Assembly (NCBI RefSeq): GCF_003991905.1
Contig: NZ_RSCL01000014.1
Span: 124,001 to 188,000 of the forward strand
DNA length: 64,000 nt
Origin: Dulcicalothrix desertica PCC 7102
Lineage (GTDB): Bacteria; Cyanobacteriota; Cyanobacteriia; Cyanobacteriales; Nostocaceae
Reading direction: 5' to 3'
Part shown: in pieces, positions 1 through 64,000 of the stretch
How the letters are laid out: each line of letters begins with the position of its first letter
Numbering within the stretch: the stretch's first letter is position 1
Position numbers and translations under genes: made by a program
Notes under the pieces: generated by a model
Databases searched by the model: none
What the model was told of the DNA's origin: nothing
Seen by the model: the letters and a program-made list of their open reading frames with translations, nothing else

Positions 1-89
1 CCAAATAAACTGGGAAGAAAACAGGCAATTTTTTTTGTCTTCATAGCTTTACTCACAAGATATTACTAAACTTTTATTTATTGAAAATA

Positions 90-1241
90 TTATGAAATTA
101 TGTCTTTGAGGTTATATTTATATTTTTCAAGCAAAACTAATTTAAATAAATTTTCCCATTCACTTAATATTTTTTCTATACTAAAGCGTTCCGTTACCTC
201 TGGTGCGTAAGTGCTTAAACGTTGTCTAATTGTTTCATCAGACATTAAATGATCCATAGTTTTTGCCAACGATAAGACATCTTCGCTCGGTACTAAAATT
301 CCATCTATACCATCACGAATAATTTCTCTGGGTCCGCTGTGACAATCAGTTGAAATTACAGGTAATCCACAAGCCATTGCTTCACCAAGAGCCATTGGAA
401 AAGCCTCATGTCGGGAAGACATGACAAATAATTTTGCTCTCTTTAAAATTGCAAATGGATTGTTTATAACCCCTACAAAAACTACTTTACCAGATAAACC
501 TAGATTTTCTTTCATTTCTTCCAACTCGTCATATAGTTCTCCTTTTCCTAATATCAATAGCTGCCAGTCCGGATGAAGATGAGCAATTTTAGCAAAAGCA
601 GATAATAGGATATCAAATCCTTTTTGAGGTAGTAATCTTCCCATTGCTACAACCCATTTTTTTCCTGGGTCAACGTCTCTATTCAGAAAATTAATAATTT
701 CTTTGTTGTCTTGTTTGTTTGGCAATATAAAAGGATTATAAATGACTGCCCTTTTACTTTTTGCTAGCCAATCGAAAGCACAATCTACTCCCTTACTTAC
801 GCTCACAACTCGATCTGCATAAGGATAAGAAAGACGTCGTAGCAATTCCCATATTCTTCCGTAAGAAAACATTTTTGGGTCTGAGTGTTCCGTTACAAAC
901 ACAGGTAATTTACTATGGAACAAAGAAACTATTGTGAGGATATTTGTTGATGTTAAGTGTGAAAGAACTATATCTGGTTTAGTAGAAATTATAGCTTGTC
1001 TTAACTTGATTAAACGGTGCAAATTGTTGTAAAGAGCTTGAAAGATATTTATAGAATCACTCATAATCCCTAAAGCGACCCTAATTACACCCTCTGGCAA
1101 GCTGTAAAAATCTGTCTCTCTCCCGTAAAGCGTGATTACTGTGACTTTATGTCCCCTGTCAATTAATCCTTTTGCAATTAATACTACAACTCTTTCTGCT
1201 CCACCACTATATAGCGCTGATACTACTAATGTAATATTCAT
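90..1241 (-). CDS. Family 4 (GT-B) glycosyltransferase
   Basis: A 383-residue protein with the two-domain pattern of retaining GT4 glycosyltransferases, which transfer a sugar from a nucleotide donor to a lipid-linked or polysaccharide acceptor at the cytoplasmic face. The N-terminal acceptor domain has the glycine-rich loop SGGAERVV (residues 12-19). The C-terminal donor domain starts near GRLLPQKGFDILL and carries the E-x7-E motif in HEAFPMALGEAMACGLPVIS. The ATG shares an ATGA overlap with the stop of the upstream flippase gene, so the two are translationally coupled. With the epimerase/dehydratase further upstream this looks like an exopolysaccharide or lipopolysaccharide operon. Donor and acceptor sugars cannot be read from sequence. 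Confidence 0.9.
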   Translation of the reverse strand: MNITLVVSALYSGGAERVVVLIAKGLIDRGHKVTVITLYGRETDFYSLPEGVIRVALGIMSDSINIFQALYNNLHRLIKLRQAIISTKPDIVLSHLTSTNILTIVSLFHSKLPVFVTEHSDPKMFSYGRIWELLRRLSYPYADRVVSVSKGVDCAFDWLAKSKRAVIYNPFILPNKQDNKEIINFLNRDVDPGKKWVVAMGRLLPQKGFDILLSAFAKIAHLHPDWQLLILGKGELYDELEEMKENLGLSGKVVFVGVINNPFAILKRAKLFVMSSRHEAFPMALGEAMACGLPVISTDCHSGPREIIRDGIDGILVPSEDVLSLAKTMDHLMSDETIRQRLSTYAPEVTERFSIEKILSEWENLFKLVLLEKYKYNLKDIIS

Positions 1242-2617
1242 AAATTTACCTCACTTTTACTATTACTAGTGATTTCTTTCAAATACTTAAAAGAGAATAA
1301 GAGTAAAAAAATAAATGACACTAAATAAACAATACTAGTTGATAGAGCAATACCTTGAATACCGAAGAAATGCATTAATGTATAATTACCTATCACATTA
1401 ACTATTAAGTTTAAAGCAGAACCCCACATTAAAATACGATTTTTTTTGATAGAAATTATTAATTGAACTAGAAAAACTGCTCCAACATAGAAAGGAATTT
1501 GCAAGGCATAACAATTCTGAATTTGGGATACTAATTGAGTATCTTCCGGTGTAAATGAACCTCTCTGTAAAAGTAATTTTACTATTGTCTCAGAAGCCAA
1601 TAATAATAATGCCGTAAATGGCAAAGTCACAAGAAATATTAACCTTAGATAATGCTTTAGTGTGTGTAAAACACCTTGCCAATCATGGTGAGCAACCATT
1701 TTAGAAAAATAGGGAGTTACTGCGGTATTTAGCGCTGTGGTAGTTAAGAATATTGGCAATACAACCACCTTATCCGCATAATTCAGTGCTGCTACACTTC
1801 CTGGAGCTAGCATTGCTGCCATTGACTGGTCTACTATACCAGTACTACACATTAAAAAAGCAGCAGTAACAGATGGTAAATATTGAGCAACTACTTGACG
1901 CAAGTTTTTACTAAAACCATGCCATTTTGGTAGTACCGAAATCCCCTGCCTTTTAAGTTCTAGCCCCAAAATTATGATCTCTAATGTCGTACCGCCAAGT
2001 AACCCGGCAACTAAGGAAAAGGTTTTCCAAGACTCTAAACTTAGTAGGAATACTATAGTTGCTGCTGGTGTTAGTGTTGGAGTAAAAGCTGAAAGAGCAA
2101 AACGCTCTCTCGCATTCAAAATGGAACTAAAAATTATGATACAACCACTAATTAAAACAAATGGCGATACTGCATAAATTAAATGAAAAGTCAGTTCTGT
2201 TTTTTGTGTATTAAAACCTTTCGTAATTAAAGGTACATAGATTGGCGCAGCTACTACTATTAAAATAGCCGTAATAACTAATAGCGACAATGCTAGAGAC
2301 ATAGCTCCAGATAACAAAGATTGAGCTGACTTTTTGCCTTCTTTTTCCAAAACTTGAATGTATGTTGGTACTAAGGCTTCATTTAATGCTCCTGCAACAA
2401 TATTAATGATAAAAAAAGGAACCATTATAGCAATAAAGTAAGCATCTAATTCATCACCAGTACCAAATTTCCAGGCAACTACTAATTCTTTAAGAACAGC
2501 TATCCCTTTGCTAAATCCAACTCCTAGACCAACAGTAATTGCTGCACCGAGTATTTTTCTATTAGTTGAACCAGTTGTCAGTCTATTCCATAAACTCAGT
2601 ATTTTTGTTAGATACAT
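1238..2617 (-). CDS. murJ: MurJ/MviN-type lipid-linked oligosaccharide flippase
   Basis: A 459-residue polytopic membrane protein of the MOP superfamily, MurJ branch. Visible signatures are an early glycine-rich helix with 'GFSKGIAVLKELVVAWKFG', the segment 'DELDAYFIA', and 'NEALVPTYIQVLEKEG', all typical of MviN proteins. It is shorter than housekeeping MurJ (usually above 500 residues). Its position between a CapD-like dehydratase and a GT4 transferase suggests that it flips the lipid-linked repeat unit of a surface polysaccharide rather than lipid II, but this is inference. Its TGA stop overlaps the ATG of the downstream glycosyltransferase by four bases (ATGA). The gap to the upstream dehydratase stop is about 30 bp, so one transcript is likely. 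Confidence 0.85.
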   Translation of the reverse strand: MYLTKILSLWNRLTTGSTNRKILGAAITVGLGVGFSKGIAVLKELVVAWKFGTGDELDAYFIAIMVPFFIINIVAGALNEALVPTYIQVLEKEGKKSAQSLLSGAMSLALSLLVITAILIVVAAPIYVPLITKGFNTQKTELTFHLIYAVSPFVLISGCIIIFSSILNARERFALSAFTPTLTPAATIVFLLSLESWKTFSLVAGLLGGTTLEIIILGLELKRQGISVLPKWHGFSKNLRQVVAQYLPSVTAAFLMCSTGIVDQSMAAMLAPGSVAALNYADKVVVLPIFLTTTALNTAVTPYFSKMVAHHDWQGVLHTLKHYLRLIFLVTLPFTALLLLASETIVKLLLQRGSFTPEDTQLVSQIQNCYALQIPFYVGAVFLVQLIISIKKNRILMWGSALNLIVNVIGNYTLMHFFGIQGIALSTSIVYLVSFIFLLLFSFKYLKEITSNSKSEVNL

Positions 2618-2646
2618 GATGCTCTATATATTTGACTCAAGCTACT

Positions 2647-4689
2647 TTAAGCACTTTTTGCCTCTGTTCTCGGATACTTATTAATATTATTTAACGGTAC
2701 CTTGTCATTAGCTGAAACATCGACTTGTGGATTGTTGTCCAAATACTTAGGTTTATAACCCGGCGCCACCTGTTCAAGCAAAAACATAATAGAATTAGCA
2801 TCATTCTTAGCAGCAGCTTGGCAAAGTGCATTCACAGCAGTATTCAAATTATCAGGAATTATTTGACTTGCATTCTTCACCATGAATAGCTTTTCATGCT
2901 CTGTAGGGTCATACTCTTCACCTTCTATAAACAACTCCTCAAATAACTTCTCTCCCGGTCGCAACCCTGTAAACACAATATCAATATCTTTATTGACCTC
3001 ATATCCCGACAACCTAATTAACTCCTCTGCTAAGTCTACAATTTTCACTGGTTGACCCATATTTAACATCAAAACTTCACCTCCTCTACCAAGTACTGCT
3101 GCTTGCAACACTAATTGCACCGCTTCAGGAATGGTCATGAAGTAACGACATATATCTGGATGAGTAACTGTTATAGGACCACCTGCGGCAATTTGTTTCT
3201 TAAATGTAGGAACAACACTGCCACGACTTCCTAATACATTACCAAAACGCACTGCTACATAAGGCTTTCCACTTTGCTTCGCTGCTTGCAATACCAACAT
3301 CTCAGCCACTCGCTTACTGGCGCCCATCACATTAGTAGGGTTCACAGCTTTATCAGTGGATATCATTACAAAGTGATTAACATTATATTTCAAAGCTAAT
3401 TCAACTAAGTTTCTAGTACCCACAACATTATTACTTACCGCTTCAGCAGGATTAACTTCCATTAGAGGTACGTGCTTGTGTGCAGCAGCATGGAAAACTA
3501 CATCCGGCTGATGACGCTCAAAGGCGTGCTGTAAACGGTCTCGGAAGCGAATATCTGCGATAAACGCCGATAAACGTGGGTTATAACGTAAACTTTTACT
3601 TTCCTCTTTGAGTAGTTGAATTACCTGCTCAAGCTCCTGCTGAATGTTGAATACCGAATTCTCACCATGTCCAACTAATATAATTTCACTAGGACGACAT
3701 TTAAGAATTTGACGACATAATTCACTACCTATCGAACCTCCGGCGCCTGTAATTAGAACCTTTTTGCCTCGAATAAACTTTGCAACACGCTCAGTTTCAG
3801 TTTGGACAGGTTCACGACGTAGCAAGTCTTCAATTCTGACATCGCGAATGCTTTCAACGCGAACACGACCATTCAAAATCTCATTAAGTCCAGGTACTGT
3901 ACTGGTTTGAATATTAGCCTTTTTACAAATATCAACAACATCTCGAATTACTTGCCCTGCAACACTTGGCATCGCAATAATCGCTCTACGAGCATACAGT
4001 CTTTTAGCCGCTTCAGGAATCACACTTCGGGCGCCGACAACACTCACACCGCGAATGCGTGTATTTAACTTTTGTGGGTCATCATCAATAAAAGCAACCG
4101 GACGCAAACCAAGATGAGGATTACGCTGCATCTCTTGCACTAAAGACACTCCAGCATTTCCGGCGCCGATAACTATAACACGCTCCTCTAAATCAAAACT
4201 AGCACGTCGCTGTTGAAGACGTTCAGTGACTCTAAAACTAAAGCGAAGTCCACCAATCATCAGACATGTAAGCAATCCATCAATGAATGGTAGTGACTCT
4301 GGTAGTCCATTTACAGTTGCTGGCAAAACAAATATCAAAGTATCAAATAGTATTACCTGAACAATTACTGCCGCAGTTGTAAGAACACCTACATATACCA
4401 GTTCCTCAATACTCGCATAGCGCCAATAGCGACGATAAAATCCAAAGCTCCAAAAAACAGCTATTTTAATTACTAAAAATAGCCCTGTTGCTATCGGTAA
4501 ACTTTCTGCATACGATTTTATATCAATTTTTCCGTCTAGACGCAAAAGTAATGCTAGTAACGGCGTTATGGAAAATATTAATACGTCAACAACAAATAAA
4601 TCACGATTGCGTAGCTTTAGCAACAGTTTTGAAACTATATTTAAAGTATTTTTGACTAACCAGTGAGAAACGAAAAATAAAATGTTCAT
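2647..4689 (-). CDS. Membrane-anchored nucleoside-diphosphate-sugar epimerase/dehydratase (CapD/WbpM/PglF family)
   Basis: A 680-residue protein of the polysaccharide biosynthesis SDR family, which typically acts as a UDP-GlcNAc 4,6-dehydratase. The first 160 or so residues form four hydrophobic segments. Next comes a CoA-binding/Rossmann-like domain (VIVIGAGNAGVSL), then the catalytic extended SDR domain starting at KKVLITGAGGSIGSEL. The active-site stretch STDKAVNPTNVMGASKR has the Met-x3-Lys variant seen in this family. I chose the ATG at 4689, preceded by AGAAGGA; the reading frame stays open for 16 further codons upstream but those look non-coding. It is the first gene of the operon with the flippase and glycosyltransferase. 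Confidence 0.92.
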   Translation of the reverse strand: MNILFFVSHWLVKNTLNIVSKLLLKLRNRDLFVVDVLIFSITPLLALLLRLDGKIDIKSYAESLPIATGLFLVIKIAVFWSFGFYRRYWRYASIEELVYVGVLTTAAVIVQVILFDTLIFVLPATVNGLPESLPFIDGLLTCLMIGGLRFSFRVTERLQQRRASFDLEERVIVIGAGNAGVSLVQEMQRNPHLGLRPVAFIDDDPQKLNTRIRGVSVVGARSVIPEAAKRLYARRAIIAMPSVAGQVIRDVVDICKKANIQTSTVPGLNEILNGRVRVESIRDVRIEDLLRREPVQTETERVAKFIRGKKVLITGAGGSIGSELCRQILKCRPSEIILVGHGENSVFNIQQELEQVIQLLKEESKSLRYNPRLSAFIADIRFRDRLQHAFERHQPDVVFHAAAHKHVPLMEVNPAEAVSNNVVGTRNLVELALKYNVNHFVMISTDKAVNPTNVMGASKRVAEMLVLQAAKQSGKPYVAVRFGNVLGSRGSVVPTFKKQIAAGGPITVTHPDICRYFMTIPEAVQLVLQAAVLGRGGEVLMLNMGQPVKIVDLAEELIRLSGYEVNKDIDIVFTGLRPGEKLFEELFIEGEEYDPTEHEKLFMVKNASQIIPDNLNTAVNALCQAAAKNDANSIMFLLEQVAPGYKPKYLDNNPQVDVSANDKVPLNNINKYPRTEAKSA

Positions 4690-4737
4690 ATCCGTCCAGT
4701 CCTTCTGGGAAAATCCGCACGCACTTCCACGAAACAC

Positions 4738-5772
4738 ACGTTCATAAACATATGTTCAAGCTAAGTGCGCTAGTATAACTAACCGTTTGGTAGCAAACTT
4801 TGTAGTTGTAAAACTTACACAATTAAAACTCGACTAGTTATTAAAACTTAGCCCATTGATATGCATTTAAAATTGATTTAAGTGCCTATGCAAGCTATTC
4901 TAAAGCTGCATCGTTACAAATACTAAAGCAGCTATATTCTAGTAGATGGGTAGATAACCTGCACTCAAAAACTTAAAAAAACAGGGTTTCTAAGCAAAAT
5001 CGTCGATTTTATTACAATATCTCAACTCAGAAACCGGGTTTCTAGACTTTTGTTACTTTTATGTGTTGTATTTAAAACGAACATATGATTATGCACCCTC
5101 AGACACTACACCTTTCTTAAGTGATAATACTTAAAAAAATACTTTTCAAACATGCTTTTACTAGTTTCTGTCACCGACACTAATCATGAACTAATGTAAT
5201 TACGACAGATACCTCAAAACTAAAATGCTCTGAGTTCTAATTTATTTGTACCAAGCAAACGTTCAGAAGTCGTAATTAACGCTTAACTGTCCCCACTGCC
5301 TATGAGTGAGAACTGAGATAGCTAGAACGCTACTTGGTATGGAAAGCTAACACCCAAACATTGCGCTTTGTTAAGCTTTGTTCTGTGTCTTAATCTTTCC
5401 TATTTTTTTGTAACAGTTTTATCTAAATCAAGTGTGCCATTTTGGCATAACTTTTATGAATGGTGTCTTACTCCTCTAAGCAAAAACTACACATCAACTA
5501 ATATCAGGTTACAAAAAATCATATTATCTTTAAGACTCTTATAGCTTTACAACCTCATACGGTTAAAAAATTAGTAATATTAATTACGTGTATCTGTCTA
5601 AAGCAAGATATAAAATGCAAAATTAAAATAAAAACTCACCAATCATAAATTAACAAAACCACACAAGTAAAAATTATGACTCCAATAAATAAAGCTAATC
5701 ATTGCAGAATACCATTTTGAATCTAAACAGCATTCCACAATGAAACGTTCAATATATTCAGTATTTACTTGC
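4738..5772. other. Gene-poor intergenic stretch of about 1 kb
   Basis: No convincing coding region on either strand. It is very AT-rich and lies downstream of ilvN and upstream of the sugar dehydratase, both on the minus strand, so it should hold the operon promoter near 4700-4800. The only clear structure is one copy of the dispersed AGAAACC element at about 4983-5043. No tRNA or recognised small RNA was seen. Confidence 0.5.
4983..5043. repeat. Dispersed ~66-bp AGAAACC palindromic element, copy A (one end degenerate)
   Basis: The right end is the 15-bp near-palindrome AGAAACCGGGTTTCT at 5029-5043. The left end is a shortened AGGGTTTCT at 4983-4991. Internal sequence is AT-rich. Size and end structure match the other copies in this window (9413, 20788, 28142, 28239, 58037, 62073). 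Confidence 0.7.
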
Positions 5773-6291
5773 CTAAACTTTAGCTTCTAATGACTTTAAC
5801 AACTCCGTGTTCACACCAGATTCACGAGTCAGAACTATTTTGCCAGTACGTGCGATTTCCCTAAGCCCAAATTTTTGCAATACTTGTACTATCGCGACCA
5901 TCTTACCAGGGTCGCCTACAACCTCTAAAGTCAGCGAATCCTCAGCAACGTCCACAACTCGCGCACGAAATATCTGAGAAAGCTCAACAATTTCTGAGCG
6001 GTTACTACTTGTTGCATTAACTTTCAGCAACATTAGCTCGCGTTCAACGCAAGGAGTTTCTGTAATATCCTGAACTTTCAGAACATTAATCAACTTATAA
6101 AGCTGTTTGGTTAGTTGCTCAATAATACGGTCATCACCAGGTACAACCATCGTAATTCGGGAAACACCCGATTGTTCGGCAGGCCCAACAGCGAGACTTT
6201 CGATATTAAAACCACGACGCGCAAATAAACCTGATATACGGGAAAGGACTCCCGCTTCGTCTTCAACTAGTACGGAAAGTGTATGTTTCAT
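5773..6291 (-). CDS. ilvN: Acetolactate synthase small (regulatory) subunit
   Basis: A 172-residue regulatory subunit of acetohydroxyacid synthase, the first common step of branched-chain amino acid synthesis. The N-terminal ACT domain starts [19 protein letters not shown] and continues with [13 protein letters not shown], which matches IlvH/IlvN proteins closely; the valine-binding ACT fold normally lies here. The C-terminal half has [13 protein letters not shown] use the ATG at 6291 because family members begin exactly there. A TTG-started extension to 6309 is possible but unsupported. No strong Shine-Dalgarno is visible. It is a single gene downstream of mobA, separated by about 70 bp. Confidence 0.95.
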
Positions 6292-6362
6292 GGTAGGCAG
6301 CGGCAGCAACCTTAAAGATAAATTAAAGTTTAGATAATAATTGTAAACTTAAAGATGTTTCC

Positions 6363-6977
6363 CTACAATAAACGGCGCCGTAAATCTTCAGGTGTATTGC
6401 AGTTAAAAAACATATCTGTACTACAGTCAGGCAAAATATCAACAGTATTTTGGTCTAACCATTGCTGAAACGAACGTCCGCCTTCACTAATATATTTATT
6501 AAGTCCCAATAAACAACTTTTGCGATAAAAACCACACAAAGGTTCCCACCCTTTTTCATGCTTCGCCAAAACTGCAATTGCTTCTGCCCTACTATTCTCC
6601 AATCCTTCGATCCACCCTTGTAACACTTCCACCTCTAAATTAGGTAAGTCACAAGCTAAAAGTAACACCCACTCCGGATCAACATTCACTTCTGCTAAAG
6701 CTTGAGCAAAACCTATCAAAGGGCCATGTGTTTCTACTTGTTTAACATCATCACCCTCATAACGCGCCTCACGAATAAACTGACAACCCACTGGCAACAA
6801 ATCTTCATAACGTTCTTGCCAAGGAGTAACTACATAAACATTATCAGCACAAGCTACAGCAACTTGATAAACTCGTAATAGCAAATGCGCCCCATCCACG
6901 CGGAGCATCGCTTTATCTTGCCCCATGCGCGAACTTTTTCCACCCGCCAATATAATCGCAATTACTTTTTCACTCAT
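6363..6977 (-). CDS. mobA: Molybdenum cofactor guanylyltransferase
   Basis: A 204-residue nucleotidyltransferase that links GMP from GTP to molybdopterin to give the Mo-bis-MGD cofactor. The N-terminal signature LAGGKSSRMGQDKAML (residues 10-25) is the nucleotide-binding loop of the MobA family, and the acidic LLACDLPNLE motif is the metal-binding region. The length is typical. It lies 12 bp downstream of the DUF255/thioredoxin-like gene and is probably cotranscribed. The junction is built from three tandem copies of a 9-bp unit (ATCCGTTAC on the plus strand). Confidence 0.92.
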   Translation of the reverse strand: MSEKVIAIILAGGKSSRMGQDKAMLRVDGAHLLLRVYQVAVACADNVYVVTPWQERYEDLLPVGCQFIREARYEGDDVKQVETHGPLIGFAQALAEVNVDPEWVLLLACDLPNLEVEVLQGWIEGLENSRAEAIAVLAKHEKGWEPLCGFYRKSCLLGLNKYISEGGRSFQQWLDQNTVDILPDCSTDMFFNCNTPEDLRRRLL

Positions 6978-7003
6978 CCGTTACATCCGTTACATCCGTT
7001 GCG
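6978..7003. repeat. 9-bp tandem repeat (ATCCGTTAC) at a gene junction
   Basis: Roughly three head-to-tail copies of ATCCGTTAC span the mobA start region and the end of the upstream gene. The last copy supplies the stop codon of that gene (protein end SSQRM). The same unit recurs at about 57004-57021 between ung and the thermonuclease-like gene, so this is a dispersed short tandem repeat. Confidence 0.7.
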
Positions 7004-9056
7004 AACTTTGCTTCACCTGCTTCAACAACTGCTCTATATTATTAGGCGCCGGAAGACATTTTAATCCTTGACAAACCAAACCTACACTACCGGACGGTAA
7101 ATTAGATATTTCAGAAAATACCACCGTAGGTAGATGCTGAGATATTAATAACTCTATCTGATTTGAAGTAGTGCGAATTAAAGTTGAATTCCGATACCAA
7201 TCTAAAGCAGAAAACAAACTAGGACAAGCTTGGGGAGCGCTACTCATTACAGAACTAAAAGCTTGCAAACTTTTTTCTGCTAAATCTAAATAATGTAAAT
7301 TATCAGTAAGCAAAGCAAGACGTACAAGATTTGCAACTGCAACTCCATTCGCTGAAGGAATTGCACTATCTTGGTAATTGCGTTCTCTAATAATCAACTC
7401 GCTTACACTGTCACTAGCTGCATTAAAGTACCCACCCAAGTCAGCACTCCATAAATATTTATTAAATTCCTCTTGCAGCAAAATCGCTGCTTCGAGAAAG
7501 TTATGAGTGCTGAGTGCTAAGTGCTGAGTGTTGTGTAAGTCGAGAAGTGCTTTAATAAAAAAGGCGTAATCTTCTGACTGTGCTGGTAAAGTTGCCTCTC
7601 CTTCATAATTTAAACGGTGCAGGCGCCCATCCACACGCTGATTATTCAAGATAAAATTAGCAGCGTTGGTTGCTAGCTCTAAGTAATCGGGAGAACGAAA
7701 GACTATATAAGCTCTTGCTAGACCTGAAATCATTAAACTATTCCAGGCAACAATCATTTTTGTATCGGTGACAGGAGGAATGCGTCCTTGCCACTCTATA
7801 GTTTTGGCTTCATGATTGTTACGTGCGGGTGTGTAACTTTTTATCTCCTTACTCGCTGCACCGTAACGCGCAATAAATAATTTTTGTAAAGCTGTCTCTA
7901 CTGTATCGCTAAGTTTTATTGCATGGCGCCGCTGCAGTACATTTTTACCTTCAAAATTCCCGTTAGTAGTAAAAGTAAACTGCTGCTGTAATTCCGTTAG
8001 TTCTTCAATAGTGAGTAATTTTTCTAATTCGCTATAACTCCATACGTAAAAGGCGCCTTCTTCTGGTTCTGCTTCGTTTGGACTGGTAAAATTATCAGCG
8101 TCTTGTGCTGCATAAAAGTAACCACTCTTGCCCGTCATTTCTCTTTTTAACCATTCTACAGTCAAAGCAACAGCCCTTTCAAACGCTGGCTCAGTAAATC
8201 CTGCACTCCAGATGTTGGCTAAATACTCGACTATTTGCCCGTTGTCATAAAGCATTTTCTCAAAATGTGGCACCGTCCACGTTGAGTCAACTGTATATCT
8301 GTGAAATCCACCAGCTACATGGTCAAAAATTCCACCCAATGCTAAATCAATAGCGCGCTGTCGGCAACAAGTTTTTGCATCAAAATCTGATTCAAAGTTA
8401 AATCGAGTTCCACGTAATGCTAACTCAGCATAACTAATCATTGGGAAACGATTTCCTGGCTGTTGTGGCGTAATAATTTTTACACTAGTTGCCCAACCTC
8501 GATGTAATAACTCATTATCTTCAGCCTTAGTTACAGAACCTGCATCTAAAACAGCACCTTCAAGTAATGCTTCTAATATAACCGCCTTACGTTTTTGTAA
8601 ATCAGCTTTTTCTGTATCGTAATATTGACGCAGTGCTTGTAAGACTTGTAAAAAACCCGGGCGACCGTAGCGAGGGTCAATAGGAAAGTATGTACCAGCG
8701 TAAAATGGTACTAAGTCTTCTGGTGATAAAAATACATTTAGAGGCCATCCACCTTGACCGCTCATCATTTGTAGCGATTGCATGTAAATACTGTCAAGGT
8801 CGGGACGTTCTTCACGGTCTACCTTAATGGGCAAATAATTCGCATTTATATAAGAGGCAATTTCCAGATTTGAAAAAGCCTCTCCTTCCATAACAGTACA
8901 CCAATGGCAACTTGAGTAACCAATGGAAAGAAATATAGGTTTATTTTGCGATAATGCAGTGGCTAAGGCTTCATCACACCAGTACCACCAATCTATAGGA
9001 TTTTCTGCGTGCTTGCGAAGATAGAGGCTTTTTGCTTGAGCAAGGCGATTAGTCAT
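6990..9056 (-). CDS. DUF255 thioredoxin-fold / YyaL-type protein
   Basis: A 688-residue protein of the widely conserved YyaL/SPATA20 family. Residues 1-150 form a thioredoxin-like DUF255 domain with the motif SIGYSSCHWCTVME, where CHWC is the CxxC pair. The rest resembles an (alpha/alpha)6 barrel of the N-acylglucosamine 2-epimerase type (for example GGFHRYTVDSTWTVPHFEKM). The biochemical function is not established. A heptameric STRR repeat lies inside the gene at 7505-7535 and is read in frame as NTQHLALSTHN, an apparent insertion that stays translatable. It is upstream of mobA in the same direction. Confidence 0.88.
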   Translation of the reverse strand: MTNRLAQAKSLYLRKHAENPIDWWYWCDEALATALSQNKPIFLSIGYSSCHWCTVMEGEAFSNLEIASYINANYLPIKVDREERPDLDSIYMQSLQMMSGQGGWPLNVFLSPEDLVPFYAGTYFPIDPRYGRPGFLQVLQALRQYYDTEKADLQKRKAVILEALLEGAVLDAGSVTKAEDNELLHRGWATSVKIITPQQPGNRFPMISYAELALRGTRFNFESDFDAKTCCRQRAIDLALGGIFDHVAGGFHRYTVDSTWTVPHFEKMLYDNGQIVEYLANIWSAGFTEPAFERAVALTVEWLKREMTGKSGYFYAAQDADNFTSPNEAEPEEGAFYVWSYSELEKLLTIEELTELQQQFTFTTNGNFEGKNVLQRRHAIKLSDTVETALQKLFIARYGAASKEIKSYTPARNNHEAKTIEWQGRIPPVTDTKMIVAWNSLMISGLARAYIVFRSPDYLELATNAANFILNNQRVDGRLHRLNYEGEATLPAQSEDYAFFIKALLDLHNTQHLALSTHNFLEAAILLQEEFNKYLWSADLGGYFNAASDSVSELIIRERNYQDSAIPSANGVAVANLVRLALLTDNLHYLDLAEKSLQAFSSVMSSAPQACPSLFSALDWYRNSTLIRTTSNQIELLISQHLPTVVFSEISNLPSGSVGLVCQGLKCLPAPNNIEQLLKQVKQSSQRM
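7505..7535. repeat. STRR heptamer repeat (GTGCTGA) inside a coding region
   Basis: About four copies of the heptamer GTGCTGA/GTGCTAA lie in the DUF255 gene. The repeat tract is close to a multiple of three and read in frame, adding roughly ten residues between the helices of the barrel. The same heptamer occurs at 24896, 24957, 33499 and 42197-42265. Confidence 0.75.
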
Positions 9057-9110
9057 AGTTTTCGATGCACTTCTATAAGCCTTCTTATTTACTTTAGCGC
9101 AACGAACTAT

Positions 9111-9263
9111 TTATTTAATATATAATGATGTTTGGGCAATTGGCTCAGGTCTTTCTACCAGGGTTGGTGATGTTTTGGTAGGACTTATAGAAGTTGTGCT
9201 TATTGTCGCTAACAATTGAAGCAAACAAGTTGCTACAGCAGCCTGGAAAAGTTTTTCAAACAT
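9111..9263 (-). CDS. Small hypothetical protein (50 aa)
   Basis: A possible 50-residue protein starting at the ATG at 9263, preceded by a purine-rich stretch (CAGAGAGAGAAG). The N-terminal half is hydrophobic (FQAAVATCLLQLLATIS) and could be a membrane anchor. The second half is Ser/Thr/Pro-rich. No family is recognised. It sits in the gap between the DUF255 gene and the divergently oriented clpP. It could be a chance reading frame. Confidence 0.4.
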   Translation of the reverse strand: MFEKLFQAAVATCLLQLLATISTTSISPTKTSPTLVERPEPIAQTSLYIK

Positions 9264-9412
9264 AGCTTCTCTCTCTGGATAGATAGCAGGGGCAGCATGG
9301 GGTACCACATCATAATGCAGCTTGTACTATTTATCTACCTCTTTCGGATGATTAAATCCGGAAAACGATAGTGAAGAAGCTAGTAAAGTTATATATAGTT
9401 AACGTAAAGCCT

Positions 9413-9480
9413 AGAAACCGGGCTTCTACATTACAAATTTTGCTAGAAATGATAGCTTTTGATCAAGAAGCCCGGTTTCT
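9413..9480. repeat. Dispersed AGAAACC palindromic element, copy B
   Basis: 68 bp flanked by AGAAACCGGGCTTCT (9413-9427) and its reverse complement AGAAGCCCGGTTTCT (9466-9480). The compensated change C/G in both ends keeps the pairing, which argues that the folded form is maintained. It lies about 80 bp upstream of clpP, so it could sit in its promoter region or 5' leader. Confidence 0.8.
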
Positions 9481-9562
9481 TTGTTTAGTTGTTCGGTTAA
9501 TTGGACAGCGACACTCGCGTTTAAATCGATAAAATGTACCTAAAATAACTCAATAAAGCTAC

Positions 9563-10171
9563 ATGATTCCTATCGTTATTGAACAATCGGGTCGGGGCGA
9601 GCGCGCCTTTGATATTTACTCACGACTCTTACGTGAGCGGATTATTTTCTTAGGGCAACCGATTGATAGCAATGTGGCTAACCTAATTGTTGCTCAACTT
9701 TTATTTCTGGATGCTGAAGACCCAGAAAAAGATATCTATATGTATATCAACTCTCCCGGTGGCTCAGTGACAGCGGGTATGGGTATATTTGATACAATGA
9801 AGTACATCCGTTCGGACGTGTGTACAATTTGTACAGGACTTGCGGCAAGTATGGGCGCCTTTCTTTTAAGCGCTGGTACTAAAGGTAAGCGTATGAGTCT
9901 GCCTCATTCGCGAATTATGATTCACCAACCTTTAGGTGGTGCCCAAGGTCAAGCAACCGATATAGAAATTCAGGCTAAAGAAATTCTTTACCACAAACGG
10001 CGCCTGAATGAATATCTTGCAGAACATACAGGTAAACCCTACGAGCAAATATCTGAAGACACCGAGCGTGACTTTTTTATGTCACCTGAAGAGTCTAAGG
10101 AATATGGTTTAATCGACGAAGTTATTAACCGTCACTCGGCTGGTAGTCGTCCGATGGCTGTTGTTGCCTAA
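9563..10171 (+). CDS. clpP: ATP-dependent Clp protease proteolytic subunit
   Basis: A 202-residue serine peptidase that forms the tetradecameric proteolytic chamber working with ClpA/C/X chaperones. The catalytic Ser is in [11 protein letters not shown] and the catalytic His in [11 protein letters not shown]; the Asp follows in the C-terminal third. Start [21 protein letters not shown] is standard for cyanobacterial ClpP. It is monocistronic, with a 28-bp perfect palindrome directly downstream. A second, catalytically dead paralogue lies at 28311-28892. Confidence 0.97.
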
Positions 10172-10194
10172 CACAATAACCCATATATATAGAT

Positions 10195-10222
10195 GTAGAG
10201 ACTAAACATGTTTAGTCTCTAC
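10195..10222. terminator. 28-bp perfect palindrome, probable bidirectional terminator
   Basis: A perfect 28-bp palindrome with ends GTAGAGAC/GTCTCTAC and centre TAAACATGTTTA. It lies between the convergent 3' ends of clpP and the gene at 10255-11313. It belongs to the GTAGAGAC family also seen at 25453-25480 and 44414-44464. Confidence 0.65.
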
Positions 10223-10254
10223 GTGTGTATATAATCCAGATTTTTTAGGCGCCA

Positions 10255-11313
10255 TCAAAACCCAGCAATAGGGTCAAAAGCAAGAGGGTCATCGGGTGTT
10301 GACTGAGATTCGAGGTATTGCCGAAAATCGCGTAGCTCATCAGATGTTAATAAATGACGCGAACGTTTGTTGTACTGTTTAATTAAATAATCTCTTCCTT
10401 GTTCGGTTGTCCACCCTAAGCGCTGCATTTCAATACCGATTTTGGCGATGTCGTCTGACTGGTCGGTAGTATCGGTGGTTTTCTTTTTACGTTTGGTTGT
10501 ACTTGCAGAAGTTGGTACCTCTGCTGGTATATCAACTGGTGGGAGTTCAATTTCTTCAGGCGGGTTGTAATTACGTCCTGTAAAAGGTGTAACGTTGTTC
10601 GGTAACGTATTTACTGTGGGAATTGTTGGTTCTAATGGCTCAAACAATGGTTCTTTTGGCGAAAATTCGTCATATGTATCAAATGATGGCTCTTTAAATC
10701 CATTAAGCTCTGTAGCTTCTGATACTTGACTTATTGCTGGTATGTCAGGCGCCTGCGAATCTAATTCTGTATATTGCCGTAATTGTTGAGTGTTTTTGCT
10801 TTTTGCTTTTGTTTTAGATGGCGCCACAATTTCTTCTACTGGTGGTAGTTGAATATCTGGAACACTAGTTTCATCCGGTACATTATTGTCTTCATTGGTT
10901 GAAACAGCACTAAAATCAAATGTATCGGATTTTTCTATCTCTACTGGCAAAGTTGTATCAAGATTTGTTTCAAAATGTTTAATGGCGCCATTATTTTGAT
11001 GGAGAGAATTATCAATACTTAAAGAAGCTTGTACAGGTTTTGCTTCTTCTAATGGTACAGGTAATGGTTGATGAGTAATAATACTCTCTGAATGTGCTTC
11101 TTTTTGTATTGCATCACCGCCAAAAAATGTAATAACTCTTTGCCTTGCAGAATCTTCGGCTGTTTCCAAAGTTTCGGCAGCTGCCATTGCGGTCGCGCGA
11201 GTCACAGCCTCAATTTGTAAACTTGCCTTAACAATATACTTACCGTTGTAGATTTGGACTAGTTCGGTTAAAAGACTGCCCGTGGGATATGAGCTAAGAA
11301 ACGAACCCAACAT
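10255..11313 (-). CDS. Conserved hypothetical protein with variable Pro/Glu-rich linker
   Basis: A 352-residue protein. The N-terminal 65 residues are compact and look structured (NGKYIVKASLQIEAVTRATA, then an Ala/Glu helix). A long low-complexity linker rich in Pro, Glu, Thr and Asn covers about residues 70-290. A conserved-looking C-terminal module follows (RLGWTTEQGRDYLIKQYNKR ... LTSDELRDFRQYLESQ). I recognise the arrangement as typical of uncharacterised cyanobacterial proteins but cannot name a function. It is convergent with clpP. Its promoter must lie in the 740-bp gap before the RNase R gene. Confidence 0.75.
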   Translation of the reverse strand: MLGSFLSSYPTGSLLTELVQIYNGKYIVKASLQIEAVTRATAMAAAETLETAEDSARQRVITFFGGDAIQKEAHSESIITHQPLPVPLEEAKPVQASLSIDNSLHQNNGAIKHFETNLDTTLPVEIEKSDTFDFSAVSTNEDNNVPDETSVPDIQLPPVEEIVAPSKTKAKSKNTQQLRQYTELDSQAPDIPAISQVSEATELNGFKEPSFDTYDEFSPKEPLFEPLEPTIPTVNTLPNNVTPFTGRNYNPPEEIELPPVDIPAEVPTSASTTKRKKKTTDTTDQSDDIAKIGIEMQRLGWTTEQGRDYLIKQYNKRSRHLLTSDELRDFRQYLESQSTPDDPLAFDPIAGF

Positions 11314-12054
11314 AAATAATTATTACCAAACTCTTCAAATATTGCGTGAAATAGCATGAACGGGTGTGCTGGTTGCAACGCGACCTTATACAGTAATCAA
11401 CTTACAGCCACAAACTCTTAAATGATATGAGTACACGCTTACGATTGTAGCAGTACAAAATGATTTTTTTTGAGAAGCACTAATTTTTCTAGGTGTTACA
11501 AAAAGCAATGCTATACTAATTACCTGATTTGATATCCAGAAGTATTTTCTGGAAGTACGCTCTAAATCTACAATAGTGAAGGTAAGGTTCACCCTCACAG
11601 CTTGTTGAACTGTTTACCTAATTGTTACCGATTCTACATGTGGTACAGTTGGGTTCGCGCCAATGTTTCTCGTAGTTAAAATGCTCCATGAGCATTCATT
11701 CAAAGCACAGAACAGCGTTCTTGAGCGCGACCGTCCGGAAACCAGTGATTTTTAGATAAACTGTGTTGTATTTTTAGGGGTGCTTTGTACGATTGTTCAT
11801 GAAAGCGTTAAAACTTTGACGAACCAAACTCGCTCTTAGTGGCGTGCAGTAAGAGTTGGTAGACGCTTACAGGTTATATCTATATATATACTTACGTGTG
11901 TAGATATAGCCCCAAAGTGCTTTTACTCGACTTCGTTTGTCCTCTCATATATATTTGAGGGCAAATTAAAATGTACAAGCATGTGGAGTGAGTCATGAAC
12001 CCGTTTCAACAACACAACAACAAATGATGTTTTGACCAAAGGTCGGTTCACTGC
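11314..12054. other. Intergenic region between divergent genes
   Basis: About 740 bp without a convincing gene. It should carry the promoters of the hypothetical gene to the left and of the RNase R gene to the right. An imperfect stem (TATATCT ... AGATATA) lies at about 11875-11910 upstream of RNase R and could be part of its leader. A 10-codon reading frame at about 11995 is not supported as a gene. Confidence 0.4.
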
Positions 12055-14454
12055 ATGGAATTTTCAATCGCTACACTCCTTGCCAATTTCACCGATGATA
12101 AATTGGTAGCTCGTAAACTGCTGGAGAAAAAACTTGGCTGCGAAGATGAAGCCAACTTGCAAAAACTTCATATTGCTTTGGAGGTCCTCGAAAAAATCGG
12201 GATATTGGTGAAAGAGCGGGGCAAATATCGCCGTGTAACCGAGGAAGGACTTATTGAAGCTAAACTTCGTTGTTCGAGTAAGGGTTTTTGCTTCGCTATC
12301 CAAGATGTGGAAGGGGCAGAAGATATTTACGTTCGCGAGAGCCATTTGAGTAATGCTTGGAATGGCGACCGCGTTTTGGTCAGGGTTTTAAAAGAAGGCT
12401 CAAGGCGCCGTTCTCCAGAAGGCGAAGTCAAGTTAATTTTAGAACGTTCTAACCATACTTTATTAGCCAGAATAAAACAGGTCGAAGGTGGTTATCGTGC
12501 GGTACCTCTAGATGACCGCTTGCTATTTGAGTTAAAACTTTTAGCGAGTAACGGTAATCTCGAAGCTTTAGGGGAAGCTATAGATCACCTAGCTCATGTT
12601 GAGGTGTTACGCTACCCACTTGCACAGTACCCACCACTCGGTCGAGTCGTTCAAGTTCTTGGTAGCGATGCAGAAGCTGCTGCCGACATCGATTTGGTAA
12701 CTTGCAAACATGACCTTTCACGTACTTTTTCTGATGCAGTACTAGATGCGGCATCGAAGTTACCGAAAAAGCTGTTAAAAGCAGATTTGAAAAATCGGCT
12801 CGACTTGCGAGAGAAATTTACTATTGCAATTGGTACCGAAGTTGATTCAAATAATATTGAAAACGCTTTAACTTTGGAACCAACACCAAATGGTAATTGG
12901 TTATTAGGTTTCCACATCAGCGACCTGACACATTTTATTTTGCCCGACGAAATTCTCGACCGCGAAGCCCTCAAACGTGGACGGTCAGTATATCTCGGAG
13001 AACTTGTATTGCCAATGTTGCCTCCAGGAGTTTCAGAAAAATGTGCTTTACTTCCTGGTAACGACCGTTTAGCAATTTCATTTTTGATTACTTTAGAAGC
13101 ACGAACTGGTAATGTCCTGAAATGGGAAATTCAACCTAGTGTTGTTAAAGTAGACAAGTTCATGACTGAGGAACAAGCAAATGCGGTTCTCGATGGCACT
13201 AATGAGGGCACTACTGCCAAAGGTAGAAAACCCAAAGACTCCACCGAAACTATTGACTTGCTGCAAACCCTGCTTCGTCTTAGTAATGCTCTCAAACAAA
13301 TTCGCTTAACACGTGGTAGTTTGCAGTTAAATTTACCACCAGTACAAAACCCGTATTATGACGAAGGTAGTTTGGGATGCCTTATTGAGAGCGATTCTCC
13401 GATGCGAATGCTGTTGACCGAGTTGGTATTATTAGTTAATCAACTTATGGCAACGCACTTAAGCGCCTTGGGAGTTCCAGCAATTTGGCGTGTTCAAGGT
13501 GTGCCAGATTCAGAAGATGTTCAAGAAATGCTCAAACTTGCGATTAATTTAGGTGTTGAACTTTCACTTCCAGAAGATATAGAAGTTCAGCCACTTGACT
13601 ATCAGCAACTAACGCGAGTATTTGCTGAGTCAGCATCCGAGCAGGTGTTAACGTATCTTCTTCAAGACACACTTAAACCCGCAAATTACAGTACTAAATT
13701 AGCACCGCACTTTGGTTTGTCATTGTTATCTGGGTACACGCATTTTTGCTCTCCGTTGCGCCGTTATCCAGATTTACTAATGCAGCGTGTTTATTATAGT
13801 CTTATTCAAAATGGACGCGACCGTCGTAATACTCGTGTTAAAGAACGAGTTAATTTACGTTCTTCAACATCTCATGCTGAAATTAACTGGAACGTTCTTG
13901 CACCTGAACAGCAAAGCGAATTACATAGCGACTTAGCGCGTGTAATTACCCAACTTAACGACCGTGAAAAAGAAGTTCAAGAAGCTGAAACTGATTTAGC
14001 TGGTTTACAGCGCGCTTCTTTAATGAAACAGCGCATTGGTGAAGTCTTCAATGGTGTAATTACGGGTGTTCAATCATACGGATTTTTCGTAGAAATTGAA
14101 GTGGCAACCGAAGATGAGGATGCTGTAAATCCTTTGAGAGTAGAGGGTTTAGTTCACGTAAGCTCATTAAAAGACGATTGGTACGAGTATCGCGCACGAC
14201 AGCAAGCATTGTTCGGAAGAAAAAATCGAGCATCATATCGATTAGGTGACCGTGTTGCCGTCCAAGTTAAGAGTGTCGATTACTACCGTCAACAAATCGA
14301 TTTAGTCACAGTTGGTAGTGATGGAACTCCTATAATTGGTAAAGACTACAACACAGGCGATATGCGTTCTATGTACATGCGTGACGACATCGACCAAGAC
14401 GACGATGACGATGACGACGACGATGACATGGAGGACTACGAAGAAGACGAGTAA
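12055..14454 (+). CDS. rnr: RNase II/RNase R family 3'-5' exoribonuclease
   Basis: A 799-residue processive 3'-5' exoribonuclease. It has an N-terminal winged-helix/cold-shock region (residues 1-190), the central RNB catalytic domain (LGFHISDLTHFILPDEILD, then LKRGRSVYLGELVLPMLP, and later YTHFCSPLRRYPDLLMQR), and a C-terminal S1 RNA-binding domain (GVITGVQSYGFFVEI ... VEGLVHVSSL). It degrades structured RNA and takes part in RNA quality control. The C-terminus is an acidic tail with ten consecutive Asp, instead of the Lys-rich tail known in E. coli RNase R. Start MEFSIATLLANF fits cyanobacterial homologues. Confidence 0.95.
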   Translation: MEFSIATLLANFTDDKLVARKLLEKKLGCEDEANLQKLHIALEVLEKIGILVKERGKYRRVTEEGLIEAKLRCSSKGFCFAIQDVEGAEDIYVRESHLSNAWNGDRVLVRVLKEGSRRRSPEGEVKLILERSNHTLLARIKQVEGGYRAVPLDDRLLFELKLLASNGNLEALGEAIDHLAHVEVLRYPLAQYPPLGRVVQVLGSDAEAAADIDLVTCKHDLSRTFSDAVLDAASKLPKKLLKADLKNRLDLREKFTIAIGTEVDSNNIENALTLEPTPNGNWLLGFHISDLTHFILPDEILDREALKRGRSVYLGELVLPMLPPGVSEKCALLPGNDRLAISFLITLEARTGNVLKWEIQPSVVKVDKFMTEEQANAVLDGTNEGTTAKGRKPKDSTETIDLLQTLLRLSNALKQIRLTRGSLQLNLPPVQNPYYDEGSLGCLIESDSPMRMLLTELVLLVNQLMATHLSALGVPAIWRVQGVPDSEDVQEMLKLAINLGVELSLPEDIEVQPLDYQQLTRVFAESASEQVLTYLLQDTLKPANYSTKLAPHFGLSLLSGYTHFCSPLRRYPDLLMQRVYYSLIQNGRDRRNTRVKERVNLRSSTSHAEINWNVLAPEQQSELHSDLARVITQLNDREKEVQEAETDLAGLQRASLMKQRIGEVFNGVITGVQSYGFFVEIEVATEDEDAVNPLRVEGLVHVSSLKDDWYEYRARQQALFGRKNRASYRLGDRVAVQVKSVDYYRQQIDLVTVGSDGTPIIGKDYNTGDMRSMYMRDDIDQDDDDDDDDDDMEDYEEDE

Positions 14455-14678
14455 GGGCGGGGTAAGGGCGGGTTAACCCATATCCCATTAGATAAAAGGT
14501 CTCTATAAACCCGCCTTCCTCCCGTCGCCCCTCATCCCGTCGCCCCTCCACGCAGGTGCCTCTCCCCTCCCCTCCCCTCCCCTCGCCGCCCCGCCTGGTG
14601 CAACTTCCTTATGTAGCGAGGGCGGGTTTAGTGATATTAGCGTTACAATCAGAAATTTCGGTTAACCCGCCCCCTACT
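14455..14678. repeat. GGCGGGTTTA...TAACCCGCCC repeat cluster
   Basis: A cluster of short repeats between rnr and ubiX: two copies of TAAGGGCGGG right after the rnr stop, a CCCCTCC tract at about 14560-14585, and a roughly 45-bp element from GGCGGGTTTA (14628) to TCGGTTAACCCGCC (ending about 14672). The last element closely resembles 46337-46386. It fixes the upstream limit of ubiX. Confidence 0.65.
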
Positions 14679-15287
14679 GTGTCAAAATCTCTAATTATCG
14701 GTATATCCGGCGCCTCTGGATTAATTTACGCCGTTCGTGCAATTAAATATCTTCTTGCTGCTGATTATTCTGTGGAGTTAGTTGCTTCTAAATCAAGTTA
14801 TATGGTTTGGCAATCTGAACAAGATATAAGAATGCCTTCTGAACCTACCCAACAAGAATTATTTTGGCGCCAACAATGTCAAGTTGATACAGGCAAGCTC
14901 AACTGCCATGCTTGGGGTGATGTTGGAGCAAACATTGCTAGTGGCTCGTTCCGTACTTTAGGTATGCTTATTATTCCCTGTAGTATGAGTACTGTTGCTA
15001 AACTTGCAGGCGGTTTAAGTTCCGATTTGCTCGAACGCGCAGCCGATGTACAACTCAAAGAAGGGCGTAAACTTGTAGTAGTTCCTCGCGAAACACCTTT
15101 TAGTTTAATTCATTTACGAAACTTAACAACGTTGGCAGAAGCAGGTGCCCGTATTGTTCCCGCTATTCCCGCTTGGTATCATAACCCGAAAACAATAGAA
15201 GATTTAGTTGATTTCGTTGTTGCCCGTGCGCTTGACCAACTGGATATTGACTGTATACCCATTCAACGTTGGGAGGGTCGAAAATAA
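14679..15287 (+). CDS. ubiX: Flavin prenyltransferase UbiX
   Basis: A 202-residue flavoprotein that makes prenylated FMN for UbiD-type decarboxylases. The N-terminal Rossmann motif IIGISGASGLIYAVRAIKYL, the segment GSFRTLGMLIIPCSMSTVAKLAGG, and KLVVVPRETPFSLIHLRNL are all hallmark UbiX sequence. I place the start at the GTG at 14679 (V/M-SKSLIIGIS), which gives the family length. Starting at 14556 would add about 40 residues translated from repeat DNA. There is no good Shine-Dalgarno because the repeats run up to the start. Confidence 0.93.
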   Translation: MSKSLIIGISGASGLIYAVRAIKYLLAADYSVELVASKSSYMVWQSEQDIRMPSEPTQQELFWRQQCQVDTGKLNCHAWGDVGANIASGSFRTLGMLIIPCSMSTVAKLAGGLSSDLLERAADVQLKEGRKLVVVPRETPFSLIHLRNLTTLAEAGARIVPAIPAWYHNPKTIEDLVDFVVARALDQLDIDCIPIQRWEGRK

Positions 15288-15381
15288 AATCGACAATAAA
15301 CGAAAATAAAATTGTAATGGGGAAGAGGAAAATAACTAGGAATCTAAATTCCCATTACCCTATATTATAATACGAACTTTT

Positions 15382-16077
15382 ATGGCTGTAATTCGTTTAA
15401 TTATATTAATCGTAGTATTGGGAGGACTAACGCTACTACTAGCGCAGAATTTTTCTCCTGCATTACCGCTAGTGTTTCTCGGCGCCAGAACTCAACCTTT
15501 CCCTCTCGCAATGTGGCTACTATTCAGCATAGTCGCAGGCGCCACTACATCATTAATAGTTAATAGCTTATTTGGATTCGCTGGTTACTTTACAAAAGTC
15601 AAACCCCAAACTTCAAATCGTGCTAGCTCTAACCGTAAACAAGATACGACACGTCGCGGTTCAGCACCAAATCAAAATACATACAAAAATACTAAAAGTT
15701 CTTCCCAAGAGGATGATTGGGACTTAGATGGAGTAAGTGAAGAATGGGATTTTGAAGAGGGGCAAAGAAGACCATCTTCAAACCAAGAAAATTTTGATAG
15801 AAGGGTTAGCGAGGAAGAAGTATACGAGCGTCGGCAAACCACGACCAACTCTTCAAAGGCAGATACATCTTATTCATATAGTTCACGCGAACCCAAAAAT
15901 TCAGGAGTTGGCAAAACCGAATCAATCTACGATGCTGATTACCGGGTAATAGTCCCACCCTTTAATCCAAATACAGAACCTACTCAACCTTCAACCCCAC
16001 CTCAAAAGAAACAGTCAGGCGATTCGGATGACGACTGGAGCTTTTTCGACGATGATAACGAGAAGGACATTAAGTAA
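15382..16077 (+). CDS. LapA-type (DUF1049) membrane protein with acidic C-terminal tail
   Basis: A 231-residue protein with two N-terminal transmembrane segments (about residues 3-23 and 40-65) separated by SPALPLVFLGARTQPFPLAMW, the pattern of LapA/DUF1049 domain proteins. The remaining 160 residues are a polar, disordered tail rich in Ser, Asn, Gln, Asp and Trp (EDDWDLDG, EEWDFEE, DDDWSFFDDD). It is likely a small membrane-anchored scaffold. Its function is unknown. It lies about 95 bp after ubiX, probably with its own promoter. Confidence 0.8.
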   Translation: MAVIRLIILIVVLGGLTLLLAQNFSPALPLVFLGARTQPFPLAMWLLFSIVAGATTSLIVNSLFGFAGYFTKVKPQTSNRASSNRKQDTTRRGSAPNQNTYKNTKSSSQEDDWDLDGVSEEWDFEEGQRRPSSNQENFDRRVSEEEVYERRQTTTNSSKADTSYSYSSREPKNSGVGKTESIYDADYRVIVPPFNPNTEPTQPSTPPQKKQSGDSDDDWSFFDDDNEKDIK

Positions 16078-16106
16078 AAGTCCTTCACATTCGTACTTAT
16101 ACATTT

Positions 16107-16346
16107 TTACGCTTGAGCAGGCGCCTTATGAACGGTTACACTTGGTGCTGCGTCTTCGTGCTTACTATCTTCACGAGACTGTTGTCTAACTTCACCACCC
16201 ATTGCGGCTTCTTGCAGTTTCATAAACGCATTTAGGTCTTCAGTGTCGTAGCGGGTAGTTAGTAGCTGACGAAGTTGATTTTCCGCTTCCAAGGTTAAAT
16301 AACCTGTAAGTAGGGCTTCTTGAACAACATCACGAATCCGAGTCAT
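16107..16346 (-). CDS. Conserved small cyanobacterial protein (79 aa)
   Basis: A 79-residue protein from the ATG at 16346, preceded by AGAGG eight bases upstream. An upstream in-frame extension of 11 codons is less likely. The core (RIRDVVQEALLTGYLTLEAENQLRQLL) is helical and resembles small conserved cyanobacterial proteins of unknown function. The C-terminus is charged and variable. It is convergent with the LapA-like gene, with only about 30 bp between the stops. Confidence 0.75.
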   Translation of the reverse strand: MTRIRDVVQEALLTGYLTLEAENQLRQLLTTRYDTEDLNAFMKLQEAAMGGEVRQQSREDSKHEDAAPSVTVHKAPAQA

Positions 16347-16379
16347 TGTAGGAACCTCTTTCATACCACACTTATACAT

Positions 16380-16827
16380 TCGGACTTTTCTAGATTAGTT
16401 ATGCAGTGCTAATTGCCGCTTTACAGTAAGGAACAGCAAGAGAAAAATAAAATCTTGGTGTCACACTACAACTGTTGACGGTAACGATGCCTCGAACAAA
16501 CACTCGTTAACTTAATTACTTGAGATATAACTTTCCTCAAAATAAGTAAAGTATTCCTATTATATCGATAGTAATAACGTCACCGAGTGAGCTATAATTA
16601 CTCCACCTAAAATTTGTTTCGTCGTCTCATTGCTTACAACCATAAAATAAATAAAGTTTAAATCAAGAATTTTAAAATTCCTGTTAAGACTTAAGATACC
16701 GAAGCAAGAATTACCAAGTCACCTAACGAATGTTATTAAATTCGTTAGGATTTTACTCTTTATTTATTCTAGCTTCACAAAAAAATAGTTATTATATTGC
16801 TCAAATCAAAGGAAAAACGTTAAAAGA
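16380..16827. other. Intergenic region upstream of the STAND ATPase
   Basis: About 450 AT-rich bases with no convincing gene. It contains a strong hairpin at 16722-16749. The promoters of the small protein on the left and the NB-ARC gene on the right should be here. Confidence 0.4.
16722..16749 (+). terminator. Terminator-like hairpin upstream of the NB-ARC gene
   Basis: A ten-base-pair stem CCTAACGAAT / ATTCGTTAGG with an 8-base loop, followed by ATTTTACTCTTTATTT. It looks like an intrinsic terminator on the plus strand, although no gene ends there. It could end a short leader or small RNA transcript ahead of the ATPase gene. Confidence 0.5.
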
Positions 16828-18387
16828 ATGACTGCTAGCGACTCACATGCAATCGAAGAGGAATTTGTAGAAGCTAAAAATAACTGGGAATTAGAAAAGC
16901 TATACGTTGATTTAGCATCCGCAAAGGGTAAAGCACTAACGCCTGTAGAGAAAAAATTTTTACGCGGGTTACTTTGTGGCTTTAGTCCTGCCGAAATTGC
17001 AAACACTGTATATAAAACTCGCAGTAGTAGCACCGTTCGAGTTTACTTATCGAATGGGTTATATAAATATATAGAGGAGATGTTGAGTAATTTATCAGGG
17101 AGTAACATTAAAGTCAAAAACTGGAGCCGCGTCACACAACTGTTGGAAAAAGCTGGTTACAAAAAAAATTGGGCATCTATTGAAGCAATCGCTAACTCAG
17201 CAATGGCACGCAAAAAAGAAACTCATGTATCAGTAACAATTGCTTCAGTAAAACAAGATTGGGGTGAAGCTGTTGATGTCTCTATATTTTATGGAAGAAG
17301 TCACGAGCTTAAGCAACTCCAAGATTGGGTAGTTGAAGGCAGTAGATTAATAGTACTACTAGGAATGGCAGGTGTTGGCAAAACAACATTATCAGTCAAA
17401 CTTGCACACTTATTTCAAGATGATTTTGAATTTATAATTTGGCGCTCACTACTGTGTGAACCACCTTTAGAACTGATTGTTAATCAACTAATTAAATTTT
17501 TGGCGCCACCAGATGTAGAAATAGACAGTACAGTCGAAGTCGCCATTTCTCAACTAATTGACTATTTACGAAACGCACGCTGTTTAATAGTTCTAGACTC
17601 CATTGATACAATTTTAGCAGGTGATATAAATAAAAATCAAAGCGATAGTAGCACATTAAGCACCATACAATACCGTCCTGGCTACGAAGGGTATGGTGAA
17701 TTAATTCGACGTTTAGGAGAGTCAAAGCACCAAAGTTGTGTTTTGCTAACCAGTAGAGAAAAACCCCAAGCTATTGCAGCACTATCAGGTGAAAACCTGC
17801 CCGTAAAAGCTTTAAAATTAACAGGCTTAAATCATTTTGACAGTTTATCTATTCTCAGAGCTAAAGGATTAAACAACCTTAAAGATGAAGAAGCAACTAC
17901 TTTAATCGATTGGTATGCTGGAAATCCATTATTTTTAAAGCTAGTAGCAACAGCAATTCAAGAATTATTCGATGGAAGCTTGTATGAATTTTTACAGCAG
18001 GGTACAGTTGTTTTTGGTGAAATACGCGCAGTATTAGATGAGCAATTTGAGCGCTTGTCCCATATCGAAAAGCAGGTAATGTATTGGTTAGCACTTAACC
18101 GGAATTTTGTATCAGTACGGAAACTACAAAAAGACATTGTGCCAAGAGTTTCACAACGGTCTATCTTAGAAGCAATCGAATTATTACAAAGAAGGTCTTT
18201 GATTGAGCGATATTCTTCAACCTTTTCGCAATCTCCAGTTTTAATCGAGTATATCGCTGAACGTTTAATTGAAGAGAACATGCGTTCTAGTAATGCTCAG
18301 ATAACATCCCTATTAATTAACCATCCCATTTTTGAGACACAACTCAAAAACTATATTCGTGAGCTGCGCTTTAATAGTGGACTTTGA
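16828..18387 (+). CDS. STAND-type NB-ARC ATPase without a visible C-terminal repeat sensor
   Basis: A 519-residue protein. The N-terminal 110 residues contain a helix-turn-helix-like region (FLRGLLCGFSPAEIANTVYK) found at the front of many cyanobacterial STAND NTPases. The NB-ARC domain follows: a GRSHELKQL entry, Walker A GMAGVGKTTL at about 179-188, Walker B CLIVLDSID at about 251, and the GNPLFLKL motif. A winged-helix region ends in LIERYSSTFSQSPVLIEYIA. Family members usually continue into WD40 or TPR repeats; this one stops soon after. STAND proteins act as ligand-gated switches in signalling and phage defence. No effector domain is visible, so the role is open. Confidence 0.85.
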   Translation: MTASDSHAIEEEFVEAKNNWELEKLYVDLASAKGKALTPVEKKFLRGLLCGFSPAEIANTVYKTRSSSTVRVYLSNGLYKYIEEMLSNLSGSNIKVKNWSRVTQLLEKAGYKKNWASIEAIANSAMARKKETHVSVTIASVKQDWGEAVDVSIFYGRSHELKQLQDWVVEGSRLIVLLGMAGVGKTTLSVKLAHLFQDDFEFIIWRSLLCEPPLELIVNQLIKFLAPPDVEIDSTVEVAISQLIDYLRNARCLIVLDSIDTILAGDINKNQSDSSTLSTIQYRPGYEGYGELIRRLGESKHQSCVLLTSREKPQAIAALSGENLPVKALKLTGLNHFDSLSILRAKGLNNLKDEEATTLIDWYAGNPLFLKLVATAIQELFDGSLYEFLQQGTVVFGEIRAVLDEQFERLSHIEKQVMYWLALNRNFVSVRKLQKDIVPRVSQRSILEAIELLQRRSLIERYSSTFSQSPVLIEYIAERLIEENMRSSNAQITSLLINHPIFETQLKNYIRELRFNSGL

Positions 18388-18424
18388 GGTTAAAGTGGAA
18401 AATAGGGTAACTACAATTTGACAG

Positions 18425-18973
18425 ATGACAGACTTATTACAAGATTTAAATGTATACTTGGTTGGCATGATGGGCACCGGAAAGACAACAGTCGGGCGCC
18501 TGATAGCACAGCATTTGCAATATGGATTTTTAGATACAGATGATGTAATTACTAAAGCTGCGGGTAAAACAATTAACGAAGTATTCGCAGAAAATGGAGA
18601 AGAGGCATTTCGCAATCTCGAAAGTGATGTACTGTCTCAAGTTTGCGCTTACACTAAATTAGCAGTTGCCACAGGTGGAGGTATTATTCTACGGCGCCGA
18701 AATTGGAGTTACCTGCATCATGGCTTAGTTGTTTGGTTAGATGCTCCCATAGATGTACTTTATGACCGCTTGGCTGCCGACACAACTCGACCACTGCTAC
18801 AAGATGCTGACCCCAAAGAAAAACTACGTACCCTTGCTGCTGGGCGCCAAGCATTATATTCTGAAGCAGATTTACATATCACCATTACACACGACGAAAC
18901 CCCAGAACAAGTAGCTCAAAAAATCATCACTGCGATACCAAGCGTTTTAAAATCCAATATATCTTTAAATTAA
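18425..18973 (+). CDS. aroK: Shikimate kinase
   Basis: A 182-residue P-loop kinase that phosphorylates shikimate at the 3-hydroxyl in aromatic amino acid synthesis. Walker A is GMMGTGKTTVGR. The shikimate-binding DTDD, the FRNLES motif and the GGGI motif (ATGGGIILRRRN) are all present, as is the lid region (RPLLQDADP). It starts 37 bp after the NB-ARC gene, in the same direction. Confidence 0.96.
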   Translation: MTDLLQDLNVYLVGMMGTGKTTVGRLIAQHLQYGFLDTDDVITKAAGKTINEVFAENGEEAFRNLESDVLSQVCAYTKLAVATGGGIILRRRNWSYLHHGLVVWLDAPIDVLYDRLAADTTRPLLQDADPKEKLRTLAAGRQALYSEADLHITITHDETPEQVAQKIITAIPSVLKSNISLN

Positions 18974-19024
18974 GAAGTATCAAATTCAAAGTAAAATTAA
19001 AGGGATAGATGATACTCGCCTCAA

Positions 19025-19201
19025 GTGCGAAACATCCATCCCAAAATTGCTGCCCAGATTATTAACCTGGAACCATTACGCCCAGTGTCTAACCATCCCA
19101 GTATCAACCGATATATTTTGATTGTCACTCGTAGAGATACTGAAATATTTAATATTTGCGAAGAAGTGATAAAGTTTAGTTGGGTGGGGGTTAAGCACTG
19201 A
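19025..19201 (+). CDS. Possible small protein or gene remnant (58 aa)
   Basis: A GTG-started frame of 58 codons (begins RNIHPKIAAQIINLEPLRPV, later YILIVTRRDTEIFNICEEV) whose sequence looks protein-like. It overlaps the convergent kinase stop by 11 bp. The only start is GTG and there is no Shine-Dalgarno, so it may be the 3' remnant of a larger gene. No family is recognised. Confidence 0.3.
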   Translation: MRNIHPKIAAQIINLEPLRPVSNHPSINRYILIVTRRDTEIFNICEEVIKFSWVGVKH

Positions 19202-20471
19202 AGTGCTTATTACGATGAGCCAGCAGGGCAGTCCCATAAGCGGCTTCGGTATAAACTGATGCTTGTACTGGAACGTTTAAATTTCTTTGGCGGATTTGTC
19301 TCCAAGCTTGATTTTTGGCACCACCTCCTGCCGTATAAACACTGATGAGTTTATCTGCTCCTAATTGCTGTAATAATTCATATCCCCGTGCTTCAATACG
19401 AGCAATTCCTTCTAGCAAACCATGCAAAAATTCAATATCGCTGCTTGGACGTGGTTCTAATCGCGGTTGTAAATTTGCATCATTAATAGGAAAACGCTCT
19501 CCCTTGTTAATTAATGGATAATAATCAAGTTTACTATTTTGGGAAATATCTATTTGACTACTAAGATTTTCTAACTCCGAGCTAGAGAAAAATTGCCGCA
19601 GTACTGCACCTCCTGTATTAGAGGCGCCACCAACCAGCCATAAGTTTTGTGTATCTTGCGGCTTGAAATTGGGAAAACGATGGCTATAAATACCGTACTG
19701 GGAATTATCAATTTTGGTATGGCTTAATAACTTGACAGCAAGTGTCGAACCAAGCGACGTTACTGCCTCACCTGGTAACAATGCACGACTGGCAATAAAT
19801 GCAGCAATGCTATCGGTTGTTCCAGCACACACTACACATTCCGAATTAAAACCATAATCCACCCATTCCGGCTTAATAGGCGCCACAATACTCCCTGGCG
19901 TTAAAACAGTAGGCAACTCTATAGGTAAATTCAAATTTTTTAACCATTGGGGATATTCTAGATTCGATACGTCATATCCTAGCTTTAAAGCATTATGGTA
20001 ATCGCTAATACCTATTTTTCCGTGTAGCAAAAACCCTAACCAATCAGCTTGATGTAGAAAATATCTTGCAGTATTAGCAGTAGGTAGCTGTAACATCCAC
20101 AGCAACTTTACTAAGCTAGAAGTGGCACTTAACACGGTGTGATGCGGTGGCGCCACTGGCTTCAAATAGTTGAGCATTACTGCCCCACGTGCATCGTTAT
20201 AAAGTAATGGAACATCGACAGGCTGCCCAGTCTCCGAGCATAGCATTACAGTAGAAGAAGTACCATTAATAGCGATAGCCTTTACCTGTTTCAAGAGCGG
20301 ACGTGGAATTTGTTCAATTAATGTAAACAAAGCCGTCCGCCAACCAGCAGGTAAATTATCTGTCGCCCCATCAAAATCGTAACGCCCAGATTGTTCAATT
20401 TTCTGCTCAGAATCAATAACTGCACAGCGGGCGCCGGAGGTTCCAAAATCAATACCCAAATACAAAGCCAT
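19191..20471 (-). CDS. FGGY-family sugar kinase (probable D-ribulose kinase)
   Basis: A 426-residue ATP-dependent kinase of the FGGY family. The N-terminal phosphate-binding motif GIDFGTSGARCAVID, the AINGTSSTVML segment and the C-terminal GGGAKNQAWRQIRQR (adenosine-binding) are clear. It is shorter than xylulokinases and glycerol kinases. It resembles the small cyanobacterial and plastid FGGY enzymes described as D-ribulose kinases; that substrate assignment is from family knowledge. The gene stands alone, convergent with the aroK side. Confidence 0.85.
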   Translation of the reverse strand: MALYLGIDFGTSGARCAVIDSEQKIEQSGRYDFDGATDNLPAGWRTALFTLIEQIPRPLLKQVKAIAINGTSSTVMLCSETGQPVDVPLLYNDARGAVMLNYLKPVAPPHHTVLSATSSLVKLLWMLQLPTANTARYFLHQADWLGFLLHGKIGISDYHNALKLGYDVSNLEYPQWLKNLNLPIELPTVLTPGSIVAPIKPEWVDYGFNSECVVCAGTTDSIAAFIASRALLPGEAVTSLGSTLAVKLLSHTKIDNSQYGIYSHRFPNFKPQDTQNLWLVGGASNTGGAVLRQFFSSSELENLSSQIDISQNSKLDYYPLINKGERFPINDANLQPRLEPRPSSDIEFLHGLLEGIARIEARGYELLQQLGADKLISVYTAGGGAKNQAWRQIRQRNLNVPVQASVYTEAAYGTALLAHRNKHFSA

Positions 20472-20510
20472 CTTTCTTATATTTTCTTAACAAAACTTAA
20501 AAAACCTCGT

Positions 20511-20556
20511 TGTAAGCACTTCAGTGCTTTCATATCAAGCACTCCAGTGCTTACAA
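20511..20556. repeat. AAGCACTTCAGTGCTT-type short palindromes
   Basis: Two adjacent near-palindromes (AAGCACTTCAGTGCTT and AAGCACTCCAGTGCTT) lie just upstream of the sugar kinase gene. Similar units occur at its 3' end (19194-19210), and at about 61140-61157 after the small gene there. They are dispersed repeats of unknown role. Confidence 0.55.
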
Positions 20557-20681
20557 CGGCTTACAACAACAATTCCAACAAACTCCAATTGTTGCATCTT
20601 GTAACAACCTATTCCCCATTTTCGGTAAAAAGGTGAAAAGTAGTAAACGAGGTATTTAATCCAATTAGGAGGCTATCACAC

Positions 20682-20780
20682 ATGTCTATATCAGATACTC
20701 AAGTATATGTAGCTCTCGTTGTTGCTTTAATTCCAGGCATATTAGCTTGGCGTTTAGCATCCGAACTATATAACAACTAG
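20682..20780 (+). CDS. psaM: Photosystem I reaction centre subunit XII
   Basis: A 32-residue single-helix thylakoid membrane protein: MSISDTQVYVALVVALIPG followed by ILAWRLASELYNN. The SDTQ start, the central hydrophobic helix and the RLASELY end match PsaM of cyanobacteria. PsaM helps form photosystem I trimers. A perfect AGGAGG ribosome binding site (20667-20672) lies nine bases before the ATG. A hairpin (20788-20821) follows the stop and probably terminates transcription. Confidence 0.95.
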   Translation: MSISDTQVYVALVVALIPGILAWRLASELYNN

Positions 20781-20787
20781 AAAACCC

Positions 20788-20821
20788 AGAAACCGGGTTT
20801 CTAGGAAGAAACCCGGTTTCT
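20788..20821. terminator. Hairpin from the AGAAACC repeat, terminator of psaM
   Basis: AGAAACCGGGTTTCT (20788-20802) and AGAAACCCGGTTTCT (20807-20821) are inverted with a 4-base loop. This is a compact form (copy C) of the dispersed AGAAACC element. It lies 8 bp after the psaM stop and is followed by an A/T-rich run. Confidence 0.7.
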
Positions 20822-21005
20822 ATAATAAAAATGAGTGCAAATACTTACCTAAATTGGCAGGTTTATTTTTTGCCAGTGAAATTACAGTAGCAAAATATTA
20901 AAAATGGAGTAATATTACAGCAAACCACTGCCGTAATCAGTAGAATAAATAGTTATTTGGCGCTCTTATTTTCGTCAATATAACGAGGTTGTTCTAGGTA
21001 ATATT

Positions 21006-21440
21006 ATGAACGCAATCCAACCCTCTAGACACTCTTCTGAACAGCCCATCCAACAACCGACTCCAAAGCGGTTAAAGTCTCCTAGACCAAAACGCCATCT
21101 CAGGGCACGCTCCTATCAAGTTATGGCGCTTGAAACAACAGCTAAAATTGGCGTCAATGTTGCCCTAACCGTAGCTGCGGTATCTGCTCTAACTCAGCTT
21201 CTACCATATCACTGGTCACAGCAAGAGAAACTTCGTGCAATTCGTACCGAAGTTAGTCTTGCAGAAACACGTGTCAGTACTCTAAAAGCCGACTTTAGCC
21301 GCAACTTTGACCCTGGTCAAACTAATCAAATTATGCAGCAACAAGGTTATCGATTTGACCCAAATCAACGTCGTATCGTATTTACTGATCAACAAGCTGA
21401 TTCTTCTGAATCGTTAGATGTACCTCAGTCATCTCCATAA
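21006..21440 (+). CDS. slr1601-type conserved protein (putative cell-division related)
   Basis: A 144-residue protein with a basic, proline-rich N-terminus (RLKSPRPKRHLRARSYQ), one transmembrane segment (about residues 48-66, GVNVALTVAAVSALTQLL) and a short coiled region (EKLRAIRTEVSLAETRVSTL). The layout matches the cyanobacterial family typified by Synechocystis slr1601, which databases label as putatively cell-division related. The single-pass plus coiled-coil form is like FtsL/DivIC-type proteins. It lies 225 bp downstream of psaM. Confidence 0.75.
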   Translation: MNAIQPSRHSSEQPIQQPTPKRLKSPRPKRHLRARSYQVMALETTAKIGVNVALTVAAVSALTQLLPYHWSQQEKLRAIRTEVSLAETRVSTLKADFSRNFDPGQTNQIMQQQGYRFDPNQRRIVFTDQQADSSESLDVPQSSP

Positions 21441-21621
21441 AATTAAATATCAACTAAAATATAAACAGCTAATACCTAAGTACTAAAAATTAGTTGTGAT
21501 TATTTTGAATTAAATGTTTTTATTACTATTTGACTATTAAGTAATCTTTTAATGGCAGTAATAAATTCAAGAATTATAAATTATTAAAAAAAATCGGGTT
21601 ATAGGTTGCAATATCAATAAA

Positions 21622-21656
21622 TAGGTTCCTGATTTCTTCTAGAAGCCAGGAACCTA
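21622..21656. terminator. Hairpin between convergent genes
   Basis: Stem TAGGTTCCTG / CAGGAACCTA (21622-21631 and 21647-21656), with a further inner stem around TTCTAGAAG. It sits between the 3' ends of the slr1601-type gene and the gene at 21690-22970, so it can serve both as a terminator. Confidence 0.65.
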
Positions 21657-21689
21657 AATAGTTGTAAATTTGATTAAATATTTTACTGA

Positions 21690-22970
21690 TTAACGATAAG
21701 CAACTTGTGGGCCAGCCCAAACATCTGTTGCTTGTTTACCAAAAGTTACAGGTTGGTCAACTTCGTTGGCATTATTAGTTTTGCCATCGTCAGAAACAGA
21801 AAGAAGTGCCCAGTCTTCTTCACCCATTTCTCCGGCACGGAACAATACGTGGTTAGGTTGAGCTTTACTCCAACCTAATAAAATAGATATTTTTTCGTGG
21901 TCGGTTTCTTTATGTGCGGGACTAACGGTATTTGTGAGATTTTTTTCTCGATGCCAAATTACCGCATAATCCGATACATCAGATGTGTTCATTACACCTT
22001 CAAAACGTCGTGCCAAAAAGCGGTCTCCTTTTTCTGACCAACTTACTGGTACTAAAACTCCTATTGTTCCTTCGCCGTTTGCGTCAGGTGTCGCCTTCAC
22101 ATTAATTAAAACATCGCTATTGCGCGATGTTGATGAAAGAACCCTTAAATTTTTGGTTTGACGGTCTTCAATAAATAAAACGCTGCTAACGCGACTGTTA
22201 TGTGTTTCTGGTTTAACTTCGAGTTGAATTCGGCTGTAAACAGCATAGCGACCATCAGGAGAAATAACAGGTACACTACGGTAGTATCGTACACCACCAC
22301 CAAGTGGCGCCATTGATTCGGTAGTGGCGCTAATCCATTTCATCGGGATAGGGTAAGCACTACCCAGTGGGTCATCAGGATTTTGCTGTGCTTGAGTTGG
22401 TTGAGAAGGAGCAGAATAATTGTTGCCATTACTTGATTCTCGCAGTACAGGCGCCACTTTTGCGACTATGATAGAACCGTCTTTCAAAGTGATAGAGTTT
22501 GCTTTGTAAGCTTTCAATCTCTCAATTAAGTCACTTTTTTCTGCTGGAATTTCGACAATAGATGAAGAACGACTTACAGGTGGCGCCAGTTCAACAGCCG
22601 CTAGCGAATCGTTAGTTGATTCGTTAGTAGAACTATCAGGAGTTTCAAATGAATTAAATGAATTATCTGTATGCTTCGGTTCTTGTGAAGCAGTAACAGC
22701 AGCAAGCTGTGCTTCTGTTGAGTTATCGTGTTGTGAGGAGGTATCTGGAGTTGCAGGCAATTGCGAATTAACACCAATACTCTCAACATCCGTATTAGGT
22801 GTTGGGATAGAATCAGTTGTGACAACAGAAGTGCTTGCAACTTCCGATGGTGTTGATGAAGTAGCGTGACTACTTGCAGCCGCTAAAGGGGCAATTAGCA
22901 TCACAACTACAGCGTACTTCAGGAATGGCTTTGTGCGGAACCATCCAGACAACAAAAGGGTTTTCAACAT
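21690..22970 (-). CDS. Hypothetical exported protein with Ser/Thr-rich linker
   Basis: A 426-residue protein. The N-terminus has a basic start and a hydrophobic segment (residues 18-38, KYAVVVMLIAPLAAASSHA), consistent with a signal peptide or anchor. A Ser/Thr/Glu-rich, low-complexity region covers about 40-135. The C-terminal 230 residues look folded and beta-rich (MKWISATTESMAPLGGGVRY, SPDGRYAVYSRIQLEV, LLGWSKAQPNHVLFRAGEMG), with a propeller-like 'SPDGRYAVYSR' turn. I do not recognise a named family. Probably periplasmic. Confidence 0.7.
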   Translation of the reverse strand: MLKTLLLSGWFRTKPFLKYAVVVMLIAPLAAASSHATSSTPSEVASTSVVTTDSIPTPNTDVESIGVNSQLPATPDTSSQHDNSTEAQLAAVTASQEPKHTDNSFNSFETPDSSTNESTNDSLAAVELAPPVSRSSSIVEIPAEKSDLIERLKAYKANSITLKDGSIIVAKVAPVLRESSNGNNYSAPSQPTQAQQNPDDPLGSAYPIPMKWISATTESMAPLGGGVRYYRSVPVISPDGRYAVYSRIQLEVKPETHNSRVSSVLFIEDRQTKNLRVLSSTSRNSDVLINVKATPDANGEGTIGVLVPVSWSEKGDRFLARRFEGVMNTSDVSDYAVIWHREKNLTNTVSPAHKETDHEKISILLGWSKAQPNHVLFRAGEMGEEDWALLSVSDDGKTNNANEVDQPVTFGKQATDVWAGPQVAYR

Positions 22971-23907
22971 CTGCTGACTCTCTAGATTGGGGGTGTTGCT
23001 GTGCTTTATACGAATACTGAGAAAGCGAAACCAGGCAAGCTATAGCTTTTATGTATAACAGGCAACTAAAGCATCGGATGGAAATCCGCCTGAGTATACC
23101 ATAGTTTTACATAAATGGGTATTTTAAACTACACCTTGAATAATTAACGATAACGAACAATATATAGATACATTTCGGTGCGTGTAATTCCCGAAAACAA
23201 ATAAATGTTGTATGGGTTACACAACCTCCAAAAGTATAAACCAGTCAATTATAAGCTCAAGTTTAAAAACTGCACACTATGTAACACAAAGTCAATACAG
23301 CTACCCGAACGCAGGCAAGTAAGTATAAATCCGAACAAGTGTTTTATCGAGACTTATTTGAGTTTAAACTCACATTTCTCGAATGTAAACTCAAAAATAA
23401 AACAAACGTGGTTAAATTCGCAAATATACTATTTATCCTGGTTCAAAGAAACACCTATAGGATAAACTGGTAGATAAAAAATAATAAGAATTGTCTATTC
23501 GGTATATGAACTCAGAATAGTAGGGCTTAATTTAATTTAGATTAACTGAACCATTAATCCAATCTACCAAAAGAGTAAACTTTTGTTGCAAGCACTACTC
23601 AGACATTAAAGTTAGATATCAAAAGACATGGTAGATGTACTGCCTAGCTATATAGTTAACTTATTATAACCTGACAAGGTTATGTTTTGTCTCTCCTTTT
23701 TGTGAAAAACATCAGTAAGTGTTGCTTTAGACATCTAATTTATTTCACTGTCAGACGATGCTCAACCGAATAACTACTGGATAATTGTGTTTTGTGTCAC
23801 TGACAGTAGCGTTAGTATGATTATGAAGTTAGGCTAACCTTATATATAGTCATCATAGTAAGAATATATTAAAAATTGTAAACTAATAAAATTTGCTCCT
23901 CAATTGC
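22971..23907. other. Gene-free stretch of about 940 bp
   Basis: Sits between the divergent exported-protein gene and fmt. An 86-codon open frame at 23205-23465 has biased, unconvincing composition and no ribosome binding site. An inverted pair ACTGTCAG / CTGACAGT at about 23748-23808 could form a long-loop hairpin in the fmt upstream region. Otherwise nothing is recognised. Confidence 0.45.
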
Positions 23908-24909
23908 ATGAAAATAATATTTTTTGGCACACCAGAGTTTGCAGTTTCCACTTTAGAGAAACTACTGAGTCACCCAAGTTTTGAGGTGTTAGCAGTAGTA
24001 ACTCAGCCAGATAAACGTCGAGAGCGTGGGAATAAATTAACACCATCGCCCATAAAGAGTTTAGCCTTAACTCATCACTTACCCATTTGGCAGCCTTCGC
24101 GCATCAAAAAAGACGAAGAAACTTTAACCAAATTAAGGAAATCAGGCGCCGATGCATTTGTAGTTGTAGCATACGGGCAAATACTATCGCAAGAGATATT
24201 AGACATGCCTAAACTTGGTTGTATCAACGTACATGGTTCGATATTACCGTACTATCGAGGCGCCGCTCCAATTCAATGGTGTTTGTACAACGGAGAAACC
24301 GAAACAGGCATAACAACAATGTTAATGGATGCGGGTATGGATACAGGAGCGATGTTAAAGAAAGTAACAACATCGATCTTATTACTTGACAATGCTCATA
24401 CACTAGCATCTAGACTTGCAACACTAGGCGCCGACTTATTAGTTGACACTTTAATCTCATTAGAAAATAATCAAATTGAACCAGTTGCCCAAGATAACGA
24501 GAAAGCAACTTATGCACCACTAATAAAAAAAGAAGACTATAAAATAGACTGGACAAAAAGTGCGCTTGCACTACACAATCAAATCCGAGGATTTTACCCC
24601 AACTGTACCACCAGCTTTCGTGACCAAGCGCTAAAAATAACCGTCACTATTCCCGTTAGCACTACACACCCAATTGATTTACCCGAAGAATATAAATCAA
24701 TATTAGACAAAGTACCAGAACAATTAGAGAATGCAAAACCAGGAGAAGTAGTTAGCATTATTAAAGGAATGGGAGCATTAGTCCAAACTGGAGATGGAAT
24801 GCTACTGCTATTAGAAGTTCAACCCTCTGGTAAACGTCCGCAATCTGGATGGGACTTTGTAAATGGAACACGCTTAAATATAGGAGAAGTGATGAGTGCT
24901 GAGTGCTGA
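23908..24909 (+). CDS. fmt: Methionyl-tRNA formyltransferase
   Basis: A 333-residue enzyme that formylates initiator Met-tRNA with 10-formyl-THF. The start [20 protein letters not shown] at the ATG at 23908 is the family start; the frame stays open for five codons upstream from a TTG. The active-site Asn/His ([20 protein letters not shown]) and Asp (MDAGMDTG) are present, and the C-terminal OB-like domain follows. The last residues (VMSAEC) and the stop codon come from an STRR heptamer repeat that begins inside the gene. Confidence 0.96.
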
Positions 24910-24986
24910 GTTTTATTCCTAACTCCTAACTGTACAGACCGTATTAATTCGGTCTGTACTCAGCACTCAGCACTTTCTACTCAGCA
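24893..24986. repeat. STRR heptamer hairpin at the fmt 3' end
   Basis: GTGCTGAGTGCTGAG (about 24896-24910) and CTCAGCACTCAGCAC (about 24959-24973) are inverted copies of a heptamer array. They enclose a further hairpin GTACAGACC / GGTCTGTAC (24932-24940, 24951-24959) and CTAACTCCTAACT heptamers. The array reaches into the fmt coding end on one side and abuts the convergent gene stop at 24977 on the other. It probably acts as a bidirectional terminator. Confidence 0.75.
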
Positions 24987-25342
24987 CTTTCATAGTAGCG
25001 GCAAGATTCACAGGGACCTTCTGGATTAACAGCACAGCGTATAATTTCTGACTTAGCATTATAACGGCAAGTAGCATCGCCAACTACCCAACATCCATTT
25101 ACTAAACTTTTTTCAGAAGGACGCTGTGCTGATTGAACGTAGAGAGCAATTTTGTGTAAACGGTAGCGTCCAGATTTAAGCTGATACTTATGGCTACGTT
25201 CTAAAACAGCGTAAGTTTTCCCTTCTAAATCAAGATAATTGCCTGGTTGTGGCATCCAGTCAAGTTGGACATTGCCAAGAGTTTTACGTGGATGCGTCAA
25301 AATAACCTCAGTTGGCAATGAATCTAGCTCCATAAAATACAT
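24977..25342 (-). CDS. Conserved cyanobacterial protein (DUF6464-like)
   Basis: A 121-residue protein (or 118 if it starts at the second Met, MELDSLP). It has a compact beta-rich body (HPRKTLGNVQLDWMPQPGNY, GKTYAVLERSHKYQLKSGRY) and a C-terminal Cys-rich motif: C in GDATCRYN, then IRCAVNPEGPCESCRYYE. The four or five cysteines could bind metal or form disulfides. The sequence matches a cyanobacteria-specific family that I recall as DUF6464. The role is unknown. It is convergent with fmt. Confidence 0.75.
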   Translation of the reverse strand: MYFMELDSLPTEVILTHPRKTLGNVQLDWMPQPGNYLDLEGKTYAVLERSHKYQLKSGRYRLHKIALYVQSAQRPSEKSLVNGCWVVGDATCRYNAKSEIIRCAVNPEGPCESCRYYESAE

Positions 25343-25452
25343 GTTTCGGTGACGACTCTATATATATATAGGATAAACGCACCTACGCAACATAATTAAC
25401 CACACAATAATTTCTGTAACATTTGTATTTTCAAAATGTAACAAAAACCCAC

Positions 25453-25480
25453 GTAGAGACGTTACATGTAACGTCTCTAC
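25453..25480. terminator. 28-bp GTAGAGAC perfect palindrome
   Basis: A perfect palindrome with arms GTAGAGACGTTACA / TGTAACGTCTCTAC, located 16 bp after the stop of the secreted protein gene at 25497-25928. Same family as 10195-10222. Probable terminator for that minus-strand gene. Confidence 0.65.
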
Positions 25481-25496
25481 AACATTTAAACCATCA

Positions 25497-25928
25497 TTAA
25501 ACCTTGCGACATTGCAACGGGTAACGATTTCCGCGCCAAGTAGTCCAACCATTGGCAGTTTTAACGCGCGAGTCATATCTCAAAAACCAATTATCTTGTT
25601 CTCTACCTTGGTAACGAATGCCAAAATCAGTACCACGAACATAGCGTTGCGCTAAAGGAACCCATGCACTACCGTTATCACTAAATCTTCCAACAACTTT
25701 TACACCAGAAGTAGTAGAACAAACATTACCATTACACTGTGTTTGAGGGTCATCGACAACAAGCCACTGCATTTTTGCTGGTCTACCGTCAATGAAACAA
25801 TCCCAATTACCGAAAAACCACTGTGTAGCAACTAGTCCAGCTTGAGCATTTCCCGTAGGCGCCAAGAAACTCAAGGGAATAATAGCCAAGCTTGCAAGTA
25901 CAGCTTTAATTTTCATCGTTTTCAGCAT
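25497..25928 (-). CDS. Small secreted protein (DUF6006-like)
   Basis: A 143-residue protein with a clear Sec signal peptide (MKIKAVLASLAIIPLSFLAP, cleavage near GNAQA-GLV). The mature part is rich in aromatic residues and small motifs: TQWFFGNWDCFIDGRPAKMQ, GVKVVGRFSDNGSAWVPL, YQGREQDNWFLRYD. It has four Cys that may form disulfides. It resembles a cyanobacterial secreted family that I recall as DUF6006. Start either at 25928 or at the internal ATG at 25916. It is divergent from the alcohol dehydrogenase gene. Confidence 0.75.
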   Translation of the reverse strand: MLKTMKIKAVLASLAIIPLSFLAPTGNAQAGLVATQWFFGNWDCFIDGRPAKMQWLVVDDPQTQCNGNVCSTTSGVKVVGRFSDNGSAWVPLAQRYVRGTDFGIRYQGREQDNWFLRYDSRVKTANGWTTWRGNRYPLQCRKV

Positions 25929-26042
25929 AAATTTTTTATCTTCTACTGCTTATATGTAGGAGATGAAAATTTTATGCATTGATTTTCAAAGGAGGTAAAT
26001 TATAAAGGTTGCTGAGTAAACACTAGATCAATAGAGGCTAAT

Positions 26043-27197
26043 ATGGAAAACTTTGTTTTCTACAACCCCGTTAAAATCTTGTTTGGTAAAGGTCAAATCG
26101 CGAACATAGCTACTGAAATACCGAAAGATGCAAAAATATTAATGACTTATGGTGGTGGTAGCATCAAGAAAAATGGTGTTTACGACCAAGTAAAATCAGC
26201 ACTTGGTGAGCATGATGTTATCGAGTTTGGTGGTATTGAGCCAAACCCTACATATGAAACTTTGATGAAAGCTGTAGAAATTGTCCGCAACTCAGATATA
26301 AACTTTCTACTAGCCGTTGGTGGTGGTTCGGTCGCTGATGGCACAAAGTTTATCGCTGCCGCAGCTAATTTTGATGGTGAGCCTTGGGATATTTTATCAA
26401 AACGGGCGCCTATATCATCGGCGTTACCTATTGGCGTAGTACTAACTTTAGCTGCTACAGGTTCAGAAATGAATATAAACTCAGTTGTGACTAAAGCAGC
26501 AAATAAAGAAAAACGTCATTTCGCATCACCGTTAGTTTATCCTCGTTTCTCTGTTCTTGACCCTGAAACCACTTTTTCGTTACCCCAACGCCAAGTGAGT
26601 AACGGTATCGTTGATGCGTTTACTCACACGATGGAGCAATATTTAACTTATCCCGTAAATGCACCACTTCAAGACCGAATGGCTGAAGGTATCTTAAAAA
26701 CATTGATTGAAGAAGGACCAAAAACTTTAGCTAACCCACAAGATTATGACGCGCGCGCGAACTTCATGTGGTGTGCAACAATGGCACTCAATGGTATTAT
26801 CGCGGTTGGTGTTCCCCAAGACTGGGCGACCCACATGATTGGACATGAGTTAACAGCACTTCACGGTTTAGACCACGGTCAAACACTAGCTGTTGTGTTA
26901 CCAAGTACACTAACAGTAAAGCGCGCTCAAAAATCGCAAAAGCTTTTACAGTATGCTGAACGTGTTTGGGGAATTACTACAGGTATCGAAGAAGAACGCA
27001 TCAATACAGCTATTAATAAAACGCGCGAATTCTTTGAGTCAGTAGGTGTACACACTAAACTCTCCGACTACGACGTAACTTTAGACACTATTCCCTTAGT
27101 GCTGGAACGCTTAGAAAACTACGGTTACACAGCATTAGGCGAACATCAAGATGTAAATTTACAAACAGTAGAGCAAATATTACAACTTTGTGCATAG
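26043..27197 (+). CDS. yqhD: Iron-containing NADPH-dependent alcohol dehydrogenase (YqhD type)
   Basis: A 384-residue group III alcohol dehydrogenase that reduces short-chain aldehydes with NADPH. The N-terminal cofactor domain has YGGGSIKKNGVYDQV and AVGGGSVADGTKF (the GGGS motif). The metal site is made by D and H residues in NGIVDAFTHTMEQYL and MIGHELTALHGLDHGQTLAVV. The start MENFVFYNPVKILFGKGQI is the usual one. It may detoxify reactive aldehydes. The next gene is an ArsR regulator with its own promoter. Confidence 0.95.
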   Translation: MENFVFYNPVKILFGKGQIANIATEIPKDAKILMTYGGGSIKKNGVYDQVKSALGEHDVIEFGGIEPNPTYETLMKAVEIVRNSDINFLLAVGGGSVADGTKFIAAAANFDGEPWDILSKRAPISSALPIGVVLTLAATGSEMNINSVVTKAANKEKRHFASPLVYPRFSVLDPETTFSLPQRQVSNGIVDAFTHTMEQYLTYPVNAPLQDRMAEGILKTLIEEGPKTLANPQDYDARANFMWCATMALNGIIAVGVPQDWATHMIGHELTALHGLDHGQTLAVVLPSTLTVKRAQKSQKLLQYAERVWGITTGIEEERINTAINKTREFFESVGVHTKLSDYDVTLDTIPLVLERLENYGYTALGEHQDVNLQTVEQILQLCA

Positions 27198-27225
27198 TAC
27201 GTATGGTGGGCAGTGCTTATCGTAC

Positions 27226-27280
27226 TTGACATTTAAGCAATCGCTTATATATACTAGAATATAGTTAAGCGATTGCTTAA
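27226..27280 (+). promoter_or_regulatory. Promoter with two palindromic operators for the ArsR-SRPBCC pair
   Basis: TTGACA at 27226-27231 and TATACT at 27250-27255 are spaced 18 bp. A palindrome TTAAGCAATCGCTTA (27233-27247) fills the spacer. A second, TTAAGCGATTGCTTAA (27265-27280), lies just downstream of the -10. The two sites share the TTAAGC(G/A)AT(T/C)GCTTA core. This is the layout expected for autorepression by the ArsR protein encoded from 27298. Confidence 0.7.
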
Positions 27281-27297
27281 ATATATAGTTAGATTGA

Positions 27298-27633
27298 ATG
27301 AGTAGACCCCTTGCCAGTGCCGATATTTTTGTAGCCATAGCTGACCCAACTCGGCGCGCGCTATTAGATAAATTACGTTTAGGAGAACAACCAGTAAAAG
27401 AGTTGGCGGAACCCTTTGCCATGAGTTTGCCAGCAATATCTCAGCACTTACAAATACTTTGTGAAGCTGATTTAGTACAAATGCGAAAATCTGGGCGCCA
27501 GCGTTTATATAGTTTAAATCCAGAGCCATTGAAACAAATATCTGACTGGATTCGTGATTATGAACAGTTCTGGCAAGACAAATTAGGCGCCCTTGGCAAT
27601 TATTTGGAGGAGAATCCATGCTCAGACACTTAA
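27298..27633 (+). CDS. ArsR-family winged-helix repressor
   Basis: A 111-residue ArsR/SmtB-type regulator. It begins ASADIFVAIADPTRRALLDK, with the recognition helix region ELAEPFAMSLPAISQHLQIL and the wing VQMRKSGRQRLYSLNPEPL. The classical metal-binding Cys pair (ELCVCDL) is missing; only LCEAD remains. This fits the subgroup found paired with AHSA1/SRPBCC proteins, which probably senses something other than a metal. The 3' end overlaps the SRPBCC gene by 16 bp, so the genes are translationally coupled. Confidence 0.9.
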   Translation: MSRPLASADIFVAIADPTRRALLDKLRLGEQPVKELAEPFAMSLPAISQHLQILCEADLVQMRKSGRQRLYSLNPEPLKQISDWIRDYEQFWQDKLGALGNYLEENPCSDT

Positions 27634-28166
27634 ATAAAAAAGTTTTTTATCCATATCCATTACAAAGAGTTTGGCAAGTACTTACCAATCAAAAAGCGCT
27701 TGCAGCTTGGTTAATGGAAAACGACTTTGAAGCGCGTCTTGGACACAAATTTAAATTTATCTACTCATCGCTACCAGGGATGAACGCGCATATAAATTGT
27801 GAGATTATAGAAATTGATGAACCAAGGCGCCTTTCATTTACCTGGAAAGATAACTTAATGTGTCAGCCTTCAATTGTAACTTGGACATTAGAAGCAGTAG
27901 ATGGTGGAACTATATTAAAACTAGAACATCGCATTCTTGAAACCGCTTATTCACAACAACGTCAAGAACATTACAATTTACAATCAAATAAATATATGCC
28001 TTCAGCCTCATTGAATCGCCAATTAGCAACTTCCACTCTTACTTATCCTAGCTACGGCTTAAATAACAACTTTGAACAACCCATAAGCATTATTATGAAC
28101 GCTTATTTCGATGGTGGATGGGAAGACAAACTTAAAAATCTAGAAACCTGGTTTCTTCTTGACTAA
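27618..28166 (+). CDS. SRPBCC/AHSA1-domain protein
   Basis: A 182-residue protein of the START/Bet v1-like SRPBCC superfamily, AHSA1 branch. It has the typical entry KKVFYPYPLQRVWQVLTNQKAL and core IDEPRRLSFTWKD, TLEAVDGGTILKLEHRI. Such proteins bind a hydrophobic ligand and are commonly encoded next to an ArsR regulator, as here. A ribosome site (GGAGGAGAAT) lies inside the end of the arsR-like gene. The last residues (LETWFLLD) and the stop are read from the first unit of a 97-bp tandem repeat, so the native C-terminus may have been altered. Confidence 0.85.
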   Translation: MLRHLNKKVFYPYPLQRVWQVLTNQKALAAWLMENDFEARLGHKFKFIYSSLPGMNAHINCEIIEIDEPRRLSFTWKDNLMCQPSIVTWTLEAVDGGTILKLEHRILETAYSQQRQEHYNLQSNKYMPSASLNRQLATSTLTYPSYGLNNNFEQPISIIMNAYFDGGWEDKLKNLETWFLLD

Positions 28167-28328
28167 GCACGACGATTTCCAACATTAAAAACAGAAACCA
28201 GGTTTCTTGTATATGAATAATCCTTCACAAAAAAATCTAGAAACCTGGTTTCTTCTTGACTAAGCACGACTATCTCCAACATTAAAAACAGAAACCAGGT
28301 TTCTTGTATTATGAATAATTCTTCACAA
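28134..28328. repeat. 97-bp tandem duplication carrying the AGAAACC element (copies D1, D2)
   Basis: Two direct units, about 28134-28230 and 28231-28328. Each carries AGAAACCTGGTTTCT and AGAAACCAGGTTTCT 51 bp apart (28142/28193 and 28239/28290), followed by ATGAATAAT(C/T)CTTCACAA. The ends hold a compensated T/A change relative to the CCGGG form. The duplication copied the SRPBCC stop and the first codons of the ClpP-like gene. A decapitated start (MNNPSQKNL...) remains at 28213. Confidence 0.85.
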
Positions 28329-28892
28329 CTTGGATTTGCTACTGTAATTTCAACTCCACAGCAGTTTGATATTTATTCTCGATTACTTGTAGAAAGAATT
28401 ATTTTTTTACGGGGAGAGTTAACAGAAGAAGTAGCAAATTTAATTATAGCTCAAATGCTATTTATTGATGCAGAAGACCCAGATAAAGATATTGCATTGT
28501 ACATCAACAGTAACGGAGGCGCCTTAACAACTGCACTCGCTGTATACGACGTTATCACTCAACTTCGTAGTAATATATCTACTGTATGTATTGGTAATGC
28601 CAGTGCAACAGCAACACTTTTACTATCTTCAGGTACTAAAGGGAAAAGATATGCACTTCCAAATGCACGGATTTCAATACGTCAAGCAATATTAAGTACT
28701 GAGGGCAAAACCAGTGATATTGAAATAGCTGCTGAAGAATTTATTTACTTAAAAGAATCTATCAGTAACATATTAGCTGCTAATACAAATCAGTTGGTAG
28801 AAAAAATAAAGCTTGATACTGAAAAAGATTTAGTAATGAGCGCTCTTGAAGCAAAAACTTATGGATTGATTGACAGCATCATTCAAAAATAA
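28311..28892 (+). CDS. Catalytically inactive ClpP paralogue (ClpR-like)
   Basis: A 193-residue ClpP-fold protein. The fold-defining parts are intact ([69 protein letters not shown]). Aligned to ClpP at 9563, the catalytic Ser (GLAASMGAF) is replaced by Ala/Thr (GNASATATL) and the catalytic His (IMIHQP) by Arg (ISIRQA). Like ClpR, it could join a mixed Clp ring without cleaving, or act elsewhere. It starts in the second unit of a tandem repeat and is followed by a C6/G6 hairpin. Its position in a decaying region leaves open a recent loss of function. Confidence 0.85.
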
Positions 28893-28904
28893 TTATTTTC
28901 TTAT

Positions 28905-28926
28905 TCCCCCCTTATTAAGGGGGGTT
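28905..28926 (+). terminator. CCCCCC...GGGGGG hairpin after the ClpP paralogue
   Basis: CCCCCCTTATTAAGGGGGG is a near-perfect palindrome 12 bp after the stop, followed by a second GGGGGG run and a short T tract. It is a probable terminator. This C6/G6 form is common in filamentous cyanobacteria. Confidence 0.6.
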
Positions 28927-28939
28927 AGGGGGGATTTAA

Positions 28940-29053
28940 ATGTTCAATAACAAAATAACCAAACAAACTGAACAAGTTTTTATAGACTCTAACAATCAAC
29001 ACTGGCAAGAATTAAAAGACTTTCCCGACGCCCAAATCTTACCACTAGCAGTC
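28940..29053 (+). pseudogene. 5' part of a cupin gene split by a mobile element
   Basis: The first 38 codons of a cupin protein (starts MFNNKITKQTEQVF, ends ...AQILPLAV at 29053). The reading frame then enters the mobile element and stops after nine foreign codons (PFQREHKHY). The rest of the gene resumes at 32146. Rejoining at the 12-bp target duplication (codons for PLAV) restores a 119-residue cupin. Confidence 0.85.
29042..29053. repeat. Left target-site duplication (12 bp)
   Basis: CCACTAGCAGTC, identical to 32146-32157. It lies directly outside the 19-bp terminal inverted repeat. A 12-bp duplication is in the range known for IS4-family insertions. Confidence 0.85.
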
Positions 29054-29127
29054 CAGCCCTTTCAACGCGAACATAAGCACTACTAGGGCGGCGCCTGTAA
29101 GCCGCTCCTAGCACAGATTATTAGCGA

Positions 29128-29292
29128 GCATCCAGTGAAGGGCAGAAACACTCAAACAGCGTGGCGCCTATGATAAAAACTTAAATTCTAAATACGGGTA
29201 GTTACAATCACTACGACAGATACTACAAAATTCTCACAATATTCATTTAAACTTGATCAATTCAATTAAGAATAATTATTAATAAACTCAAA
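29128..29292. repeat. Left arm of an internal ~160-bp inverted repeat
   Basis: Reverse-complement match to 30165-30319, including GCATCCAGTGAAGGGCAGAA and TACGGGTAGTTACAATCAC, with scattered mismatches. The left arm carries a ~10-bp insertion (TGGCGCCTAT) that adds a GGCGCC site absent from the right arm. Confidence 0.8.
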
Positions 29293-29293
29293 T

Positions 29294-30164
29294 CTATAAC
29301 AAAAAATATATTCAACACAAGCGGAGTTTACAAGCTTTAGCTTGTAACGATGCCACGGCGCCTACTCGTCAACGTACTCAAAGCGATTGATACTGTAAAA
29401 TACCAATACAGCATCGTAACTTGTTTTCAATATTTGTATATTTTACTAACACCAATGCTCCGTAGCATTGATGTTTTTAGGCTTTTAGAAAGATATTAGA
29501 TTTCAATGGCAAATAAGCCAAGAGCGATAACTTATATCTTGCACCTACATTTTTGCATGTAATATTTATTACTAAATTTTAACTATGCTCACACCCGCCT
29601 ATAGCTGTAAGCTATAGGCTAATAGCACAAGTCCATTAAAATGGACTAAAAAATATAGTAATATTAGAAACGTGCTTTATTCTAATTAAAGATTTATACG
29701 TAGAGGTGCAAGATGTGAGATAAGCACAACGAACTAAACAATTAGTTATTCACAGTTATTTATAATACCCCAACATGATGGGGGAGAGCTACCGCCCGTC
29801 CCCCAAACCCCCTCCGGTTACCTATTTTTGACACTCCTTGAGTTCACTGTCGTTCACTCAGTCGGTCAAAAACAGGTTTGAAAAAAACAAGACTATAAAG
29901 AGCTTTGGGCAAATAATAACAGTTCAAGGCGCGCCCCGTAAGTTTGTTTCTCTCGTTCGTTTAATACTGGAATTTGGACTATGCACTTTTTTACCACAAA
30001 TATCTCCCCACAACAGACCACAACAGATGACATTCATCTTCAAAGAAGACCACAAGCTCTCCGGATACTATCTGGTTTTGGTGTGCTTAAAGCCACACTG
30101 TTATTTTTAGTTTTTTTTGCTACTAAATCTTCATTGAGACGGGGATTCTTTATTTTTTTAAAAT
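29294..30164. other. Hairpin-rich, probably non-coding core between the inverted arms
   Basis: About 870 bp. Hairpins seen are ACAAGCTTTAGCTTGT (about 29330), CAATGCTCCGTAGCATTG (about 29453), CCTATAGCTGTAAGCTATAGG (about 29599) and AGTCCATTAAAATGGACT (about 29630). The last two resemble the subterminal hairpins of IS200/IS605-type elements. Open frames at 29838-30169 have no recognisable protein. It is likely a graveyard of element ends. Confidence 0.5.
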
Positions 30165-30319
30165 TTTGAGTTTATTAATAATTATTATTAACTGAATGAA
30201 TCAAGTTTAAATGAGTATTGTGAGATTTTTGTAGTATATGTAGTGGTGATTGTAACTACCCGTATTTAGAATTCAAGTTTTTATTCGCTGTTTGAGTGTT
30301 TCTGCCCTTCACTGGATGC
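30165..30319. repeat. Right arm of the internal ~160-bp inverted repeat
   Basis: Inverted counterpart of 29128-29292. It lies directly upstream of the transposase start (30382), so it is probably the genuine left/promoter end of the IS and the other arm is its inverted copy. Confidence 0.75.
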
Positions 30320-30381
30320 TTCCGATTATTAGGGACGACTTTAAGGTATTCTTGACAATATCAATATTACAGTGCATCAAA

Positions 30382-31759
30382 ATGTTATCTACAGTGTTTG
30401 AGCAATTTGTAGAAGAAAGTCCCCTCAGTGTGATGGCACGAATCTTAATGGAACGTATTTTTATGCCAGAACGCTTGGATAAAATATTTGAGGCACATGC
30501 GACTGTTCAATATCAGCAAGATTTATTGTTTTCAAGTCAGGTCGATTTAATGAGTTTGGTTGTATGTGGAATTCATAAGTCAGTCCATGCTGCTTATAGA
30601 GCGAAAGCAATAGAAAAAATAGTAAGTACAACCGCATTATATAACAAGCTCTCTGGAATTGAATTAAATGTAAGTCAAGCATTATTACGAGAAACAGCAA
30701 GTGATTTAATGTATTTAATTCAAGCAATGGGTGGAGAACAAGCAGATTTATTACCAGGTTATAAACTGAAATTTGTAGATGGTACCTGCCTTGCGGCAAC
30801 AGACCATAGACTAGATGCAATCCGTGCTTATGCAGCTTCTTCATTACCAGGTAAAGCAATAGCAATATTAGACCAACCATCAAAATTAGTAACAGATGTT
30901 TTATTAGTTGAGGACGGTCACGCTCAAGAGCGCGCGTCATTTAACCAAATACTTTCTTTAGTTAAACCAAAAGAAGTTTGGTGTGGAGACCGTAATTTTT
31001 GTACAGCAAAGTTTTTGTATACAATCATATTGAAAGGAGCCTTTTTTGTCATTCGTCAACATGGGTCATTAGGATTTAAAGAATTAAGTGAATTAAAGTA
31101 TTCAGGAGAAACTGAAACAGGAAAAGTATTCGAGCAGAAAATAGAAATATCATATGAAGGAGAAATCCTACAACTCAGACGGATTCTGGTAAAGCTAAAT
31201 GTACCGACGCGAGATAAAGAATGGGAAATAGCCATTTTTACTAACTTACCAAGTAGCGATGCAAGCGCAGTCGAAGTTGCTGAAATATACCGCAATAGTT
31301 GGATTCAGAGAAACACTTTTTCAAACTGTAACTGAGAACTTTAATGGAGAAATTCAAACTTTGGCTTATCCAAAGGCTGCGTTATTCTCTTTTTCAATGG
31401 CATTAGTTGCATACAATATACTTGCAACTTTACGAGGCGCCTTGGGAAGTGTACATGGAGTTAATAAAATTGAAGTTGGCTTATCTGATTTTTATTTGGT
31501 AGATGAGATTCAAGGAATATATAGAGGGATGATGATTGCGATACCACCACCAAAGTGGGAAGTGTTTGGTACATATTCTCTTGACCAAATAGCAGAACTT
31601 CTACAACGACTTGCAGATGGTGTACATTTGAAACGTTTTTTAAAAGCAACGAGAGGTAAGAAAAAAAAACGAGAACCTTTAATAGTTAATAGTAACCATC
31701 GCCATGTTTCTACCGCACGACTTTTAGAGACCCACCAAAAAAAGAAATCACGAAGTTAG
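30382..31759 (+). pseudogene. IS4-family transposase, disrupted by a 4-base insertion
   Basis: A DDE transposase. The first frame, from ATG 30382 (MLSTVFEQFVEESPLSVMAR), carries the first Asp in KLKFVDGTCLAATDHR and the second in EVWCGDRNFC. It reaches EIYRNSW at 31302 and then runs out of frame, stopping at 31335. The second frame resumes as ETLFQTVTENFNGE and ends at 31759. Removing CAGA at 31306-31309 restores YRNSWIETLFQT, the expected Y-R-E signature that holds the catalytic Glu. The frameshift thus separates the third catalytic residue from the rest, and the enzyme is probably inactive unless frameshifting occurs. Confidence 0.88.
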
Positions 31760-32145
31760 TTATAAAAGAAAGAATATTTTTTAACTGCTTACCGCACGTA
31801 AAATATTTGACGAGTGTATATTTTTCATGTCAACAATTTATCAAATATGATGTTTTATCTAAGACAAAGTTATGAATAAAACCGTATTTGATAAGATGTA
31901 TAAATAAGAAAACGCACTTGCCACTTTGAAAGTTCGTATATTTAATATTTTATAAAAAATATCTTATTTTTAAGCAACCAATTACTTAAGCTTTTAATAC
32001 TTATGTTCCTAGTGCAGCTTGACTAAAATAGTAGCACAGTTGAAATAGTAAAAAGCGTATGTTTCATAAGGCTTTTCACTTCTGCCCTCTGCCATCTGCC
32101 ATCTGCCTTGCTACACTAGTTCACTAGTTCGCGTTGAAAGGGCTG
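31760..32145. other. Right end of the mobile element, non-coding
   Basis: AT-rich, without a gene. Contains a TGCCATC heptamer run (about 32080-32108) and ends with the 19-bp terminal inverted repeat. Confidence 0.5.
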
Positions 32146-32403
32146 CCACTAGCAGTCCCAGTACCACAAGGCTCAATTCATAGACTCAAAATGGCAGCAG
32201 GTACAGTAATACCAGTTCATTATCATCCTTGCGATGAATATGTATATGTTTTAGATGGAATTATTGAAACAGGTGGGCGCCAGTATACAGCAGGAACATT
32301 CTGGACAACACCTGCTAATGCAAAAAACGGGCCTCATCAAGCAATTACAGATGTAGAGATAGTCACAATTCGTTTAGGCGCAATAGGAGTATTTGAGAGG
32401 TAA
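32146..32403 (+). pseudogene. 3' part of the split cupin gene
   Basis: Continues the cupin after the element: PLAV from the right target duplication, then PVPQGSIHRLKMAAGTVIP, VHYHPCDEYVYVLDGIIE and the C-terminal GPHQAITDVEIVTIRLGAIG. The motifs match the two cupin boxes (H-Y-H-P-C-D-E and G-P-H). Alone it lacks the natural start, although an in-frame ATG at 32134, formed in the element end, might drive an N-terminally short product. Confidence 0.85.
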
Positions 32404-33351
32404 CTATATTTCATCGAGGAAAAACAACTGCTCAGTTACCAGCAGGTGTAAATGAAATTATTGGAGAACGCAAGAATATCATCCAAATAAAAGAAAAGTT
32501 ACAGCAGCTTTCTCCTGAAGTCGTACTAGATATGATTGCGTATACTGAGCATGATGTGCGCGCGCTATTTGAAGCACTCGAAAACATACCAGCACGTGTA
32601 GTGACAGTTAGTAGTATGGATGTATAATCAAGCTTACGATGTGCTTCTAGGTAAAGAACTAAATGTTGTACCAGTACCATTAACCGAAGATTCTCCTTTG
32701 CGTACTTCACTTTACCCATTTCGGAAAATGCCAAATAAACCTTTACAGGCGCCAGACGATTATGAAAAAATCTTGGTTGAAAAGGTTGTAATGTCAAACC
32801 CAAATTTACCTGGAACAGTTATACGGTTGCCAATGGTATATGGTGAAAATGACCCATTACATCGTTTATTACCGTACTTACAGCGTATAGATGAGAACCG
32901 TCCTGCTATTGTATTGCCAGAAAGTGTAGCTAATTGGCCGGGTTCTTACGGTTATGTAGAAAATGTCGCATATGCAATAGCACTAGCAGTTACAAACGCA
33001 CGTGCAACAAATCGTATTTATCACGTTGCTGATATAGAAAATCAAAATGAAGCTGAACGCATTACTCAAGTTGGGAAAATAGCTCAATGGCAGGGTAAAG
33101 TTGTGACTGTACCCGAAAGTCAATTACCACCAGAATGGAAATTAGCACTTAATCTAAAACAAGATTGGCTAGTAGACTCAACTCGTATTCGTCAGGAGTT
33201 AGGATACAAAGAAATTGTCTCTCCTGATAAAGCATTGCAGCGAACAATTAATTGGCAGCGTGCTAACGTACCTCAACAACCTACTCAGTTTGCGGCGCCG
33301 TACTTATTAGATTATGCAGTTGAAGATGAGATTTTAGGCCCGCTTGTTTGA
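32404..33351 (+). pseudogene. NAD-dependent epimerase/dehydratase, 5'-truncated and frameshifted
   Basis: Immediately after the cupin stop, the sequence reads IFHRGKTTAQLPAGVNEIIG in frame with VVLDMIAYTEHDVRALFEAL and ends at VTVSSMDV-stop (32627). The frame then shifts, and from 32620 it continues YNQAYDVLLGKELNVVPVPL ... TVIRLPMVYGENDPLHRLLP ... SYGYVENVAYAIALAV. The N-terminal Rossmann segment with its GxxGxxG motif is missing altogether. A 2-base (TA) deletion near 32624 explains the shift. The family is the extended SDR type. Confidence 0.8.
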
Positions 33352-33443
33352 AACGGGCAAGGATGCCCATTTCACAAGAGGGAGCTATTAGCAAGTATCT
33401 AAACAAGGTAAATATTTCTATTGAGCTAGCTTAATATTGGCTC

Positions 33444-33488
33444 TTGACCTTCTGATTATCTACATGCTAATATCAGACCAATCGGTCT
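33444..33488 (+). promoter_or_regulatory. Promoter and operator of the TetR gene
   Basis: TTGACC (33444-33449) and TAATAT (33468-33473) with an 18-bp spacer. The palindrome AGACCAATCGGTCT (33475-33488) begins just after the -10. The same operator recurs before both downstream genes, implying autoregulation and a shared regulon. Confidence 0.7.
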
Positions 33489-33495
33489 TAACAAC

Positions 33496-33519
33496 TCCGC
33501 ACTCAGCACTCAGCACTTT
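33496..33519. repeat. STRR heptamers in the TetR leader
   Basis: About three copies of CTCAGCA lie between the operator and the TetR start codon, in the untranslated leader. Confidence 0.7.
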
Positions 33520-33529
33520 TAACTCACAC

Positions 33530-34132
33530 ATGTCGAAAGGCGATGATACGAAAGCGATGATTATCGAAAAAGCCGCAGCTTTGTTTAATCAACAAGGATA
33601 TGCAGGTTCTTCGATGTCAGATATCATGCGGGTGACTGGGTTACAGAAAGGAGGAATTTACAACCACTTTCACAGTAAAGACGATTTATCGCTGCAAGCT
33701 TTTGATTATGCGGTTTCGCAAATTCAAAGGCAATATCGCTCTGCTTGGGCAAGCAAGCAAAATGCGATAGAACGCTTGCAAGCAATTATTGATGTGTTTC
33801 GTATTTTTATCGATAATCCACAACACCCTATTATGCGGGGTGGATGTCCATTACTAAATACTGCAATAGAAAGCGATGACGCGCACCCAGCTTTAAAAGC
33901 ACGCGCGCAGCAAGCAATGGACTCATGGCGCCTACTTTTTCGTCGTATTATCGAGAAAGGTATAAAAAAAGGCGAAATTAATCCAAAAGTTGATGGTGAT
34001 GAAGTCGCATCAATAATTATCTCAATTCTTGAAGGTTCTGTGATGATGAGTAAACTTAACGGTGACTCTATACACCTCGAGCGCGCAATTAAACATTTAA
34101 ATGATTATATTAATAGTAATTTGAGGATATAG
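33530..34132 (+). CDS. TetR-family repressor
   Basis: A 200-residue TetR/AcrR-type regulator. The N-terminal HTH is complete: IIEKAAALFNQQGYAGSSMS, DIMRVTGLQKGGIYNHFHSK. The ligand-binding half (residues 60-200) contains RGGCPLLNTAIESDDAHP, similar to the YxaF/LmrA-like group. I place the start at the ATG at 33530 (MSKGDDTKAM). The frame is open upstream, but that part is promoter, operator and STRR DNA. The next two genes are GST-like and share its operator, suggesting it controls a detoxification response. Confidence 0.93.
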   Translation: MSKGDDTKAMIIEKAAALFNQQGYAGSSMSDIMRVTGLQKGGIYNHFHSKDDLSLQAFDYAVSQIQRQYRSAWASKQNAIERLQAIIDVFRIFIDNPQHPIMRGGCPLLNTAIESDDAHPALKARAQQAMDSWRLLFRRIIEKGIKKGEINPKVDGDEVASIIISILEGSVMMSKLNGDSIHLERAIKHLNDYINSNLRI

Positions 34133-34154
34133 ACTTTATTTTTTGCACAAAAAC

Positions 34155-34168
34155 AGACCAATCGGTCT
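34155..34168 (+). promoter_or_regulatory. TetR operator copy 2
   Basis: AGACCAATCGGTCT, identical to the site at 33475-33488, 53 bp before the first GST-like gene start (34221). Confidence 0.75.
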
Positions 34169-34220
34169 TTTCTGGGCATCTATAAACCAGTTTCCACAAC
34201 AATCAAAAATTCAATATCCT

Positions 34221-34955
34221 ATGCGTTTAATCACAATTCCAATCAGCCACTACTGCGAAAAAGTCAGATGGGCATTAGACTACTTAAAAATATCATATGT
34301 TGAAGAATGCCATTCTCCACCATTCCATTTATTAGTGGCACCTCGTTTTGGAGGTAAAACAACACCAATTCTCATAACACAAGATGGTATATTTTTAGAC
34401 TCAACCGATTGTTTGAAATATCTTGATTCCATTGCTTCAGTTGATAAAAAGCTATACCCCAATCAAGTAGAACAAAAAGTTGAAGAATTAGAAGAACTAT
34501 TTGATGAGCAATTGGGAGTGTTAACAAGACTTTGGGGTTATTCTCACGTAATAAATGACCCCAAACTAGTAAAACAAGCATGGTGTAGAAATGTACCTTG
34601 GATAGAGCGTGCTTTATTTCCAGTAATTTTTCCGAAAACTCGCACACTAGCTTGTAAAAAATTTAATATAACTCCTGAATCCAACGTTGAAACAGGTGAA
34701 AAAATAAAGCAAATTTTTGAACAAGTTAGCAATATATTAGCAGACGGGCGCCGTTACTTAGTAGGAGATAAACTTTCCGCAGCAGATATAACATTTGCCG
34801 CACTAGCTGCACCTACTATTGCACCCCCTGAACACCCAGCGACACGAGGTAGCGTAGATAACTTTCCTGTAAACATGGCAAAAGAGATAAATCAATTTCG
34901 CAAAACACCAGCAGGGCAATTTGTATTACGTTTATATCGTGAAAGAAATAATTAA
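34221..34955 (+). CDS. Glutathione S-transferase-like protein 1
   Basis: A 244-residue thioredoxin-fold/GST-like protein. The N-terminal domain starts LITIPISHYCEKVRWALDYL, where SHYCEK is a CxxS/Ser-Cys-type active-site region; the GSH-binding DSTDCLKYLD loop follows. The C-terminal helical domain has the N-capping box LVGDKLSAADITFAALAAP. It starts at ATG 34221; the frame runs further upstream but across the operator. It likely conjugates or reduces electrophiles. The gene is 88 bp after the TetR gene, under its own operator copy. Confidence 0.88.
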   Translation: MRLITIPISHYCEKVRWALDYLKISYVEECHSPPFHLLVAPRFGGKTTPILITQDGIFLDSTDCLKYLDSIASVDKKLYPNQVEQKVEELEELFDEQLGVLTRLWGYSHVINDPKLVKQAWCRNVPWIERALFPVIFPKTRTLACKKFNITPESNVETGEKIKQIFEQVSNILADGRRYLVGDKLSAADITFAALAAPTIAPPEHPATRGSVDNFPVNMAKEINQFRKTPAGQFVLRLYRERNN

Positions 34956-35022
34956 TCAGGTTTGCAATGAAAAATCAGCAGTACAGACTGGGAATTATAG
35001 ACGTATTTTTTTGTGTATAAAC

Positions 35023-35036
35023 AGACCGTTCAGTCT
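35023..35036 (+). promoter_or_regulatory. TetR operator copy 3 (one mismatch)
   Basis: AGACCGTTCAGTCT, 25 bp upstream of the second GST gene start. It keeps the AGACC-N4-(A/G)GTCT architecture of copies 1 and 2. Confidence 0.65.
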
Positions 35037-35060
35037 TTTTTTATCAAGGAGTAAAGCAAA

Positions 35061-35723
35061 ATGTTGAAATTTTATTACAATAAGCGTTCACCAATGGCAA
35101 GACGTGTATGGCGTGGTTTACTAGAGAAGCAAATTGAGTTTGAACCAATAGTAGTAAACTTGAATGGCGACCAGATGGCGCCTGAGTATTTAGAGTTAAA
35201 CCCATTCCACCATGTCCCTGTAATAGTTGACAATGGTTTTCGAGTAATAGAGTCACTAGCAATTTTAGATTATCTCGAAGCCAAATATCCGGCGCCTGCA
35301 CTTATACCAAAAGAACCGCAACAAAAAGCAACAGTTAAAATGGTGCAATTAGTTTCCAGCAATGAATTACTACCAAAAGCCATTTCATTCATTTTCAAAG
35401 AGCCAGATTCACCAATATATATACAAGCCAAGCAACACATTCATACTGTATTTCAATTTTTTACTACAACACTAGGAGAAAATCTATATTTTGGAGGTGA
35501 GACTTTAAGCTTGGCTGATATTGTTGCGGGGACTGATATATATTTACTAGCAAAATCTGGCTTTAATTTAAGTGAATATCCAAAATTGAATGATTGGTAT
35601 GAGCGCTTAATGGAACGCGAAGCATGGGTTCATACCCAATTAAGTACAGAAGAATTTGAGCAATTTAAAAGAGTTTTTCTGATAATACAGACCAGAAAAA
35701 TTAGGCAAGCGAGTAGAACTTAA
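35061..35723 (+). CDS. Glutathione S-transferase-like protein 2
   Basis: A 220-residue GST. The start LKFYYNKRSPMARRVWRGLL has the Ser of the SxxxRxV active-site region. The middle has NPFHHVPVIVDNGFRVIES (cis-Pro loop and the ES GSH-binding pair), and the C-terminal domain contains GGETLSLADIVAGTDIY. The ribosome site AAGGAG is eight bases upstream. The stop codon (35721-35723) overlaps the end of a minus-strand gene. It is part of the TetR-GST group. Confidence 0.9.
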   Translation: MLKFYYNKRSPMARRVWRGLLEKQIEFEPIVVNLNGDQMAPEYLELNPFHHVPVIVDNGFRVIESLAILDYLEAKYPAPALIPKEPQQKATVKMVQLVSSNELLPKAISFIFKEPDSPIYIQAKQHIHTVFQFFTTTLGENLYFGGETLSLADIVAGTDIYLLAKSGFNLSEYPKLNDWYERLMEREAWVHTQLSTEEFEQFKRVFLIIQTRKIRQASRT

Positions 35724-35984
35724 GAATCTTGCATGTGGGCATTATGCCAGCATTTTAGAACAAGACGTTCGTATATGCTAACAAGTCGTATGTAAGCCTT
35801 TGTTGCATCAAGATGTGCGTCTACCGCTTGTGTATACTCTAAACAAAAATCAGTATTATCTTGGACTTCAATGTTGTTTTTTTTTACAAAATGCTTGTGA
35901 TTCTGCGTAATGCCTTAAGAAGCAATTGTACTCCTGAATAAACTCGGCAAACTCAGATGTATGGTTTTGAAAGTAATGCTGCAT
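35720..35984 (-). pseudogene. Small gene interrupted at an A9 run (about 87 aa if corrected)
   Basis: From ATG 35984 the minus strand reads MQHYFQNHTSEFAEFIQEYN, then FLRHYAESQAFCKKK and stops shortly after a run of nine A (plus strand T9 at about 35877-35885). In the neighbouring frame it continues NIEVQDNTDFCLEYTQAVDA, HLDATKAYIRLVSIYERLVL and ends HMQDS-stop, whose TAA overlaps the GST stop. One A fewer makes a single open frame. The amino-acid content is clearly protein-like on both sides. Either a true frameshift, transcriptional slippage or a sequencing error in the homopolymer. No family recognised. Confidence 0.6.
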
Positions 35985-36097
35985 AATTAATACCAAAATT
36001 GTTCGCTTAATAACGTAAATATTTTTGTGGCTCTAAAACATCACTCATTAGGAACAATTATTATTACGTTTTAATGTATGTTTCATCACAATATTAA

Positions 36098-36472
36098 TTG
36101 GCGCCTAGGAAGAAAATTATTAGTAGCTGCCGCCATTTATTCAACCCAGAAATGCAGCGGGGAGCATGGATAGCACTGTTCTACTTTGGATTCGGCGCCT
36201 TAACTGCTTTAATAACTCTTAAAGATAATCGATTAGAACTAGCATTAGGCGTCCATGCAGCAAACAACCTTAGTTTTTTATTCGTGACCACAAAAGATTC
36301 TGTACTCGCAGTACCTGCAATGTGGACGGCAAAAGATATTGGAGACCCAAGACTAGAAGTTTTGATGTTCCTGTTACAAAGTTTAATCTTTTACTACATA
36401 TTTTTTGGGCGCCGTAAAAAAATTATCCAAGCAGTACCAGAAAAAAACGAATCTCTAGAAAAACTTAGTTAA
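36098..36472 (+). pseudogene. C-terminal remnant of a CPBP-family intramembrane protease
   Basis: A 124-codon frame (start uncertain; first convincing Met is in MQRGAWIALFYFGFGALTAL at 36152). It has two hydrophobic segments and LELALGVHAANNLSFLF, which matches the last conserved CPBP/CAAX-protease motif (H-x3-N). The earlier EExxxR and FxxxH motifs are absent, and no upstream coding was found. So this is the 3' half only. Intact CPBP proteins process prenylated proteins or give bacteriocin immunity. Confidence 0.65.
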
Positions 36473-36502
36473 TAAACTGGGTTTATACGGTTTCTACAGA
36501 AA

Positions 36503-36608
36503 ACCTCAGCCCAATAAAGGACTGAGGCCAAAAGTTTAATCAGGGTGCATCTACTAATCTCTGTATCCACTATGGTCTATTGCATATCAGGACAAAATCA
36601 AACAGTTT
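36503..36608 (-). repeat. ~105-bp repeat with terminator hairpin, copy 1
   Basis: Closely matches 38545-38648 (shared stretches AATCAGGGTGCATCTACT and TATCAGGACAAAATC). On the minus strand it ends with a hairpin, CCTCAGTCC ... GGGCTGAGG plus T run, and so lies downstream of the gene at 36679-37314 as its terminator. Confidence 0.7.
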
Positions 36609-36678
36609 AAGCCAAGAATACAAAATATTAGGCGTGGAAGATACTTATGAGTAATAAAGTTTTTCAAAGATTACGTTG

Positions 36679-37314
36679 TCAAGTAAAATATATCCGAATA
36701 CGGGTAATAGCTGAATCTAACCCTGGACTATGAACCCAACCAACAAAACCACCATAAACCATTCGGTCGTTTCTGTCTGCGACAAATACATGGTCTACTC
36801 CTAAAGGATTTTTCCAAGTTCTCACAGTTGAACCATCTCGTAGCCTTATTATTGGGCTTGAGCTTTTAAAATCTCTATGGTGTGCGCGTGTAATACCAGG
36901 TACCCTTTCTAAAATAGCTATAACTTCTTGGGTATCACCTGTTGTATCGGGTGTCACTACAGTTCCACAACCACACCCATCTATAATAGTTATTTTTAAT
37001 CTTTCTTTTAAATCACCGTCGAATAAAGATAAAGTATCAATTTCTTCTAATAATTTTCCGTGTGGCTCAGATTGGCGCCGATGGCAATATACTTCTGTTA
37101 ACAAATCTTCTAATCCAACTTTGGCTAAAGCATCTGTTATCAGCCCTGTTAAACCTAATACAGCAATACCACCCAACATTCCCGCAGGACCACCGAGAAA
37201 TGCTAGAGCTGCCGTAATTGCTGCGGCGCCTGTTAAACCTGTTGCTGCCATAGTTAGGACTAAAATAATACCAGGTAATCCTAAAGCAGCTATTTTCTTT
37301 GCTACCTCATCCAT
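36679..37314 (-). CDS. Glycine-zipper membrane protein of unknown function
   Basis: A 211-residue protein. Residues 10-70 are strongly hydrophobic and rich in Gly and Ala with GxxxG spacing (LTMAATGLTGAAAITAALAF, LGGPAGMLGGIAVLGLTGLI), predicted as a transmembrane hairpin. The soluble C-terminal 130 residues contain DGCGCGTVVTPDTTG and a beta-rich tail (STVRTWKNPLGVDHVFVADR, MVYGGFVGWVHS). Similar Gly-rich hairpins head uncharacterised cyanobacterial proteins and could insert in membranes. The gene neighbours a VapC toxin-antitoxin pair and a CPBP remnant. A toxin, effector or immunity role is only inference. Confidence 0.65.
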   Translation of the reverse strand: MDEVAKKIAALGLPGIILVLTMAATGLTGAAAITAALAFLGGPAGMLGGIAVLGLTGLITDALAKVGLEDLLTEVYCHRRQSEPHGKLLEEIDTLSLFDGDLKERLKITIIDGCGCGTVVTPDTTGDTQEVIAILERVPGITRAHHRDFKSSSPIIRLRDGSTVRTWKNPLGVDHVFVADRNDRMVYGGFVGWVHSPGLDSAITRIRIYFT

Positions 37315-37464
37315 ATGCTTTTGCTATAACCATTCACTCACTTATTCCTTTTTAGCACTTGTTTATGAGTGGCGCCAAAATCAAAGCTTCTTTATCTGGA
37401 GAACAGCTATTTCCGGATTAATAGGTACATGCAGCAAAAGCGATGGAATAAAACACATTACTTT

Positions 37465-37926
37465 TTACAGATAATTATTGGGATTGTCAATTATAATATT
37501 TTCTGCTAATGCAGCTGTATTCAACTCATTATCAGCCGACATAAATGTTAAAGATACATTATTAGTCAAACATAATGCATTAATTGCACATGCTGCTGCT
37601 AGCTGAACTGCATCATAGCCACGTAAACTATAAGTTTCAGCCATTGTCATGCCAGATGTGATAATATTATTTGTAATTTGAACAATCTGATAATCAGTCT
37701 GATAATCGCTACGAAATTGGTTACACAGTATCTTTGTATCTACAGAATTGAGACTTCCACCTCGTGACCTTCGTGTAATTGCAGCAATTATTTCAACACC
37801 TGTAATAGCTGCAATAAATATTTTATTGCTTGGCTCAGAATTAAATAATTCCAAGACCCAAGCGGAGCCAACCTCATTCACATAACGTTTGACGAGGGCA
37901 CTACTATCAATGAAATAAACCGCCAT
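37465..37926 (-). CDS. vapC: PIN-domain ribonuclease toxin (VapC type)
   Basis: A 153-residue PIN-domain protein. Conserved acidic residues are in AVYFIDSSALVKRYVNE (first Asp), TGVEIIAAITRR (Glu), SLRGYDAVQLAAA (Asp) and TFMSADNELNTAA (Asp). This is the four-acid metal site of VapC endoribonucleases, which cut tRNA or rRNA when free of antitoxin. Its ATG directly abuts the stop of the antitoxin gene (37927), so the two form an operon. Confidence 0.9.
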   Translation of the reverse strand: MAVYFIDSSALVKRYVNEVGSAWVLELFNSEPSNKIFIAAITGVEIIAAITRRSRGGSLNSVDTKILCNQFRSDYQTDYQIVQITNNIITSGMTMAETYSLRGYDAVQLAAACAINALCLTNNVSLTFMSADNELNTAALAENIIIDNPNNYL

Positions 37927-38190
37927 TTAGCGCCGTTCCTCAATAATAGTTTCAGACAGTGGCTTACCATCCACTTTTATTAATTGCTCCGTTGTTACAT
38001 TACGGTAAGTAGGTTTTTTAATCTCTTTGACCAGTCCAGACTCTAACAATGCCTGCTCAAATGCATTTTCTGATTCCGTTTGCATTTTAACAGTAATGTG
38101 TTGCTCAATTACTTGGTTGAGTTGATGTAATTCTTCTGTTTCAAGCTCTTGAAGTTGGTCGATAATATTCTGAAGTATTGCTTGAGCCAT
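37927..38190 (-). CDS. Antitoxin partner of the VapC toxin
   Basis: An 87-residue acidic helical protein (IIDQLQELETEELHQLNQVI) with a C-terminal tail (TEQLIKVDGKPLSETIIEER) of the type that wraps around a PIN toxin. It lacks an obvious AbrB or RHH DNA-binding motif, like other antitoxins of cyanobacterial PIN modules. It is immediately upstream of vapC without a gap. Confidence 0.8.
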   Translation of the reverse strand: MAQAILQNIIDQLQELETEELHQLNQVIEQHITVKMQTESENAFEQALLESGLVKEIKKPTYRNVTTEQLIKVDGKPLSETIIEERR

Positions 38191-38544
38191 AATTTTTATA
38201 ATAATTGTAAGTTAACTAATTATATTTTTTATAATATAACATGCTTAATTGATTTATGAATAGTTAGAATTCCAGGACGGTTAGACTGTAACATCATTTA
38301 CAACCAAGTAAGCAGGGTCAAGATAATTTTTCATCTTCTTCTAAGCTAAGGGTCTAACATTCGTTTTTTAAGTCTTGCAGCAAGTCAATCTCTAGAATCA
38401 TTTTCATCAAAGAAACGAGCAGGCCTATTTTCTATTTCACCATAATGTATACAGACCTTTCGATGCTATATATCACCAACGTGTGGTCAAAGCATTTATC
38501 AATTCATGAGTACTAACACAGGTTGTTGCTCATCAATAAATAAA
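38191..38544. other. Intergenic stretch with possible decayed coding
   Basis: No intact gene. On the minus strand around 38350-38450, a protein-like fragment reads EIENRPARFFDENDSRD, stop, LAARLKKRMLDP, stop, suggesting an old gene remnant of unknown family. Confidence 0.35.
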
Positions 38545-38648
38545 AAACCCCAGTCCCTAACGGACTGAGGTAAAAATTGAATCAGGGTGCATCTACTATC
38601 TCTATATCCGCTATGGACTGTAGGGTATCAGGACAAAATCGAACAGCT
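38545..38648 (-). repeat. ~105-bp repeat with terminator hairpin, copy 2
   Basis: Partner of 36503-36608. The minus-strand hairpin CAGTCCGTTAGGGACTG followed by T-rich DNA forms the terminator. In this copy a reading frame stays open across the repeat and ends ...PDTLQSIADIEIVDAP. Copy 1 has stops and a one-base shift at the same place. Confidence 0.7.
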
Positions 38649-38803
38649 TTTATGTATAACTTATTACAATTGGATATATTATTGTTCGTGAAAGAAGCTT
38701 GTGGCGCCCTCAAATTGTAGTTAAAGAACAAGTTACATATGTGTAATGACATTTCTACGAGTAAATACTTAGAAAGACAAATTAAAAACAATGCTGGCAT
38801 CAC
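38582..38803 (-). CDS. Possible small protein ending inside the repeat (73 aa)
   Basis: A 73-codon frame (ends LYIKAVRFCPDTLQSIADIE ...VDAP) directly followed by a terminator hairpin. The homologous stretch in copy 1 of the repeat retains FCPD and T-IVDTEI in a broken frame, which suggests the tail was once coding in both. No family recognised; start uncertain. Confidence 0.35.
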   Translation of the reverse strand: MMPALFLICLSKYLLVEMSLHICNLFFNYNLRAPQASFTNNNISNCNKLYIKAVRFCPDTLQSIADIEIVDAP

Positions 38804-38986
38804 GGACTAATAATAAGAGCATTTAATGAGCATTCTGTGTTTATTTTTAGTTTGTAGGAGGGAATATTGAGAATAAGCCATTTATAAACTTTTTTAAGCG
38901 AAGAGTAAATATCTTCACTCCACAGCAAATAATCTATTATATGTAGTATACATACACAAGTACCAAACTATATATACTAAAACCCA

Positions 38987-40297
38987 ATGCAACAACCAAT
39001 TCACGTTATCGGAGGTGGACTAGCTGGAACTGAGGCAGCTTGGCAAATAGCTGCTGCTGGCATACCAGTAGTTTTACATGAAATGCGCCCGCAACGTTTC
39101 GGCGGCGCCCATCATACATCTCATCTCGCCGAATTGGTTTGTAGTAATTCGTTTGGGGCAATGGCAAGTGATAGAGCATCGGGTTTATTGCACGAAGAGT
39201 TACGGCGCCTTGGTTCTATCGTAATTGCAAAAGCTGACGAACATCAAGTTCCCGCAGGTGGCGCCTTAGCTGTTGATAGAGGACAATTTAGCGAAGATTT
39301 AACAAATACCCTCGCACAGCATCCATTAATAGAACTGCGACGAGGTGAAATACCTGCCATTCCTCTTGGAGTTGTAGTTATAGCGAGCGGTCCATTAACG
39401 AGTCCTGAGCTTGCAGAAGATTTGCGTCGTTTTACAGGAATGGAGTATCTTAGTTTTTTTGATGCCGCAAGTCCTATAATTGTGGGAGAATCAATAAATC
39501 GGGATATTGCTTTTATGGCTTCGCGCTACGACAAAGGCGAAGCCGCTTACTTAAACTGTCCAATGAATAAGGAACAGTACATTCGGTTTAGAGAAGAACT
39601 TTGCAAAGCTGAACAAACCGAGTTGAAAGATTTTGATAGAGAAAAAGTTAAGTTTTTTGAAGCTTGTTTACCAATCGAAGAACTAGCACTGCGCGGAGAA
39701 GATACCATGCGCTATGGCCCCCTTAAACCTGTAGGGTTATCTGATACCCGTACAGGCGAACGTTCTTACGCAGTTATTCAACTACGCCAAGAAGACAAGC
39801 AAGGCAAGTTATGGAATATGGTAGGGTTCCAAACTAACTTACGTTGGGGCGAGCAAAAACGTATTTTCCAAATGATACCTGGTTTAGAAAATGCCGAATT
39901 TGTACGTTTGGGTGTCATGCACCGCAATACATTTATTAACGCTCCCCAATTAATGCATCAAACACTGCAATTCAAAGAGCATCCAAATATATTAGCCGCA
40001 GGTCAAATAATTGGTACCGAAGGATACACAGCAGCATCCGCAGGTGGTTGGCTAGCTGGAACAAATGCCGCACGTGTTGCATTAGGTAAACAACCAGTAA
40101 CGTTACCAATTACAACCATGATGGGCGCCTTATTTGAATTCATCAGTACCGCATCACCCAAACACTTCCAACCCATGCCCCCCAATTTCGGAATATTACC
40201 CGATTTGGGAGTAAAAATTAAAGGCAAACCAGAGCGTTATGGAAAATATCGCGACAGGTCATTGCAAGATTTAGAAAACTGGAAGCATTTACTATAA
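38987..40297 (+). CDS. trmFO: Folate-dependent tRNA (uracil-54-C5) methyltransferase TrmFO
   Basis: A 436-residue flavoenzyme that makes ribothymidine at position 54 of tRNA, using methylene-THF and FADH2. The N-terminal FAD motif is [17 protein letters not shown]. Further signatures are [37 protein letters not shown] and [20 protein letters not shown]. Length and start are normal for the family (formerly Gid). It is monocistronic and has a GGGCATCCCTGCCCGC-type repeat after its stop. Confidence 0.97.
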
Positions 40298-40305
40298 TTT
40301 CTTCT

Positions 40306-40435
40306 TCTTGTGGAGCGGGCATCCCTGCCCGCCTCTTAATAAATTTGAGATGTGACGGGGCTTGCGATGCCCGTTCCACAAGATACAGAATAAAATACTT
40401 AAAACCCGCCTCAAAGTAGAAGCGGGCAGTATAAA
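40306..40435. repeat. GGCATCCCTGCCCGC/GTTCCAC dispersed repeat
   Basis: GTGGAGCGGGCATCCCTGCC and GATGCCCGTTCCACAAG form an imperfect inverted pair after trmFO. Related pieces occur at 33351-33372, 49153-49183 and 56124-56150, each at a gene end. A probable dispersed terminator-like repeat. Confidence 0.6.
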
Positions 40436-40464
40436 ATTTTCAATTGTTACGGTAGTGATAATGA

Positions 40465-40800
40465 TTATTGAGCTTTCTTTTTATCTTGCTTTTTACCAAT
40501 AAATCCGAAGTCATCTTCTTTCATCGTAATCATACCGTGTACACCGAGGGCTGCAATTGCGGCGCCGATAAATCCCCAAGTGCCATCGGTGAAAGCATTG
40601 ATGCGGTGTGATAAGCTACGGTGGTAAGCAAAATCGAGTTGTCGAGTACTGCCGTTACCATCGCGCGCAAGTCTTTCGATGTAATCTTCAGTTCGTTCTA
40701 AAGCGTTATAATCAACATCGTAAGCATAAAGTGATGACCCCATGACAATTAAGCCGGGAATCACAAGTGCGATTAAAAGTATGCCTCTGCCTGAATTCAT
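40465..40800 (-). CDS. Conserved small membrane protein (111 aa)
   Basis: A 111-residue protein with two hydrophobic segments: GILLIALVIPGLIVMGSSLY near the N-terminus and GTWGFIGAAIAALGVHGMI near the C-terminus. The middle is polar (NALERTEDYIERLARDGNGS). The end is Lys-rich. It resembles uncharacterised cyanobacterial two-helix proteins. It is divergent from the EnvC-like gene. Confidence 0.7.
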   Translation of the reverse strand: MNSGRGILLIALVIPGLIVMGSSLYAYDVDYNALERTEDYIERLARDGNGSTRQLDFAYHRSLSHRINAFTDGTWGFIGAAIAALGVHGMITMKEDDFGFIGKKQDKKKAQ

Positions 40801-40973
40801 ACGACCTCATGTCAGGTAATATATGCAATTAATGCTGACATACCCGTATTTTTGCGTTAGTATCTGGCAAACAATTGCAAAATTAGCTTCTGCCGTTAGC
40901 GAACAGATTTTTTTGGGAATAATATTCGTGGTTGGTTGAATTTTGGATTTAAAATCCTCAGTAGTCTAACAAT

Positions 40974-42182
40974 ATGAAAGCTATATATATCCCAAAAAGA
41001 CGGAATTATTTAAGATTTACTCTTGCTTTACTATCTATTCTATGTATAGTTTTTACATGGTTTCCAGCATTATCTCTACAAGCACAGACAAAAAATACAT
41101 CTATTGATGCACTACAGAAACAGCAGCAACAACTAAAATTACAGCGTGGGCAAGTTAGTCAAGAACGTAACCGTTTGGACAACTTACAAAATGTCGCCCA
41201 AGATAGACTCAACAATTTAGAACAAAATTTACAAACAACCACCACACAAATTCAAGACAGCGAAAACCGTTTAAAGTTAGCAACCGAACGTCTCGAACAA
41301 CTAATCGTCGATTTATCAGTGGCTGAACGTTCGTTCAAAGAAAGACAAGACGCGACTGTAGGAAGATTAAGGTTTTTACAGCGTTCAACAGCGAGTCATG
41401 GGTGGACTGTGTTACTACAAAGTCGAAGTATAAACGATTTTCTAAGTCGGCGCCGACATTTAAAGATGGTATATCAGGCAGACCAGCAAATACTAGCAAA
41501 ACTTACAGAAGAAGCAAATCGCATCATCGAGCAAAAAACAGCAGTTGAACAGGTAAAAAACGAGATAAGCTTAATTCGTCAGCAACTCTTAGCGCAAAAA
41601 AATGACTATCAGTCTCAAGCTGCATCACAATCAGAATTAATAGAGAGATTAAATAACGACCGTTTAGCATTAGCAGCAGCACAAACCCAACTAGAACAAG
41701 ATTCTATTGCCATCGGTAACTTAATTCAGCAAAGAATTGCTGCTCAAAAAGCGCGTGAAGCTGCCGAAAAAGCAATTGGTAAACGATTTACCGAAGGTAC
41801 AGGTATATTTGGCTTTCCTAGCGATGCACCTATTAGTAGTCCCTTTGGCTATAGAACTCACCCTGTACTTGGCTATCGGCGCCTACATACGGGTATCGAT
41901 TTTGCAGGCGCCTATGGTAGTCCAATTCGTGCGGCAGATGCAGGTACCGTAATATTTGCAGGATGGTACGGTGGTTACGGAAACGCAGTAATAATCAGTC
42001 ACGGCAAAGGAATTACAACCTTATATGGTCACAGTAGCCAGTTATATGTATCCGAAGGGCAAACAGTACAACGTGGACAACATATAGCAGTAACAGGTTC
42101 CACAGGTTTATCAACAGGCCCCCACCTACACTTTGAAGTTCGTAGAGACGGCACACCAACCGACCCAGCACCCTATTTATAA
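40974..42182 (+). CDS. EnvC/NlpD-type murein hydrolase activator (M23 peptidase family)
   Basis: A 402-residue exported protein. A hydrophobic signal segment (about residues 14-38) is followed by a long coiled coil (residues 45-260, repeated Q-rich heptads) and a C-terminal LytM/M23 domain (about 290-400): APISSPFGYRTHPVLGYRRL, HTGIDFAGAYGSPI, YGHSSQLYVSEGQTVQRGQ, and GPHLHFEVRRDG. The zinc ligands H..D and HxH appear intact, so it may cut peptidoglycan itself, unlike E. coli EnvC. A likely role in septal peptidoglycan remodelling. Confidence 0.9.
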   Translation: MKAIYIPKRRNYLRFTLALLSILCIVFTWFPALSLQAQTKNTSIDALQKQQQQLKLQRGQVSQERNRLDNLQNVAQDRLNNLEQNLQTTTTQIQDSENRLKLATERLEQLIVDLSVAERSFKERQDATVGRLRFLQRSTASHGWTVLLQSRSINDFLSRRRHLKMVYQADQQILAKLTEEANRIIEQKTAVEQVKNEISLIRQQLLAQKNDYQSQAASQSELIERLNNDRLALAAAQTQLEQDSIAIGNLIQQRIAAQKAREAAEKAIGKRFTEGTGIFGFPSDAPISSPFGYRTHPVLGYRRLHTGIDFAGAYGSPIRAADAGTVIFAGWYGGYGNAVIISHGKGITTLYGHSSQLYVSEGQTVQRGQHIAVTGSTGLSTGPHLHFEVRRDGTPTDPAPYL

Positions 42183-42196
42183 AGTGGTGAGTGGAA

Positions 42197-42265
42197 AGTG
42201 CTGAGTGCTGAGTAAAGTTAGGAGTTAGGAGTTAAAAACTCAGCACTCAGCACTCAGCACTTTTT
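42197..42265. repeat. STRR heptamer hairpin before tRNA-Arg
   Basis: AGTGCTGAGTGCTGAGT, then TTAGGAGTTAGGAGTTA, then ACTCAGCACTCAGCACTCAG: inverted heptamer arrays around a TTAGGAG array. It has the same design as 24893-24986 and probably terminates the EnvC-like gene. Confidence 0.75.
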
Positions 42266-42303
42266 ACTCATTATTCCAAACTATGATATAGTTTATGGAA
42301 CGA

Positions 42304-42376
42304 GGGCGTGTAGCTCAGTGGATAGAGCGTCAGGTTCCGGTCCTGTAGGTCGGGGGTTCGAGTCCCTCCACGCTCG
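42304..42376 (+). tRNA. tRNA-Arg (anticodon CCG)
   Basis: 73 nt with acceptor GGGCGTG / CACGCTC, D-arm TAGCTCAGTGGATAGAGC, anticodon loop TTCCGGT (anticodon CCG) on a CAGG/CCTG stem, and T-arm CGGGGGTTCGAGTCCCTCC. Discriminator G; CCA is not encoded. It decodes CGG. Confidence 0.95.
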
Positions 42377-42458
42377 TATTATTTTACATATTGACACTAC
42401 GTAATGATAGTTAAAAATTGAGCCATTATGGCTAAATGCTCTGATACTGTGATTATAT

Positions 42459-42794
42459 ATGAGTTCTGGCGCCAGAAAACAAAGAATTCTTAACCCAAAT
42501 CAATCTTATACGTTTCGTAGTTACTTTGAGATGCGCTTTCCCATAACGGATATTTTATGGGAGTTAGGAGTTCATTTTAATAAAAGCAATATTAATTTCC
42601 CTAAAAGCTCTACAACAGAACCTGAGCGTTTATTATCACTACGTCAACGACTTGAAGAAGCTGTTTTTAGGGTAAGCTTAACTAGCGAATCTGCCAGACA
42701 ACAAGTATTAATCGCACCAATACTTTTAGAATTAGCTCATGTTACAGAATTGCTTACGTCGCTTGAAAGCAGCACCGGAAATAACAGCCCCTAG
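42459..42794 (+). pseudogene. N-terminal part of a conserved protein, apparently truncated
   Basis: A 111-codon frame (KQRILNPNQSYTFRSYFEMR, PITDILWELGVHFNKSNINF, LTSESARQQVLIAPILLEL) resembling the N-terminus of a cyanobacterial family of unknown function. The last 20 or so codons (VTELLTSLESSTGNNSP) overlap the 3' end of the PEP-CTERM gene on the other strand and look unrelated. A fusion point near 42735 probably cut off the rest of the gene. Confidence 0.55.
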
Positions 42795-43682
42795 AGCCAA
42801 AAATCCTAGACTAGGTTCGGGTACAGCTTTACTCAAATTAGTCTTCACTGGTGCGGAGGCAAAAGTCATGCGGTCGAAAGCAACTATATCATTAGTTCCT
42901 TGTTCACCATCTTTGATTTTGAACTGAACCTTGGTAAAGTAGTCTTCTTGCGAGTCAGCGATGTAACCAGAGTAGAATGCTGTTCCTCGAATCTTTACTT
43001 TAGCATTAGGATCAGATAAGGTTAGCGGTAGGTTGACGAATTTTGTGCTGCCATCTAAGCGGGTTAATTCATAACCCATAATCGCACCACGCTCAAAGTC
43101 AGTACCGTAAAAGCCAAAGCCAGATATGGCTTCTGAGAAAGAAAATATTAGGTTACTATCTTTTCCTGCATTCGTGTTCAAAAACTGGTTATTTAAACGC
43201 TGTTGCTTGGTTAAACCAGCGTCACTGATGCCATAACGACCACCAGAAACATTTGTATTGCTGCCGTTGCTCTTACCATTGGTTTTTTGTATTGTGGTGT
43301 GCAAGCTTGTATCTCTTCCACTATTACTGTCAAAAATATTCATCCTGACAATATTGCCATCATTCTTCGTCAGATCGACGTTATAATCGAGTTTAACGCC
43401 TGTTTCGTTGATTTGATCAAAGCCCTCCGAAGCCTCAAAGTTAACTGTCTTAAAAGACCTACCAGTGAGAGCTTTCAAAAACTGTTGCTCGGCATTATAG
43501 CTATTTGTTAATTTAGATACGTCAGGTGCGTCTTGAGCGGCTCTATTGGTATTCGGATTTCCAAAATATTGAATATCTTCGCCTAAAAATGAGGCTGCTT
43601 GAGCAGAAGAACTGTTGATACCCATTCCAATTATGGTGACTGTTAAGCTAGTTACAACCAAACCAATTTCTTTAAGCTTCAT
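42732..43682 (-). CDS. PEP-CTERM sorting-domain exported protein
   Basis: A 316-residue protein with a signal peptide (LTVTIIGMGINSSSAQAASF) and a C-terminal PEP-CTERM tripartite signal: VPEPSLGFLALGAVISGAAF followed by KRRKQ. PEP-CTERM proteins are processed by exosortase and usually end up in exopolysaccharide or at the cell surface. The body is rich in Asn, Gly and Ser and predicted beta (SGFGFYGTDFERGAIMGYEL). The last 63 bp overlap the truncated gene on the plus strand. It is near tRNA-Arg, with no exosortase visible in the window. Confidence 0.9.
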   Translation of the reverse strand: MKLKEIGLVVTSLTVTIIGMGINSSSAQAASFLGEDIQYFGNPNTNRAAQDAPDVSKLTNSYNAEQQFLKALTGRSFKTVNFEASEGFDQINETGVKLDYNVDLTKNDGNIVRMNIFDSNSGRDTSLHTTIQKTNGKSNGSNTNVSGGRYGISDAGLTKQQRLNNQFLNTNAGKDSNLIFSFSEAISGFGFYGTDFERGAIMGYELTRLDGSTKFVNLPLTLSDPNAKVKIRGTAFYSGYIADSQEDYFTKVQFKIKDGEQGTNDIVAFDRMTFASAPVKTNLSKAVPEPSLGFLALGAVISGAAFKRRKQFCNMS

Positions 43683-44494
43683 TTTGTCTGTTCCCTTTAA
43701 AATACTAAGAGTGTTAGCCGCTTACAGATGTCTTTTCCGAACACAGCAGCGTATTTTTTTTACTATGTACACACTCTAATCACTCTTAATGGGAACTGAC
43801 AACATTACTCTCTAAATCTTTATTGCAAGTTTTAAAGTCTCTTATTGGACAGTATTTTCACCTTTAAGAGGGGTTGGAAAGAAGTATACATGTAGAGGAT
43901 TCGACTCGATAATTTTTGGGAGAAATCAATCTCTCTCTGTGTTGATAGTCTTAAAACTGCGTAAATTTTCTGAATAGTAGGTTGTTGATACGTAGCATTA
44001 GATATGGTGACTAATTCTGATACTGGCAGTGAATACTCAGAACATATCCGACAACCAACCCCTAGTTGTAGGGGCTTGCAAGTAATTACAGCCTTACGCA
44101 ACAAAGCGCACCCACCCCTCAAGAGTATCTAACTTTGCCTGTAAGCCCGCAAATTGCTGTATCATACGCCTTGGTTGAGAGAAAATCTCAGCTTATGTAT
44201 TTGTTAACATGCGTTGGGAATTGTTAACGAAAAGGTATCGGTGGCTATTCTTTAACTTGCTCATATAGATGCTTCTGGGTAGATAAAAACGCGCGCGGGT
44301 ATTTTCTATAAGCCAGCAATTCTAACACTACCTATATAAATTCCGTCAGGGATTGAAAATCAAACGTCTAAGCAATACTGCTCGGTTAACGATTTTTTTC
44401 ATGGTTTTGGGCATGTAGAGACGCGAAATTTACCTGCGGTACACTCCGTGAACGCGTCTCTACAAGGTTTGTGGTTTACCGAATTTTCTTAACC
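43683..44494. other. Intergenic region with dispersed repeats
   Basis: About 800 bp. The first 100 bp should hold the PEP-CTERM promoter. A 96-codon minus-strand frame (43832-44122) is not convincing. The GTAGAGAC hairpin at 44414-44464 lies just before the methylase fragment. Confidence 0.4.
44414..44464. repeat. GTAGAGAC hairpin (long-loop form)
   Basis: TGTAGAGACGCG (44414-44425) and CGCGTCTCTACA (44453-44464), loop 27 bases. Same outer arms as the palindromes at 10195 and 25453. Confidence 0.7.
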
Positions 44495-44638
44495 TACGAC
44501 ATGACCGCAGATGGTTTATCTCTTGATGATAAACGTCAACCTGTACAAGAGAATGATATACCAGATTTATTACAGCGATGGCATTCCAGAGTGGCGCCGA
44601 ATGTGGCAGTTAAAGATGCCTTTGAAGCAATTATATAG
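44495..44638 (+). pseudogene. C-terminal fragment of a type I restriction-modification methylase (HsdM-like)
   Basis: 47 codons reading YDMTADGLSLDDKRQPVQEN then DIPDLLQRWHSRVAPNVAV and a stop at 44636. The D-G-x-S-L-D-D-K-R-x-P motif with ENDIPDLL is highly typical of the C-terminal part of HsdM N6-adenine methylases. There is no upstream methylase or neighbouring hsdR/hsdS, so this is a relic of a lost restriction system. Confidence 0.7.
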
Positions 44639-44698
44639 ATAATATTCGTTATTGGTTTTCCACCCAGGCGCCTTCTTAATCTTTTATCCTCTAGGAAT

Positions 44699-45547
44699 TT
44701 ATTTTGCGCCTACATCACGTAATTTTTTCGATACATCATTTATACTGTCAATGCTTATAGGAGTAATTAGCCCATCGTGATGAAATATATATACTTGATT
44801 ATTTTGCACAGCTTTTAACTTACTCCAGTAAGGTAACTTTTTAAAATCATCAGGTTTTAAATTTGCTGACTCAATAACAAAAAGCTTTTCGGGGTTTGCT
44901 TCGAGTATATTTTCCTGTGAAAGCGTTATATATCCTTTAAAGCGACCTTTTCCTTGTAAGTCTGCCGCTAAATTTTTATATTTGAATTTTTCTAACAAGT
45001 TCCCTGCCCAACTGTTTTTATTCGGTGATGATGTTGGTTGCGCGCGGAGTAATACTAATACTGTTTTTCCGTTGTTAGGTATATTAGTTGTATAAGATTC
45101 ATATTTATCTAGTATTGGTTTGGGGTCGGCGCCTATTTGTTGTGCTATTTGCGTTGTGCTATCTTCTAGGTCTTGCCAACTGCGGATTTTTCCCACAAGG
45201 GTAGGTATTTTTAACTCTTGAAGCTTGGCGATGATTTTATCGTGGAACCCTTCGGCGCCTAGTACTAGGTCTGGTTTGAGTGATACAATTATTTCAATGT
45301 TAATTGCTGTGTTAGTTCCGACTCTTGGGTAGTTATTAAATTTGGTTTTTGCTATTACGTCTGTATATCTGGTGTTGGGAATGCCAACTAGTTTGGTTTT
45401 GTCTAGATTATATATTATATCTGCTGCTAAGGGCGTTAATGCTACTACTCGTTTCGATTTTTGCGTTGGTTGAGTGATTTGTGTTTGGGGATTGTTTGAA
45501 CAAGCTGATAAGATGATTGTGAGTGTGAAAAGAAGTAGTTTTTTCAT
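44699..45547 (-). CDS. Periplasmic metal-chelate binding lipoprotein (BtuF/FhuD-like)
   Basis: A 282-residue substrate-binding protein of the helical-backbone class. The ATG at 45547 gives MKKLLLFTLTIILSACSNNP, with the lipobox LSAC. The binding fold is seen in RVVALTPLAADIIYNLDKTK, IEIIVSLKPDLVLGAEGFH and ENILEANPEKLFVIES. It delivers a chelate such as cobalamin, haem or Fe-siderophore to the permease. The substrate cannot be decided. It begins 2 bp after the stop of the ATPase gene. Confidence 0.88.
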   Translation of the reverse strand: MKKLLLFTLTIILSACSNNPQTQITQPTQKSKRVVALTPLAADIIYNLDKTKLVGIPNTRYTDVIAKTKFNNYPRVGTNTAINIEIIVSLKPDLVLGAEGFHDKIIAKLQELKIPTLVGKIRSWQDLEDSTTQIAQQIGADPKPILDKYESYTTNIPNNGKTVLVLLRAQPTSSPNKNSWAGNLLEKFKYKNLAADLQGKGRFKGYITLSQENILEANPEKLFVIESANLKPDDFKKLPYWSKLKAVQNNQVYIFHHDGLITPISIDSINDVSKKLRDVGAK

Positions 45548-45549
45548 TT

Positions 45550-46326
45550 TTACAGAGAGGATACTGCACAAACTTGTAATCCAACAGGTGTATCAATAAT
45601 TAAAGCTTTTACTCCAAATACTTGGCTTATTGCTTCGGGTGTTAAAACAGTTGCCGGTGTCCCGACATCCCAAAGATTACCTTGATTAAATAGTGCTATA
45701 CGGTCACTATATCTTGCTGCTAGGTTTAATTCGTGTAAGACTGTCACAATCGTTAATTGCTGTTGTTGATTTAATTCTTTGAGTAGTTCTAGTAATTGTA
45801 GTTGGTAGTTTATATCCAAATACGTTGTTGGTTCGTCGAGTAATAATACTTTTGGTTCCTGTGCGAGTGCCAAAGCTAGAAACGCGCGTTGTCTTTCTCC
45901 ACCTGATAAGTTTTCTACTGGTCTATTGCTCAAGTTCTCCAAGCGCGTTTTTTGAATAGCGTTTTCTACTTTTTGCTTATCTTCCCCGCTTAATTCCCAT
46001 TGCCACCAAGGTTGATGGGGTGTGCGTCCTAAGCTAACTAGTTGACGAACGCTCAAACCTGTGGGGACTGTTTGTTGTTGAGGTAGTAGTGCTAGTTGTT
46101 GAGCTACTACATTCGGAGGTTGTGAGTGAATTACTTTTCCATCTAGTAGCACGGCGCCTTGTGAGGGTGATAAAATTCGACTTAGTAATTTTAAAAAAGT
46201 TGATTTACCTGAACCGTTGGCGCCGACTAAACTTAGCCATTCTCCGGTTTGTAAATCTAGGTTTACGTCTTTGATTATCGGTACTGTGGTGTATCCACCA
46301 CTTAAGTTTTGAATTTCTAAGGGCAT
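45550..46326 (-). CDS. ABC transporter ATPase (FecE/BtuD type)
   Basis: A 258-residue ATPase with Walker A GANGSGKSTFLKLL, Q-loop LLPQQQTVP, signature NLSGGERQRAFLALALAQEP, Walker B VLLLDEPTTYLD and H-loop VLHELNLAARYSD. It is the energising subunit of the metal-chelate importer with the FecCD permease (upstream) and binding protein (downstream). The gap to the permease gene (46327-46386) is filled by a GGCGGGTTTA element. Confidence 0.93.
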   Translation of the reverse strand: MPLEIQNLSGGYTTVPIIKDVNLDLQTGEWLSLVGANGSGKSTFLKLLSRILSPSQGAVLLDGKVIHSQPPNVVAQQLALLPQQQTVPTGLSVRQLVSLGRTPHQPWWQWELSGEDKQKVENAIQKTRLENLSNRPVENLSGGERQRAFLALALAQEPKVLLLDEPTTYLDINYQLQLLELLKELNQQQQLTIVTVLHELNLAARYSDRIALFNQGNLWDVGTPATVLTPEAISQVFGVKALIIDTPVGLQVCAVSSL

Positions 46327-46336
46327 TTTGGTATGG

Positions 46337-46386
46337 CGGGTTTACAAATATCTTAAAACTGAACTCACTATCTCGTTAACCCGCCC
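46337..46386. repeat. GGCGGGTTTA...GTTAACCCGCCC element inside the ABC operon
   Basis: About 50 bp with inverted ends GGCGGGTTTA / GTTAACCCGCC, similar to 14628-14672. It sits between permease and ATPase genes and could form a hairpin in the operon mRNA. Confidence 0.65.
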
Positions 46387-47418
46387 TTACTCGGTTCCAG
46401 TTTTACGTTGATAGAGTAACCAAATAAACAAGGGTGAACCTAGAAGTGCTGTGACTGAACCTACTGGGAGTTCTACGGAACCGAGTCTAGAAAGTAAATC
46501 AGCGAACATTAATAACCAGGCGCCACCAAGTGCAGATAAGGGTAATAATATACGATGGTCATTCCCCACTAGCAAACGAACTCCATGAGGAACTACTAAA
46601 CCAATAAAACCAACTAGTCCGCTGACACTAACTGCTCCAGCAGCCAAAAGTGTTGCGACACCAGCAATTAATATACGCGACCGTCCCAGGTTAACACCTA
46701 AACTTACTGCCAAGTCATCCCCTAAAGCTAATAAATTTAAAGAACGGGCAAGTAACCATCCTGCAATTAAGGCAATTATTATATAAGGCGCCGCTGCATT
46801 AACTTCTCGCCAACCTCTACCGTTTAAGCTACCAATTAGCCAGTTTAAAGCTTGTTGAATTTGACCGTCTTCTGCAAGTAGTAGTAAAGTACTTTGCACT
46901 GCTCCAAACAATGAGCTTACAGCAACACCACCTAAAATTAATCGCTCTACCGAAAGTTTTGAACCACTTCGACCAAGAAATATTACTATTGCAGTTGTAA
47001 TTATGGCGCCTATCCAAGCAGCTAAAGGTATCCAAGCTTGAAACACTTGTAATACTACCATCACAATTACCACTAGTCCGGCGCCTGCGGAAATTCCCAA
47101 AATAAAAGGGTCTGCCAAACTATTACGCAACATCCCTTGTAATAAGGCGCCTGACATTCCTAATGCGGCGCCAACTACCATCGCAGCAAAAATGCGGGGA
47201 ACACGTAAATCCCAAAGTATCGTTTGTTTGAGTGGGTCGCCTCGACGCAGTAGCGCTTGTAACATCTCATCAAAGCTTAGGGGAACGGCGCCTTGAGATA
47301 GCGATAATAATAACGTTAATACAAGTCCCAACAGCAGAACCATAACAGCGAAGAAAACACGACGCTGTGTCAAGGTTTCCGGAACTTGCTTCCCCGACTG
47401 CTTTGATAACATTTTCAT
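46387..47418 (-). CDS. FecCD-family ABC permease
   Basis: A 343-residue permease with about ten transmembrane segments. Signatures are WDLRVPRIFAAMVVGAALGM, SGALLQGMLRNSLADPFILG, the ASLGVNLGRSR-like turn (ALGDDLAVSLGVNLGRSRIL) and GFIGLVVPHGVRLLVGNDHR. This matches BtuC/FhuB/FecD transporters. It is the first transport gene of the operon. The small XRE gene lies 31 bp upstream in the same direction and may be cotranscribed. Confidence 0.93.
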   Translation of the reverse strand: MKMLSKQSGKQVPETLTQRRVFFAVMVLLLGLVLTLLLSLSQGAVPLSFDEMLQALLRRGDPLKQTILWDLRVPRIFAAMVVGAALGMSGALLQGMLRNSLADPFILGISAGAGLVVIVMVVLQVFQAWIPLAAWIGAIITTAIVIFLGRSGSKLSVERLILGGVAVSSLFGAVQSTLLLLAEDGQIQQALNWLIGSLNGRGWREVNAAAPYIIIALIAGWLLARSLNLLALGDDLAVSLGVNLGRSRILIAGVATLLAAGAVSVSGLVGFIGLVVPHGVRLLVGNDHRILLPLSALGGAWLLMFADLLSRLGSVELPVGSVTALLGSPLFIWLLYQRKTGTE

Positions 47419-47449
47419 CTAAATATATCCTAAATAATAGGCTGCTCGA

Positions 47450-47716
47450 TTAAGAACAAGCAGATGTATATTCATCTCCGTCGTAAGTGTAATCAAGCAA
47501 ATCAGTAGGGGTAATGATTCGATTATCACCACGCTTACGGTAAGCCCTGGATAGACCGTTACAAAGATTGTTGAGAACTCTACCGCTAATTTGTTCTATC
47601 TCATCAACGTTTTTGAGCTTTGAAACCGAAGTTGCGTGAACTCCTGATAGTTCAGATAACTCTCTATTCGTGATTTTTTTTTCAGCCATTAGTACTCGAA
47701 GTCGCCAGCGAATCAT
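47450..47716 (-). CDS. XRE/Cro-type HTH regulator (88 aa)
   Basis: An 88-residue protein whose first 65 residues are a lambda-Cro/XRE-like helix-turn-helix: RWRLRVLMAEKKITNRELSE, SGVHATSVSKLKN, ISGRVLNNLCNGLS. The tail ITPTDLLDYTYDGDEY is acidic. Such single-domain regulators are common in filamentous cyanobacteria. It is upstream of the chelate permease and divergent from the gene at 47987, so it may control either or both. Confidence 0.85.
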   Translation of the reverse strand: MIRWRLRVLMAEKKITNRELSELSGVHATSVSKLKNVDEIEQISGRVLNNLCNGLSRAYRKRGDNRIITPTDLLDYTYDGDEYTSACS

Positions 47717-47886
47717 TTTTTATACTTTCCTTTTTTATCCTTACTTGATAGTTTCCTTCAGAAATGCTTTTATAGCCTACTCAAACTATTGACTCTCTAA
47801 GTGCTTTTTATCATAGCATCCTAAATCTAAATATATATTAATAAGCTTATATTTAGCAATTGTGCTATAATATAAGACATAATAAA

Positions 47887-47967
47887 AGCGGTCGCCTACT
47901 TCTTAGCGGAACAAGCGACCGCTCTCAACAACAGCTAGGTAGCAGCTTGCAACTGCGAACCCTAGCT
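47887..47967 (+). promoter_or_regulatory. Two-hairpin leader upstream of the gene at 47987
   Basis: Stem 1 is AGCGGTCGC / GCGACCGCT (47887-47895, 47915-47923, loop 19). Stem 2 is AGCTAGG / CCTAGCT (47933-47939, 47961-47967) with an inner GCAG...CTGC pairing. The distance to the start codon is about 20 bases. It is unusually GC-rich for this region and looks like a structured 5' leader. The ligand or function is unknown. Confidence 0.55.
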
Positions 47968-47986
47968 AACTAATTTATTTAGTTTT

Positions 47987-49123
47987 ATGATGACACACAT
48001 TAAGGGTTTCAGCATTACCAGTTTAGATGAACTAGTTTTATCCTCGGTACAGTTCGATGAGTTGATGTCGGATGCATTTGATATCGTTAATCCCATTGGC
48101 GCCGTTTATACATCGACCGTGAGTCTTTTACGCTTCTCATTCTGGTTAGCGAAGCAAAAAGCGACACTTAGTAAAAAAGATTTTAACGAATTGTTAAGTA
48201 AATTAAAATGGAATGGTGAAGAAAAGCCTTTTTTAAAGGTAGATAAGGCTTTTAGTGGATTTTTCCCAGAAGATTTAGCACAAGTTGAGCCAAGAACTAT
48301 TTTCAAATTGGCTGAAAACTTCAAAAAATATCAGTCAGTTTTTACACAACTTGTTACGTTACCTTTAATTACCCAAGATATAGTTCGTAATTTGATACAA
48401 AACTGTCGTAAGCCAAGAGCAAAAAGAGAAAAGAAGGAACCTACTATTTGGATGACGGCGCCGGACAATGGAAGATTTTTCCAACCACCTCCAATGTATG
48501 ACGATGCAACGGGTGTGATGCTCGAACAAATAATGAAATCTGAAGGCAGAAGCGCGCAAAGTGTTATTGCAGAAGGTATCGCGCTTGTTAAACAAAAGTT
48601 AGATGCACTTAAAGCACAAGAAGAATGTCCTCTCCCTGTAAATAATGATTCTGAAGTTGTTAACCTAGTTACAAGTGAGGAAGTAATTGATACAAGTAAT
48701 TCAACTACATCTTTTGTACCAATTGATGAAACTTTAGATTCAGATTTGTGGCGTGATGATATTGAAGATTACGATTTATTAACGTTAGCTGATTTGGAGC
48801 TTCAAAATGAAATGACTCCTGTTGAAAGGTTAATAGAAACTTTTCAATCAGCACAGTCATGGGAAGAAATTTCGGAGATGTTACACAACTATGAACAGTA
48901 TAAAGATGAGGCTTGGGAAGCGCTCACACCGTTGGAACGGCGCCAGGTTATAGAAATAATGCCTAAAGCAATACGTAGGCTTCGTGATGCAAAGAGGTTT
49001 GGTAAAATAGCTGATTTTAGAGAATTAAGAGAGGGTGTTTATGAGGTTTTATTGAATGGGTGTATGTTTTGGGAAATTGTGTATAAATCATGGCTGGATA
49101 ATTTTTTGGCATATGTGGGATAG
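47987..49123 (+). CDS. Hypothetical protein with split conserved ends (378 aa)
   Basis: A 378-residue acidic protein. The N-terminal 130 residues are helical (GFSITSLDELVLSSVQFDEL, FSFWLAKQKATLSKKDFNEL). The middle has a basic, Pro-containing patch (RKPRAKREKKEPTIWMTAPD, GRFFQPPPMYDD). A linker rich in Asp and Ser follows. The C-terminal 110 residues look folded (VERLIETFQSAQSWEEISEM, LTPLERRQVIEIMPKAIRRL). No family is recognised. The basic patch next to a helical N-terminus suggests nucleic-acid contact, but that is inference. It has a two-hairpin leader. Confidence 0.7.
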   Translation: MMTHIKGFSITSLDELVLSSVQFDELMSDAFDIVNPIGAVYTSTVSLLRFSFWLAKQKATLSKKDFNELLSKLKWNGEEKPFLKVDKAFSGFFPEDLAQVEPRTIFKLAENFKKYQSVFTQLVTLPLITQDIVRNLIQNCRKPRAKREKKEPTIWMTAPDNGRFFQPPPMYDDATGVMLEQIMKSEGRSAQSVIAEGIALVKQKLDALKAQEECPLPVNNDSEVVNLVTSEEVIDTSNSTTSFVPIDETLDSDLWRDDIEDYDLLTLADLELQNEMTPVERLIETFQSAQSWEEISEMLHNYEQYKDEAWEALTPLERRQVIEIMPKAIRRLRDAKRFGKIADFRELREGVYEVLLNGCMFWEIVYKSWLDNFLAYVG

Positions 49124-49197
49124 GCAACTCACTATTGTACAAATAAATGGAAGAACAGGCATCTTGCCTGTTCCACAAGATTGATAATGGAAGATAA

Positions 49198-51945
49198 TTA
49201 GTTTGGAGGGTCAATTTTGTTGGCAAGGGCAGCCCAGAAAATCATGGGTGAACCAATTGCTAAACATAGTAACCATTGTTGAAAACTTAGAGGCGCCGTT
49301 TCAAAGACGTAGTTAATTAATGGGACGTGAGCGAATACGATTTGTAGTAATATTGCTCCGATTATTCCAAATCCAATTGCGGGGATATCTACGTTTTCTT
49401 CAATTGTTCCGTCCATCTTAGCGATTAAGTTGGGAATTAATTGGCTGATACTGAGCATGTAGAATATCCGTCCGGCAATGAGCGAGTTAATTGCCATTGT
49501 TCGCGCTAATGGTAAGCTACCTGTTGTGGCACGGAAGTATTCAAATACACCGAATATCACAATCCAGTTGAATAAGGAAATTAGTAGAATTCGTTTGATG
49601 CGGTTCCCTGATAGTAATGGTTCGTTCGGGTTTCTCGGCGCCTGGTTCATCACGTTTGCTGCTTTGGGTTCAAATGCCAAAGGTACAGTCATTGTGATGG
49701 AATTAAGTATATTCAACCAGAGTATTTGTAAAGAAAGAATTGGTAGGTCTCTTGCTAATAAGGTACTCAGTAAGACTGTCATCGATTCCCCACCGTTCAC
49801 AGGGAGAATAAAACAGATTGCTTTGAGCAGGTTTTTATATACAGAGCGTCCTTCTTCGATTGCTGCTTCAATTGAGGCAAAATTATCATCGGTAAGCAAC
49901 ATGTCTGATGCTTCTTTCGCTACTTCTGTACCTGCCCCACCCATTGCTATACCAATATCAGCTTGTTTCAATGCTGGTGCATCATTCACACCATCACCCG
50001 TCATTGCTACAACTTCGCCTTTTGATTGTAGTGCTTCAACTAAACGCAGCTTTTGCTCTGGCGCCACACGGGCAAATACTACACCCTCTTCTGCTACCTG
50101 CGCGAGTTCTGTTTTATCCATCTTAGATAACTCGGCGCCTGTAAATGCCAGTACTGAACCATTTTTACCCATACCCATGCGTCGAGCAATCGCTTGGGCT
50201 GTAACAGCATGGTCTCCAGTAATCATCTTGACTTGAATACCTGCTTGTTGACATGCTTGTACTGCTTTGATAGCACTTTCGCGTGGTGGGTCAATCATTC
50301 CTTGTAAGCCAAGGAAAACTAATCCTTTTTCAATATCGTGGTGGTCTACACTGTTTTGGCTATCGGGTACATTCTTTTTCGCTAGTGCTAGCACGCGCAA
50401 ACCTTGGCGTGCCATGATATTTACTTCACGCTCAATACTGGTTTGGTTTAATGTTTCTACACAATCCATTGGTCGCTTTTGACCTTCGCTATTAAGCATT
50501 CCGCTACAGCGCTTCAATATTGACTCAACCGAACCTTTGACGTAAATGATTTTTCCTGCAGGTGTGGTGTGCAGTGTCGCCATGTATTGATAATCTGACT
50601 CGAAAGGAATCGTATCAATTCTTGGCATTTGGCGAGTTAACGAAGCTTGATTGAATCCTGCTTTGTTTGCCGAAGCAATTAAGGCGCCTTCGGTAGGGTC
50701 TCCCATTACCGTCCATCTATCGTCTTTGTATTCAATTAAAGAATCATTACAAAGAATTCCAGCTAATAAAGTTTCTTGTAAACCCTTATCACTATTCAAA
50801 TTAACTGGTTTTTCATCACGCAGTATTTCACCATCGGGTGCATACCCTACTCCTGTCAAAGCATATTGATGCCCACTCGCATAAATGCCTTGAACAGTCA
50901 TCTGATTTTCAGTTAGTGTGCCCGTTTTATCTGAACAAATTACTGTCGCACTACCCAAAGTCTCTACAGCAGGCAATTTACGAATAATTGCGTTCCGCTT
51001 TGCCATTCTGGAAACACCAATTGCTAATGTTACTGTTATTACCGCTGGTAAACCTTCAGGAATGGCGCCGACAGTTAAAGCAACAGCAGCTTCGAGAGCT
51101 TCAGTGAAATTTCTTGTATTCAGTCCAACAACAAATGTTAATGTTGCTAACGCTAAAACTACACGCAACCAGTTATGACTAAACTTATCAAACTTGCGAG
51201 TTAGTGGTGTCGTCAGGTTTGTGTGTTGATCCATTAACTGGGAAATTTTTCCAGTCTCAGTTTCATTCCCTGTTGCGACAACAATACCTACAGCTTGTCC
51301 AAACGTGACAAAACCACCCGCATACGCCATGTTTTTACGTTCGGCAAGAGGGGTGTCAGGTTTTAAAATATCTACATGTTTTTCTACAGCTACCGATTCA
51401 CCCGTTAAACCAGATTCGTCAATTTGAAGATTTTTAGCTTGGACTAATCGTAAATCAGCAGGAACTTTATCACCAGAGATTAATAAAACTATATCTCCAG
51501 GTACTAGCTCACGCGAAGGGATGCGAACTTTCTGTCCATCACGGATAACTGTGGTTTCGGTAGTAATTGCGTTTGCCAGTGCTTCAATCGCACCTTCTGC
51601 CTTGGACTCTTGAATGAACCCAATGATTGCATTGGTAGTCGTAACACCCCAAATCACTCCCGCGTTTACATAACTCCCTGATAGCGCTTTCAATAAACCC
51701 GCGCACAGTAATACAATTAGCAGCGGTTGGTTATATTGCTGTAAAAACTTCAACCAAAGAGGTTTACCTTTTTTTGCAGTTAGTTCGTTTCTACCGTACT
51801 TTTCGACTCGCTGCTTTACATCAAAATGGCTTAAACCACCATCTGAAGTGCTTTTCAAGAGTGATAGTGCTTCTTCGACCTCCATTGAATGCCAAACTTT
51901 TGGCTCTCTAGAGGGCAGTCCCACCGCAGATACTACCTGCACCAT
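49198..51945 (-). CDS. P-type cation-transporting ATPase (P2 type)
   Basis: A 915-residue P-type ATPase. It has the TGES actuator motif (QIDESGLTGESVAV), phosphorylation site ICSDKTGTLTENQMT, nucleotide-domain KGSVESILKRC and hinge MTGDGVNDAPALKQADIGIA. M4 carries the PEGLP motif (VGAIPEGLPAVITV), as in Ca2+ and H+/Na+ pumps. The start is the ATG at 51945 (MVQVVSAV), six bases after AAGGAAG. Ion specificity is uncertain: cyanobacterial relatives are named Pma1 or PacL. It stands alone. Confidence 0.93.
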   Translation of the reverse strand: MVQVVSAVGLPSREPKVWHSMEVEEALSLLKSTSDGGLSHFDVKQRVEKYGRNELTAKKGKPLWLKFLQQYNQPLLIVLLCAGLLKALSGSYVNAGVIWGVTTTNAIIGFIQESKAEGAIEALANAITTETTVIRDGQKVRIPSRELVPGDIVLLISGDKVPADLRLVQAKNLQIDESGLTGESVAVEKHVDILKPDTPLAERKNMAYAGGFVTFGQAVGIVVATGNETETGKISQLMDQHTNLTTPLTRKFDKFSHNWLRVVLALATLTFVVGLNTRNFTEALEAAVALTVGAIPEGLPAVITVTLAIGVSRMAKRNAIIRKLPAVETLGSATVICSDKTGTLTENQMTVQGIYASGHQYALTGVGYAPDGEILRDEKPVNLNSDKGLQETLLAGILCNDSLIEYKDDRWTVMGDPTEGALIASANKAGFNQASLTRQMPRIDTIPFESDYQYMATLHTTPAGKIIYVKGSVESILKRCSGMLNSEGQKRPMDCVETLNQTSIEREVNIMARQGLRVLALAKKNVPDSQNSVDHHDIEKGLVFLGLQGMIDPPRESAIKAVQACQQAGIQVKMITGDHAVTAQAIARRMGMGKNGSVLAFTGAELSKMDKTELAQVAEEGVVFARVAPEQKLRLVEALQSKGEVVAMTGDGVNDAPALKQADIGIAMGGAGTEVAKEASDMLLTDDNFASIEAAIEEGRSVYKNLLKAICFILPVNGGESMTVLLSTLLARDLPILSLQILWLNILNSITMTVPLAFEPKAANVMNQAPRNPNEPLLSGNRIKRILLISLFNWIVIFGVFEYFRATTGSLPLARTMAINSLIAGRIFYMLSISQLIPNLIAKMDGTIEENVDIPAIGFGIIGAILLQIVFAHVPLINYVFETAPLSFQQWLLCLAIGSPMIFWAALANKIDPPN

Positions 51946-52472
51946 GATTATCTTCCTTTGAGCTAGTTTCAAAAAATCTGTGTTATTTCATTTTTAGCAC
52001 GTTTTTATAGTGCTGATTAGAGTTAAACACTTTTTATTTCGATAATTTGCATAGATTTTCTTAATAGTTTGTTTATATTTGACTTGACAAAGCTTGTATT
52101 ACCCACTCTTGCCAGCGGGTATCAATAGAATATCTTCCTATATGTATATTGATGTTTTTGAATGCTTACAAATGGAAAAATTAAAAATAATTTATGAGTA
52201 ATTACTTAGTTGCTTGGTAATTTATTAACTAAAATGTATTCATTTAACTAAGTATGGAATGGCGCCGTTAGCTAGAATTTGCTGCGGTAAAAATCTTAAA
52301 GCCACATTTTTCGTCATCACAACAATAGTGGCGCCTGAGTTAATTTAAGAAATATGTGTTAACTAAGTTTTAGCACTTTTAATTAGTGCTATTGTGTTTA
52401 TGACACTTTTGATTTTGAATAAATTGCATAAATTTTACCAATGGTTGTTGCCGATAAAGTAGTGGAGTGAGT
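51946..52472. other. Intergenic region between the P-type ATPase and the AAA-like gene
   Basis: About 530 AT-rich bases with promoters for both divergent genes. A short hairpin AGCACTTTTAATTAGTGCT lies at 52373-52391. Two GGCGCC sites lie in this non-coding stretch (52261, 52332), so the hexamer is not confined to genes. Confidence 0.4.
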
Positions 52473-53600
52473 ATGCTTTGCGATACAGCTTGGGTTGAAG
52501 GCAGAAAGCGCGTGTATTTGAATTTGTCTGTTCGATTGGAACTTATTGGACGTTCAGCGGAATTTCAGCGCATTGTTGAGGTTTTAGCACAGGACGGTGA
52601 TGTATTGATTGCGGGGGTGCCTGGAAGCGGGCGCCGTACCTTAGTGCGTTCAGCAGCAAAGGAAGTAGGAGCGATTATTTTAGAAATCGACTGCATCCGT
52701 GCTGGCGATGGTGAGCGTTTCTTGCAGTTACTCGCAGAAGCGGTAAGTCAAAATTTCCAACCAGCACAAATTAAGAATTGGGTAAATACAAAAGCCAGAG
52801 AGTATTTTGTATTTAATTCAGATGAAACTACAGGCAAGTTAAAATTGATACGCAGTTTAAACTTGAAGCAGTTATGGCAAGCATTTGAATTGTTGTTAAA
52901 ATTACCGCAGCAGTTAGCAGAAGCTGACTCCAAGCGCGTGGTGTTGATATTACATACTTTTCCCCATATTCGTTCATGGGATAAGAATGGGGAGTGGGAA
53001 GCAACCCTGCGACGTGAAATCAAAGCTCAAACTTTTGTTAGTTATGTATTAGTTGCCACAATTGCCGAAGCTACTAATGCAGAAGAAAACGATTATCCAT
53101 ACTTAACTTTGAAATTGGCGCCTTTGGTTAGAGATGTAATTGCGGTATGGGCAAGAGAGATTTTACATACTCAGGGGTTAACATTTGATTCGCGTTCTAA
53201 AGCGCTGCAATTATTTTTGGATGCAGTACAAGGACATATTGGGGACGCAATGGCATTAATTCGTCGTATACAATCAGTACGGCGCCCAGATGGGTTAGTT
53301 ACCGAAAAAGCAGTGCATGATGCCATTCAAGGGCTACTCAAAGATTTATCTATCACCTTTGAATCATTATTAATGTTGCTGCCTCCTAACCAAGTGCATC
53401 TGCTCGAAGCATTAGCTTGTGACCCCACCGAAAAACCACAAAGCCGTGAGTATATTCAAAAACATGGTCTATCACGTGGAGGTAGCCTTCAAGGCGCCTT
53501 AATGGGACTTCAGCACAAAGGACTAATTTATGGCGCCGAACAAGGCTATAAATTAGCACTTCCATTACTAGCATTATGGTTAAAGCAGCGTTTGGACTAA
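52473..53600 (+). CDS. AAA-like P-loop ATPase with winged-helix C-terminus
   Basis: A 375-residue protein. The P-loop is LIAGVPGSGRRTLVRSAAKE, with Arg where Lys is usual (G-S-G-R-R-T). A Walker B-like RVVLILHTFPH follows. The C-terminal part looks like a winged helix (VHLLEALACDPTEKPQSREY, SRGGSLQGALMGLQHKGLIY). The layout resembles archaeal-type ATPases with HTH (MNS/STAND branch). The start is ATG 52473 with GGAG just upstream; an in-frame GTG at 52467 overlaps that site. Function unknown. A Ser/Thr kinase follows. Confidence 0.7.
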   Translation: MLCDTAWVEGRKRVYLNLSVRLELIGRSAEFQRIVEVLAQDGDVLIAGVPGSGRRTLVRSAAKEVGAIILEIDCIRAGDGERFLQLLAEAVSQNFQPAQIKNWVNTKAREYFVFNSDETTGKLKLIRSLNLKQLWQAFELLLKLPQQLAEADSKRVVLILHTFPHIRSWDKNGEWEATLRREIKAQTFVSYVLVATIAEATNAEENDYPYLTLKLAPLVRDVIAVWAREILHTQGLTFDSRSKALQLFLDAVQGHIGDAMALIRRIQSVRRPDGLVTEKAVHDAIQGLLKDLSITFESLLMLLPPNQVHLLEALACDPTEKPQSREYIQKHGLSRGGSLQGALMGLQHKGLIYGAEQGYKLALPLLALWLKQRLD

Positions 53601-53876
53601 GATATTGGAATTTTTACATTGTTCGGATAAAATTCCTGTACTATAGTTTTAATCAAAAATTTCATCAAAAATTTAAATAAATGTTATATCCTTAGCATCT
53701 GTAACCTGTTTTCGTAATTTAGAAGTGCATAATTTATCTATAAGCGCTTCTACCTTAAGTAGCAAATCTCAAAAATTGGCACTTAGGAACTAGGTGAATG
53801 GCTTTGGGTCATCTACAATCATATAAACTGAACAGTTGACGAACTCACTCAAGAAAACCTCAAATCTAAAATCGCT

Positions 53877-55598
53877 ATGGTAGCTGCTGGTACAACCTTG
53901 CAGGGTGGCAAATATACTCTCGACCACGAAATTGGTCGGGGTGGCTTTGGGATAACCTTTAAAGCTACTCATCACTACTTGCATCAAGTGGTGGTGATTA
54001 AAACCCTGAATGAAAAGCTGCGACAACATCCAGATTTTGCCAAATTCGAGAAGCAATTCCAGGATGAGGCTCGACGGTTAGCAACTTGTGTTCACCCTAA
54101 TATTGTTCGAGTCAGCGACTTTTTTGTCGAGGCCGCATTACCATACATGGTGATGGAATATATCCCAGGTGAAACTTTGGGAGAAGCATATGTAATGCCA
54201 GGAGTTCCTTTACCAGAAGCAACTGCTATTCACTACATTCGCCAAATTGGCGCCGCATTAGAAGTAGTACATCAAAACGGTTTATTACACCGTGATATCA
54301 AGCCCGATAATATTATTCTTCGTCGCGACACTCAATCTGTGGTGCTAATTGATTTTGGTATTGCGCGCGAGTTTAATAGTGGAGTTCGGCAAACGCATAC
54401 AGGTATGGTTTCCGAAGGATATTCTCCTATCGAACAATATTTATCGCAAGCTGCCCGCTCACCTGCAACTGATATTTATGGGTTAGCAGCGACGCTTTAC
54501 ACTTTATTAACAGCGCAGGTGCCAATACCAGCATTACTGCGCGACCGTGAAAAAATGCCTTCTCCACGTGAACTGCAACCGCATTTGAGTGCTGCTGTTA
54601 ACCAAGCAGTGATGCGTGGTATGGCAGTTGACGCTAGATTTAGACCTTCTACTGTTGCCGAGTGGTTAAAATTATTACCTGTGTCAGGAGCAATTCCGGC
54701 GCCGCAACCACTGCCAACACACGCAGTACAAACAATCGATTTATCTAGTCAACAAGCTTCAAACTTGGATGCAGCTTCTGTAGCAGTAACACAATTACGT
54801 ACAGAAGAACCATTACAACAAAAACAAGAAGACAAAACCAAAGCCGTTAAAGTCATTGCCAAAAAAGTCCTTAAACCAAAAGTATTCATTGGAACAGGTA
54901 TTGCAATGCTAGCTGCTGCGGCAGGTTTTAGCGCTATGCGAAGTGTTTCCAATCCTCAAGCTATACAACCAGTAGTAGAGCAGCCAAGCAATATTTTCCC
55001 CGCATCCACAACTACTACACCAGGCGAGACTCCTACTCCATCACCAACAACCCAGGCAACATCAACTCAACAAACTACAACCTCTAACCGTGTTGAAGAA
55101 GCGCCCGTCTCAACACCAGTACGACGCAAACGGCGCCGCGTCTATAACAACAATAATAATTCCAACACCAGCAACAGCAATTCTAGAAACAATCCCTCAA
55201 CTGATAACTCAAATAATTCTAATAACCAAACTACAACAACGAAACGCAGAAACTATAACAACGACAACAATAATAGCGACAGCACGCCAACGCGCACCAA
55301 TAACGTCAATACTGGTACTAACACTAACAATTATAATAATTCAAATGGTCCTAACACACAAACACCATCAAGCCCACCAAGTCCATCTTTAGTAGATAGA
55401 CTAAGAACAGTACGTGATTCTCGTATAAAAAAATCACCAGACAGCAGTAAATCACAAAGTACACCAAAATCATCTGGTTCTGTAGTAGTCCCAACAACAG
55501 AGGCGCCGCCCAAATCGTCTGACCGTTCGGATGTTGTAGTTCCAACACAACAATCACAAGAACGAAGTTCCGTAGATACAACTTCCACCGATAATTAA
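53877..55598 (+). CDS. Ser/Thr protein kinase with Asn-rich tail
   Basis: A 573-residue Hanks-type kinase. The glycine loop [20 protein letters not shown] (catalytic Lys), [13 protein letters not shown] (catalytic loop) and [11 protein letters not shown] (DFG) are all present. The kinase domain covers about residues 10-270. A single hydrophobic segment (about residues 338-356, [18 protein letters not shown]) would anchor it in the membrane. The remaining 220 residues are a low-complexity tail rich in Asn, Ser, Thr and Pro, likely outside the cytoplasm. Similar to cyanobacterial Spk proteins. Target unknown. Confidence 0.93.
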
Positions 55599-56254
55599 TT
55601 ATAAACTCTTGTAGCACAGGCATACGAACTGTGCATTGTATGTATTTTTTGACCATAGAGACACAGAGATGTATAGTTCCTTGCTTTAGTGAGGCACGCA
55701 AATTTTCCTAGAGGATAAATCATATATATCCTCTAGGAATTTAGATAGTAAAAAAATATTATCCTGTATAAAAAGAATACTTAATTTAAAAAATTGCTTT
55801 GTAAAACAGCGCCTTTTTTGAGATAAATACTTAAGTTCTCTTGAAAAGAAGTAATAATATTTACTTTTTAAGTACAAGTATATTATTTTTATTATTTTTT
55901 TTGTGCTTTGGTGATCTTGCTAATACTCAATTAAAAAATAATTAGCAGCAATATTTAAGTCAAGATTATATTAAATAAAATTGTAGATTGAGTATTCAAA
56001 AATGATTGGTACCGCTTCATAGTCACAATGGTACAAGAATGAGCTTAAGTTAGTTTAATATTAAATTAAAGTAATATTATTAAACTATTAATATAGCGGT
56101 TTTCATTCAAATAAAGCACATAATGACGGGCAGGGATCGCCGTTCCACAAAAGTTTTACTAACTCAATTTATACCTCACTTGTTTAAAAAATGCTATAAT
56201 GAGTAAATTAATCTCTGTACTAACAAATTTGGTTTTGCGTACTATATTAAATAG
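55599..56254. other. AT-rich intergenic stretch after the kinase gene
   Basis: About 650 bp, no gene. It contains a hairpin TCCTAGAGGATA / TATCCTCTAGGA (55706-55717, 55727-55738), a probable terminator. It also has a GACGGGCAGGGATCGCCGTTCCAC fragment of a dispersed repeat near 56123-56147. Confidence 0.45.
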
Positions 56255-56947
56255 CTAGTACTCGATGTATTTATTCCCTATTTCCCAATTAATGGGTGAT
56301 TTGTTACACGCTTCTAATGCAGCATTAATTTTAGAAAATGGTTTACTACCAAAGAAACCATTGTGTGCTGACAAAGGTGAGGGATGCGCGGATTGAATAA
56401 CTATATGTCGTGTGGTATCAATTAATTTAAGCTTCTTCTGTGCATAACCACCCCATAGAACAAATACAACTGGGTCAGATTTTTGATTTACTTGACTAAT
56501 AACCGCATCTGTAAACTTTTCCCAACCTTTATTTTTATGCGAATTAGCTGTATGTGCGCGTACTGTTAGAACTGCGTTGAGCATTAGCACACCTTGTTTT
56601 GCCCACTCCACCAAATATCCAGTGCTTGGAATATCACATCCAATATCATCTTTAAGTTCTTTGTACATATTTACTAATGATGGTGGCGTTTTAATTCCAG
56701 GTTTAACAGAAAAACATAAACCGTGTGCTTGGTTTTCATCGTGATAAGGGTCTTGCCCAAGTAGTAAAACCTTGACATCATGATAAGGAGTCAATTCAAA
56801 AGCTGAAAAAACATCTTCTTCTGGTGGATATATAGTTTGTGTTTGACGTTCCAGAGCAAGAAACTCTTGAAGTTGTTTAAAATAAGGTTTTTCAAATTCT
56901 TCTGCGAGAACAACCTGCCAAGAAATTGGAAGTTTGGTAATTTCCAT
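56255..56947 (-). CDS. ung: Uracil-DNA glycosylase
   Basis: A 230-residue family 1 uracil-DNA glycosylase, which removes uracil from DNA. The catalytic water-activating loop is LLGQDPYHDENQAHGLCFSV and the Leu intercalation loop is QSAHPSPLSAHNGFFG. The ATG at 56947 is chosen (MEITKLPISWQVVL). A GTG four codons earlier is also possible. It is followed by no other gene of the same strand nearby. Confidence 0.97.
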   Translation of the reverse strand: MEITKLPISWQVVLAEEFEKPYFKQLQEFLALERQTQTIYPPEEDVFSAFELTPYHDVKVLLLGQDPYHDENQAHGLCFSVKPGIKTPPSLVNMYKELKDDIGCDIPSTGYLVEWAKQGVLMLNAVLTVRAHTANSHKNKGWEKFTDAVISQVNQKSDPVVFVLWGGYAQKKLKLIDTTRHIVIQSAHPSPLSAHNGFFGSKPFSKINAALEACNKSPINWEIGNKYIEY

Positions 56948-57025
56948 GTTATTTTCCACCTAAATCATTTGATAAACGGATGTAACGGATAGTTTACTAG
57001 TAGCATCCGTTACATCCGTTGCTAA

Positions 57026-57892
57026 TTATTTCTCAACAAACACAATATCTTCAGGTTGCTGTGTCATCATAATCTTTTGCCCTTCAACTTTGACGACAAA
57101 ATCAAAACCTGTGATGTGACCATCTGGCAAGATGATTATTTTATCATCGAGCGAGTCTAGGTATGCAGAAAAGCCATCCAGTGCTACGCTATCGTCGTTT
57201 ATCGCAAGATAACTTAACAGGCGCCGAAATAGTTTAGGCAAAATCACTACATCATCGATAATGGTTTTAGAGTTCTCTAAAGTGAAACCTGTGTTGGTTT
57301 TATCTTCACTCCATAAAGCTTTTGATTCTTTGCGCGCTTTTTCGGCAGCTTTCGTTAGTTCTTTGCGGATATCTGGATATAACTTTGAGTAAAAAGTCGG
57401 GTAAGCAAGTCCTTGGGTTAATAAATGGTGGTTAGCACTACGAAGTAAAAGTGCTTTATCTATAAATACCTCGCTGCCATCTTCTTGTGTCGCTTCACCT
57501 TTGAATACAAACGCAACCGCTCGACCATAAGTGTCTGCAAACCTGGTTAAAATAAAACCCGGCGCCTCGGATGGAGTAACTGAGGTTATTTTCTCACTTT
57601 TACTGCGCGTTACATCTTTGAATCCTAAGTAATTTAGCAGTTCGGACGCTGCACCCTGACCGTACTTTAGGGGTTGATGCTGCATTCCCGCACTACCTCC
57701 CCTTGGCGAAAAATGAGTTTCTAGTGCATCTATTGCATCTAAGCGTAATTGGGCACCACCAAAATTGTTAGGACGAACTTTTGTAGATAATTTTTTCCAC
57801 AATTCTGGGTTATTCGGGTAAAAACGGATTGAGTCTCCGTCTGGGGCTGTTGATAGTACTTTATACTTACCTTGAATTAAAATTAGTGGCAT
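57026..57892 (-). CDS. Thermonuclease (SNase)-like protein
   Basis: A 288-residue protein with an OB-fold nuclease pattern: STAPDGDSIRFYP (first Asp), QLRLDAIDALETHFSP (RxxxIDxxE) and ADTYGRAVAFVFKG. The fold elements of staphylococcal nuclease are recognisable but spread over a longer length, with an insertion before the third strand (KDVTRSKSEKITSVTPSEAP). No signal peptide, so it may be cytoplasmic. Three tandem 9-bp repeats (ATCCGTTAC) lie after its stop towards ung. Confidence 0.75.
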   Translation of the reverse strand: MPLILIQGKYKVLSTAPDGDSIRFYPNNPELWKKLSTKVRPNNFGGAQLRLDAIDALETHFSPRGGSAGMQHQPLKYGQGAASELLNYLGFKDVTRSKSEKITSVTPSEAPGFILTRFADTYGRAVAFVFKGEATQEDGSEVFIDKALLLRSANHHLLTQGLAYPTFYSKLYPDIRKELTKAAEKARKESKALWSEDKTNTGFTLENSKTIIDDVVILPKLFRRLLSYLAINDDSVALDGFSAYLDSLDDKIIILPDGHITGFDFVVKVEGQKIMMTQQPEDIVFVEK

Positions 57893-58299
57893 TGTCTCGG
57901 TTGCTCCTTGCTGTGATTAAGGCTACAACACATAGTTCTACAGCAAGTAAGACAATTTTTCCAACTATATCAATTATTTAATAATTTTTTTTGAAAATAC
58001 ACTTAGGGCTGTTGTCATTGTTTATACTAAAAACAGAGAAACCGGGTTTCTTTGTTGAAGTCTTGTAATAAAAATAATGATTTTACGTAGAAACCCGGTT
58101 TCTGATTTATTCGCGTCAGTCCTATTTTGTAATTTGTAATTGTAGAATATAGATAATATAAAGCTGGCTATTTATTAAGTGAGTTTGATGAAGGAATGAT
58201 GAAGTAGCAGGTAAAGTAATTGTTAAGAATTAGACAAATATTTATGAAAATACTTACAATAAAACAAAGATTAATTGTTAACAAAATATAAATAGAAGC
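57893..58299. other. Divergent intergenic region with one AGAAACC element
   Basis: Holds the copy E element (58037-58103) and the promoters of the SNase-like and dioxygenase-like genes. No gene seen. Confidence 0.45.
58037..58103. repeat. AGAAACC palindromic element, copy E
   Basis: 67 bp with AGAAACCGGGTTTCT (58037-58051) and AGAAACCCGGTTTCT (58089-58103). The interior TTGAAGTCTTGTAATAAAAA also occurs in copy F at 62073, showing that the whole unit, not only the ends, has been copied. Confidence 0.85.
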
Positions 58300-59187
58300 G
58301 TGGACTTGATCAAAAGAATCTACAACCGAGTTCTGAAACATGTATACACAATACCTTCACTGGAAAAATATAGTGACTCTATCTATAAAACAGCAGTACA
58401 ACAACATGCTGTTAACCTACCACCAATGTCCACGGGAGATTTGAAGATAGTCGAGACGTTGAAAAATGAAGGAGTGGCAATTAGTTCATTAGAAGAGTTA
58501 GCAACTCCTTCCTCGTCAAAGATGACCTCAGCAGCAAAAAAATTAATGCCATTAATTCCATGTATAACAAAAAAGAATGAATTTGTAGTTCATGCTACAA
58601 ATGAGCAAATAATGGAGTATCCAGAAATATTTCTTTGGGGACTAGAAAGACGTATACTTAATATTGCAGAAAATTACTTTAATCTTCCTGTTGCATATCA
58701 TGGAGCTTATTTTCGTAGAGATATAGCTAATAAAGTACAGCGAAAGTCTCGCTTGTGGCACTTAGATGGTGAAGACAGGCAGGTATTCAAAGTAATTATC
58801 TACTTACACGATGTTAACGAAGACCAAGGGCCGTTTCAGTATATCCCTGTTAGTACTACTCAAAAACTAGTTGAGCGACTTAAGTATAGACAAGGTTATA
58901 TTCAAGACACCGTAATGCAGCAAAACGTTTCTTCGTCAGATTACAAGTCTTGCTTAGGGGTCGCTGGCACAGTTATATTTGCTGCTACGAGTCATATTTT
59001 TCATCGCGGCAAGATACCAGTAGCATCAGACAGGTTTTCACTTTTCTTTGATTACACGTCACGTTTACCAAAATATCCGTTTGTCAATCGTTACTCATTG
59101 CCACAAGACTATTTACTCTCACTCTCAAGAAAAATTACACAACACCAACTGCAAAGCTTACTATGGCAAAATTATAAAGTTAAGTAA
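58300..59187 (+). CDS. Phytanoyl-CoA dioxygenase-like Fe(II)/2OG oxygenase
   Basis: A 295-residue protein starting at GTG 58300. The double-stranded beta-helix motif is seen in SRLWHLDGEDRQVFKVIIYL (HxD), GPFQYIPVSTTQKLVERL, and ATSHIFHRGKIPVASDRFSL (distal His and Arg). So the Fe-binding H-x-D...H triad and the 2-oxoglutarate Arg appear present. Members act on lipids and natural products. The substrate is unknown. Single gene, tail-to-tail with the EamA transporter, about 10 bp apart. Confidence 0.75.
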   Translation: MDLIKRIYNRVLKHVYTIPSLEKYSDSIYKTAVQQHAVNLPPMSTGDLKIVETLKNEGVAISSLEELATPSSSKMTSAAKKLMPLIPCITKKNEFVVHATNEQIMEYPEIFLWGLERRILNIAENYFNLPVAYHGAYFRRDIANKVQRKSRLWHLDGEDRQVFKVIIYLHDVNEDQGPFQYIPVSTTQKLVERLKYRQGYIQDTVMQQNVSSSDYKSCLGVAGTVIFAATSHIFHRGKIPVASDRFSLFFDYTSRLPKYPFVNRYSLPQDYLLSLSRKITQHQLQSLLWQNYKVK

Positions 59188-59196
59188 CAATATGCG

Positions 59197-60099
59197 TTAT
59201 TTGAGGTAAAACAATAAAGCGATTCCTGCGATTGCAATTATTACTCCTATGACTGCCCTAATACTTACCTTTTCACCCGTCCACAATGCTAACGGTAGTA
59301 TAAATATTGGACTAGTTTGTAATAATGTTGAAGCAATTCCTACAGGCGCCAGTTTAATTGCGGTCTGTTGTAGCCAAATACCTAAGTAAGTTCCGCAAAA
59401 TGCCGCGAAGCATGTGGCAGCAACTACACGCCCTTGTTTCGAGTAACTAAGTATAGAAGTTTTAGATTTATCTTGCTGCCATACAATTAAAGGCAATAAA
59501 AATAATGTCGCTGCACTTAACCGTATTAAAGCAGCCCACAATGGGTTAATATTTGTGTTGACCAACGCTGCACGCGACAAAACGGCGCCTGATGCATTGG
59601 CAACTGCCGCAAGTAGTCCAAATATCACCCCACGCAAAGGCAACGAAGAATTAACTTCCTTCTCGGTACGTTCACTAATTACCCAAGCGACTCCCAAAAT
59701 AGTTAACAGTACACCACACCAAGCACTCGCATTTAATCGTTCGTGTAAAAATATTAAGGCGAATACTGCCGTCATTGGTGGCGCCAGTGTTTCTAAAAGT
59801 AATAACCTCCTAGCACCCAAACTATTGATTCCTGCCAAAAATGCAGTATCACCTAGTCCAATACCTATAACCCCACTCAGCAAAAGTAAGCATAAAGGCA
59901 CAGGAGCTATTACTAAAGATAGTTTTCCTGTGGCAACTATTGTGATTAAGAGTAAAACAATTGCAATTATTCCCTTGATTAAATTTAAGTGCAGTGGTGG
60001 AATATGGGCGCCAACACGTCCATATACAACCGACGCAAAAGCCCATAACACCGCTGCAACTAGCGCTGCAATCTCACCCTGGTAATTTATCACCATCAA
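59197..60099 (-). CDS. EamA-family (DMT) transporter
   Basis: A 300-residue inner membrane protein with ten predicted helices in two EamA repeats: VAAVLWAFASVVYGRVGAHI ... FLHERLNASAWCGVLLTILG and GLLAAVANASGAVLSRAALV ... WTGEKVSIRAVIGVIIAIAG. DMT carriers export metabolites such as amino acids. Start MMVINYQGE at 60099. Substrate cannot be assigned. Confidence 0.92.
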   Translation of the reverse strand: MMVINYQGEIAALVAAVLWAFASVVYGRVGAHIPPLHLNLIKGIIAIVLLLITIVATGKLSLVIAPVPLCLLLLSGVIGIGLGDTAFLAGINSLGARRLLLLETLAPPMTAVFALIFLHERLNASAWCGVLLTILGVAWVISERTEKEVNSSLPLRGVIFGLLAAVANASGAVLSRAALVNTNINPLWAALIRLSAATLFLLPLIVWQQDKSKTSILSYSKQGRVVAATCFAAFCGTYLGIWLQQTAIKLAPVGIASTLLQTSPIFILPLALWTGEKVSIRAVIGVIIAIAGIALLFYLK

Positions 60100-60305
60100 A
60101 ATATAAACAAAATATTAAAATTACTATATAGCAATTTGCATTTCTTGGAAATATCTCATAAATTAAGATAAAGACACCAATAAATATTAGCACTCACCTC
60201 TATTAACTGCTAATTTTCTATCTAATAATATTTAGCACTGACGGTTTGTGATTGCTAATTTAAACCTGATTATTTGTTTTAACAAATTACCAAGAGGACA
60301 AAGAT

Positions 60306-60650
60306 ATGAAATATGCATTTAATATCGTTGGCGTATCTCCTGTTTTAGATTTTTTTAATCATCAACAAAAGTCTTCAGTGTCTGGACAACCACAAGGTAT
60401 AGAATATTTAGGGGCGCCTGATTGTACACTCGACGCATTTCTCGAAACAGTCGAATCGGTTCCCACAAAAGAATCTTGGGAAATGGATGAAGTCGTCAAA
60501 ACAGTAATTGACTTTTGGATGAATAATTCAGAAAGCATCCGCTACTGGAAATTACGCTTACTCGACGCAGGTAGAGACAACCTCATCGTTACGAGAGTTG
60601 CAGAAATCCAAGCTTTGCAAGCTGAGTTTGATATGTTGTTTCAGAAATAG
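60306..60650 (+). CDS. Conserved hypothetical cyanobacterial protein (114 aa)
   Basis: A 114-residue soluble protein starting MKYAFNIVGVSPVLDFFNHQ, with GIEYLGAPDCTLDAFLETVE and a helical C-terminus (DEVVKTVIDFWMNNSESIRY, TRVAEIQALQAEFDMLFQK). No catalytic motif is visible. The sequence resembles conserved cyanobacterial proteins of unknown role. A GAGGAC ribosome site lies six to eleven bases upstream. Confidence 0.7.
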   Translation: MKYAFNIVGVSPVLDFFNHQQKSSVSGQPQGIEYLGAPDCTLDAFLETVESVPTKESWEMDEVVKTVIDFWMNNSESIRYWKLRLLDAGRDNLIVTRVAEIQALQAEFDMLFQK

Positions 60651-60903
60651 TGAAGAGCAGTACTGAAGTACTGCATTACGAATGTGTGTGTGGCATTACG
60701 AATGTGTGTGGTTGTATACATCTGACAAAAATATAATTTCGGGTCTGGGAAACGATTTTGAAGAATTGTTTCCCAAAACCATTGACGTTCAATTTTTGGT
60801 GTGCTATTCAAGTGACAGCTTCGATAAAAAAACGTCAGCAATTCTCACACATATATGGGACTTGCTGACAAAAGTTAACCAAATAAATCTGTGTAATATC
60901 ATC

Positions 60904-61137
60904 ATGGCACAAGACACTCACACCAGCCATTCCGAGCAAAACGAATCAGCAAATTATAAAAACCGACTAAATTCCTGGGCAATAGCTCGTATGCTTCCAG
61001 ATATGAAACGTGAAATAGTCGCGCGGTTTCGTCGTCGTTCAGATGCAGACGGACACATGCAGCTATTACTCCGGGTAACACCAGATGCGAATTTCATGCT
61101 AGTTTTTGATTGCCAAACCGAAGAAGCTGCTGCCTAG
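60904..61137 (+). CDS. Conserved small protein (77 aa)
   Basis: A 77-residue protein from ATG 60904 (AQDTHTSHSEQNESANYKNR, then IARMLPDMKREIVARFRRRS, then DADGHMQLLLRVTPDANFML). The frame is open further upstream to 60682, but that part is low-quality and overlaps a GAATGTGTGTGTGG repeat, so I place the start here. The core motif RFRRRSDADGHMQ may contact RNA or another protein (inference). A short AAGCACTTCAGTGCTT palindrome follows the stop. Confidence 0.7.
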   Translation: MAQDTHTSHSEQNESANYKNRLNSWAIARMLPDMKREIVARFRRRSDADGHMQLLLRVTPDANFMLVFDCQTEEAAA

Positions 61138-61148
61138 TAATAAGCACT

Positions 61149-61973
61149 TCAGTGCTTTCTTCCACCAAACTCCTGAATCTTCTTTACATAACCTTTCATA
61201 ACGCTTAACAACTGAGGAAGCTCATTACTTACCGAACTCACATTAATTCTCTCAGCAACAATCTGAATTTCTTCCACAGGATGTGGATAGTACTTCTGGT
61301 AAAGACCTACCAATTGAATTAACTCTTGAGTATAACGACTAGCGTGAACTAAATTACCAACAACAAGCTTGGCAGGACTAATAACTTCACGCACTAAACT
61401 CAAATTTAATTCTTCTAAAGCTAGAGTCTTTTGCTTTTGTAGTAATTCCACATACCTCTGTTCGCTTTCGTGCAAGTTAAATTCAGCTTCTTGAGATTGT
61501 TTTTGAGCTTCTTCAAGTTGTGCAAGCGTCAATGCATGTATTTTCGAGTTTGCCAAAAGTAGCTGCTGAATATCAAGCAGTTTATTACCTGTAACAACAA
61601 TCGGTTCATAAACAAACTCAGAATTTCTTGACAATGCTTGTTTTGTAGCATCAACAACCTTTGTATCGGCGCCCATAATTAAAGTATCTGATTTAACAAA
61701 ATCGTACAAGTTCTCAATCGCACGCTCGTTAAACAAACCCAAACTATAGGGACGACTCATAAACTCGAAAAAACGGCGCCTAGAAATCATCCCTGCATAA
61801 TCATGATTTTTTGTCAAGATTACCCCAGGCATTAAAGGTTCGTTGTCAAACAATTTAATTAAACTATTACCTACACAGCTTACTTCTAAACTTGTATCCC
61901 ACAGTGGTAAGTCTCCTAAAACAGAACTCAATTTCAAATTAAGTTCATCCAATCGCTGGGTTGATACATCCAT
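61149..61973 (-). CDS. Degenerate CBS-pair plus coiled-coil signalling protein
   Basis: A 274-residue protein. Residues 25-155 resemble two CBS modules (VGNSLIKLFDNEPLMPGVIL, HDYAGMISRRRFFEFMSRP; later SRNSEFVYEPIVVTGNKLL). A coiled coil (about 160-200, AQLEEAQKQSQEAEFNLHES) and a helical C-terminal region (VIGNLVHASRYTQELIQLVG-like; actual VVGNLVHASRYTQELIQLV) follow. It has no HATPase. CBS proteins of this type often feed into cyanobacterial two-component systems, and a histidine kinase lies 1.1 kb away. Function not assigned. Confidence 0.65.
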   Translation of the reverse strand: MDVSTQRLDELNLKLSSVLGDLPLWDTSLEVSCVGNSLIKLFDNEPLMPGVILTKNHDYAGMISRRRFFEFMSRPYSLGLFNERAIENLYDFVKSDTLIMGADTKVVDATKQALSRNSEFVYEPIVVTGNKLLDIQQLLLANSKIHALTLAQLEEAQKQSQEAEFNLHESEQRYVELLQKQKTLALEELNLSLVREVISPAKLVVGNLVHASRYTQELIQLVGLYQKYYPHPVEEIQIVAERINVSSVSNELPQLLSVMKGYVKKIQEFGGRKH

Positions 61974-62072
61974 AACACAGAAGATACACAGCAGATAAGA
62001 TTGTGCAACAGTTCTATCAAAATGTCTCTATGTATTTAATACATTTTTATACTTCAATCTATGATAACCCTT

Positions 62073-62139
62073 AGAAACCCGGTTTCTTAATTGAAGTCTT
62101 GTAATAAAAACAACGATTTCGCTTAGAAACCGGGTTTCT
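62073..62139. repeat. AGAAACC palindromic element, copy F
   Basis: 67 bp, ends AGAAACCCGGTTTCT (62073-62087) and AGAAACCGGGTTTCT (62125-62139). Interior matches copy E. It lies in the divergent intergenic region before the lipoprotein gene. Confidence 0.85.
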
Positions 62140-62213
62140 CAGTACCGATTTGAAAATTTATGTGTAATGATGTTGCATGTTGTATTTAATACATTTAGCG
62201 ACAGTAATTAATT

Positions 62214-63011
62214 ATGAATTTAGTCTTGAAAACTAGTTTATTAGGGATATTTTTACTAACTTCAAGTTGTTCATCACCACAAAAGGATGTAAAGCAAGAA
62301 ACCAGTACGAGCAATAATCAATCAACCCAAACAGAACAAGTAAAAGAAGTAAAATCAACTAAAGCGGTACCCTTAGCAGTCAAAGTTCCAGATAAACCAA
62401 AAGCTACTACTACAAACTCAGTAAAATCAACAAACTCATCTAATAAGCAAATGCATTTGGTGGTAGTCAGTGATGACTTGCGGTTCTTCCAACATGAAAC
62501 ACCAACATATAAATCAAGAAAGTTTGAAGTTAACCCCGACTTCCCGGCGCCTGGGAACTATACTGTATTTAGCGATTATGATAAACAGCTTACAATTCAA
62601 AAAATCAAGATTCCAGGGGATGTCCCTTTACCCACCGAACTTGAAAAATTTAGTAATACAAAAACATTATCTAATACAAAAATAACACTCTTAGCGCCGG
62701 AATCAAATCTTAAATCGGGACAACAGGTAAATTTAAGATTTGACTTGCAGGATACGAAAAATAAACAACCAGTAAAATTACAACCGTATCCAAATCAAAA
62801 AACGCTCGGTAATGCACGTTTATTTATAGTTCGCAGTTCATCACCACTCAAAACTACAGACTATATACCAGCAACGTTGCTCCAAGACTCACCCGACGGT
62901 CAAATTAGCTTTGCGTCAAGTTTTCCTCAAAAAGGAACTTATAAGCTTTGGTTACAATTTAACCGCAATAGCAAGGTCAACACGGCTGATTTTTGGGTGG
63001 ATGTGAAATAA
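62214..63011 (+). CDS. Hypothetical lipoprotein (265 aa)
   Basis: A 265-residue lipoprotein: MNLVLKTSLLGIFLLTSSCS with the lipobox TSSC. A Thr/Ser/Lys-rich tether covers about residues 22-80. The folded domain (about 80-265) is beta-rich (MHLVVVSDDLRFFQHETPTY, FPAPGNYTVFSDYDKQLTIQ, GTYKLWLQFNRNSKVNTADF). No family is named with confidence. It is followed by the ethylene-receptor-like kinase, about 70 bp apart, and could be a partner. Confidence 0.75.
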   Translation: MNLVLKTSLLGIFLLTSSCSSPQKDVKQETSTSNNQSTQTEQVKEVKSTKAVPLAVKVPDKPKATTTNSVKSTNSSNKQMHLVVVSDDLRFFQHETPTYKSRKFEVNPDFPAPGNYTVFSDYDKQLTIQKIKIPGDVPLPTELEKFSNTKTLSNTKITLLAPESNLKSGQQVNLRFDLQDTKNKQPVKLQPYPNQKTLGNARLFIVRSSSPLKTTDYIPATLLQDSPDGQISFASSFPQKGTYKLWLQFNRNSKVNTADFWVDVK

Positions 63012-63081
63012 TTACTTCCAAAGGTAGATTTGCTTTGTAGCAATAACGTTGTATCCACTTGTAAAAAGGTGGAGCATTAAC

Positions 63082-64000
63082 GTGGACTTACAAAACTTAC
63101 ACAATTTTTTCTACTCAGGTAATTTTATCCCACATGGGCATTGTTACTTGTGGAAGCCTGAGTTGGTATCGCTGCATATGCTATCAGATGTACTAATTGC
63201 ATTGTCTTACTATTCAATACCCATAACGCTTGTGTATTTTATTCGTAAGCGTAAAGATATTCCGTTTCAGAATATTTTTCTACTGTTCGGCGCCTTTATT
63301 ATTTCGTGTGGTACAACTCATATTATGGAGGTATGGACATTATGGCATCCTGACTACTGGTTCGCAGGCGCCTTAAAAGCACTAACAGCATTAATATCGT
63401 TCTATACAGCTTTAACTTTGATACCTTTAGTACCAAGAGCATTAGCTCTACCAAGTCCTGCACAGCTTGAAACTACGAACCAAGCTTTGATGATGGAGAT
63501 TATAGAGCGTAAACGTGTAGAGCAGGAATTGCGTCAGTATAAAGAACATTTAGAGGAAATTGTTCAAACTCGTACTGTTGAGTTAGAGTCAGCAAACGCA
63601 CAGCTTAGAAGTGCCAATCAAGAGTTGAACGATTTTGCTTATGTAGTATCGCACGATTTGAAGGCGCCGTTACGAGGAATTACTTCACTATCTGAGTGGT
63701 TGTTAGCTGACTATGGTGAAGAGTTCGACGAAGAAGGCAAAAAGATGGTTAATTTAATGATTAGTCGAGTTCAACGACTACATCAATTAATCGATGATAT
63801 TTTAAAGTATTCACGAGTCGGACGTGCAAAGGTTGAGAAGAAAGATGTAAACTTAAATAAAGTTGTATCTGAGTTAGTTGAAGTTTTAAGTATACCCGAA
63901 AATATTAAAGTTGAGATTCCTAATCAATTACCGACTATTAAATGCGATAAAACCAGGATTGAGCAGCTTTTTCAAAATTTGATTACTAATGCAATAAAAT
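63082..64000 (+). CDS. Ethylene-receptor-type histidine kinase (partial, runs off the right edge)
   Basis: From GTG 63082 (VDLQNLHNFFYSGNFIPHGH), 306 codons are visible. The first ~120 residues form three transmembrane helices of the ETR1 ethylene-binding domain. Asp36, Tyr43, Ile46, Pro47, Ile73, Cys76 and His80 are spaced exactly as Asp25, Tyr32, Ile35, Pro36, Ile62, Cys65 and His69 of Arabidopsis ETR1; the Cys/His pair (SCGTTH) is the Cu(I) site. A coiled linker and a histidine kinase dimerisation domain follow (NDFAYVVSHDLKAPLRGITS, DDILKYSRVG), then the start of the ATPase domain (IEQLFQNLITNAIK). No GAF or PAS domain lies between. Related to Synechocystis slr1212. Confidence 0.93.
   Translation, partial: MDLQNLHNFFYSGNFIPHGHCYLWKPELVSLHMLSDVLIALSYYSIPITLVYFIRKRKDIPFQNIFLLFGAFIISCGTTHIMEVWTLWHPDYWFAGALKALTALISFYTALTLIPLVPRALALPSPAQLETTNQALMMEIIERKRVEQELRQYKEHLEEIVQTRTVELESANAQLRSANQELNDFAYVVSHDLKAPLRGITSLSEWLLADYGEEFDEEGKKMVNLMISRVQRLHQLIDDILKYSRVGRAKVEKKDVNLNKVVSELVEVLSIPENIKVEIPNQLPTIKCDKTRIEQLFQNLITNAIK

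Follow-up and report, generated by a model that had tools for sequence, protein, structure and literature searches.

GGCGCC stands in place of the HIP1 word in one Calothrix lineage

What takes the place of HIP1 (GCGATCGC), the usual highly iterated word of cyanobacteria, in a genome that hardly holds it, and what keeps the new word there? We addressed this question in Dulcicalothrix desertica PCC 7102, using a 64-kb stretch of its DNA (hereafter, the window) for which an earlier note, made from the letters alone, had estimated about 115 copies of GGCGCC, judged that composition would give only a few, and seen no HIP1.

Abundance and placement of the two words

The exact count in the window was also 115 GGCGCC, ~35 times the 3.28 copies expected from composition at 38.6% G+C, and neither HIP1 nor CGATCG occurred there (0 copies each by exact count). 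The sites concerned are as follows.

1..64000, no strand: GGCGCC sites, 115 in total, 101 in long ORFs and 14 outside; no GCGATCGC (exact counts, positions)
52261..52266, no strand: intergenic GGCGCC, between one ORF that ends at 51972 and another that starts at 52467 (position list)
52330..52335, no strand: intergenic GGCGCC, between the same two ORFs (position list)

Both intergenic sites had been named before, the first correctly and the second at 52332 instead of its true start, 52330. Since composition predicts just 0.31 HIP1 in the window, its absence is informative only when set against HIP1-bearing relatives, two of which (G329 and G302) held 49 and 65 copies, respectively, in 60 kb sampled from each. 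Whole-genome counting, which the earlier note had proposed as a check, gave 19,393 GGCGCC in 11,419,637 bp (1698 per Mb, or ~one per 600 bases) and a single copy of the reversed control, CCGCGG, while HIP1 was found 58 times in the 11.42 Mb, compared to 62 for its own reversed control. Under an order-1 Markov model, 184 kb of the genome contained 343 GGCGCC against 14.4 expected, i.e., a 23.8-fold excess. Given this excess and the 58 HIP1 genome-wide, the genome therefore shows neither a GGCGCC count near the Markov expectation nor a HIP1 frequency typical of other Nostocales. GGCGCC stands in place of the usual HIP1 word in this Calothrix lineage.

When 384 kb of the genome was analyzed, 582 of the 677 sites lay in long ORFs and 95 outside (1.92 and 1.17 per kb, respectively), and all three reading frames were used (311/106/165), as the note had stated for sites within and between genes; ORFs here, and in the codon-shuffle and fourfold-site counts below, are open frames of at least 100 aa, greedily chosen and uncurated. 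Spacing was near random (variance/mean 0.92-1.13 in bins of 1-5 kb), and the spacing analysis detected no regular spacing or periodicity. Pairs of sites under 20 bp apart were scarce (1 vs. about 15 expected, overlap not yet being allowed for), and 130 pairs lay within 200 bp, compared to 153 expected.

Distribution across genomes and conservation between strains

GGCGCC was enriched in 7/7 genomes of the genus, at 1150-1711 per Mb, and in 0/210 other genomes of the family; no HIP1 was found in the loci standing for the other six genus genomes (L303-L308 and L114-L118). As an alternate HIP, GGCGCC has been described for Calothrix PCC 7103, a member of this same genus, and for Calothrix D253 in the part of Elhai 2015 (PMC4390886) used here, so the idea that a different iterated palindrome has taken over from HIP1 holds good but is not a novelty. 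Apart from that paper, our literature search found none with both Calothrix and GGCGCC. The same part of Elhai 2015 argues that alternate HIPs do not persist and that only HIP1 lasts; the enrichment in all seven genomes therefore speaks against this published view. New here, from sequence comparison, are an enrichment common to the whole genus, a word preserved letter by letter and a candidate methyltransferase.

Two other genomes were considered as GGCGCC cases and dropped. One (G059; 9,489 sites and the same methyltransferase cluster 0 as described below) looked like an independent, convergent second case; at its 54% G+C, GGCGCC was 4.1-fold enriched at order 1 but not above the order-3 expectation (331 vs. 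344), and the most enriched 8-mers were CGGCGCTG/CAGCGCCG and CGGCGCCG, for which reasons we left it out of the argument. The sample of the other (G136; 872 GGCGCC, control 9) held 11 copies against 26.5 expected, the enriched words being ACCGGC, GCCGGT and GCCGGC.

Comparison of strains separates the creation of sites from their maintenance. Exact GGCGCC was retained between strains at 220 of 239 sites, compared to 72-77% for controls, and at 178 of 241 in a second strain comparison, also set against controls. At fourfold-degenerate outer positions of the hexamer, 1/220 differed, compared to 782/4262 (18%), and the raised conservation was limited to the six bases, adjoining bases diverging at ordinary rates. 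The few intergenic sites (12/16 and 7/12 conserved) were not clearly more conserved. Position ratios against NIES-4105 were 0.32-0.81, which we counted against the explanation favored below. Xu, Lawrence and Durand are said to have treated selection and periodicity of HIP1 in 2018, possibly with a similar conservation test.

Changes were polarized with one outgroup in ungapped columns, and of the 264 kb of the own genome ~119 did not align to Calothrix PCC 7716 and were dropped; this gave 1 clear gain, 18 losses and 10 ambiguous changes. Because clear gains are so rare, creation of GGCGCC sites is not demonstrated. The loss ratio was 0.39 overall (17 of 43.9 expected), 0.22 at outer positions (5 of 23.2 expected) and 0.58 at the center (12 of 20.8 expected). 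Of the 18 losses, 11 were C to T or G to A changes at the center, and no change was seen more often between strains than central C/T; losses at the center were in excess over context, but not significantly so (p = 0.09). GGTGCC exceeded expectation in the own genome (1.38x) and in genus blocks (1.81x), but we rejected this as proof of deamination, since G136 shows 1.32x too. As the exact hexamer is preserved, and least so at its center, methylation-directed repair and its rival, selection, become testable.

A candidate methyltransferase and the maintenance of sites

A PF00145 search of the own genome, six genus relatives, G059, G007 and G036 yielded a C5-methyltransferase cluster (cluster 0) present in 7/7 genus genomes and G059, and absent from the G059 siblings G036 and G007. 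By family and recognition motif, the cluster 0 enzyme is predicted to be of GRCGYC (BsaHI/HgiDI) type: the genus copies carry QRR or ERR ... TI ... NRP, as in nuclease-linked relatives. The earlier note had proposed looking for a GGCGCC-specific enzyme; the candidate that emerged is instead of a type with wider specificity. Within GRCGYC, M.BsaHI modifies the central C, according to the part of PMC2413257 used here. Catalytic motifs IV, VI and VIII were intact in 7/7 copies, dN/dS was 0.05-0.17, and the own genome and G342 had one match each. The latter led us to reject, for these genomes, the second enzyme copy that Elhai 2015 (PMC4390886), in the part used here, gives as the trigger of an alternate HIP.

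Relatives of the enzyme have RE_HindVP as a neighboring gene, in a set of 125 neighborhood loci that is redundant, with some genomes counted twice. No HindVP-type nuclease was matched in a search of the whole own genome, and none adjoined any of the seven genus copies in the loci. Such a nuclease, or a piece of one, was also found in 48/66 enzyme carriers of the order (35 substantial, 13 fragmentary or broken, and 18 with none), classes being assigned from match lengths, with carrier counts transcribed by hand and 225 non-carriers left out. Median GGCGCC was 7 in carriers with a substantial match and 185 in those with none, in a comparison whose 66 genomes are mutually related and hence not independent points. 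Two observations count against a role for the solitary enzyme: solitary copies in Tolypothrix, Hassallia and Spirirestis (G353, G354 and G356) come without GGCGCC enrichment, and 16 nuclease-free carriers, with a median of 180 GGCGCC, lack the enriched word.

The explanation we favor, at a probability of roughly 0.6, is that GGCGCC is an alternate HIP fixed in one Calothrix genus and most likely kept by a solitary GRCGYC methyltransferase together with directional repair or selection. HIP1 would have been lost earlier, perhaps via a GATC nuclease, as proposed in the part of Elhai 2015 used here. In the cell, the enzyme would methylate GGCGCC at its central C, and the methylated hexamer would be subject to a directional process, either the GmeC-directed mismatch repair of the same source or selection for methylated sites, that suppresses loss and favors gain. 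Sites would leak away mainly by central C to T (GGCGCC to GGTGCC/GGCACC), the change to be expected where C is methylated. If GGCGCC is near equilibrium, the 24-fold excess would imply that S, the scaled bias, is about 3.2, for which a loss ratio of 0.14 is predicted; the observed 0.39 is a weaker suppression. A stronger version, which we put forward tentatively and would not bet on, is that a solitary methyltransferase, the remnant of a former restriction-modification system, wrote its own target genome-wide via methylation-directed repair, by molecular drive and not selection for function; if true, ~19,400 copies would be guarded letter by letter, synonymous sites included (scaled bias about 2.5-4), and the state inherited genus-wide.

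Alternatively, GGCGCC may itself serve a function (in recombination, in chromosome organization or as a protein-binding site) and be selected for it, the methyltransferase being incidental. This would give the word-exact conservation observed at synonymous sites and accords with the few gains seen. We nonetheless consider it unlikely, as the near-random spacing does not point to an ordered arrangement, conservation is not clearly higher at intergenic sites, and the same methyltransferase family in 7/7 genomes is left unexplained. More doubtful still is that GGCGCC is modified by another methyltransferase of the genus, e.g., one from a second C5 cluster (cluster 1, 370-398 aa) or of the N4/N6 kind, with the GRCGYC enzyme as bystander: cluster 1 is also in 7/7 genus genomes and our search covered PF00145 alone, but the family of cluster 0 is linked to nucleases that target GRCGYC, a pattern that takes in GGCGCC.

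Spread by short insertions, as of a mobile palindromic mini-element, was raised by an inverted repeat in the window.

29127..29313, + strand: inverted repeat, first arm (arm alignment)
30144..30320, - strand: inverted repeat, second arm, without the 10 bases (arm alignment)
29162..29171, + strand: 10 bases in the first arm only, with GGCGCC at 29163-29168 (arm alignment)

The repeat and the extra bases named in the earlier note, which took them as a hint at how sites arise, are thus real. They mark a single event, which may be an insertion in the first arm or a deletion in the second; no third copy of the arm was found among the loci compared. Between the window and PCC 7716, 21 aligned differences in GGCGCC state were found (36 further sites were unaligned), of which 5 lay at indels, 14 were single substitutions and 2 took three or more steps. 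Given these 14, and flanking bases that diverge at ordinary rates, we rejected a ~10-bp insertion as the general origin of sites and regard spread by insertion as very improbable. Vsr-type very-short-patch repair, restoring C from T in methylated GGCGCC contexts and overshooting, would match the commonness of central C/T changes, but it is yet more improbable, as a PF03852 profile search found the Vsr endonuclease gene in 0/51 genomes, the seven of the genus included (control genomes were positive in 5/14), and GGTGCC is not depleted. Lastly, the view that the excess simply follows from base composition, codon usage or protein sequence, for which Gly-Ala dipeptides slightly above expectation (O/E 1.17) and a maximal-order Markov expectation of 66 of the 115 window sites could speak (a figure raised because GGCGCC itself inflates the sub-words building that model), is refuted by the order-1 excess, by synonymous-codon shuffles (29.2 vs. 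577 seen, in excess in all three frames) and by the lone CCGCGG.

Comparison with known systems

With HIP1 gone, a new word and a candidate enzyme, the genus (PCC 7103, PCC 7716 and NIES-4105 among its named strains) is a natural replacement experiment on why cyanobacteria carry HIPs. Like HIP1 (GCGATCGC), GGCGCC is palindromic and GC-rich, occurs in and between genes at a frequency of about 1000-2000 per Mb and is tied to methyltransferases; unlike the HIP1 of most cyanobacteria, it is another word with another methyltransferase. Three features of an alternate HIP in the part of Elhai 2015 used here, a frequency of roughly 1000-2000 per Mb, low HIP1 and a predicted methyltransferase, were found. 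Set beside PCC 7103 and D253 as that part presents them (PMC4390886), our genome shares the word, the genus, the near absence of HIP1, the putative GRCGYC-type methyltransferase and the depletion of GATC and CGATCG; it differs in that it and G342 have one enzyme copy, not two, and our comparison goes further in covering 7/7 genus genomes and measuring strain-to-strain conservation of the word. With the BsaHI/HgiDI/HgiGI/HindVP GRCGYC systems, as given in the part of PMC2413257 used here, it shares the methyltransferase family and an N-TL/TL/C-TL recognition motif held in common with nuclease-linked relatives. In contrast to those restriction-modification systems, no cognate HindVP-type nuclease was found beside the seven genus copies or in the own genome, and GGCGCC is abundant here, not avoided.

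GGCGCC and HIP1 in the genome and its genus

An excess of GGCGCC and an absence of HIP1 (GCGATCGC), the usual highly iterated palindrome (HIP) of cyanobacteria, had both been claimed for the window, and both were borne out: it holds 115 GGCGCC versus 3.3 from composition, and no HIP1. Across the whole Dulcicalothrix desertica genome (11.42 Mb, 109 contigs), GGCGCC occurs 19,393 times (1698 per Mb), compared to 1 for its reversed control, CCGCGG, and HIP1 occurs 58 times, compared to 62 for its reversed control. When a 184-kb sample (the window plus six 20-kb stretches) was analyzed, 343 GGCGCC were found versus 14.4 expected under an order 1 Markov model. The other three GRCGYC words fell to 0.42, 0.25, and 0.13 of expectation, and GATC (33 observed/434 expected), GGCC (32/307), and CGATCG (0/15) were strongly avoided. 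Long ORFs contained 577 GGCGCC, compared to 29.2 (s.d. 4.2) after synonymous-codon shuffling (20 shuffles); thus, the excess stems neither from composition nor from protein sequence. The palindromes TGCGCA, GTGCAC, GCATGC, CCATGG, AGATCT, and others were also strongly avoided, with zero counts in the same sample. Two long ORFs at 90-2617 of the window, the first a glycosyltransferase, form 2.5 kb without GGCGCC and were perhaps recently acquired.

All seven genomes of the Calothrix lineage are rich in GGCGCC, with 7,475-20,380 copies each, or 1150-1711 per Mb (relatives' sizes rounded), whereas the highest of the other 210 among 217 family genomes has 1,053 versus 1,270 for the reversed control. 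The genome-wide HIP1 count within these seven covers D. desertica. Among 291 order genomes, D. desertica ranked first for GGCGCC and G059 second with 9,489, although G059 was not a clean case and was dropped as a second example. G059 (L200-L206; 54% G+C) has 74 HIP1 versus 3110-3424 in its siblings G036, G078, and G290; CGGCGCCG and CGGCGCTG/CAGCGCCG are ~25-fold enriched there, CAGCGCTG had zero counts in the sample, and another alternate HIP is possible. In G461 (L298, L299), a 10.7-Mb family member in which the candidate methyltransferase described below was not detected at the threshold applied, 40 kb of sampled sequence gave 1 HIP1, 1 GATC (versus 113 expected), and 0 GGCGCC, with 326 GGCGCC in the whole genome; perhaps HIP1 was lost there without replacement.

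Conservation of the six bases between strains

We aligned 264 kb of D. desertica contig to syntenic blocks of two relatives. Position ratios give divergence relative to a trinucleotide-matched expectation; fourfold-degenerate positions were analyzed where the rest of the codon was conserved, positions 1, 2, 5, and 6 being outer.

Table. Conservation of GGCGCC in two relatives.
Measure	PCC 7716	NIES-4105
Aligned length; identity	145 kb; 95.2%	121 kb; 84.6%
GGCGCC intact	220/239 (92.1%)	178/241 (73.9%)
Other hexamers intact	77.3%	41.9%
Hexamers with ≥5 G/C intact	71.9%	35.6%
Other palindromes intact	77.5%	41.7%
GGCGCC versus GC-rich hexamers, Fisher p	6e-14	2e-31
Ratios, positions 1-6	0.18, 0.09, 0.30, 0.53, 0.08, 0.07	0.48, 0.43, 0.78, 0.81, 0.32, 0.56
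Ratios, outside (PCC 7716: three flanking bases each side)	0.65-1.24	0.67-1.23
Fourfold, outer differing	1/220	27/204
Fourfold, central differing	9/174	31/171
Fourfold background, G/C-ending	782/4262	1509/3185
Fourfold background, A/T-ending	940/12,157	2568/9226

GGCGCC was far better conserved than GC-rich hexamers in both relatives, while no difference was observed between other palindromes and all hexamers (p = 0.85). The effect is confined to the six bases of GGCGCC. Since fourfold-degenerate positions are also protected, protein constraint cannot be the cause. The few intergenic sites were conserved in 12/16 (PCC 7716) and 7/12 (NIES-4105) cases; with controls at 73% and 38%, this is no clear excess. 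For the window alone, GGCGCC conservation was higher with five of six relatives; with PCC 7103, 30/42 sites (71%) were conserved versus 74% of all hexamers and 67% of GC-rich ones.

Using NIES-4105 as the outgroup, 133 sites were common to all three genomes and 47 to D. desertica and PCC 7716 only. The changes comprised 18 losses (11 giving GGTGCC or GGCACC), 1 gain, and 10 ambiguous cases. When flanks were required, 17 losses were found versus 43.9 predicted from context (Poisson p = 3e-6), corresponding to 5 versus 23.2 at outer positions and 12 versus 20.8 at the center (central share, p = 0.09); 1 gain was seen among 16 near-sites, with 0.18 expected. These changes show protection of GGCGCC, its creation being hardly observed. 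In a simple fixation-bias model that assumes equilibrium, the 24-fold excess corresponds to a scaled bias, S, of ~3.2, under which losses would run at 0.14 times, and gains at 3.3 times, the neutral rate. Ratios of 0.07-0.18 at outer positions in the PCC 7716 comparison agree with this value; the polarized outer ratio of 0.22 suggests an S nearer 2.5, and the overall loss ratio of 0.39 fits S ~3.2 only if the center is leaky for a reason of its own.

Of the GGCGCC-state differences from PCC 7716 within the window, 14 are a single step apart, 5 coincide with indels, and 2 need at least three steps. An insertion creating a site had also been proposed for one arm of an inverted repeat:

29127-29313, first arm, 86% alike to the second
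30144-30320, second arm

One arm does carry 10 extra bases with GGCGCC, which may be an insertion there or a deletion in the other arm; no third copy was found among the loci examined. A GGCGCC-free DDE_Tnp_1 transposase ORF (30292-31335) overlaps the end of the second arm. Elsewhere in the window lie a ~70-80-base repeat (4962-5062) with dozens of dispersed matches in genus relatives and a 79-base unit present twice (28134-28309; 97% alike, 97 bases between).

A candidate methyltransferase without an adjacent nuclease

The D. desertica genome gave 13 C5-methyltransferase matches, certain genes being matched twice. Further matches came from the six genus relatives, G059, G007, and G036, and clustering at 50% identity yielded two clusters present in all seven genus genomes. 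Cluster 1 is a second candidate. Cluster 0, also found in G059 and absent from G036 and G007, includes:

contig C4, 441736-442653, minus strand, 313-aa methyltransferase, outside the window

The search for a methyltransferase specific for GGCGCC, as envisaged in the earlier note, led instead to a candidate of the GRCGYC type, present throughout the genus. Relatives occur in 66/291 order and 62/217 family genomes. A recurrent neighbor gene adjoins the enzyme at 74 of 125 redundant loci (enzyme located in 124); a representative is RE_HindVP (E = 3e-148), the family to which BsaHI, HgiDI, and HgiGI, all of them GRCGYC enzymes, belong (PMC2413257). The genus copies have the same recognition motifs as nuclease-linked relatives, retain motifs IV, VI, and VIII in 7/7 cases, and show dN/dS of 0.05-0.17 against the D. 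desertica gene. M.BsaHI is reported to methylate the central C of GRCGYC (PMC2413257), a modification that the model of Elhai 2015 requires and that paper calls unknown (PMC4390886). A RuBisCO-like (MtnW-like) gene (L118:3460-4758) lies near the enzyme in six of seven genus genomes, the exception being HK-06, whose enzyme gene has diverged beyond the level of its genome. The suggestion that a second enzyme copy is critical (Elhai 2015, PMC4390886) fails for D. desertica and G342, with one match each. Further copies lie at L168 (FI2-JRJ7), L191 (NIES-4105 plasmid 2), and L193 (PCC 7716 chromosome), where GGCGCC density is 3.0-3.7 per kb, ~2 times that of the D. desertica genome.

RE_HindVP was found in 52/291 order genomes. 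A whole-genome search detected none in D. desertica; in the other six genus members the flanks of the enzyme were searched, and no genus copy adjoined the nuclease (0/7 with 1.5-kb flanks; 5-kb flanks also clear for five). On sequence evidence, the genus carries an enzyme of the right family that stands solitary at its locus and is under constraint. We classed the 66 order carriers as having a substantial nuclease hit (35; median 7 GGCGCC), fragments (13; median 68), or none (18; median 185, or 180 for the 16 remaining without D. desertica and G059). Thus, nuclease-bearing carriers are site-poor and nuclease-free carriers are not (substantial versus none, Mann-Whitney p = 2e-7, relatedness ignored). 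A solitary enzyme is by itself insufficient to raise GGCGCC. Tolypothrix, Hassallia, and Spirirestis genomes (G353, G354, G356) have the enzyme without an adjacent nuclease and contain 277, 259, and 144 GGCGCC. The only nuclease-free carriers to stand out are those lacking HIP1, namely D. desertica, G059, and G136 (58, 74, and 81 HIP1), and in G136 the enriched words are rCCGGy, not GGCGCC.

Maintenance of GGCGCC and known alternate HIPs

The best reading is that a solitary GRCGYC methyltransferase, together with directional repair or selection, maintains GGCGCC. The enzyme would methylate GGCGCC, directional repair or selection would preserve the methylated target, and change of the central C would be the chief leak. 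Vsr-type repair is excluded so far as PF03852 reaches. The mechanism put forward by Elhai 2015 is GmeC-directed mismatch repair (PMC4390886).

Replacement of HIP1 by GGCGCC is already known from the same genus: Calothrix PCC 7103 is described as such a genome, with two GRCGYC methyltransferases (Elhai 2015, PMC4390886), and D. desertica is a further case. G136 (L207-L213), in which ACCGGC/GCCGGT are ~9-fold over-represented, resembles the rCCGGy case of Oscillatoria PCC 10802 given in the same paper (PMC4390886). Elhai 2015 argues that alternate HIPs are sporadic and do not persist (PMC4390886); in contrast, because all seven genus genomes are GGCGCC-rich and most sites are common at 85% nucleotide identity, the GGCGCC alternate HIP does persist.
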